Shown in pieces: positions 1 to 32,419 of a DNA stretch of 32,419 nt. Source of the DNA: Bdellovibrionia bacterium (lineage in GTDB: Bacteria; Bdellovibrionota; Bdellovibrionia; Bdellovibrionales; JAGQZY01). How positions within the stretch are numbered: position 1 is the stretch's first letter; each line of letters opens with the position of its first letter. The DNA is taken from positions 1 to 32,419 of the forward strand of contig JAUICP010000011.1 in NCBI GenBank assembly GCA_030427805.1, given 5' to 3'. The notes under the pieces were generated by a model. The model saw nothing but the letters and a program-made list of their open reading frames with translations. It made no database searches and had not been told where the DNA came from. The position numbers and the translations under genes are program-made.

Positions 1-344
1 CAGGAAGTACCAAGAGTTCGGGAAGTACCAAGAGTTCAGGAAGTACCAAGAGTTCGGGAAGTACCAAGAGTTCGGGAAGTACCAAGAGTTCAGGAAGTAC
101 CAAGAGTTCAGGAAGTACCAAGAGTTCGGGAAGTACCAAGAGTTCGGGAAGTACCAAGAGTTCGGGAAGTACCAAGAGTTCAGGAAGTACCAAGAGTTCG
201 GGAAGTACCAAGAGTTCAGGAAGTACCAAGAGTTCGGGAAGTACCAAGAGTTCGGGAAGTACCAAGAGTTCAGGAAGTACCAAGAGTTCAGGAAGTACCA
301 AGAGTTCAGGAAGTACCAAGAGTTCAGGAAGTACCAAGAGTTCC
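1..344 (+). repeat. 18-bp tandem repeat (minisatellite) inside a gene
   Basis: Nineteen uninterrupted 18-bp units run from position 3 to 344, and the array continues past the left edge. Each unit encodes Gly-Ser-Thr-Lys-Ser-Ser in the frame of the downstream CDS. Units differ almost only in the last Ser codon (TCG or TCA; TCC in the final unit). The TCG/TCA order shows a higher-order pattern: bases 1-127 recur exactly at 181-307, a 180-bp (10-unit) period, which points to recent block duplication. The array is coding and has no spacers, so it is not a CRISPR. Confidence 0.97.
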
Positions 345-1589
345 GAAGACTCAAAAAGTTCAAATACTTCTAAGGGCAGTACTGGAAGTATAGATAAAGA
401 TCATAAATATAGCGAGACCAATAAGGATATCAACCAGGCAAAAAATTGTGTCATTGAGAATTGCAGCAAAGAAGAAAAAGAGTTCGAGGAACGTGTTGCA
501 GTCGATCCATGGGCTCCCTATAGAGAGTATGATGCTGGTGAATTTGGCGACACAGGTGACTTAGACGTTCATCAAAATGCCATCGCCCATGCTCAAGCAA
601 TGGCAGCTGACTGCGAGGCCTGCTCAGAAAGTGCGTTTAATGGAGATGCCGCTTCCATTGCTGCGCGAAGGGCCGTGATCAATTCCTATTATGCGAGTTC
701 CGTCGAGATGGGCTATGAGTCGCGAGATGTTCCCTATGGGGATCGAAATATTCCAGCTGGACCGATGGCCGCCGCCGCAAAGTATAGAGATGGTCGATTA
801 CCGTCCTATAGGGAGAGAATCGTTGATGAGATGATCACTTCTGGCCAGGCAACCTATTACTATCCCGGCCAAGCTCCAATCAATTCCAATGATAATCTGA
901 CTGATACTCAAAGGCTGGGAAAAGAAGAATCAATTGTTGTACTCCCTGTCAGCGGAGACGCTTACGATATAATGCGCTCAGCACTTAACTACCAAGGCAG
1001 AGATGCCGTCGGGTACGCGGCGCCGGTGGGTGCTTACCCGGGTGGATTAGTCGTAATAGATAGTAGCCATAGTTCGATTGTTAATAGTGGAGAGAGTTTT
1101 GTAAGTATTTCGACTCCCATTTCAGGTCATTACATTGAAATTCCCACACTTAATCCTGGAAATGTCGAACAAGATGCGGTTCTCAGACATGAGTTTTCTC
1201 ACTCGGGAGAGAGAGCCATAATAAATCTTGTTAATCGTGAACAAATAGCCACAGGGAGTATTTCACCAGTTCTTGCTGAAGGGCAAGCCGTAGCTCAATC
1301 GCATCTAGCAGCCAAAGATTTTTATAATGTAAGTGAAACTATCAATGGTAGTGGAACGGCTGTACCGGGAGAGAACTACGCCAATAAATACACTGAGGTC
1401 GAAGCCTTCATTCACATGTACGATCACGAACAAGAGGGCAGGCTTCGTCTGCAAAGACAACTACAAAGTAAATTCAATCTCACTCGTGAAGAAGCAGTCG
1501 GTGTCTATTTTGAGATTAGAGATAGTCCGGCGCGATTAGAGAGAAGACAGAAATTAGATGATGCCGCAAGGGTTTTACTAGGTGAGTAA
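3..1589 (+). CDS. Repeat-rich protein with C-terminal HExxH metallopeptidase-like domain (5' end off window)
   Basis: The frame is open from the window edge to the stop at 1587-1589, so the ATG at 600 is an internal Met and this is the 3' part of a longer gene. The first 114 visible residues are GSTKSS repeats, a low-complexity Ser/Thr/Lys/Gly stalk, followed by a Ser/Asn-rich linker and a globular region from about residue 135. That region carries HEFSH (His codon at 1188) and, 26 residues later, AEGQA. The spacing and the EGxA-like motif fit a gluzincin zinc peptidase of the peptidase-MA type, where the second motif gives the third zinc ligand. The next gene starts at or overlapping its 3' end, so the two are probably cotranscribed. 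Substrate and location are unknown; a stalk plus peptidase layout suggests a cell-surface or secreted protein, but the N-terminus is not visible. Peptidase activity is inferred from the motif only. Confidence 0.8.
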   Translation, partial: GSTKSSGSTKSSGSTKSSGSTKSSGSTKSSGSTKSSGSTKSSGSTKSSGSTKSSGSTKSSGSTKSSGSTKSSGSTKSSGSTKSSGSTKSSGSTKSSGSTKSSGSTKSSGSTKSSEDSKSSNTSKGSTGSIDKDHKYSETNKDINQAKNCVIENCSKEEKEFEERVAVDPWAPYREYDAGEFGDTGDLDVHQNAIAHAQAMAADCEACSESAFNGDAASIAARRAVINSYYASSVEMGYESRDVPYGDRNIPAGPMAAAAKYRDGRLPSYRERIVDEMITSGQATYYYPGQAPINSNDNLTDTQRLGKEESIVVLPVSGDAYDIMRSALNYQGRDAVGYAAPVGAYPGGLVVIDSSHSSIVNSGESFVSISTPISGHYIEIPTLNPGNVEQDAVLRHEFSHSGERAIINLVNREQIATGSISPVLAEGQAVAQSHLAAKDFYNVSETINGSGTAVPGENYANKYTEVEAFIHMYDHEQEGRLRLQRQLQSKFNLTREEAVGVYFEIRDSPARLERRQKLDDAARVLLGE

Positions 1590-1590
1590 G

Positions 1591-2640
1591 ATGGAGAGAA
1601 AAATGGATACATCAAGGTTTATAAAAATTTTTTCAATCGTTATTCTTTTAGCAGGCTCCCTAGTATTGTTTAATAATATGGGTGGTAAATTAGTAAAAGG
1701 TAAACGGAGTAAAAAAGAGCGGGTCCTTAGTGTTCAGGAAATTGCAGACGAAATCAATATTCTGATTGATCGGATCGAAAACAAGGAGTTTGGCGAAAAT
1801 GGTGGCCTGGCACTTGGAGTCTTCTTAGCGAAAAACATCAACTATCTAGCAGTAAAGCTCAAAGCCAAGACGTGTAGGGAGGTCAAAGCATACGTGCCGA
1901 AAATGCCAACGGGGCGGTACCTCTTATGGCACGATTCAAACGGCTCGCTCAAATTTTGTCAGAGTACTATGGACTTTGTGAATCATGTTTACGAGGCTAT
2001 AAATCGAAGGAAGCCGAGTAAAAATGGTATGGTTAAATGGCTCCGCATTTACAAAGAAAAAGGCTTTCAAGAGCTCGTCGTCGATATTGCCTTAAGAGAT
2101 GAGTTTTCTAAAAAGAATCCTTCTCTTGATGAGCAGGTGAACGCCATATTCAATGCCCTTCTTACGCGAAAAGTTGGAGTCGGACTCCCGGGTTGGAGAA
2201 GAAACTTAGATGAAAAAGGAATTGCACACTTGGTTCGCGCCGTTGCAAAAACACCCGAGTCCCAAAAGAAAAACGAAAGTCACTTAGAGGGCCTTGAGGG
2301 GTTTGTGGATAAGTTAAAGGTTAAAGGTGGAAAGCTTGTTTTTAAAGGCTGGGCTTGTCAGGTGCGATTGAATCAACCCTTAGAAGTCGAAATCTTTGTT
2401 GGTGGCGATAAAAAAGAAGTGCGAAGAATCGCGACAACTTTAGCTAATTTAAACAAGTATGATACAGAACAAGATTGTCAAAACGGACGCGCTTTTGCCG
2501 GTTTTGAGGTCAAGGTCAAATTTTCTGATGTTCGAGCTCTCGAAAGGGAGCCAGTCGAAGTGTTTGCCTCGAACCCTCATACTGGTGTCAGGCAACGACT
2601 TACTTCTAAGACCAAAAACTTAAGACTTCCTCGCTGGTAA
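1591..2640 (+). CDS. Membrane-anchored protein with C-terminal GWAC-type beta domain
   Basis: About 350 residues. Three starts are possible: GTG 1582, ATG 1591 (AGGTGAG just upstream) and ATG 1603 (GGAGA 5 nt upstream). All keep the single hydrophobic segment (IFSIVILLAGSLVLF), which acts as a signal anchor or uncleaved signal. The middle part, about residues 40-235, is soluble, basic and mixed helical, with no motif I recognise. The last 105 residues contain KGWACQ, TTLANL and a later Cys before a GFEVKV strand. This is the pattern of a beta-sandwich module found in bacterial surface proteins (GWAC, then ANL, then Cys). The gene overlaps or abuts the repeat-rich metallopeptidase gene, so it is probably in the same operon and may act with it at the envelope. 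Molecular function is unknown. Confidence 0.75.
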   Translation: MERKMDTSRFIKIFSIVILLAGSLVLFNNMGGKLVKGKRSKKERVLSVQEIADEINILIDRIENKEFGENGGLALGVFLAKNINYLAVKLKAKTCREVKAYVPKMPTGRYLLWHDSNGSLKFCQSTMDFVNHVYEAINRRKPSKNGMVKWLRIYKEKGFQELVVDIALRDEFSKKNPSLDEQVNAIFNALLTRKVGVGLPGWRRNLDEKGIAHLVRAVAKTPESQKKNESHLEGLEGFVDKLKVKGGKLVFKGWACQVRLNQPLEVEIFVGGDKKEVRRIATTLANLNKYDTEQDCQNGRAFAGFEVKVKFSDVRALEREPVEVFASNPHTGVRQRLTSKTKNLRLPRW

Positions 2641-2657
2641 CAGCGGGGATACCCTGA

Positions 2658-2695
2658 GATGCCAGGCACCAAATGGTAGCGCGGTTGCGTTGAGA
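2658..2695 (+). repeat. Dispersed intergenic repeat, copy 1
   Basis: This copy matches the family at GATGCCAGGCACC followed by AAATGGTAGCG, with a weaker tail. It lies 17 bp after the stop of the upstream gene. The first half is a near-perfect palindrome (GGTGCC-A-GGCACC in the consensus; G2 is A here). It aligns without gaps to the copies at 8614, 9308, 17843, 19488 and 21908. Confidence 0.85.
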
Positions 2696-2716
2696 ATGTA
2701 TAGAATATGATTCTTA

Positions 2717-2742
2717 AGAAACAAGTTTCTCGAACAATATTT
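2717..2742 (+). terminator. Weak hairpin with T-rich tail
   Basis: AGAAACAAGTTTCT (2717-2730) can form a short A/T-rich stem, followed by a T-run in AATATTTTTTAA. It could end transcription of the upstream + strand gene. The stem is only 5 bp with a 4-nt loop, so this is a weak candidate. Confidence 0.25.
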
Positions 2743-2755
2743 TTTAATACATAAG

Positions 2756-3565
2756 CTAGAAGGAATGTCGTTCCACTTCTTTTGCGCTGAAACCGATGGA
2801 TTCGAAAACTTTATTCGGAATTTTTTGGGCGATTTCTTTACTATGTGCGATGAGTTCGAGTTGAGTTCCCGACCATTCGTATTTCAAGATGAAGAGCCCT
2901 TCTGCCCCCCAAAGAGTCCAGTCATTAATTGTAACTTTTTGTTTAAACTGCCGTGTTAAAAGAGTCTCTACCTCGTTTCCGTCATCTTCATCGTCAATCT
3001 CTCCAGAGAGATATAAGGGTGAGTCTTCCAAATCAGAAAACCTTTGAGAAAGAAGATTTAAAACAAAGGCTTCGGGGTTTTTCGAAAACAAATCTACTTC
3101 AGGTTCTTCTAAGGAGTCATTGGGATCGTCTTCATTAAGATCATCTTCAACTCGATCAAAATCAATACAGTAAATATGTTCTCGATACTCTGTTTTTTCA
3201 TATTCAGTTGAATTGACTTCCCATTTTTTAAAGCCGTACCTGATATCCTCGTCATCCGTGAAATTAAATAGACAAACGAAGTCTCCGCATTTTGTTTTTA
3301 TTTCTGAATATTGTGGTTTCAAGTCGAGGGCTTTGAATTCAGGATCAGAATCTTTAAGGTCGGTCATGAGCTCAATGAGTTTTTTAGCTGAGGCTGGTAA
3401 GGCGTAGCCTAGGAACGTCTCGGCGCTTTTTATAGTATCCTCAGAGGTGCTCCTATTTGTATTAAATTTTATACTGAACCAATCCTTGATCGTTTCACAA
3501 CTCGCATTCCAGAAGTCTAGAGTACTACTTTCAGTATTTCGAAAAAACTTCAATGGATCTATCAT
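2756..3565 (-). CDS. SMI1/KNR4 (SUKH)-like acidic protein
   Basis: 269 residues with no signal peptide or membrane segment; cytoplasmic and strongly acidic (DDEDDGNE and DLNEDDPNDS stretches). The N-terminal pattern IKSAETFLGYALPASAKKLI resembles the first helix of SMI1/KNR4-fold domains (IxxAExxLGxxLPxxxxxfl). Aromatic strand segments follow (FVCLFNF, HIYCIDF). SUKH-fold proteins often act as immunity proteins against secreted polymorphic toxins, or as structural scaffolds. Opposite orientation to the repeat-rich metallopeptidase operon, ending 115 bp past it, makes an immunity role conceivable but unproven. The assignment rests on motif memory. It could instead be an unrelated DUF. Confidence 0.5.
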   Translation of the reverse strand: MIDPLKFFRNTESSTLDFWNASCETIKDWFSIKFNTNRSTSEDTIKSAETFLGYALPASAKKLIELMTDLKDSDPEFKALDLKPQYSEIKTKCGDFVCLFNFTDDEDIRYGFKKWEVNSTEYEKTEYREHIYCIDFDRVEDDLNEDDPNDSLEEPEVDLFSKNPEAFVLNLLSQRFSDLEDSPLYLSGEIDDEDDGNEVETLLTRQFKQKVTINDWTLWGAEGLFILKYEWSGTQLELIAHSKEIAQKIPNKVFESIGFSAKEVERHSF

Positions 3566-3713
3566 TCAATCTCCTGAGGTCTTAAAGGTGAGAATATAAT
3601 TTATAGGGATCTCGTCGAGACTGCACCAATAGGAGCCATCGAACTCTACCAAAGTAGGTCGGTTTGTCGGCCAAAGAAGCTAATGCTAGGTAGTTAACTC
3701 CTTAGGTTATCTG

Positions 3714-3719
3714 TATAAT
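3714..3719 (+). promoter_or_regulatory. Possible -10 box for the 3736 gene
   Basis: A perfect TATAAT ends 16 nt before the ATG at 3736. No convincing -35 hexamer sits 16-18 bp upstream. With a start near 3726 the leader would be about 10 nt, and no Shine-Dalgarno is visible, so a nearly leaderless mRNA is possible. Confidence 0.35.
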
Positions 3720-3735
3720 TTTACGATAAACAATT

Positions 3736-4596
3736 ATGAAGTTTGCGGTTTCAGCTGGTCTTTTATCTATTGCTATTATTGTCGCTTATACCTTTTGGTG
3801 GAGTGAGCCCTCTTATGTCTTAGAAGGAGACGGGTGGAACTCAACCTCAGTCTCAGAAGACGCAACTCAAGAGTCTGCGGCAAGACAACCTGCAGCTTCA
3901 GAAGACCTTCCAGAAAATCAAGTCGATCAGCCAGTAGCTGGCGAAGGTGATTCCCTAGAATCTTTAGTTGCAAACCTTGAAATTGATAGTGGGTTTATGT
4001 CAGATCTTGGGCAAGGAGAGTCGGCCCAGGTTGTCAGGGGACTTTTTCATCTTTTAGAGAGAGCGGCTGGTGGTGATGAAGAAGCACTAAAGCTTCACGC
4101 ATTGCTTTTGGCAAAAATTAAATCCTCCAGTGAAGGCTATGGCCACATCTTAGAGGCTATTAAACGCTGGCAAGATTATCCGGAGCGCTCTTTTGATCGG
4201 GTGGGCCTTTTAGAAATTTTAGCTGAAAGTAACGAGTTCAAAGATGAAGTGAACGCCATTGCTAAAAAAGAAATGGTCGATAACGGTAGTAAAGAAGTCA
4301 CCATGCCCGATCAAGCCGCCACCGAAGAAGAGCTTGATGAATCCCTATCGACCACCCATGATATGTATGCTCCTGTTACGGCCCATAGAATCTTTTTAGA
4401 AACGGCTGGTGACGGCCCCCAAGCCCTTGAGGGTTCGATGATGGCCATCGAAGCCCAAGACAATCACAATGTCAGAGAGGCCATGATTCAAGATTTCAAA
4501 GAGATTCATCCAGATGAGGTCGAAGAGCTTCTTCGCTACCTACGAAGCCGTGGGATTGATCTCATCGAGACCAACCACCAAGACAATGAAGAATAA
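3736..4596 (+). CDS. Membrane-anchored periplasmic protein of unknown function
   Basis: 286 residues. Residues 5-22 (VSAGLLSIAIIVAYTFWW) form a signal anchor after a single Lys, followed by an acidic Ser/Glu/Gln-rich linker to about residue 80 and then a predicted mostly helical soluble domain. The helical part contains EEALKLHALLLAK and EEVEELLRYLRSRG. This could be a repeat-type helical scaffold, but no catalytic motif is evident. The ATG has no Shine-Dalgarno; a TATAAT lies just upstream. It converges on the C39-like peptidase gene with a 16-bp gap. I do not recognise the family. Confidence 0.7.
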   Translation: MKFAVSAGLLSIAIIVAYTFWWSEPSYVLEGDGWNSTSVSEDATQESAARQPAASEDLPENQVDQPVAGEGDSLESLVANLEIDSGFMSDLGQGESAQVVRGLFHLLERAAGGDEEALKLHALLLAKIKSSSEGYGHILEAIKRWQDYPERSFDRVGLLEILAESNEFKDEVNAIAKKEMVDNGSKEVTMPDQAATEEELDESLSTTHDMYAPVTAHRIFLETAGDGPQALEGSMMAIEAQDNHNVREAMIQDFKEIHPDEVEELLRYLRSRGIDLIETNHQDNEE

Positions 4597-4612
4597 TTTT
4601 TTAATACTGTGA

Positions 4613-5416
4613 CTACTTCTTTCGACCAAAAGAAGAGAAGCTGTGAAGTAGGTTTCCACCGTTACCTAGATGATAAGCTGTGCTAAATGAGAGGTGTGAT
4701 GGCAACACATGGCTTGCCCACTTTCCATTAACATTGCGCTTAAGCTTATTGATCTTAGTTCTCCAAGGACCATTTGATTTTGTGGGATCATTAAAGGTCG
4801 CATAGGCATTATTAACTGCTTTGAGTGGCATGATGTGCCCACCGTTTCGCGTATAAACACAATTGTAAGTGCCATTGGCCTTAAGCTTACAAGAGCGCTT
4901 GTACCAGCCAAAATTAAGTACCGGAACTCGGTTGGCTTTTAACTGATTCATTAGTCTGTTGCGAGTAATTGCTGCTGATTTATTGACGTAGAATTTATTC
5001 GATGTCATCTGCGCGCCGAAGTCTCGAACTCTTGCAGCGTAATAATTATTGAGAGTTGTAAAGTAAGTTCCGCCGGCCTTAGTGGTATTGAGTTTTTTTG
5101 CCATATATTCGATTTTACCGTATTGTCCGTAAACCTTCTTTTTATAGAAAACATTTGAGTTAGAACCACTTTTTCCGGCAAGTCCTTGCCCAACCATAAC
5201 GGCATCAAGAGCCATTGCTACAGCCGTAGGGCCACAAAGGTTGGTTGTGCCATTGTTATAGTATTTCCAGCGCGGAAGTAAACTTGTATGGTTTTGGTCA
5301 AAGTGTCTCATTGACTTAGCGACACAGTTATTCGCATCAGAGCAAGTGACTTTTGCCTGAGCAGTGAATGAAAACGAAATAATAGTAAATAATAAGACGT
5401 AGAATAATTTGGTCAT
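4613..5416 (-). CDS. Secreted C39-like papain-fold cysteine peptidase
   Basis: 267 residues with a clear Sec signal peptide (hydrophobic residues 4-18, cleavage after AQA at 21). NLCGPTAVAM places a candidate catalytic Cys at residue 61 at the start of a helix, and NGGHIMPLKAV supplies the His at 194, followed by a short strand and FNDP for the Asn/Asp. The Cys...His...Asn/Asp order with CGPTA is the signature of Peptidase_C39-like domains. The stand-alone secreted form suggests a periplasmic or extracellular peptidase, not an ABC-exporter leader peptidase, since no ABC or membrane domain follows. The C-terminus is basic (GRKK). It converges on the preceding gene. Substrate unknown. Confidence 0.72.
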   Translation of the reverse strand: MTKLFYVLLFTIISFSFTAQAKVTCSDANNCVAKSMRHFDQNHTSLLPRWKYYNNGTTNLCGPTAVAMALDAVMVGQGLAGKSGSNSNVFYKKKVYGQYGKIEYMAKKLNTTKAGGTYFTTLNNYYAARVRDFGAQMTSNKFYVNKSAAITRNRLMNQLKANRVPVLNFGWYKRSCKLKANGTYNCVYTRNGGHIMPLKAVNNAYATFNDPTKSNGPWRTKINKLKRNVNGKWASHVLPSHLSFSTAYHLGNGGNLLHSFSSFGRKK

Positions 5417-5602
5417 ATTGCCCCCCAGCGATATAGTGCTGAGTTTTGCAAGGTCGGTACCTCTGAGACCTGATCTCTCCGCTCTGAAGCCAAATGACTG
5501 TCGAAGTTTTTACTAGCTGTCCATGATGTGGTTAACACTGAATAGGTCTTATAAAAAATGTCCCTTTTCAGAACAAACAGCTCTCCGAAGTGTTCTTAAA
5601 AT

Positions 5603-5609
5603 AGGGAGG
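5603..5609 (+). promoter_or_regulatory. Strong ribosome binding site for the 5615 gene
   Basis: AGGGAGG with 5 nt to the ATG at 5615 fixes that start. Confidence 0.7.
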
Positions 5610-5614
5610 ACCTA

Positions 5615-6715
5615 ATGCTATTGGTTTTTAGAAATATTACATATTTTTTTCTGGGCACTTTGCTCATTCTAAGTTTTCAAAACTGCGATGGTAATTCAGT
5701 TTTGGCAATGAGATCCCAGGTTGACGAAAACTCATCTCAAGATGAGACAAGCTCTCCAAATATTATCCTTGAAGAAATTGAGGAAGTTCCAACTAAAGGA
5801 TGTGATTTTAATGGAACTGAATACCAGTGTGTGACGATTGCCTATGGTTCTCACGAGCTTCAACACTATGAACTTTGGTTGCCAAATTTTGGAGAAGATG
5901 TTCCCCTTGTGGTGTATGTCCATGGAGGAGGATACTTTCAAGGTGAAAAGGAGATGGCCTACAACCCTTTTTCCGGAATGAAGGAGTTTCTAGAAGCGGG
6001 TTACGCCTTTGCATCGATCAACTATCGGTTAAGTGGTGACTCGCCATTTGTGAAAGGAGTCACAGGGGAGTACCCGCCAGCGATGCGAGATGGGGCGAGT
6101 GCTATTCAAGACATGCGTATGAGAGCCAAGCACTACGGAATCAATGGAAATCAGGTAGCATTGACTGGAGGTTCAGCTGGTGGTGGGATTTCGCTGTGGT
6201 TGGCACTTCACGACGATTTAAAGGACCTTAAAAGTAGTCACCCTCGTGATCACGAGTCATCGAGAGTTCAGTGCCTGGCGTTGACAGAAACTCAGACAAC
6301 ACTGACCATCTCTGAAGTAGCAAGAATATTAGGGGAAGATGAGTTTGAACTTGATGTTGGAATTCCAGCGCTCTATGGCACGACTCCTGAGGAGTATCTT
6401 CAGGACCCAGAGGGAATGGAATTCAAATTAAAGGCGAGTATGCAAGAAGCATCGCCGATATCTCACCTATCAATGGATGATCAAATCAAATTGCTCTTAG
6501 CCTATAGGCGCTCTTATGGAGAAGTTGATATTCATAGCCCTGAATTTGGCGACTATTTCTTGTACGGAAAGCCGAACAACCTATCTCAGGAGTATAGCAG
6601 AAAGTCTCTAAGTGATATACCGGGTGCTGAGTTTGAATTGAAAGTGAATGTCGGTAGCTATTTACAACTTAAATTTGAAGTGGTCGATTTTATTAAAGAT
6701 AATTGTTTTCGCTAA
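5615..6715 (+). CDS. Alpha/beta-hydrolase (esterase-like) lipoprotein
   Basis: 366 residues. The N-terminus is a lipoprotein signal ending in the lipobox LSFQNC (Cys at residue 24), so the mature protein should be lipid-anchored. The fold motifs are HGGG at 103-106 (oxyanion hole of hormone-sensitive-lipase-like esterases) and GGSAGG at 185-190, with nucleophile Ser187. Both agree with a carboxylesterase/lipase or deacetylase-type alpha/beta hydrolase. The C-terminal part has DIHSPEFG but lacks the usual final His loop before the last helix (VNVGSYLQLKFEV). The third catalytic residue is therefore either the His in DIH or missing. An AGGGAGG site precedes the ATG. It converges on the P450 gene with an 88-bp gap. 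Substrate unknown. Confidence 0.8.
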   Translation: MLLVFRNITYFFLGTLLILSFQNCDGNSVLAMRSQVDENSSQDETSSPNIILEEIEEVPTKGCDFNGTEYQCVTIAYGSHELQHYELWLPNFGEDVPLVVYVHGGGYFQGEKEMAYNPFSGMKEFLEAGYAFASINYRLSGDSPFVKGVTGEYPPAMRDGASAIQDMRMRAKHYGINGNQVALTGGSAGGGISLWLALHDDLKDLKSSHPRDHESSRVQCLALTETQTTLTISEVARILGEDEFELDVGIPALYGTTPEEYLQDPEGMEFKLKASMQEASPISHLSMDDQIKLLLAYRRSYGEVDIHSPEFGDYFLYGKPNNLSQEYSRKSLSDIPGAEFELKVNVGSYLQLKFEVVDFIKDNCFR

Positions 6716-6803
6716 GTTAACAGGGATCCATATGATGCAACAATCAATTTGTGGATCTATCAGCGAGTTAGGATTTATTACTAGCTATAGGGTGAGGTCG
6801 TTA

Positions 6804-8450
6804 TTAAAAATGGGCCTCACAGCGCATGAGTCTTTGCACCTCTAAATAAGATTCTCGCTCGCTAACTCTGGCCGGAAGGTCTTCCATAATTGTTGCAATT
6901 CCGCCTCTAACTTGCGGATTAAAACCGGGGGCGAGCTGTAAATCGAATCGCTCAAAAAACTTTCGCAAGACGAGGACACCTTCAATATTGGCTAGACTCT
7001 TACCCGTACAGACCCGTGGTCCACAACCAAAAGAAAAATCCATGGGGATTCCCAAGTCTTTAAGTTTGCGATTGTTCTCAGGACTTTGTCTTTCGGGGTG
7101 GAATTCATCGGCGGGAAAACCCGTTACTTCCACACCGTAGTGGGCTTCGCTGCGAAGGGCTGCGCGGTGGTTAAAAAAGAGAATCGATCCTTCGGGAAAA
7201 GAGTAGGAGCCGTTTTTAGTTTCGATCTGTACACCTTCAGTGGCTTGTCTGCCCATCACGAAGACAGGGGAATCAAGTCGGAGTGTTTCGGACCAGGCCT
7301 TTTTTAAGTAGCTATCAGAAAAGACTTGTTCTTGCTCGCTGGTTGTTTGAATTTCGGCGATCACTCTTTGGTAGACTTCGCGGTTAGAAAAAATTCTATA
7401 GATCGCCCAACTAAGACCCGCCGCCGTTGTTTCGTGGCCGGCAACGATCATCGTCTTTACCTGCTCTTTTATTTCTTGATCCGTGTATGAGGGGCTTCCG
7501 TCTTCTTCTTTGGCCGTCATAAATGCATCCAGCAGATCACCATTTTGCCCAACACCGACATCTCGACGGCGTTCGATAATTCTTTCGACCATTTGATCAA
7601 AGTTGCCATAGACTCTTCGCGCACTTTGGGAAATCGGTAAAAATCCCGGAAGGCCCGCGACACCGGCTTGGGTGTTTAATATCGCTTCGTAGCGTTGCAG
7701 ACGGTAAATTTCAGAAAAGTCTGCAACGAGTGTGTCTTCATCTAATCCCAAGTCCTCTAGGGATGTGCTCATCGTTGTCATCAATATCACCCTAAGAGTG
7801 ATTTTTACGAGTTCATCACGTAAAGAAAAATACTGGCCACCTGAGTCTTGTTGTTGTGAAACAGAATTCAAGCCAACTTCGATGGCTTGGTTCATGGCAC
7901 CAAAAAGCTTTGGGCCTCTAATGGCTCTCGGGTTAAGGCTACGCTTAAAAAGGCCTGCGGCTTTCCACCAAGAGGGGCCATCTGAAACAAAGGTGCTACT
8001 CGGACCAAAAATCATTTCAAGGGGTTTGTAGATAAAAGGGTCTTTTGCAAAAGGGCTATCACCCTCACCATGGTTTTGTGAGGTATGGTTGAGGATCTCA
8101 GCTTCAAGGGTGGGATCACCAATGACATAAAACAAGTAGCCGTTTGGTCCAATAATTCGCGAAAAAGGCCCATTGATTTGTACCACGTAATCGAGAGCAT
8201 CCAAGGGGTCACTGACATACATACCAGAAGCACGGAGGGCGGTCATCGCACCAATTCTTCGAGCTCGTACGTCTTCGCCTTGGGCGGGACTGAGAATGTG
8301 GTAGAGATTTGAAAGGCTTGTCGGCGCAATCGTTGGGCGATTTCCAAAAACCGATCGAATTGATTGGGCGTTTAAAGCACCTGCGAACAATAGAAGTCCC
8401 AAGAACAAAAGTTCTTTAAAAAATGGTTTCTTGAAGTTTCTATTCGTCAT
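6804..8450 (-). CDS. Cytochrome P450 with N-terminal export signal
   Basis: 548 residues from the ATG at 8450, chosen because an AAAAGG site sits just upstream and the next upstream start (8474) has none. All P450 hallmarks are present: AGHETT in the I-helix (residues 337-342), ETLR as the K-helix ExxR, and FSFGCGPRVCTG with the haem-ligand Cys at 481. P450s insert one oxygen atom from O2 into an organic substrate using electrons from a partner. The oddity is the first 30 residues: basic NFKK, a hydrophobic run (LLFLGLLLFAGALNA) and a plausible cleavage after ALNA. That is a signal peptide or membrane anchor, unlike typical soluble bacterial P450s. No ferredoxin or reductase gene lies nearby. 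Substrate unknown. Confidence 0.92.
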   Translation of the reverse strand: MTNRNFKKPFFKELLFLGLLLFAGALNAQSIRSVFGNRPTIAPTSLSNLYHILSPAQGEDVRARRIGAMTALRASGMYVSDPLDALDYVVQINGPFSRIIGPNGYLFYVIGDPTLEAEILNHTSQNHGEGDSPFAKDPFIYKPLEMIFGPSSTFVSDGPSWWKAAGLFKRSLNPRAIRGPKLFGAMNQAIEVGLNSVSQQQDSGGQYFSLRDELVKITLRVILMTTMSTSLEDLGLDEDTLVADFSEIYRLQRYEAILNTQAGVAGLPGFLPISQSARRVYGNFDQMVERIIERRRDVGVGQNGDLLDAFMTAKEEDGSPSYTDQEIKEQVKTMIVAGHETTAAGLSWAIYRIFSNREVYQRVIAEIQTTSEQEQVFSDSYLKKAWSETLRLDSPVFVMGRQATEGVQIETKNGSYSFPEGSILFFNHRAALRSEAHYGVEVTGFPADEFHPERQSPENNRKLKDLGIPMDFSFGCGPRVCTGKSLANIEGVLVLRKFFERFDLQLAPGFNPQVRGGIATIMEDLPARVSERESYLEVQRLMRCEAHF

Positions 8451-8613
8451 AATGGGACCTTTTCTTTCATGCACTTATAGGAGCAAATTCTGTTCCCTTC
8501 TTAGATCTAAAGTATTGACAATAGTGGTGTTTAGATAGTCACCAGGAGGGCCTATTTTGAAGTGTAAGACACAAAATGGGTGCGAATATGCACTGATACT
8601 TGAATATCACTAA

Positions 8614-8651
8614 GGTACCAGGCACCAAATGGTAGCTTACGTGAGTCGAAA
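8614..8651 (+). repeat. Dispersed intergenic repeat, copy 2
   Basis: GGTACCAGGCACC, then AAATGGTAGCT, then a tail with GTGAGTCG. It ends exactly against the stop codon of the minus-strand gene at 8652. It differs from the consensus by single bases (G4 to A, G24 to T). Confidence 0.88.
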
Positions 8652-9203
8652 CTAAATCTTAAGGCCTAAATGTTTTTGGATGAATTGGTCAAAGAACAGG
8701 GTTGCCTCGGTTTCAAACCGCTTCATCTTTTCAATGACTTTATGGGGCTTTCCAGTGTGCAAGTGAATGACTTGAGAAGTCGGATTATGATCTTTATGGT
8801 ACATGATAAAAAGTTCCTCTGAACTTCCATATCCATCTTGTCGTTCAATACGTTCTTTAGCCGACTGATCATACTTTAATTCAGATAGGAACTTCCGAAT
8901 ACTATCAATCTCACTATGTTCGATGGGTACAGCATATTTAACTCGACTTCTTTTCTCGTCGATATCCCACCAAATAAATTGGGCCACTTTTTTAACCAAA
9001 TCAATTTCGACTCTCTTTAAACCGACATCTAAGGGCGTTCCACATTCGTGATCATTAGGGTCGGCCGGAATACGGAGTCCATAAAAGTATCTAAGACTCG
9101 TGATTTCTTTGACGTTCATAATTTGATCCACCTGCCTTGGTTTAGACGAAAAACCAAGTATAAAACTAGCTAAAAGAATTGTAAGGCATTTTAGTTTCTT
9201 CAT
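8652..9203 (-). CDS. Small secreted or anchored protein of unknown function
   Basis: 183 residues from the ATG at 9203. The longer frame reaching 9353 is rejected because its first 50 codons run through a dispersed repeat and lack a signal, whereas MKKLKCLTILLASFILGF is a good signal peptide. The mature part is mixed alpha/beta with several charged strands (KRVEIDLVKKVAQFIWWDI, SEELFIMYHKD) and ends in a helix (FFDQFIQKHLGLKI). No catalytic motif is recognised. A weak TGAG site lies 3 nt before the ATG. It is followed, 200 bp on, by the P450 start, with a dispersed repeat between them. Confidence 0.65.
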   Translation of the reverse strand: MKKLKCLTILLASFILGFSSKPRQVDQIMNVKEITSLRYFYGLRIPADPNDHECGTPLDVGLKRVEIDLVKKVAQFIWWDIDEKRSRVKYAVPIEHSEIDSIRKFLSELKYDQSAKERIERQDGYGSSEELFIMYHKDHNPTSQVIHLHTGKPHKVIEKMKRFETEATLFFDQFIQKHLGLKI

Positions 9204-9307
9204 AATCTCAAGATAGAGTTTATCGAATATATACAAGACCTTCAATCGGACCAGACGTCCTGCTCCAGAATACGAAATCACCCCCTGCCGTCTTGAGTCA
9301 ATCAAAA

Positions 9308-9345
9308 GGTGCCAGGCACCAAGTGGTAGCGTCTGTGTGTCGGAA
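9308..9345 (+). repeat. Dispersed intergenic repeat, copy 3 (best match)
   Basis: A perfect palindrome core GGTGCCAGGCACC, then AAGTGGTAGCG, then a tail with GTGTGTCGGAA. It lies between divergent genes (starts at 9203 minus and 9403 plus). It serves here as the reference copy for the family. Confidence 0.93.
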
Positions 9346-9402
9346 AATTTCATTCGATGAACCTTTTGGCAGTTAAGGACATTCGTCAGCTATTAGCTTT
9401 GT

Positions 9403-9669
9403 ATGGAATTTAAGGTCGAAAATGGTCTCCTAAAAGGGAACATAAATTGTATATGTATTCCTAAAATGTTCGAAATCACTAATAGAGACATGGAATGTAT
9501 TGACGTTCTCGATAATGCACTTTCTAGTGTTTATGAATTGCTTGCCGAACCCAGGGTCCGCCGCGCAAGTATCGAAGAGTCGAGAAAGATAATTACTGAA
9601 GCCATTGATCTCTATGAAGGGGCTGTTGAGTCAAGTGTTCTTAACTGTTACCTTGAAGGCGAACATTAA
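9403..9669 (+). CDS. Small hypothetical protein
   Basis: 88 residues. No Shine-Dalgarno is visible before the ATG, and no signal or membrane segment. The sequence has two or three Cys, an acidic amphipathic helix-rich C-terminal half (EESRKIITEAIDLYEGAVE) and no known motif. It sits alone between a dispersed repeat and the convergent regulator gene. It could be a real small gene or a chance frame; amino-acid composition and the lack of a competing frame favour real. Confidence 0.45.
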   Translation: MEFKVENGLLKGNINCICIPKMFEITNRDMECIDVLDNALSSVYELLAEPRVRRASIEESRKIITEAIDLYEGAVESSVLNCYLEGEH

Positions 9670-9741
9670 AGTGTCTGGCCCAACTAGCAGGTCGCCCTTT
9701 TTACAAACAAATAAATGTGCCCCAGATTCTTCCTTTTGGAA

Positions 9742-11220
9742 TTAGATTGCTTTGAGGCGATAGCGGGTTTTAGACCCAGAACCGAGTTTTTCGATCGGGC
9801 CTGCTTCGCTACATAGTTTGACGAGAATTCGGGCCGCCGACCTTGGTGGCTTTTTGGTAATTTGAGCAAACTCTTGGGCTTTGAACTCTCTGGTTCCAAA
9901 TTTGGAAAAAAGAATTTCCTTGTATTCATCAAGAGGATCAAAATGGGGGAGGCTGTGGAGGTGTAGATACTTAATAGTGACTCTAGATTGAGCACGCAGT
10001 CGATAGCCGTAACCCCTTCGGTTGGTCATATTCAAGCCAGAAGGGTGTTTAGCTATGATGTTTCTAAGGCGTTTTAGTAGCTTATAAGTTTTTTCTTTTG
10101 AAGACTCTGGATCAAAGTGAGTTTCCCCATACCCAGATCGAAACAATTCGTACAGCGATCTGGGACTGTAAATATCTGAAAAAAGAGTGACGAGCACTGC
10201 TTTCATTGAATCTGAAAGATTGAGTTGCAATCTTTCATCTGTAAAGTTTCCCTTTTTCATGTCAAATATAATGAGATTCCCACTATCATCTCCCCCAATA
10301 GGGATATTGGAATCGAGATGAAACTGACTTTCTGTAAGCTTGAGGGCGCGTTCTCGAAAGTATTTATTGGGAGTTCCAAAGTAGGCTCTGTTAAAGAGGT
10401 CTTCGTTCTTAGTAAGAATGGATTCATAGAGATCACATTCGCGAAGTGTTTCCCAATGTAGAAAGGTTCTTGCCTGCATCCGAACTTCAGAGAGTTGTTC
10501 TGCAACGACCCTGGAATTTGATTTTCTGTATTTGAGCTCAGTGATGACTCGCCATTTATTTGAAAAGAGCCAACTAATATTATTCGATATTTTTAGCAAC
10601 TCTTCACTCTCTTTGAAGAGTGAAATGGCTTCCTCGAGCCTATCATCAAGAAAGAATTTTTGCCCCTTCATTTCTAGGCAGTTTGCCAGAATGACGTTAT
10701 GCCCCCTTTTTTTTGCTATGAAAAGAATTTCTTCGATGAACTCTGAGAACTGATCGTAGTTCTCACACGTCAAAAGTGCCGAACATAAATTAAGGCCGTA
10801 AACAAGATCCTGATAACTCTCAAAACTTTGAGGCTTATTGCGGAGCAAGACTGACCTCGCTTTATCATACTCCCATGTTCGAAATAGAGAGTCGGCATAG
10901 ATAATTAGATAATCTTGTAGGTCGCTCTCATTGATCTTATCAAAGAGTTCTTTGGCTTCGACATGATTTCCGACACCGGCACAACTACTTGCATATTCGG
11001 CAATCACTTCTGGAGAGGCTTTATCTATATTTTCATTGATGAGTCGAAATAAAAGATTTGTTGCATATTGATACATTCCCGTTCGACGGGCTATTCGCGC
11101 CACTGGTAAAAGGGAGTCTCCATCAACCCCTTTTTTTTGAACTTTCTTTAGTTCAGCTCTAACGAGCGAGCCCTGACCCGTAGCTAAGAGTTTTTCGGCT
11201 TGCTTGATCCAATTTTTCAA
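9742..11220 (-). CDS. TPR-type transcriptional regulator with winged-helix domains
   Basis: 492 residues, cytoplasmic. Residues 1-290 are tandem helical pairs of TPR type (for example YATNLLFRLI, HVEAKELFDKI, ISLFKESEELLK). Residues about 335-412 resemble an OmpR/PhoB-type winged helix, ending in the typical wing NRRGYGYRL after a KLLKRLRNIIAKH recognition-helix region. Residues about 425-492 form what looks like a second winged helix (FKAQEFAQITKKPPRSAARI, then KTRYRLKA). The TPR plus DNA-binding layout resembles SARP/MalT-like signal-integrating regulators, but there is no receiver domain. The gene is divergent from the beta-propeller lipoprotein gene across 86 bp, so it may control that gene or itself. 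Ligand unknown. Confidence 0.75.
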   Translation of the reverse strand: MKNWIKQAEKLLATGQGSLVRAELKKVQKKGVDGDSLLPVARIARRTGMYQYATNLLFRLINENIDKASPEVIAEYASSCAGVGNHVEAKELFDKINESDLQDYLIIYADSLFRTWEYDKARSVLLRNKPQSFESYQDLVYGLNLCSALLTCENYDQFSEFIEEILFIAKKRGHNVILANCLEMKGQKFFLDDRLEEAISLFKESEELLKISNNISWLFSNKWRVITELKYRKSNSRVVAEQLSEVRMQARTFLHWETLRECDLYESILTKNEDLFNRAYFGTPNKYFRERALKLTESQFHLDSNIPIGGDDSGNLIIFDMKKGNFTDERLQLNLSDSMKAVLVTLFSDIYSPRSLYELFRSGYGETHFDPESSKEKTYKLLKRLRNIIAKHPSGLNMTNRRGYGYRLRAQSRVTIKYLHLHSLPHFDPLDEYKEILFSKFGTREFKAQEFAQITKKPPRSAARILVKLCSEAGPIEKLGSGSKTRYRLKAI

Positions 11221-11277
11221 GGCTGTATCCTTTTGCCAATAATGTCGGTTAATTTCCGTTTAGCCTTTAGTCTATTA

Positions 11278-11283
11278 TATAAT
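11278..11283 (+). promoter_or_regulatory. Possible -10 box in a divergent regulator/lipoprotein spacer
   Basis: A perfect TATAAT lies 24 bp before the GTG start at 11307, inside the 86-bp spacer shared with the divergent regulator gene. The -35 region is poor (TTCCGT at about 17 bp), which would fit an activator-dependent promoter. Confidence 0.35.
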
Positions 11284-11306
11284 GTATTTGTAAGGGTGAG
11301 TATTCA

Positions 11307-13436
11307 GTGATTTTTAATCGTAAATTAAAATTCATCAGTCTAATTCTATCATTAGTAGTGGTGGCCATCGTCTATCAGAATTGTACTCTTCTGGAAGGTG
11401 ACGGTAACTCTCGTACATTACCGAGCGAAGAGCTAAATGCCATGATAAATGATCCTTCGAATACTGATAAGGGTTCGGGGATTGGATCAGGTGGTAACAA
11501 TGGTGCTGGCTATACAGGTAAGCTCAGAGTTCGAGCTCCTGACCAGATCACAGAAGGAGAGCCTTACATAATTACTATCGATGGTGGTGTAGCGCCTTAC
11601 AATATCACTTCCACATCAGGCTCAATTTCTTTACTGAGTAATAAAGGTCCTCTTTTTGAATTGCGAAACGAGTTTAAGAGTTTTGACTCCTTCGATCTAA
11701 AAGTTGTAGATTCTCTAGGTGAACAAGTTATAGTTCGTATTGAAATAATTGCTTCCGATAATATTTTTAATTTCAGCTTCATTCGAACCTCTGTTTTTAA
11801 TGAGAATATTTTGGTTCTCCAAGACAAGAACACTGGTTTTGTATTCATATTTAGTAGAGAGGGTCTCCATCTCAAAACTCTCGCCCCCGAGGGAGACCGG
11901 CTTAAAAGATTTGATACTGAAACTGACATGACGTTATTGCCCGCAGGAGGAATTGCAATTCTTCAGAAGAATTCTAAAGAATTGCAAATTTTTGATAGAG
12001 AGTTTAGCTTTGTTTCCCTTGTGAAAATTCCCACATCTATCTCGGGTCGCCTAGAGAGTCTTGCTCTCCGTGAAAATGACCTACTCATCGTTGAAAGCGG
12101 GAGAAATGTGATTCATAGATATACGCACCAAGGGGATTACTTAGGTCTTTTGAATTTGAATTTTCCAGCAAGAGAGCGAAGTCGAATCTTCGCCATTGGT
12201 AAAGACCCAAGAAGTCAGCGCATATTTGTTACGGACAAAGAAAGAAAGTCTATTTATATCTTTGAAGATGGATATTTTAAGATGGAAATCAATCATTTAG
12301 TTCTGGATGGAGAGACTACCCAGTTTATTGGACCTCAATATCTTCAAATGAGTTCAAAGGGGCAATTGCTCATACAGGACGCTACATTTAAGGAAGGAAA
12401 AAATGCTGGTCTAGAGCGAGGTGAGAATATAGGCGAGGAGAAAACTTACCTCCTATCTTTCGATGGGGAATCATTCTCTGGTAACTTACTTTATTCTAGA
12501 AATACTGGAAATTATCATGAACCTTCCGATTGTCTTTATGTCAACAAGAGTGTCCTCGGATTCTGCAATTCGAGAAGATACCAAAGATTGATTGATTCTC
12601 AAACGAATGAAGTCGAGGAGATAGTCCCTCGTCTTGGACAACAAAGCTTTATGAATGAACCGAGGGAAATGGCTGTCAATGAGTTGGGAGAAGTCTATGT
12701 GATTTCTGATCGTTCGAGAATTTCAGCTCTTAATAGCGACCTTTCAAAAAAGTACCATCTAGGAGGATACAATAAATTTGAAGGATTTGACAATTTTACT
12801 GACATTGAGACCAGTGGGGATGTTTTGTATATAGCATCGAGTAAGACCCAAAGAATAGGAATATTCCACAAGGACTCTCTAGTTTTGCAGGAAAGTTTTG
12901 AAGTTGTTGATTCTCGGGGAATATCCCACAGTCCAAGAAGATTGAAGGTTCTCGGCAACAGACTTTTTGTAACTACGAGAGAAAATTCCTACTTGATATA
13001 TACTCTTAATGGTCGTCTTCTAAAAGAAGGCGGTGATTTACTGTATCAAGGAAGCCCTATTAATTCTCAAGAAATTTGGGCTCGGTCCATTGAATTTTCC
13101 AACGATGGATTGATGTATCTATTGAGTCACGAGGGAAATCAAGTTTTTAAAGTCGATCCTGACACAAATTCAGTTTTAAATGTCTACGAGTTGGAAAAGC
13201 GGGCCTCAACTATGGCTCTGGGACCGAATGGTCAAATGATGTTTGTTATCGAAAATCAAATTTACTTCTACGACATGCAAATATTTAAAGTAAACTCAGT
13301 TGTCGGTGGTCCAGGCCCCGAACCTGGGGCATTTAACGGAATAAAGGACATCCAATTCTTTAGCGGTGCCATCTATATTACTGATTATTACAATCAACGA
13401 TTTCAGCGAATTCAACTTAGTGATGTATTAAATTAG
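11307..13436 (+). CDS. Beta-propeller (NHL/6-bladed type) lipoprotein
   Basis: 709 residues from a GTG start with AAGGGTGAG upstream. The signal ends at the lipobox IVYQNC (Cys at residue 26), followed by a Gly/Asn-rich linker and a short Ig-like strand domain (about 70-150). The rest is many repeated four-stranded blades, with recurring patterns such as RIFAIGKDPRSQRIFVTD, EMAVNELGEVYVIS and SIEFSNDGLMYLLS. This is the NHL/SMP-30-like beta-propeller pattern, usually a binding or scaffold module. It is divergent from the TPR/winged-helix regulator gene and upstream of another large lipoprotein. It probably sits on the outer membrane or surface. Ligand unknown. Confidence 0.8.
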   Translation: MIFNRKLKFISLILSLVVVAIVYQNCTLLEGDGNSRTLPSEELNAMINDPSNTDKGSGIGSGGNNGAGYTGKLRVRAPDQITEGEPYIITIDGGVAPYNITSTSGSISLLSNKGPLFELRNEFKSFDSFDLKVVDSLGEQVIVRIEIIASDNIFNFSFIRTSVFNENILVLQDKNTGFVFIFSREGLHLKTLAPEGDRLKRFDTETDMTLLPAGGIAILQKNSKELQIFDREFSFVSLVKIPTSISGRLESLALRENDLLIVESGRNVIHRYTHQGDYLGLLNLNFPARERSRIFAIGKDPRSQRIFVTDKERKSIYIFEDGYFKMEINHLVLDGETTQFIGPQYLQMSSKGQLLIQDATFKEGKNAGLERGENIGEEKTYLLSFDGESFSGNLLYSRNTGNYHEPSDCLYVNKSVLGFCNSRRYQRLIDSQTNEVEEIVPRLGQQSFMNEPREMAVNELGEVYVISDRSRISALNSDLSKKYHLGGYNKFEGFDNFTDIETSGDVLYIASSKTQRIGIFHKDSLVLQESFEVVDSRGISHSPRRLKVLGNRLFVTTRENSYLIYTLNGRLLKEGGDLLYQGSPINSQEIWARSIEFSNDGLMYLLSHEGNQVFKVDPDTNSVLNVYELEKRASTMALGPNGQMMFVIENQIYFYDMQIFKVNSVVGGPGPEPGAFNGIKDIQFFSGAIYITDYYNQRFQRIQLSDVLN

Positions 13437-13490
13437 AACACTCACTGGTCACACTTGTCTGTAAAACTCTCACCTTAAACTTCCTAAAAT

Positions 13491-13524
13491 AAGTAGAAAG
13501 AAACTTTTATTCTACTTTCGTTTT
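13491..13524 (+). terminator. Stem-loop with T-rich tail between lipoprotein genes
   Basis: AAGTAGAA (13491-13498) pairs perfectly with TTCTACTT (13510-13517) across an 11-nt loop and is followed by TCGTTTTG. It lies 54 bp after the stop at 13436 and just before the GGGAGG site of the next gene. It could be a terminator of the upstream gene or a leader hairpin of the downstream one. Confidence 0.5.
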
Positions 13525-13534
13525 GGGAGGATCA

Positions 13535-15787
13535 ATGAAAAGAAATTGGATTACAATATTTTTTGTTGTTTTTTTACATCTAGGCTGTTCAGAATTTCAG
13601 TCTAATTATATGAATTATAGTGGCGGCGACGACTTGGCCTCTGAAGAGCCGATTAGAGTCAATTTACAAAAAATCAAAAGTATAAGCGCAAGTTCCCATG
13701 ATGGTAATGAACCCAATAATATTCTAGATAATGACTTGAATACTCGATGGTCAGCTGAGGGAGAGGGCGAATACGTTGAAGTTTTGTTCACAGAAGCCCA
13801 TTCGGTAAAAACACTCTTTCTCGCATTTTTTAAGGGTGATATTGTTTCCCACTCGTTTGGAGTCGAAGCAATACGCGAAGATGGATCACGTAGCGAGATG
13901 AAGCGTTTTACAAGCTCAGGTCAGACTATTTATCTGCAACAGTTTGACTTTGAGACGGAGCGAGCCATTGGTTTACGAATTACTGGCTTTGAAAATAATC
14001 AGAATAAGTGGAATAGTTATACTGAAGTCCTCTTTTTACTTGGTGAGCCCATGGCGGCTCCTGAGCCCGTAAAGCCGGTGGAACTCGCTATTGTTTCGAC
14101 GCAATCGAGTTCTGATGACGGAAATGGATCGGATAACTTAATCGATGGTGATTTCTCGACGAGGTGGTCGGCCAATGGAAGTGGCCAATATGTTGACCTC
14201 AATCTCGAAATGCAAAGTAAAATTTCTGAAATTCAACTCTCTTTCTACAAAGGGGATCAAAGAACATCAGACTTTGAAGTCTTTGCCATTCAAGGAGAGC
14301 TGACAAAGAGAATTCTACCTAGAACCCTCTCATCAGGAGAGAGTACCGAACTTCAATCTTTTAAAGTTGATGAAACACAGGCGAGTACGATACGAATTGT
14401 CGGATACGGCAATAGTCAAAATTCTTGGAACAGTATTACTGAAACAGTAATTATTGGTACTACTACAGGGGTGGCTCCGGTTCCCCCCCAAACCCCATCC
14501 CTACCCACACCGGAGCCGCCCACATCTCCAACTCCCATGCCCTCTAATGGAGACCGAATAGTTACAATTCGCACCAAAACTATTAAGAAAGATGCGATTA
14601 CTTGGACTCTAGATAGAGAATATGAAGTTGGGCAGTATATTAATGGTGATTACTTTGTGGTTGATTCAGGAAGTGGAGTGAGAGTTGTAGCGGTTTCACC
14701 TGCACCCAGTGGCGGCCGTAACGGTAGTGGAGTCAATGTTAAAGCCATGACTCAACCTGCAGATTCTAGAGCCCTTGGATATTCGGCTGGGATCAGCTTT
14801 CCGAAAGTTTTAAAATCGGGTGATGCTCTTTTGAGTTTTAAAAGTACTCAAGGGAATGAAAATAATAGTTGTGAGGGAGCTCGATATCGAAATCAAGGTG
14901 GATATTGTGAGTTTCACTCCCAGGGAAAGGTTCTTGATGGATCGGTTTTGACGGTTGTTGATCGAGCTCTGTTGAAGTTTTCGTTTCGTCCGCCTTCTTT
15001 AGGTGATGCCACTAATCGAAAAACTTTTGTCTTACCTAATATTGACGACATAGTTAGAAGTTTACCTCAATTGAACTCGAGTTCGTTGCCGGATACTTCA
15101 GTCCTGATTCGAAGTCGGGAACGGTATCAATTTTTGGGTTATACCCACTGGGGGAGAAGGCAAAGTGCACCAATGAATAATCAAGCCACCTATGCCGCCT
15201 ATTCGAGAAATCCAGAAGTCTTGCTGGCTTTGACTGCGAACATTTCTTTTGATGCCAAAAAGAAACTACTCATCAGTGTATTACAGCATGGAATTGAGAT
15301 TTATGGACTCTCTCGTTTAACAAATATCAGAGGGGCAGACGGAGGACACCACACTCACATGGCTAGTGTTTTGGCTGTGACTGCAGAAATATTGAAAGAT
15401 ACAGATATGAGAAATAAATCTCGATCCGTTCAATTTTCTGAAAAGCAAATGACCTATATCGGATCTGGCGGAAAGGCTCTTTGGGGTCGGGTATGTCCGT
15501 CGAGTCCTAACAATTTTCAGAATATGTGTTCAGGGAATTATCAAGGTGGTGCTAAGGATTGTAGAGACCCAAAAGGTTTAAAAGATGCTTTGGATCAGAG
15601 TTCTTGTAATGCTTATCAAGATCTCAACGGTAAATACTACCCTGGCCAAGCCCTCGCGATGATTCTCCTTGGTGCAGTGGATGATTTTAATCACCAGCCA
15701 TTTTTCGAATATACAGACCGTTGGATGAGGATCAAGAATAGTACGAGTTCCGCATTTGTAACTGACATGTGGAACCGCTACCGGTAA
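13535..15787 (+). CDS. Lipoprotein with two discoidin (F5/8 type C)-like domains
   Basis: 750 residues from the ATG at 13535, chosen because GGGAGG lies 4 nt upstream and the upstream GTG/MGGS start lacks a site. The lipobox is HLGC (Cys at residue 18). Two consecutive galactose-binding-like beta-sandwiches follow (about 45-165 and 180-305). Each has DGN....N.LD.D..TRWSA near its start and a G..N..NSWNS/KWNSYTEV pattern near its end, typical of F5/8 type C carbohydrate-binding domains. A Pro/Thr linker (about 310-335) leads to a 400-residue region I do not recognise. That region contains GQYINGDYFVV, several Cys and GADGGHHTHMAS. A role in binding and perhaps processing surface polysaccharide is inferred. 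Confidence 0.8.
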   Translation: MKRNWITIFFVVFLHLGCSEFQSNYMNYSGGDDLASEEPIRVNLQKIKSISASSHDGNEPNNILDNDLNTRWSAEGEGEYVEVLFTEAHSVKTLFLAFFKGDIVSHSFGVEAIREDGSRSEMKRFTSSGQTIYLQQFDFETERAIGLRITGFENNQNKWNSYTEVLFLLGEPMAAPEPVKPVELAIVSTQSSSDDGNGSDNLIDGDFSTRWSANGSGQYVDLNLEMQSKISEIQLSFYKGDQRTSDFEVFAIQGELTKRILPRTLSSGESTELQSFKVDETQASTIRIVGYGNSQNSWNSITETVIIGTTTGVAPVPPQTPSLPTPEPPTSPTPMPSNGDRIVTIRTKTIKKDAITWTLDREYEVGQYINGDYFVVDSGSGVRVVAVSPAPSGGRNGSGVNVKAMTQPADSRALGYSAGISFPKVLKSGDALLSFKSTQGNENNSCEGARYRNQGGYCEFHSQGKVLDGSVLTVVDRALLKFSFRPPSLGDATNRKTFVLPNIDDIVRSLPQLNSSSLPDTSVLIRSRERYQFLGYTHWGRRQSAPMNNQATYAAYSRNPEVLLALTANISFDAKKKLLISVLQHGIEIYGLSRLTNIRGADGGHHTHMASVLAVTAEILKDTDMRNKSRSVQFSEKQMTYIGSGGKALWGRVCPSSPNNFQNMCSGNYQGGAKDCRDPKGLKDALDQSSCNAYQDLNGKYYPGQALAMILLGAVDDFNHQPFFEYTDRWMRIKNSTSSAFVTDMWNRYR

Positions 15788-15794
15788 TTCACAA

Positions 15795-15853
15795 AGTGCC
15801 GGGTACCAGGTGTGAGGCTATCAGCTCCACCGAAAAGTGCCTGGCAACTTTTA
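15795..15853 (+). repeat. Degenerate dispersed-repeat copies
   Basis: Just after the stop at 15787, AGTGCCGGGTACC (15795-15807) matches the palindromic core of the family with a few changes. A second imperfect palindrome, AAAAGTGCCTGGCAACTTTT (15834-15853), carries the inverted core GTGCCTGGCA. Both look like decayed copies. Confidence 0.55.
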
Positions 15854-15913
15854 ACATCAGTGATCAAGTAAAATTATGAGGTGTTGAGACATTCGAACAT
15901 CACTTTCACATAC

Positions 15914-15941
15914 AAAAAAGGTCCGCCAGCAGGCAGACCTT
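15914..15941 (-). terminator. Rho-independent terminator of the minus-strand serine hydrolase gene
   Basis: AAGGTC (15918-15923) pairs with GACCTT (15936-15941), with inner pairs GCC/GGC and an AGCA loop. Read on the minus strand, the hairpin is followed by a run of T. It lies 35 bp downstream of the stop of the minus-strand gene at 15976. Confidence 0.75.
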
Positions 15942-15975
15942 CTAAAAGACTAAATTTCAATTGAATGGGATCTTC

Positions 15976-17769
15976 TTAGAACAAATCGATATTCGGCCAC
16001 GAAGATACTTCGTCAGCAATTTCAACCATCAAATCATTTAACTCGGTGACTTCACCGTCGTTAGTGTTGGTGGCAGCCGATAGAGTAAAACCATCGCTTC
16101 GTCTGCGGAGAATGGCTTCAGTTCCGGACATTTCGCCGTAGTGAGCGTAATTAGAACTTCCAGAAAGAACACCAGGGTGGTTGATAAAGCGCAATAGATC
16201 AATCGGAGTGGCAATCCACCCACCGTGGGAGTCAAAGCGCTGGGGCTTTACACTGCTGTATGCACTTGATCCATAGTACTTGGCTTCGTTGGCCTTGCGA
16301 TCGGCTTCTTTATCGCCACCAATGACCATACCTTTAGCGCCAGCGGGGATTAAAACCGCTTGTCTCACATAGGCTTCATAGGACTTTCCAGAGGCTTCTT
16401 CAATCACTCGACCAAGAATGCTGTAACCAAAGTTTGAGTACATGGCAGCACCTAGATCAGTTCCACCACAAGGGTCTGAAGTGAGTGAACTACCGGGAGT
16501 GTAACCAAGAGGATACAACTCAAGGGCCCAATCGATGAGATCATTTTTTGAAGTCCCAGTGTAGCGAAACATGGGATCACTACAAACATCGTCCTTATCT
16601 TGTCTGACAAAGCCAGCTCGATGGCGAACCAAGTGATCGACCGTAATATTGTTAATGGCTGTATTATTGCTCGGAGTAGAAAACGTTCCACCTAATATAC
16701 TATTGCGACCAAAAACCTTGTCTGAGTAATCAACGTTATTGAGGGTATCAATGGCGGCAACAGTAATGGGTTTACTGACACTGGCAACACGAAAGCGGTG
16801 TCTTGGGCCCGCGGCTTGGTTGTTTTCTTTATCGATGCGCCCATAGGCTTGGGCAAATTTCAATTTGCCGTTAAGGGCCACTGCCAAAGTGAGTGCCGGA
16901 ATGTCGTATTCATCCATGTAGGCTTTGACTTTGTTGCGGATGCGGTTGAGATCCCGACGCGAGTATCTTGGAGAGTCCCAAATGCCGTTAAACTTTACAC
17001 CCGATGCCGAGTTAAAGGCTTGAACGTAGCGCGGACTCCAGGCCGAGTAGTGGAGGTTATCAAATTTGGCTTGGTAGTTTTTAGAGCGAACTCCGTGGAA
17101 GGCCGAAATTCTGCCAGAAGTCTTCTCCCAAATGGCGGCGTAGCGGTCTTTTCCACTTTGTTTATAACCGGCAACCACTTTGAGTCTGTAGCCTTGCCTG
17201 GTGAAGTTATTAAAAGCTGTTTGGTACTGGCTATAGGTTAAACCGTGGCGTGCTGGTCTTTGCGGCTTTTTATCAAAAAGAGCGACAAAGCGGGGAGTTC
17301 CAGAAATATTAGCCACCGAAACGTGATTAAGCGCAAAGCCTTTGCCCTTCATCTCGTTCACGGCACTTTGATATTGGGCGGGAGTGAGACCGTGGCGAGC
17401 CGCCCAAGCTCCACTTTTTTTCTCAAAAATAGCGGCATAGCGAGCCTTACCTTTAACGGCGTAAATACTGACATAGGTGGGTTGATAGCCCTTGCCTTTA
17501 AACTCATTAACGGCTGCTTGGTATTGTTGCGAACTTAGGTTGTGGCGGGCCGCCCATTTGGGGCCCGATGTTTTATGCCAGATCGAGGCAAAGCGCGTTC
17601 CGTTTTTGGTGTATCCAGAAATAGAAACCAAGCGAAAGCCCTGGTTACTTAAGGTATTAAACTGCTGTTGGTATTGAGCGCCGGTCATACCATGTCTGGC
17701 CTTGTACTGTGCTGACCAAGCCGACACAGAGAATGCCGTCAGTAATAGAATGAGTAGTATTCTTCCCAT
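15976..17769 (-). CDS. Polyglycine-hydrolase-like protein: tandem beta-repeat domains plus beta-lactamase-fold serine hydrolase
   Basis: 597 residues with a Sec signal peptide (cleavage near WSA at 20). Residues about 21-262 are five tandem units of about 48 residues, each starting (A)RHGLT..QYQ and ending RYAAIWEK, matching the bacterial tandem-repeat family (BTRD1-type). Residues about 265-590 are a serine beta-lactamase/PBP-like domain with SVSK (330-333), YSN (444-446) and HGG (515-517), the three class-C-type active-site motifs. The same two-part architecture is known from fungal polyglycine hydrolases, which cleave glycine-rich linkers. Substrate here is unknown; peptidase or esterase activity is inferred. 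A GGGGGAA site precedes the ATG and a good terminator follows. Confidence 0.88.
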   Translation of the reverse strand: MGRILLILLLTAFSVSAWSAQYKARHGMTGAQYQQQFNTLSNQGFRLVSISGYTKNGTRFASIWHKTSGPKWAARHNLSSQQYQAAVNEFKGKGYQPTYVSIYAVKGKARYAAIFEKKSGAWAARHGLTPAQYQSAVNEMKGKGFALNHVSVANISGTPRFVALFDKKPQRPARHGLTYSQYQTAFNNFTRQGYRLKVVAGYKQSGKDRYAAIWEKTSGRISAFHGVRSKNYQAKFDNLHYSAWSPRYVQAFNSASGVKFNGIWDSPRYSRRDLNRIRNKVKAYMDEYDIPALTLAVALNGKLKFAQAYGRIDKENNQAAGPRHRFRVASVSKPITVAAIDTLNNVDYSDKVFGRNSILGGTFSTPSNNTAINNITVDHLVRHRAGFVRQDKDDVCSDPMFRYTGTSKNDLIDWALELYPLGYTPGSSLTSDPCGGTDLGAAMYSNFGYSILGRVIEEASGKSYEAYVRQAVLIPAGAKGMVIGGDKEADRKANEAKYYGSSAYSSVKPQRFDSHGGWIATPIDLLRFINHPGVLSGSSNYAHYGEMSGTEAILRRRSDGFTLSAATNTNDGEVTELNDLMVEIADEVSSWPNIDLF

Positions 17770-17842
17770 TGATTTCCCCCAAAAAAAATATAAATTTTCA
17801 AGCCTTCTAGCTACTCCATAGATGGGGATGAATCAATGCCGA

Positions 17843-17880
17843 GGTGCCGGGTACAAAGTGGTAGCGGGGGTGTGTCGTAA
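17843..17880 (+). repeat. Dispersed intergenic repeat, copy 4
   Basis: GGTGCCGGGTACA, then AAGTGGTAGCG, then a tail with GTGTGTCGTAA. The palindrome is partly decayed, but the arm and tail match the 9308 copy closely. It lies in the divergent spacer between the serine hydrolase and the YGLAD-repeat gene. Confidence 0.88.
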
Positions 17881-18039
17881 GTTAGGTACCTCATTGGTGA
17901 GGACGATTGAGAAGGGGTTTTCTAAGGTCCTAGCCGAGTATAAATTACCTTGAGAGGAGCAGAACTTGAGCTGGTAATTAGGTCATGATACGCCTTGCCG
18001 AGAGAAAGTTGATTGTTCGCTAGGTCAATGGGAGTTCTG

Positions 18040-18405
18040 ATGAAATTAATTCAATTCTTTATTTTAATTCAACTTTTCTTTGTGAACTTGGTTAGTGCCG
18101 AAGTTATCTATAAGACTTCGAGCTACGGACTCGCAGATATCGCCGTTTTTGAAACGACTAATTATGGGCTGGCGGATGTCGTGGTTTTTGAAACGACTAA
18201 TTATGGACTGGCCGATTGTGTAATCTATGAGGCTTCTAGTTACGGGCTTGCAGATGTTACTGTTTTTGAAACCTCCAGCTATGGACTTGCGGATATCGTT
18301 ATCTACAAAACAACAAATTATGGTCTCGCTGACGTTGTTGTCTTTAAAACTTCTAATTATGGTCTCGCTTCTAAGCCGGCCTGTCTTTATAAGTCCGGAA
18401 ATTAG
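18040..18405 (+). CDS. Small secreted protein of 13-residue YGLAD repeats
   Basis: 121 residues from the ATG at 18040, preceded by GGGAG at 18030-18034; the TTG at 18013 has no site. The signal peptide (residues 1-20, hydrophobic with cleavage near VSA) is followed by seven tandem 13-residue units of the form V-F/Y-E/K-T-S/T-S/N-YGLAD-V/I-V (39-bp DNA repeats at 18106-18372; the last is partial), then a short Cys-containing tail. Alternating hydrophobic strands and an invariant YGLAD turn suggest a tiny beta-solenoid. The pattern is reminiscent of repeat families such as DUF6150, but this link is uncertain. No enzymatic motif. Probably a secreted structural or binding protein. Confidence 0.8.
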   Translation: MKLIQFFILIQLFFVNLVSAEVIYKTSSYGLADIAVFETTNYGLADVVVFETTNYGLADCVIYEASSYGLADVTVFETSSYGLADIVIYKTTNYGLADVVVFKTSNYGLASKPACLYKSGN

Positions 18406-18611
18406 GGCTAAATAGTCTTAATTGCGAATCCACCTGTTCATCCCCAAAAAATCTCAAAATTAAACGTATATATCCTTTCCGATTATTCCTAAGTGAATAG
18501 ATCGTGACAGAACTCATCCATTTAATTCCACCAGTTTGATTTCTACCTCAGTATTACGGCATGTCCTTTGCTCAAACAACAAGTGGGTACGGTTTCGATT
18601 GGGGAGGATAG

Positions 18612-19454
18612 ATGGCTAAGCATTTCTTTTTAATAGTTTCATTATTATTCATTACAGCTTGTGGACAAGAGGGTTTTCAGCCTCTTTCGATCGAAGACGG
18701 ACCGGAGCTCAACGATAACGAAGTTCTTTTAGGTGATATGATTGTCGAGAAATCTAATGTTATTGGTTACGGACTGGAACCTGAAGAAGCGCAAGTGCTT
18801 GCAGACAAGTATCTTCAAGATCTCGATGGGGCCACTGAAGATTTAGGCGATGGCGAGGTCTCAGCAGCCGGTGTTATGGAGTCGGGCCGTCGTAAATGGC
18901 CCAATGGTCGTTTGCCCATTAAATTTGCCAAAGGTTTTAGTCAGGCGCAAAAAGATTATTTTTTTAGTGAATGTAAAAAGCTCGGGAGGAGAGCCAAAGT
19001 CAGATGTGTCGATGCCGGTAGTAGCACAAACTTTATTCGCGTTATTACGGGTAATTCTGGTTGTGGATGGTCCTATGTTGGAATGATTGGCGGAAGACAA
19101 GATCTATTCGTTGGCCGCAGTTGTTGGGGAAATGGCAGAGTGATTAAGCATGAGTTAATGCACGCTCTTGGTATGGCCCACGAACATAACCACCCGAACA
19201 GAGGCGATAAGGTCGCTATTAAGTGGAATAACATCGAAGAAGACTACAAACATAATTTTTATAGAGTAAAGAGTTCGTACAGACTCTCTAATTATAATTT
19301 TAATTCTATCATGCACTATCACTCACATGCTTTTAGCAAAAACGGCAAAAAGACCATCGTGAAGATCAATAATCCGAGCAGTTTAATTCCTTACAGCACT
19401 GTGATGACCAACTCCGATCACGTCATCTTAGAAAAGGTGTACGGGAAGAAGTAG
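18612..19454 (+). CDS. Astacin-like (M12A) zinc metallopeptidase lipoprotein
   Basis: 280 residues from the ATG after a GGGGAGG site (18601-18607). The lipobox FITAC (Cys at residue 17) gives lipid anchoring, followed by a propeptide-like region (about 20-95). The metzincin motif HELMHALGMAHEH starts at residue 180 and supplies the His-His-His zinc ligands, and SIMHY (Met234, Tyr236) is the Met-turn with the astacin Tyr. GCGWSYVG and the short 280-residue length fit bacterial astacins. It should degrade proteins in the periplasm or outside the cell. Dispersed-repeat copies lie just after the stop. Confidence 0.9.
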   Translation: MAKHFFLIVSLLFITACGQEGFQPLSIEDGPELNDNEVLLGDMIVEKSNVIGYGLEPEEAQVLADKYLQDLDGATEDLGDGEVSAAGVMESGRRKWPNGRLPIKFAKGFSQAQKDYFFSECKKLGRRAKVRCVDAGSSTNFIRVITGNSGCGWSYVGMIGGRQDLFVGRSCWGNGRVIKHELMHALGMAHEHNHPNRGDKVAIKWNNIEEDYKHNFYRVKSSYRLSNYNFNSIMHYHSHAFSKNGKKTIVKINNPSSLIPYSTVMTNSDHVILEKVYGKK

Positions 19455-19467
19455 CGATAGGTCAGAA

Positions 19468-19480
19468 GGTGCCCGGTACT
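19468..19480 (+). repeat. Partial dispersed-repeat core
   Basis: GGTGCCCGGTACT resembles the palindromic core (GGTGCC-N-GGCACC) and sits 20 bp before a full copy, suggesting a decayed duplicate or a paired arrangement. Confidence 0.5.
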
Positions 19481-19487
19481 AACTGAA

Positions 19488-19525
19488 GGTGCCAGGCACC
19501 AAAAGGTAGCGCGCATACGTCTCAT
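19488..19525 (+). repeat. Dispersed intergenic repeat, copy 5
   Basis: A perfect core GGTGCCAGGCACC, then AAAAGGTAGCG, then a divergent tail (ACGTCT). It lies between the astacin-like gene and the next lipoprotein gene. Confidence 0.88.
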
Positions 19526-19616
19526 ACCAGTACATATCGACTCTGAATTGTCCGTTTTTTAGCGGTGAGTCTTCTTCATAATAAAGGAGGGGGGTTACTA
19601 GTTAAGGGGGCAAGTC

Positions 19617-20339
19617 ATGAAGAAGTCGGTTTATCTGTTTTATACACTCTTATTATTTTTTGTTCTTCAGGGATGTGGTGGAGGTGCAAGTGCGCCAAAT
19701 TCAGATCCAAGAAGTTCTCAATCCTATGTGTTCAACGGGATTCCTGTGGATGCTGAGTATTTAAACTCTGAGGGGCAAATTGCCGACCCGGCGTTATTTT
19801 GCAGTGACATGTGGGGATTACAACTTGAGAAGTATCCCTTAGGACTCGTTAAAACCCATCGAACTATCTCGGTAACTGGCCCACTGACTGTGACCTATGA
19901 CACCACCGAAGAAGTAACGAGCCAGACATCAAATAGTTACACCCTTTTGATTACTACGACTGGGGACTTACAAGGTTCAGAAACAAAGATCCACGACCGT
20001 AGTCAATTTGTTACGGACTGTGAAAGTATTGTTCGCTCTGGTGTGCCGGGAACCAGTGGATCGATTGAATTAACCTTTTCAACAAACATCCATAGTCAGC
20101 AACGAACGAGTATCGATGTTGGCGCTGGCACCTTTGATACCCACTTTGTTGAAGGAGAGAGTTCAGTGACCGTACCCTTGAATGGTCAGGACTACACCAT
20201 TAATACCCATGTTCAAACGTGGTGGGGAATCGAGGGCCTTGCGCGGGGTCTTGTCGTAAAGAGCATCAATCAGCAAACCGGAGGCCTAAACGGCGGCATG
20301 CTACAAACTGTCGAGCTGATCGAGTTGTCTGTTGATTGA
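19617..20339 (+). CDS. Lipoprotein of unknown function
   Basis: 240 residues. An AAGGGGG site (19604-19610) precedes the ATG. The signal ends in the lipobox VLQGC (Cys at residue 20), followed by a Gly/Ser linker. The mature part is beta-rich (for example VTGPLTVTYDT, SSVTVPLNGQDYTINTHVQTWW) with only two further Cys and no catalytic signature. Its position in a run of secreted and lipid-anchored proteins suggests an envelope role. Family not recognised. Confidence 0.65.
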   Translation: MKKSVYLFYTLLLFFVLQGCGGGASAPNSDPRSSQSYVFNGIPVDAEYLNSEGQIADPALFCSDMWGLQLEKYPLGLVKTHRTISVTGPLTVTYDTTEEVTSQTSNSYTLLITTTGDLQGSETKIHDRSQFVTDCESIVRSGVPGTSGSIELTFSTNIHSQQRTSIDVGAGTFDTHFVEGESSVTVPLNGQDYTINTHVQTWWGIEGLARGLVVKSINQQTGGLNGGMLQTVELIELSVD

Positions 20340-20473
20340 TGTGGCTGAGGGAATATTACTGAGAAAATTCCCGTCGCCCAATAATAGCGAAAACACTTTT
20401 AAACTAGATTAAAGAATCCGATAAGTCGATCGAATGCTTAAAAAGAGCTGTGTTCGTTCCTATCTCAGAATGA

Positions 20474-20511
20474 CAAGACCTGTCTTGAATTTACTGTGAT
20501 TGTGTTAGGAT
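20474..20511 (+). promoter_or_regulatory. Candidate promoter with overlapping palindromic operator
   Basis: TTGAAT (20485-20490) can serve as -35 and TAGGAT (20506-20511), preceded by TGT, as an extended -10, with a 15-bp spacer. An inverted repeat CAAGAC-CT-GTCTTG (20474-20487) overlaps the -35, a typical repressor or activator site position, just upstream of the lytic transglycosylase gene. Confidence 0.4.
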
Positions 20512-20540
20512 GGTAGGAGCGAATCAAGCAAGGGGGAGTT

Positions 20541-21908
20541 TTGCGTTTATTATTAGGTCTTTTAGCGATGTTGTTTCTTTTGCTAGGCTGCCAGCTCGAT
20601 CAACCAAAGAATTACAGTGCCAAGCTCGGTGATTATCAAAAAGAGCTTGAAGTCCTCGTCCGTATGTCGGCGACCACCTATTTTAAGGACCGCGATGGAG
20701 AACCCTCTGGCTACGAATATCAACTCGTCAAAAAATTTGCCGATGATAACGGCTTAAAACTCAAACTGACTGTTGTAGACTCTATCGATGATGTATTTGA
20801 GGCTATCGCTCACGACAAGGCCCACGTCTATGTGGGGGGAATCACAAAAACTGAGGAGCGCGATAAGAAGTTCCAGTTTTCTGAAAGTAACTTCGAGGTG
20901 CAACAACAAGTGGTTTGTCGCAATCGAAAGCGTGTCAAAAAAGTGGATGACTTAGTCAGTCTCAAATTGCAGGTGCCCTCAAAGAGTAGCTATGAAGAAA
21001 GCTTAGTTAAACTCTCAAAAACAGTTCCCAATCTGAAGTGGGATTCTATAAAGGATGTGAATTCAGAGCAGTTGATCGAAGAGCTTTGGGAAAAGGACCA
21101 GGGGTGCATACTTGCTGACTCAAATATTGTTCAAGTTCACCAGAGGTACTTTCCGGAACTCAAGGTCGTTTATACGTTTCCGCAAAAAGAAGAGCTTGCG
21201 TGGATTGTGCAAAAAGACCAAGAAGACCTTCTCACAAAGATCAATTCATGGTTTCAAAAAAAAGAAGTCTTAAGTTTTCGAAAAAAGTTAGAAAATCAGT
21301 TTTATGGACACTTACAAGACTTTGATGTCTACGATACTAAAAAGTTTATTGAGCGGGTGAGTACCCGTTTACCAAAGTATGAGAAGTGGTTAAAACAAGC
21401 TGCCAAACAAGAAGGTTTTGATTGGAAGTTCTTGGCCGCAGTCGCTTACCAAGAGTCTCAGTGGAATCCAAAAGCCAAGAGTCCTACGGGCGTTCGTGGA
21501 TTTATGATGCTCACAAAAAACACGGCAAAATCCCTTGGTGTAACGAATCGGCTCGATCCAAAGGAAAGTATTTTTGCCGGAGCCAAATATTTGACGAAGA
21601 TGAAAAAAAGATTTCCGTCTTATATTAGGGGAGGGGATCGCAAGTGGCTCGCATTAGCTTCGTATAATGTGGGTTACTATCATTTGCGTGATGCCCAGGC
21701 CTTAGCTCTCCTCAAGGAATTTAATCCGAGTCAGTGGCGGGGAGTTCGAAAGGCACTTCCACTCTTGTCGAATTCTCGGTATTTTAAGAAAACCTGGTAC
21801 GGTTATGCCCGTGGACAAGAGCCCGTCGTTTACGTCGACCGAATCAAAAACTACTATGACATTTTAAAAAACGTTTATGGACGCGTCCGCCGCCCTGCTA
21901 GCAACTAG
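20541..21908 (+). CDS. mltF: MltF-like membrane-bound lytic murein transglycosylase (SBP3 + SLT)
   Basis: 455 residues from a TTG start with AGGGGGAG upstream. The lipobox LLLGC (Cys at residue 17) anchors it in a membrane. Residues about 35-265 form an SBP_bac_3-like domain (VLVRMSATTYFKDRDGEPSG, AHVYVGGITKTEERDKKF). Residues about 270-400 form a lysozyme-fold SLT domain with the catalytic Glu305 in YQESQW, followed by PTGVRGFMMLT. This order is that of E. coli MltF, which cleaves peptidoglycan glycan strands to 1,6-anhydro ends and may be regulated by the SBP domain. It converges on another lysozyme-fold-like gene. Confidence 0.88.
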   Translation: MRLLLGLLAMLFLLLGCQLDQPKNYSAKLGDYQKELEVLVRMSATTYFKDRDGEPSGYEYQLVKKFADDNGLKLKLTVVDSIDDVFEAIAHDKAHVYVGGITKTEERDKKFQFSESNFEVQQQVVCRNRKRVKKVDDLVSLKLQVPSKSSYEESLVKLSKTVPNLKWDSIKDVNSEQLIEELWEKDQGCILADSNIVQVHQRYFPELKVVYTFPQKEELAWIVQKDQEDLLTKINSWFQKKEVLSFRKKLENQFYGHLQDFDVYDTKKFIERVSTRLPKYEKWLKQAAKQEGFDWKFLAAVAYQESQWNPKAKSPTGVRGFMMLTKNTAKSLGVTNRLDPKESIFAGAKYLTKMKKRFPSYIRGGDRKWLALASYNVGYYHLRDAQALALLKEFNPSQWRGVRKALPLLSNSRYFKKTWYGYARGQEPVVYVDRIKNYYDILKNVYGRVRRPASN

Positions 21909-21945
21909 GTGCCAGGCACCAAGTGGTAGTGTGGGTGTCCCAAAT
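21908..21945 (+). repeat. Dispersed intergenic repeat, copy 6
   Basis: A perfect core GGTGCCAGGCACC, then AAGTGGTAGTG, then GGTGTCCC. It overlaps the last base of the mltF-like stop codon. It is the right-most copy in the window. Confidence 0.88.
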
Positions 21946-21999
21946 GCCCATTGTCAGATGCCCGTCCCAGATGTCTTGAGAACCTGGATCGGTAGTTCG

Positions 22000-23295
22000 T
22001 CAGATTTCGTTGCCACTGGCAGGCGGGGGGTAGGCCCGCTGGTAGGAGTCGTTTAAGTTGGTTAGGGGTTGGCTGTTACAGTTCCGGCCTTCGCCACTTA
22101 AGCTTGACTGAGTTCGCATTGAGTTTACTCCCATTTGATAAACGACGCCTCCCCAAATTGGGTGAATGTTATTGTCCCAGGGAGTAGAAGTGTACTCAGA
22201 CCCTAAGAGTACAACCGTTTGCGCATTCCATCGATTCCCACGAAGTCGATCTGCACTCACATCTGGAAAGCGAGCCCGAGTTTCTGCAAGCTCAGGACTG
22301 TCCCAGATTTCGGCACCGGAGTTTGCCAAGTTTCTTATAAACCTGGCGGCAGCAAATATGGCATATTCATCAGAAGCTAACATTTCAGCGGTATTAGCGC
22401 GCTTGGCTCGTGGCAAATAGTCGGGAACGAGGTCTGAAAAGACATTTCCGCTGCTGGCCATGGCGTTTGACATTTGAATTTGGGCGATGCCAATACTTGT
22501 GTTGCTACCAAAACCTAAAATGCCACGACCCCCTTGAAAGTCAGCGCGATCTTCGTTAGCTGTTTGATCTTGCTGTTCGGCGAGTAAGAATCCAGCGAGG
22601 ATATTTGGATGAATTCCGTTTTGACAGGCAGCCATCCGAATGAGGGTGCCTCGATCGGGAACTTGACCACAATAGGCGTCTTTTTCTCTTGTAGCAGCAG
22701 GCTGATTTAAAAAGGAAGTTATAAAATCACTTTTGCTGTAATCCGGTCTTCCTGTTAAATGGCCCGGGCGACGAATTAAGACATCGTCATACTTGCCACG
22801 AGTCTGAACATCTCCTCGCAAAAGATTAATTTTATCAGCCAGAGGGATTGTTTCGCGGTCTCCCGGGTAAACTCCGGTGATTCCAGAGCCGCCCCACATT
22901 CCTAATGGAGAGTCCTCGGCAATGGGCTCTCCTGTGGGCCCATCATTGGGATTATCAAGTGGGAGTCCGAATTCAAAAAGTCTCAGCTGTGTGGACCATT
23001 TTTGATCGAGATAACCCACGGCATGGCGAAGTATTTCTAGTGAGCGAGGATCAGACTCTGTCGCGACTTGATGAAGGAATTTTCTCATTTCACAGGGGTC
23101 TTCAGAGAGTTGCCCTAACAGGGGCATCATTCGCCTTCTTTGCAAAGAAAGTCGATAGGAATCACCGTTACTTGATTCGGCCTTGATCCTATTAACAATA
23201 TCTAGGATCTCGTTTTGCGGAGGATTCTCTTGGGAGTAAGCAAGAAGAGAACAGGTCAGAATCCATAAAAATATGAGTCGATTAAAAAGTTTCAA
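22000..23295 (-). CDS. Secreted lysozyme-fold-like (possible transglycosylase) protein
   Basis: 431 residues from a TTG start preceded by AGGGGGATAGG; the nearby ATG is out of frame. The signal peptide is hydrophobic residues 8-19 with cleavage near LAYS. The central part has GFLLAEQQDQ (candidate catalytic Glu240) and SIGIAQIQMSNA, which mirror the Glu and the GxxQ/N motif of lysozyme-fold glycosidases, plus a helical region (FAAARFIRNLAN) typical of that fold's C-terminal half. The order and spacing are suggestive rather than diagnostic. It converges on the MltF-like gene, which supports a cell-wall role. It could instead be an unrelated secreted protein. Confidence 0.6.
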   Translation of the reverse strand: MKLFNRLIFLWILTCSLLAYSQENPPQNEILDIVNRIKAESSNGDSYRLSLQRRRMMPLLGQLSEDPCEMRKFLHQVATESDPRSLEILRHAVGYLDQKWSTQLRLFEFGLPLDNPNDGPTGEPIAEDSPLGMWGGSGITGVYPGDRETIPLADKINLLRGDVQTRGKYDDVLIRRPGHLTGRPDYSKSDFITSFLNQPAATREKDAYCGQVPDRGTLIRMAACQNGIHPNILAGFLLAEQQDQTANEDRADFQGGRGILGFGSNTSIGIAQIQMSNAMASSGNVFSDLVPDYLPRAKRANTAEMLASDEYAIFAAARFIRNLANSGAEIWDSPELAETRARFPDVSADRLRGNRWNAQTVVLLGSEYTSTPWDNNIHPIWGGVVYQMGVNSMRTQSSLSGEGRNCNSQPLTNLNDSYQRAYPPPASGNEI

Positions 23296-23539
23296 ACCTA
23301 TCCCCCTTCATGCAATCTCCTGCGGATAAAGCCTTAAGCTCGACGCACGGATTTTTTAAGTTGTTAAAATTCACTCTAAAGAAAAGGCACAATCGATTCA
23401 AAGGACAAGAATCAATGGTTACGTATCAAATTGAGATTTAGTTTTGGTTGGTGGCTTTGTTAGGTATTGGGCTTCACTCTTCGCAGAAGCTCTTATTGTT
23501 GTTTCTTTTCGAAGGTAAGTAGGTTAAGAAAGACGTGAC

Positions 23540-24889
23540 ATGGCTACTTCATACAAGAGGCAATTTAACCGAATAGATACAGTGAGTTCGAGGAAGAGAA
23601 ATCTAAGTTATGTCCTTTATATCGCGCACTTTCCAAACGGGAAGAAATATATTGGAATTACGTCAAATTTTGCGAAGAGAAAGCAAACTCACCTTTACCA
23701 AGCCAGGACGGGTCAAGGGTATGCTTTTCATAAAGCGATAGCGAAATATGGTTCTAAAAACGTGATTTGGACTATCCTTGAAGAGTCTAGATCTCGCTCA
23801 GTAATTTCATCCTTAGAAGAGGAGTACATCGCAAAGTTCAATACTTACGGTGATGGAGGCTATAATAGTACTCTGGGTGGGGAGCTTGGTGGGAAGTGGA
23901 CTTACGATAAGGTAGTTGATTTGTTGAGTAGACGAAAAAAAGACATTAAGACTCGTTCTGAATGGGAGAGGTTAGAGCCTAATTCTTATGAGTGGGCATT
24001 CAAGAATAATCTAGCTAGAGAGATAGCTGATTATCTGGGGATTCAATATAAAAATACTTATTGGTCAATAGATAAGGTCGATAGGGAGATCATATCTCTC
24101 AAGATTAAAGGGAGAGCTGATTGGTTCTCGAAATCACAAAATAGTTATTCTTGGGCAAGTAGAAAGGATTTAATTGTTGATTTTGCCAAAAGACATAACT
24201 GGAATGAGAGAAATTCATGGTCAGAGGAGCTAGTTTTTGAAGAGATTTTTTCAAAAGGAATTGGGAGCTTGATTGAGTGGCGAAAGAAGTCCAGACATTC
24301 ATATATATATGCTAGTAGGAACCTAGATATTAAGAAAATTGAGGAAGAAATGGGTTGGACACCTTATAGAAATGAGCAAAGAACGATCGAATCAATGATT
24401 TATGACGTAGAAGAAATTGGAGCTCAGACTATTATGGACTGGAGAGTTAAAAACTCAGCTTCGTACAGCTATGCAAAAAAATATAAATTAGTAGATATTA
24501 TTGCTGAGCACTGTGGGCTTAAAGAAAAAGTAAGATGGACTAAAAGAAAATGCATAGATTTGATATTGCAGCGAGAGTTCAAGTCACCTACAGAATGGTC
24601 AAGGGAATCCTCTGGTTCCTATTCATATGCTAGAGACAATAAACTTTTGAATGAAATTTACAAGAAAACGGGGATGGTTGTTAATAATCGAAAACACACG
24701 GTAGCGGACTGTCGAAAAATCGCTAGAGAATTTGGCGGCATTTTCTTAGATAAGGAGTTTGTGAACAGCAAATATAAGCACAATTGGTCTTGTAAAAGAG
24801 GCCATAAATTTAAAAAGGACCTATCTAAGATTAAAAGCCAGGGAGGTTTCTGCCCAAAATGTGGTAGGCTTTATGGGAGAGGGAAGTAG
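23540..24889 (+). CDS. GIY-YIG endonuclease with tandem W/SYxxA modules and C-terminal zinc ribbon
   Basis: 449 residues. Residues about 22-120 match a GIY-YIG nuclease: SYVLYIA, then KKYIGITSN (the GIY and YIG elements), KRKQTH and a Glu-rich segment LEEEYIAKF, ending NSTLGGE. From about 128 to 390 run five modules of about 52 residues. Each module begins with Trp or Tyr-Trp and a helix, then W......SYxxA.. and an Asp/Ile-rich helix (for example NSYSWAS, HSYIYAS, ASYSYAK, GSYSYAR). They probably form a DNA-binding repeat. The C-terminus has WSCKRGHKF and FCPKCGRLYG, a zinc-ribbon pair. This could be a homing or defence endonuclease. It converges with the next gene, leaving 3 bp between stops. 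Confidence 0.85.
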   Translation: MATSYKRQFNRIDTVSSRKRNLSYVLYIAHFPNGKKYIGITSNFAKRKQTHLYQARTGQGYAFHKAIAKYGSKNVIWTILEESRSRSVISSLEEEYIAKFNTYGDGGYNSTLGGELGGKWTYDKVVDLLSRRKKDIKTRSEWERLEPNSYEWAFKNNLAREIADYLGIQYKNTYWSIDKVDREIISLKIKGRADWFSKSQNSYSWASRKDLIVDFAKRHNWNERNSWSEELVFEEIFSKGIGSLIEWRKKSRHSYIYASRNLDIKKIEEEMGWTPYRNEQRTIESMIYDVEEIGAQTIMDWRVKNSASYSYAKKYKLVDIIAEHCGLKEKVRWTKRKCIDLILQREFKSPTEWSRESSGSYSYARDNKLLNEIYKKTGMVVNNRKHTVADCRKIAREFGGIFLDKEFVNSKYKHNWSCKRGHKFKKDLSKIKSQGGFCPKCGRLYGRGK

Positions 24890-24892
24890 AAG

Positions 24893-25492
24893 CTATTTTT
24901 TTGAAATACAATTCGTCCACAACTCGTCTTCACGGCCTTCGCGTACATCGTGTGTGGTCCACGAATCTAAGATCTTGAAATTAAGACTCGTAAGAAGGTT
25001 CGCAAGATCTTCTGTTTCGATATCTAAAAACATGCGATCATTTTTTTCTCGTTCGCCAGAACCCTGTTTAAAGCTACAGTAAAATACTCCATCAGGCTTC
25101 AATGCCTTATGAATTTTAACTAATACGGCCTCTAATTCAGTCTGTTTACAGTGAAGAAGTGAAGCACAGGCCCAGATTCCATCAAATTCACCTTCAAAAT
25201 TCATTTCCTCAAACTTCATGACCTGATAGTTGATCTCAATCGGTGACCAGGTGGATGCGAGTTTAATAAGCTCTTTGGAGGCATCAATGGCAGTGACTTG
25301 AAATCCCTTTTTGTGGAAGTAATTAGCATCTCTTCCGCTTCCACATCCAAGATCAAGTAAATGTCCAGGCTTTTGGTCTGGGGAGGGTAGGTGCCGAAGA
25401 AAACGAGAATAGAACTCAGACATATCTAAATCTTTAGTTTCACTAAAGAAGTTCTGAGCATTATCATCATAAAAAGTGATCGTTTTGGACAT
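24893..25492 (-). CDS. Class I SAM-dependent methyltransferase
   Basis: 199 residues, cytosolic. LLDLGCGSGRD (about residues 41-51) is the SAM-binding motif I, followed by VTAIDAS (motif II) and the strand FDGIWACASLLHC (motif IV/V region) with KIHKALKPDGVFY (motif VI). Small soluble methyltransferases of this type (TehB/Ubi-like) act on diverse small molecules; there is no DNA-methylase NPPY/DPPY motif, so DNA is unlikely. The ATG at 25492 is 6 bp from the divergent HNH start, so each gene's promoter lies in its neighbour's coding region or in the tiny spacer. Confidence 0.85.
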   Translation of the reverse strand: MSKTITFYDDNAQNFFSETKDLDMSEFYSRFLRHLPSPDQKPGHLLDLGCGSGRDANYFHKKGFQVTAIDASKELIKLASTWSPIEINYQVMKFEEMNFEGEFDGIWACASLLHCKQTELEAVLVKIHKALKPDGVFYCSFKQGSGEREKNDRMFLDIETEDLANLLTSLNFKILDSWTTHDVREGREDELWTNCISKK

Positions 25493-25498
25493 GGGAAT

Positions 25499-26542
25499 AT
25501 GAGTAGCAAAGAAATCAAAAACGAAAAAGTCTTTTCTTACCTAGAGGGTCTCAGGGGAGAGTTACCTGAGATCAGGGCTATTTTACTCTTTGGTAAGAAC
25601 ACAGCTACCTATAAATTTGCGTTGTGTCACAGTCTTATGAATCTCAATGGAGATAACCTTAAAACTGAGATCAAGTATGAGGATCTTAGTGAGGATTTCG
25701 TTCGAGAGCTACATAAACATCACGTTAGTTGCCCCAATCAGTTTAATAGAAAAGAGCCTACAAAGCTCGAAAAAGCCATGGATAGCCATTCAAGAGATGA
25801 GATCAACTTCAAAAGACTCTTGGAGATAGCTCAAAAAGACATCTACAACAATGTTTTTCGGGCCTTTCAAAACCTTGGAGATGGGACCCTTTCTAAAAAA
25901 CATATGCTTTTCGAAAATCATCAATCTGATAAAAAGCTCATTATTACCGATCGACTGGCAGAAATTTTATCTGATTCTAGTTTGGTAGAATTGGTAAAGA
26001 GAGAAAATCAAGCACGATGGCGCGTTGTTGAAGAGGCCTGGAGTGCTGGGCTTTCTACGAACTTGGTTTACGATTACGAGAAACAAAGATTTTACAGGTC
26101 TGATAAAAAGGTAAACAGAGTTTACTTGCGATCAGCTGTTGAAACTTTAGTGCCCTATCAAAAGGGCTTGTGCTTTTTCTGTAGTAACCTTATGACAGAC
26201 ATACATGGAAAGGAATACGAGCTCTTTCCTGATGTAGATCATTTCTTTCCACTCACTTTACTGTCTAAGGAACCTATTTTGAGTGTTAACCCAAACGGGG
26301 TTTGGAATTTGGTAATTGCTTGTAACCAATGTAATCGAAAAGAGAAAAGGGCTAATGTTCCTGCTGAAAAGTTTTACAACAAGCTACTACTCAGAAACGA
26401 AAGATTCGCAATCGAACACAGCCATGGTTTAAAGTTTTCTATTTTGAATAGTTTAGGTCTAAGCAAAGCGAGCCAAATAAAAGACAAAATGGCCTTGATT
26501 TGGAAAACCTTTGAGACCAGAGAAAAATGGAGTCCGAAATAG
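25499..26542 (+). CDS. HNH endonuclease
   Basis: 347 residues. The C-terminal part has CFFC (Cys225, Cys228), DVDHF (His248) and NLVIACNQCNRKEK (Cys275, Cys278). This is the beta-beta-alpha metal finger HNH pattern with two structural Cys pairs. The N-terminal 200 residues are mostly helical and not recognised; they may recognise the target. The start is 6 bp from the divergent methyltransferase and has a GGGA site. The 3' end overlaps the K+ channel gene by up to 16 bp, so both are probably translated from one mRNA. Likely a phage-, mobile-element- or defence-related nuclease; no methylase of the DNA type is linked. Confidence 0.82.
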   Translation: MSSKEIKNEKVFSYLEGLRGELPEIRAILLFGKNTATYKFALCHSLMNLNGDNLKTEIKYEDLSEDFVRELHKHHVSCPNQFNRKEPTKLEKAMDSHSRDEINFKRLLEIAQKDIYNNVFRAFQNLGDGTLSKKHMLFENHQSDKKLIITDRLAEILSDSSLVELVKRENQARWRVVEEAWSAGLSTNLVYDYEKQRFYRSDKKVNRVYLRSAVETLVPYQKGLCFFCSNLMTDIHGKEYELFPDVDHFFPLTLLSKEPILSVNPNGVWNLVIACNQCNRKEKRANVPAEKFYNKLLLRNERFAIEHSHGLKFSILNSLGLSKASQIKDKMALIWKTFETREKWSPK

Positions 26543-27225
26543 GTATGAAGCAGTATTTTGATATTCAGAGTTCCACGGGGCGATTTCTTGAGGTTTTAAT
26601 TCAAATAGTTATTCTTTTGTCCCTTATATCACTAACTATGGAGTCCTTTCCTGAGCTAAAAGGGCGACCAATATTTAAAACCCTAGAAATCGTCTTTGTG
26701 AGTATCTTTACTTTTGAATTACTCATGAGGATTTTCTTTGGACCAAAAAAGTTAAAATACTTAGTTAGTGGGTACGGAATCATAGATGTTCTCGCTATAT
26801 TGCCTTTTTATTTGTCGCTTGGAGTAATTGATCTCAGAGTTGTCAGAATTCTGCGGTTTCTGAGAATATTAAGAGTCGCCAAGCTTACAAAGTATTCAAA
26901 AGCATTGAGTCGCTTAATTTCGAGTTTTAGAAGTATTCGAGGTGAGCTACTAGTTTTCTTATTCGCTACGATACTCGTTTTGTTCGTAGCTTCAGCTGGA
27001 ATCTATTTTTTCGAGCACAAGGCACAACCCGAGATATTTAAATCCATCCCACATAGTATGTGGTGGGCTGTAGCCACGCTTACTACCGTAGGCTACGGGG
27101 ATGTTTATCCTGTCACAGCCGGAGGTAAGATATTCACTACAATTATTCTCTTCTTAGGATTAGGAGTGGTAGCAATCCCCTCTGGATTATTGGCCGCAGC
27201 CTTGAGTAAGAAGGATGAGAATTAG
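26527..27225 (+). CDS. Voltage-gated potassium channel (6TM)
   Basis: 232 residues; alternative start ATG 26545. Transmembrane segments S1-S6 are visible: about 20-40, 55-70, 80-95, then the S4 voltage sensor RVVRILRFLRILRVAKL with Arg every third residue, S5 (ELLVFLFATILVLFVASAGIYFF), pore helix and selectivity filter TLTTVGYGD (Thr187-Asp192), and S6 (ILFLGLGVVAIPSGLLAAAL). This is a bacterial Kv-type K+ channel. The start overlaps the HNH gene, suggesting coupled translation. Its stop is directly adjacent to the opposite-strand lipoprotein gene's stop. Confidence 0.93.
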   Translation: MESEIGMKQYFDIQSSTGRFLEVLIQIVILLSLISLTMESFPELKGRPIFKTLEIVFVSIFTFELLMRIFFGPKKLKYLVSGYGIIDVLAILPFYLSLGVIDLRVVRILRFLRILRVAKLTKYSKALSRLISSFRSIRGELLVFLFATILVLFVASAGIYFFEHKAQPEIFKSIPHSMWWAVATLTTVGYGDVYPVTAGGKIFTTIILFLGLGVVAIPSGLLAAALSKKDEN

Positions 27226-27480
27226 TTAATTAGTACAGGTTGGAGAAACTGTCCCATCATTACACACGAGCTTTCCACCAGAAGTATATCCTGCCTCACC
27301 AGTTTGACAGTTCCTATCGAAACCATCATGACCTGAGCAGCAGCCCTGGTGGCTACCCTGTATCGGGGCGCACGAGAATTCCACTTCATCTGAGCTGCCG
27401 CCGTTAGATTCTTCACTCCCACAACCGACTAGAAAAATAAAACACAAAGATATGGTTAATAATTTCAATGTATATTTCAT
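27226..27480 (-). CDS. Small Cys-rich lipoprotein
   Basis: 84 residues. The lipobox FLVGC (Cys at residue 20) is followed by a Ser/Gly linker and then a short domain with GCCSGHDG, NCQTGE, LVCNDGTVSPTC. The spaced Cys resemble small disulfide- or metal-binding bacterial domains with a CCS-H and DGT.SPTC pattern. Function unknown. The start ATG at 27480 has a good hydrophobic signal. It converges tail-to-tail with the K+ channel gene with no gap. Confidence 0.72.
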   Translation of the reverse strand: MKYTLKLLTISLCFIFLVGCGSEESNGGSSDEVEFSCAPIQGSHQGCCSGHDGFDRNCQTGEAGYTSGGKLVCNDGTVSPTCTN

Positions 27481-27638
27481 GTCTCAATACTAACAAATGT
27501 CGCCCTCTATTTGTAGAGGCACTTTCTCTTAAATAAGCAATCGCCTCATAGTTTAGATGTTCCTTGAACGATCATTATCAGGACTAAAGATGAGATCTTT
27601 GTAAGTCGATAGGGGTATGTCACTTAATGGGAGTCTTC

Positions 27639-28478
27639 ATGAGTAAAGTACCAAAAAAAGTAAAAGAGCGTTTTTCAAAGTCACTTAAGTCTCTACAGAA
27701 GATTGTAGATAATGCTAAAGCAAAAGATGTTAACGAGGCCGATACTGTAACGATCGTAAAAGATATTTTTTGTGATGTTCTTGGTTACGATAAATATGAA
27801 GAGTTAACATCTGAGCAAGCTATCAGAGGTACATATGTTGACCTCGCTGTTAAAATTGATAGTAAAGTTCAATTACTCATCGAAGTAAAAGCTGTTGGCG
27901 TTGACCTAAAAGATAATCACGTTAAGCAAGCTGTAGATTATGCCGCGAACTCAGGTCTTGAATGGGTAATACTCACAAACTCTTCAGAGTGGCAAGTATT
28001 CAAAGTCGAGTTCTCAAAACCAATTGAGGCAAAGCTAATTAAGCGATTTTGCTTTTCTGAATTAGACCTACGGAAAGACGAGGATACAGAAGCTCTGTTT
28101 GTTCTCTGCAGAGAAGGTCTAAAAAAATCAGCTCTCGATGACTATTTAACTCAGCACAAAGCAACTGATAAGTACAATTTAGGTGCAGCACTAGTATCCG
28201 ACTCGGTACTAGTAGCAATTCGCCGAGAAATCAAAAGAATGCACCCAGATGCTAAAGTAGATTCCGACGACATTAGAGACTCCTTACTCAGTGGGGTAAT
28301 AAAACGAGATATCACTGAGTCAGATGAATTCAAAACAGCAATACGGCTTCAGAAGCGGAAAGCGAAGAAGAAGCCAAGTACTAAGAAAGCTTCGAAGGAG
28401 CCTGAAGGTAAACAGACTGAACCTGAGGTTATTGCTAATAAAGGTATGGATAGCTCAGAAGAGCGAGTCGGTGCCTAG
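27639..28478 (+). CDS. Type I restriction R-subunit N-terminal domain-like protein (orphan)
   Basis: 279 residues from the ATG at 27639, preceded by GGGAG; the ATG at 27627 lacks a site. After a basic helix, the region VDLAVKIDSKVQLLIEVKA (Asp68, Glu82, Lys84) has the PD-(D/E)xK arrangement of the HsdR N-terminal (HSDR_N_2) nuclease domain. The predicted ATPase domains of a full HsdR are absent; instead the protein ends with a Lys/Glu-rich tail. It may be a stand-alone nuclease-like or inhibitor protein. It lies in the accessory block between a lipoprotein gene and an outer-membrane protein gene. Confidence 0.8.
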   Translation: MSKVPKKVKERFSKSLKSLQKIVDNAKAKDVNEADTVTIVKDIFCDVLGYDKYEELTSEQAIRGTYVDLAVKIDSKVQLLIEVKAVGVDLKDNHVKQAVDYAANSGLEWVILTNSSEWQVFKVEFSKPIEAKLIKRFCFSELDLRKDEDTEALFVLCREGLKKSALDDYLTQHKATDKYNLGAALVSDSVLVAIRREIKRMHPDAKVDSDDIRDSLLSGVIKRDITESDEFKTAIRLQKRKAKKKPSTKKASKEPEGKQTEPEVIANKGMDSSEERVGA

Positions 28479-28510
28479 CTAGGGTTCTAACCTTGTTTAG
28501 GGTATTTGGG

Positions 28511-29311
28511 ATGAATTCATTATTTACATATTTATTTCTGTTTTCGATTTTTATAGTTTCGGTTGATTTGCCGGCGCAGGAAGAGACTTCAGTGCCCTCA
28601 ACACCTCCATCGGCGTCTGATTTAGCGGAACCTTCTCCACGGCCAAAAGACGATAAGTTTTCAAAGGACGATACTTACTTTGATAAGGAAGATGCGGAGC
28701 GCTTGGCTGGTGTAAGCGGAGGTAGCAATAGTTCTGACTGGAAATTTCATTTAGCTGTATATTATAATACAGCCGCTGAGGGGAGATCTGAAGGTACGGT
28801 AACAATAAATAGCTCGCCTTTTACCTTCGATACAACTGAAAAGACAAGCGGAGCAATTGGCTTCGCAGTCGGTGCCGTAAAACGAAGTAGTGAAAAATGG
28901 GGAGTGGACCTTGGAGTTGGTGTTGAAGCATCTAGAGAAGTTGACAGCACTTCTGGGACGGTCGCTGGTATTAGCTCAACCTCTTTTTACTCAGCTCCAA
29001 AGCCAGAATTCACATTGAGTTATCTTTTTGCTAATGGAAGATACTATATCAACAATGACTTCAATCTGAGTTTTGGGATGAATGTCTCTAGGATTAGTAT
29101 TGATAATAGTGAAATCAACTTCAATGCCGGGATTGGATTTCAAGTTGGGGCGGCATTTAATATTTCTAGTAGTGTTGCAATATTTAGCGAGTACAAGACG
29201 TATTTAGTGACTGCGGAAGAGTCAGGAATAGTTTCGGGAAATTCATATTTTGCTGACTATGATTATTATGATCTCACAGGTGCAGTTGTAGGTTTGGCGT
29301 TTTCGTTCTAG
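28511..29311 (+). CDS. Outer-membrane beta-barrel protein
   Basis: 267 residues from the ATG at 28511 (AGGG 8 nt upstream); the TTG at 28493 is less likely. A Sec signal peptide (LFTYLFLFSIFIVSV, cleavage near LPAQ) is followed by an acidic Pro/Ser linker and alternating strands (WKFHLAVYYNTA, AIGFAVGAVKRSS, RYYINNDFNLSFGMNV, AIFSEYKTYLV). The last residue is Phe (LAFSF), the C-terminal signature recognised by the BAM machinery. A small 8-strand barrel is inferred. It starts 32 bp after the HsdR-N-like gene. Confidence 0.78.
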   Translation: MNSLFTYLFLFSIFIVSVDLPAQEETSVPSTPPSASDLAEPSPRPKDDKFSKDDTYFDKEDAERLAGVSGGSNSSDWKFHLAVYYNTAAEGRSEGTVTINSSPFTFDTTEKTSGAIGFAVGAVKRSSEKWGVDLGVGVEASREVDSTSGTVAGISSTSFYSAPKPEFTLSYLFANGRYYINNDFNLSFGMNVSRISIDNSEINFNAGIGFQVGAAFNISSSVAIFSEYKTYLVTAEESGIVSGNSYFADYDYYDLTGAVVGLAFSF

Positions 29312-29426
29312 AAGGAGTAATTGCCAATAAATAGTAGATTGGTTTTAACCCAAAAATATTAACACTTGGTTTCCTAGTCAGGCAATCCTAAGAGACTGAC
29401 TTCAAGAGAATACAAAGGTGATAAAT

Positions 29427-30779
29427 TTGGCTCAAAAGAAAAAGAGAAAGCTGACTAAGAAAAAAGTAGCAAGAAAAAAATCAAAAACCCTACCTTGGAG
29501 AGAATACGTTTCTTCCGAGAACTCTTTTAAAACTGTATATAGTTACGAGAATACGGATACAAATGTCAATGTAATCTCTAGGGAAGTATATAAAAAAAAG
29601 AATCATATTGTTCACTTCCCATTTAACAAGCGCGATGGAAAGCCGAAATATAAAAATATAAGGGAAATTCACTACATAAATTGTCCTAAAACTTTGCCAC
29701 CGGGTTTTTTAAAAAATGTCTCGACTGGATGGGGATTTACTAAAGAATTAAATCCTTTGATGTATCGACTAATAGAAAAATATGAAAACGTTGAAAAGGT
29801 GGTGGTAGATCGCGACGGTGAAACAAAGTTCAATTCGTCAAAAAGTGTAGTCTTTAGATTGAAGGACTTAACGGACGCTAGACCAAAAATCAAATCGATG
29901 CTAGATGTCCATAAAACGGAGATATCGGGACTAGCAAATGGCATTTTGGCGAGTATGTTACCTTCCAAATTTAAGAAAGCTGCCAGAAAATATACTAAAG
30001 GACAGCTTAGAAATTTTTTAGACAATAACGATTTGAATGAATCGAAGATGTCGACGGAGGATATTGTCGCATTGAAACAGCTCTTTATGACGTTAGCAGA
30101 TTCAGATGAAATGTATGAAAGGGAAGATTATTTGTTAACTAAAAAGAAAGTAGAAAAGGCTTACATTGAAGATGTCTTAGATGCTTATGAGAGTTTAATG
30201 AGTAAGGGGGCCGCCGCTAAAAATTTGGAACAACGATGGCAGGAATATTTCAGTGAAAATATTCTTTATTTCAACTTCGGATATGTTGAAAAGTTTGAAA
30301 AAGAAATCTTAATGGGAGATAAGTCTTTAAACATTCCAGATTTCATTTTACTAAATACTCACGGGTTTCTGGATGTTTTTGAAATAAAAACACACTTAAC
30401 TAAATTATTATCATATGATTCTGGACGCAAAAACTTTCACTGGGCCGGCGAAGCAACTAAAGCTATAGCCCAGGCTGAGAATTATATTGATTCACTAATA
30501 AAAAACGAGGCTGAACTTATCAAAAATATTCGAGATGAGTATGAAATAACTCACTTTGATGTAATAAGACCTCAGGTTTTTATCCTGGCTAGCGCGAAGG
30601 ATAGTTTATTAGGTGTCAAAAAGATCACTGGCGGAAAAAAGAAAAAAATGATTAATGATTTTCGGCGCCTAAATGATTCACTTAAAAATATTACTTTCAT
30701 CTTATACGATGAGCTTTTGGACTCGATGAACTCTTTCCTGGAGCGAATCGAATACGAAATATCAAATGAGGAGGAATAG
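29427..30779 (+). CDS. sduA: Shedu-family (SduA, DUF4263) anti-phage nuclease
   Basis: 450 residues. AAGGTGA (29414-29420) suits the TTG at 29427 (protein starting MAQKKK); the GTG at 29418 has no site at the right distance. A highly basic tail (KKKRKLTKKKVARKK) leads to an unrecognised N-terminal region. The C-terminal third has NLEQRWQEYF, then IPDFILL (Pro304, Asp305), FEIKTHL (Glu319, Lys321) and AGEATKAIAQAENY. Together these are the PD-(D/E)xK nuclease and Gln motif of Shedu. Shedu proteins are single-gene anti-phage nucleases. AT-rich codon use, unlike the 6-22 kb region, suggests horizontal transfer. Confidence 0.85.
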   Translation: MAQKKKRKLTKKKVARKKSKTLPWREYVSSENSFKTVYSYENTDTNVNVISREVYKKKNHIVHFPFNKRDGKPKYKNIREIHYINCPKTLPPGFLKNVSTGWGFTKELNPLMYRLIEKYENVEKVVVDRDGETKFNSSKSVVFRLKDLTDARPKIKSMLDVHKTEISGLANGILASMLPSKFKKAARKYTKGQLRNFLDNNDLNESKMSTEDIVALKQLFMTLADSDEMYEREDYLLTKKKVEKAYIEDVLDAYESLMSKGAAAKNLEQRWQEYFSENILYFNFGYVEKFEKEILMGDKSLNIPDFILLNTHGFLDVFEIKTHLTKLLSYDSGRKNFHWAGEATKAIAQAENYIDSLIKNEAELIKNIRDEYEITHFDVIRPQVFILASAKDSLLGVKKITGGKKKKMINDFRRLNDSLKNITFILYDELLDSMNSFLERIEYEISNEEE

Positions 30780-30903
30780 ATCGCCAAGTCTGTTGATCTA
30801 TATTAATTAGAGAGCTGCTTGCAGAGTTTCATCGTATCTAAATGTCTTGAGTAACAGGCAATAATAAGATTCATAGATAAATAATTATTTCCAAGTAAAA
30901 ATT

Positions 30904-32322
30904 TTAATGCTCAAAATCAAACTCCGGAGCAATAAATGAAAAATTACCTGTGAGCTCGCTGGCTATAGACGGGTTGATAACGAACTCTACACTGTCATCA
31001 ATTTTTAGATTAGATGGTTCAAATCCATAATCAAAGCAAAATCTAATTTTATGATTGGATTGATTTTTTATACCAATTACACCCAGTTTGAATAAAAAAT
31101 TTAGAAGTCCATCCGTTTCGCTGAATTTGTCTTCGTCCGTAGAAATGAATCCGTGAGCTACTAGAGATTCATTGCCCTCTAAATTTGGGTTGTCAATAGC
31201 ATAACAAACTACATCCTCCAATGTACTTCTTAATTGGGCCGTATTCATAGTGCTTGGCTTACCTTTGAAGCATTCGAGTATTTTACTTAGCTGAGGGAAC
31301 GGAGATTTCCATTCATCAATTAAATTTCTTAGTCTTTCATTACAGTACTCATCTTCAGCCTTCTTAAAAGCCTCCTGAGTAATCCGATTTTTTCCTATTG
31401 AATACTTCATTGCTATAGCGATTAATTGGAATAGGTCCCTGGGCTTACGATTACTCATTCGAATCAAATACTTGTGGATAGATATTTGTTTATTTTCACC
31501 AAGATTAATATTTTTAGGGAGAATATTTTGCCAGACGAAATTTGTATCTACATTAAAGATAAATTCAAATCTTTTTGAAATCATTTTTTTTAATTGATTG
31601 TCGTCCCAAGAAATTTTCGAGATAAATATTTTTAGTTTGTCAGGCTGATCAAAGTTCATTTGATGAAATATGTTTGTTCGTAGGCTTACGATAGGTTTGA
31701 CATTTTTTAACTTCGCAAAATCTTTGATAGCAATTATGAGCGATTTTAATATCGATTCACTAAAATTTATGCCGTAGCTTGAGAGGTCTAAGTTATCGAT
31801 GATTAGATAGTAGCTACTTCCGTCTATAATTTTGTCAAAGTCTTTTAATAGATGATTAATCTCGGAAAATGAGAATTTTCTTAATTTGTCCTCAATGTCA
31901 CTTCTTTGTATTTCAGTAAGACTACCTTTTTTCAAGGTCAACTTTATGTCGCCGTAGTTGATTGATCCCTCTAAACTCTTGAGAAAATCGATAGCTCGAT
32001 CCTGTAAGCTTACCGAATTATCAAAAGCTTCATGTTTTTCAAGGAATTCATACGCTCTTTGAGAAGTTTCAGATGTTGGGGAAATATACTTTTTCCAGAG
32101 CGATCTCTTGGAGGTGCCAAATTTTAGTTTGAATATTTCTGTTATTATCACCATTCGCCACATTGACTTCAAAAAGTAGTCAATATTAAATCCTTGGTCC
32201 TTTAAAGATTCGAGGTAGCTTGCAGCAGTGATTAGTGGGGGTATAAAATCAACAGGGCTGACTTCAACAAGGTATTCTTGAGGAACTTCATTTGGTTCTT
32301 CCCGGATAGAGGTGTAAGGCAT
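30904..32322 (-). CDS. P-loop ATPase of defence type, Walker A not found
   Basis: 472 residues if it starts at 32322; no Shine-Dalgarno is seen there. YYLIIDNLDL (Walker B), KPIVSLRTNIF (sensor-1-like Arg) and MSNRKPRDLFQL (the PRD motif, a sensor-2-like feature) match the AAA-type defence ATPases of the Sll1717/STAND-like kind. The Walker A GxxxxGK[S/T] that should precede the first strand is absent: the reading frame upstream meets stops at 32377-32379 and 32386-32388. The gene may be 5'-truncated, frameshifted, or a diverged non-binding member. It is convergent with the Shedu gene and AT-rich. Confidence 0.65.
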   Translation of the reverse strand: MPYTSIREEPNEVPQEYLVEVSPVDFIPPLITAASYLESLKDQGFNIDYFLKSMWRMVIITEIFKLKFGTSKRSLWKKYISPTSETSQRAYEFLEKHEAFDNSVSLQDRAIDFLKSLEGSINYGDIKLTLKKGSLTEIQRSDIEDKLRKFSFSEINHLLKDFDKIIDGSSYYLIIDNLDLSSYGINFSESILKSLIIAIKDFAKLKNVKPIVSLRTNIFHQMNFDQPDKLKIFISKISWDDNQLKKMISKRFEFIFNVDTNFVWQNILPKNINLGENKQISIHKYLIRMSNRKPRDLFQLIAIAMKYSIGKNRITQEAFKKAEDEYCNERLRNLIDEWKSPFPQLSKILECFKGKPSTMNTAQLRSTLEDVVCYAIDNPNLEGNESLVAHGFISTDEDKFSETDGLLNFLFKLGVIGIKNQSNHKIRFCFDYGFEPSNLKIDDSVEFVINPSIASELTGNFSFIAPEFDFEH

Positions 32323-32413
32323 TGAGTCAATAAAGGGCAGACATAAGATCTTTTTAATCAGTAAGATTGAAGTGGTTCAAAGACTTTAACTTATTGATAT
32401 GAAAGGAATTCCT

Positions 32414-32419
32414 ATGTCT
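32414..32419 (+). CDS. Possible start of a divergent gene cut by the window edge
   Basis: ATGTCT preceded by AAAGGA with 6-7 nt spacing looks like a real start, but only two codons are visible. If real, it is divergent from the ATPase gene with a spacer of about 90 bp. Confidence 0.3.

Follow-up and report, generated by a model that had tools for sequence, protein, structure and literature searches.

The window, that is the whole stretch of DNA analysed here, is a complete contig (C4) of 32,419 bp from a host genome (G000) of 4.5 Mb in 11 contigs. Six copies of a repeat of about 37 bp were present on its + strand, at 2658, 8614, 9308, 17843, 19488 and 21908, and could be aligned without gaps, as the first-pass annotation had claimed; the reverse strand of the window had none. 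Each copy is built of a variant of GGTGCCAGGCACC, followed by AARTGGTAGCG and then a G-rich tail. The exact core GGTGCCAGGCACC occurs in three of the six (9308, 19488 and 21908), and the others carry GGTACC (8614), GATGCC (2658) or GGTGCCGGGTACA (17843). Degenerate cores had also been noted at 15795, 15834 and 19468; all of them were present, and those at 15795 and 15834 form an inverted pair. The features are as follows:

2658..2694, + strand: REP copy 1, with GATGCCAGGCACC head, AAATGGTAGCGC arm and GCGTTG tail, 17 bp past the stop of ORF 1582-2640
8614..8650, + strand: REP copy 2, with GGTACCAGGCACC head and tail GTGAGTC; sister-genome homology restarts directly after the copy
9308..9344, + strand: REP copy 3, with GGTGCCAGGCACC; sister-genome homology stops 7 bp ahead of the copy
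15795..15856, strand not assigned: degenerate inverted pair of cores, AGTGCCGGGTACC ... AAAAGTGCCTGGCAACTTTT, with a folding z of -2.35
17843..17879, + strand: REP copy 4, with GGTGCCGGGTACA head; sister-genome homology stops 7 bp ahead of the copy
19468..19480, + strand: degenerate core GGTGCCCGGTACT, shortly before copy 5 (19488)
19488..19524, + strand: REP copy 5, with GGTGCCAGGCACC and AAAAGGTAGCGCG
21908..21944, + strand: REP copy 6, with GGTGCCAGGCACC; its first G is also the third base of the TAG stop that closes the SLT-domain gene ahead of it

Only the stretches 3701-5521, 8646-9300 and 15952-17836 of the window's first 19.9 kb matched the sister genome (G001), so the gene content of this part is very variable. 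At the position matching copy 3 (9308) the sister genome has a truncated copy, and at the position matching copy 4 (17843) it has no REP. Sister contig C195 carries window-homologous and C2-homologous parts in a row; because it joins homologues of both, contig C2 is probably the neighbour of the window. The window itself begins within a coding frame in a tandem repeat of caggaagtaccaagagttcgg units (1-345), and a small protein built from internal repeats of the type SSYGLADIAVFETTNYGLAD is encoded at 18013-18405. The gene at 22000-23295 matches the catalytic domain of the T6SS peptidoglycan muramidase Tse3 (Pfam PF22115) and lies near genes for a transglycosylase and an astacin protease. This cluster probably encodes secreted enzymes which degrade cell wall or protein.

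Copy numbers in the host genome were obtained by pattern searches. The 19-mer CCAGGCACCAARTGGTAGC, with at most 3 mismatches, gave 20 matches against 2 for a reversed-pattern control, which bears out the expected genome-wide excess, and 15 of the 20 fell in three variable regions (C4, C2 and C6:1.006-1.076 Mb) of about 146 kb in total, or about 3% of the genome. The window family, with its GGTGCC head, is mostly present as single units. A phage collection searched for the repeat gave no match. The first-pass annotation had placed all copies between genes. Genome-wide this holds for 16 of the 20, which are outside every ORF of at least 100 aa; the remaining four overlap an over-extended N-terminus (9308), doubtful opposite-strand ORFs or a gene end. 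None of the six window copies lies in a convincing gene. Copy 9308 falls within ORF 8652-9353 as read at its longest, but the sister-genome orthologue of this ORF starts later (183 aa), so from the sequence comparison this copy is most likely intergenic.

The hairpin expected from the palindromic core, with a 5-bp stem and a 3-nt loop, was found in no more than three of the six copies in the window, and as single strands the copies folded hardly better than shuffled sequences (z from -0.1 to -2.1). Most copies have GTAG followed by CGCnnnnGCG, with a palindrome of only about 3 bp and weak covariation support. Covariation in the head and tail hairpins was not convincingly above shuffles.

A second family in the host genome, GGTAGAAGCTTCC-TTTTGGTAGCGCnnnnGCGTYA, has about 42 copies, including 26 exact 19-mers with a control of 0, and is younger than the window family. 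Its arm is the arm of the window repeat, the linker excepted. This GAAGCTTCC family is nearly invariant and carries the GTAG arm common to the window family. Many of its copies are found as inverted pairs 54-140 bp apart, which are REPINs, and some of these pairs enclose a host terminator-like hairpin. The common part linked with the RAYT is the arm, and the head palindrome differs between the families. At two loci (C6:1073862 and C6:1006475) a GGTGCC-headed REP and a GGTACTTGGTACC unit stand inverted about 75-90 bp apart, two different families sharing one element.

A search for the repeat in 60 genomes gave 13 matches in the sister genome, one match in one other genome and none in the remaining relatives. 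A RAYT, which had been proposed as the mobilising gene outside the window, was found in this sister genome, the MAG 'Bdellovibrionia bacterium isolate 2_bin.24'. It lies at a contig end (C180) with GGTAGAAGCTTCCTTTTGGTAGCGCATTCGCGTC upstream and inverted CTAGCTACCAAAAGG downstream, so it is flanked by the family which shares the arm. The protein (214 aa) has the HUH and NPV motifs, matches NCBIfam REP_Tyr_transpos at 66 bits, under the 80-bit cut-off, and is homologous to the solved TnpA-REP 4er8 (E=6.8e-11). Together with the dispersed family and the common arm, this supports a REP element mobilised by a RAYT. No RAYT with the GGTGCC-headed window family itself at its flanks was seen in the sister genome or in the host; the link of this family is through the common arm.

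The first-pass annotation saw no RAYT in the window, and the absence of this type extends to the whole host genome, where no RAYT of the sister type was found (no NF047646 match). At C3:284.6 kb the host genome has the last 27 bp of such a RAYT element, followed by the complete inverted repeat. Because the host genome is without this RAYT, its copies are probably orphans, and present mobility in the host genome is unlikely; most of the data are draft genomes. Two Y1 proteins of the host (C3:67 kb and C9:32 kb) were considered as RAYT and rejected, as they fit IS200 models instead and have no flanking REP core. An IS200-like Y1 protein is at a conserved position in both sister genomes (G000:C9 and G001:C245), and the latter is flanked by tandem copies of ATTTATAGGTTTGTTCCCGT.

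G003, a genome from another genus within the same family, has a RAYT of 47% identity bounded by GGTACCCGGTACCTTTTGCGGATGC and the inverse of GGTACCCGGTACCTTTTGCGGATGC; these palindromes are paired at many further sites. In two genomes of a third genus no Y1_Tnp match was found; each has only one or two stray cores, and one of them gave a weak, distant RAYT-like match. A scan of GTDB genomes gave 80 RAYT loci, roughly half of them in Bdellovibrionota, including Bdellovibrio bacteriovorus kdesi. Flanking inverted repeats exceeded the best of 133 shuffled controls in 42 of the 45 Bdellovibrionota RAYT loci tested, and 35 of the 45 had a GGTRCC-like head. A RAYT from another Bdellovibrionota family (L102) has window-type arms, of the TTTTGGTAGCGCACCCGCGTCA type, at both ends. 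An arm-flanked RAYT is thus observed in two genomes other than the host. The RAYT-flank repeats have copies elsewhere in the genome in G000, G001 and G003. Of 144 genomes of the class, 20 had the arm pattern, with up to 56 matches in one and a control near 0. Two-part REP/TIR elements of this RAYT-linked kind are widespread in Bdellovibrionota. In the genome with 56 arm matches (G015) many overlap in inverted orientation and give a 28-nt palindrome, TTTTGGTAGCGCAnnTGCGCTACCAAAA, which is a compact fused form of the arm. No paper of the collection searched contained the core sequence, and of the few in which both words occur none tied RAYTs to Bdellovibrio by title or abstract.

The copies abut stop codons. 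Among 78 copies from both genomes (host and sister, with shared orthologous copies entered twice), a same-strand stop codon lies no more than 2 nt from the head in 34, where about 2 were expected under a crude null; the earlier remark that copies often come just after a stop was therefore well founded. In the commonest arrangement, TA|G, the first G of the head completes TAG, and 30 of 31 window-family copies have an A directly before the head. Some genes read into elements of the GAAGCTTCC family and end at internal TAGs (+5, +22). GTAG REP termini often supply TAG stops to neighbouring ORFs (Di Nocera et al. 2013, PMC3733652). Presence of the element also differs between the two genomes. One site (L032/L066), located precisely at a TAG stop, is filled in the sister genome but empty in the host: after the coding end (...GEDG, then TAG) the repeat follows in the former and TTTGTAAAAC in the latter. 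At another site a lone 13-bp core in the sister genome corresponds to two cores about 65 bp apart in the host.

We consider it very probable that the repeat is a GTAG-type REP/TIR element, short and non-autonomous, and that a RAYT (TnpA-REP, HUH tyrosine transposase) copied it as single-stranded DNA. The unit consists of a 13-nt outer head (GGTGCCAGGCACC or, in the younger family, GGTAGAAGCTTCC), a short A/T linker and the conserved inner arm GGTAGCGCnnnnGCGTYA, which holds the GTAG guide-like motif. In TnpA-REP, GTAG functions in recognition and is believed to direct the cutting of REP DNA in its single-stranded form (PMC8266576). By analogy, the arm may be the part recognised by the RAYT, with GTAG as its guide, and the head may be the outer end. 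In this reading a RAYT gene (REPtron/TIRtron) or a miniature REPIN has a facing pair of units at its ends, and single units such as the window copies are dispersed relics. Insertion would take place after A, often in TTA or the TA of a stop codon; with such a target preference the first G of the head would often complete a TAG stop and the upstream protein would be left intact. The window copies are probably fossils which have lost their activity, because the cognate RAYT is gone from the host genome.

In a different reading, the repeats are recombination or cassette boundaries and gene blocks of this variable region are gained, lost or shuffled between REP copies, like attC cassettes. Copies 8614 and 9308 exactly enclose the block 8646-9300, which is also conserved, among other neighbours, in the sister genome; homology ends 0-8 bp from a REP at seven sites (8614, 9308, 17843, C2:1796, C2:37654, C2:40258 and C8:82971), and all main-family copies in the window and C2 have one orientation relative to GC skew (9/9). 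However, the region is variable everywhere, and synteny breakpoints were not in excess in its REP-bearing compared with its REP-free intergenic regions (8/12 vs 17/34, p=0.5). Genome-wide the replication-strand bias was not significant (14/20 by hand count, p about 0.12), and an integron attC array test gave no match to an IntI-type integrase (TIGR02249) over the cut-off in either genome, host or sister. Because the blocks stay in the order A-B-C, nothing beyond plain insertion or deletion is needed, which also argues against cassettes. We consider this reading unlikely, though a causal role of the REPs in the rearrangement of the fluid region is possible. That a RAYT cutting at single-stranded REPs excises or joins whole gene blocks between two copies, as a cassette-like system, seems to us quite doubtful; if true, such a system would be a driver of gene turnover in a Bdellovibrio-like lineage.

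The place after stop codons might instead reflect selection, if the repeats were retained to terminate transcription or to stabilise mRNA 3' ends. The abutment of 34 of the 78 copies and the palindromic core would fit such a role, but terminator-like sites in window 8400-22100 were at chance (13 vs 12.3), and the only REP copy which qualified, 9308, did so on the - strand (a G+C-rich hairpin and then a T run). The hairpins are weak and disrupted in three of six copies. Such a role also leaves unexplained why the arm outside the hairpin is conserved, why units are paired in inverted orientation and why there is a link to RAYT, and target preference with purging of in-gene insertions accounts for the position after stops; we regard it as improbable. 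A protein-binding site that does not move, such as one for a nucleoid or segregation protein, would agree with the single orientation of the window and C2 copies relative to replication skew and with the clustering of 15 of the 20 copies. Against this, presence and absence differ between the sister genomes, including filled and empty pairs, the RAYT flanks carry the same arm, and the arm is patchily distributed in the order, so that we give it a very slim chance. The RAYT-linked REP/TIR element remains our preferred reading: the repeat is an orphan subfamily of this two-part element, which adds a new lineage to a known type of genome parasite and is not a new system. It extends REP/RAYT elements to Bdellovibrionota, with an end recognisable across the phylum (GGTRCC head, TTTT linker and often a GTAG or GCGTYA arm). 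The filled and empty sites, together with sister genomes in which the RAYT is present or absent, offer a setting to study how targets at stop codons are chosen and what becomes of orphan REPs.

IS200/IS605 elements have a Y1 HUH transposase and insert 3' of a short target without duplication. The elements described here share the Y1 HUH transposase and differ in that small non-autonomous units dominate, the protein is of the RAYT type, and a palindromic head is joined with a GTAG arm. They resemble the GTAG REPs and REPINs with RAYT of Escherichia, Pseudomonas and Stenotrophomonas in being short intergenic multi-copy repeats with GTAG beside a putative small palindrome, in their inverted pairs, in the pairs which flank a RAYT gene and in termini supplying TAG stops. 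Different from these are the extra 13-nt outer head (GGTRCCnGGYACC or GGTAGAAGCTTCC) ahead of the GTAG arm, the low number of copies (tens), the mostly single units of the window family and the host without RAYT. TIR families of TIRtrons (TIRYT) include 'double palindromic' TIRs and a degenerate GTAG unit with an unrelated stem-loop (PMC3733652); the main text of that paper has no mention of Bdellovibrio. As in those TIRtrons, the inverted repeats that bound a RAYT-like gene here are longer and contain two palindromic parts, and moderately abundant copies occur elsewhere, single or as dimers. Unlike in them, the GGTRCC head is common to most RAYT flanks of the phylum.
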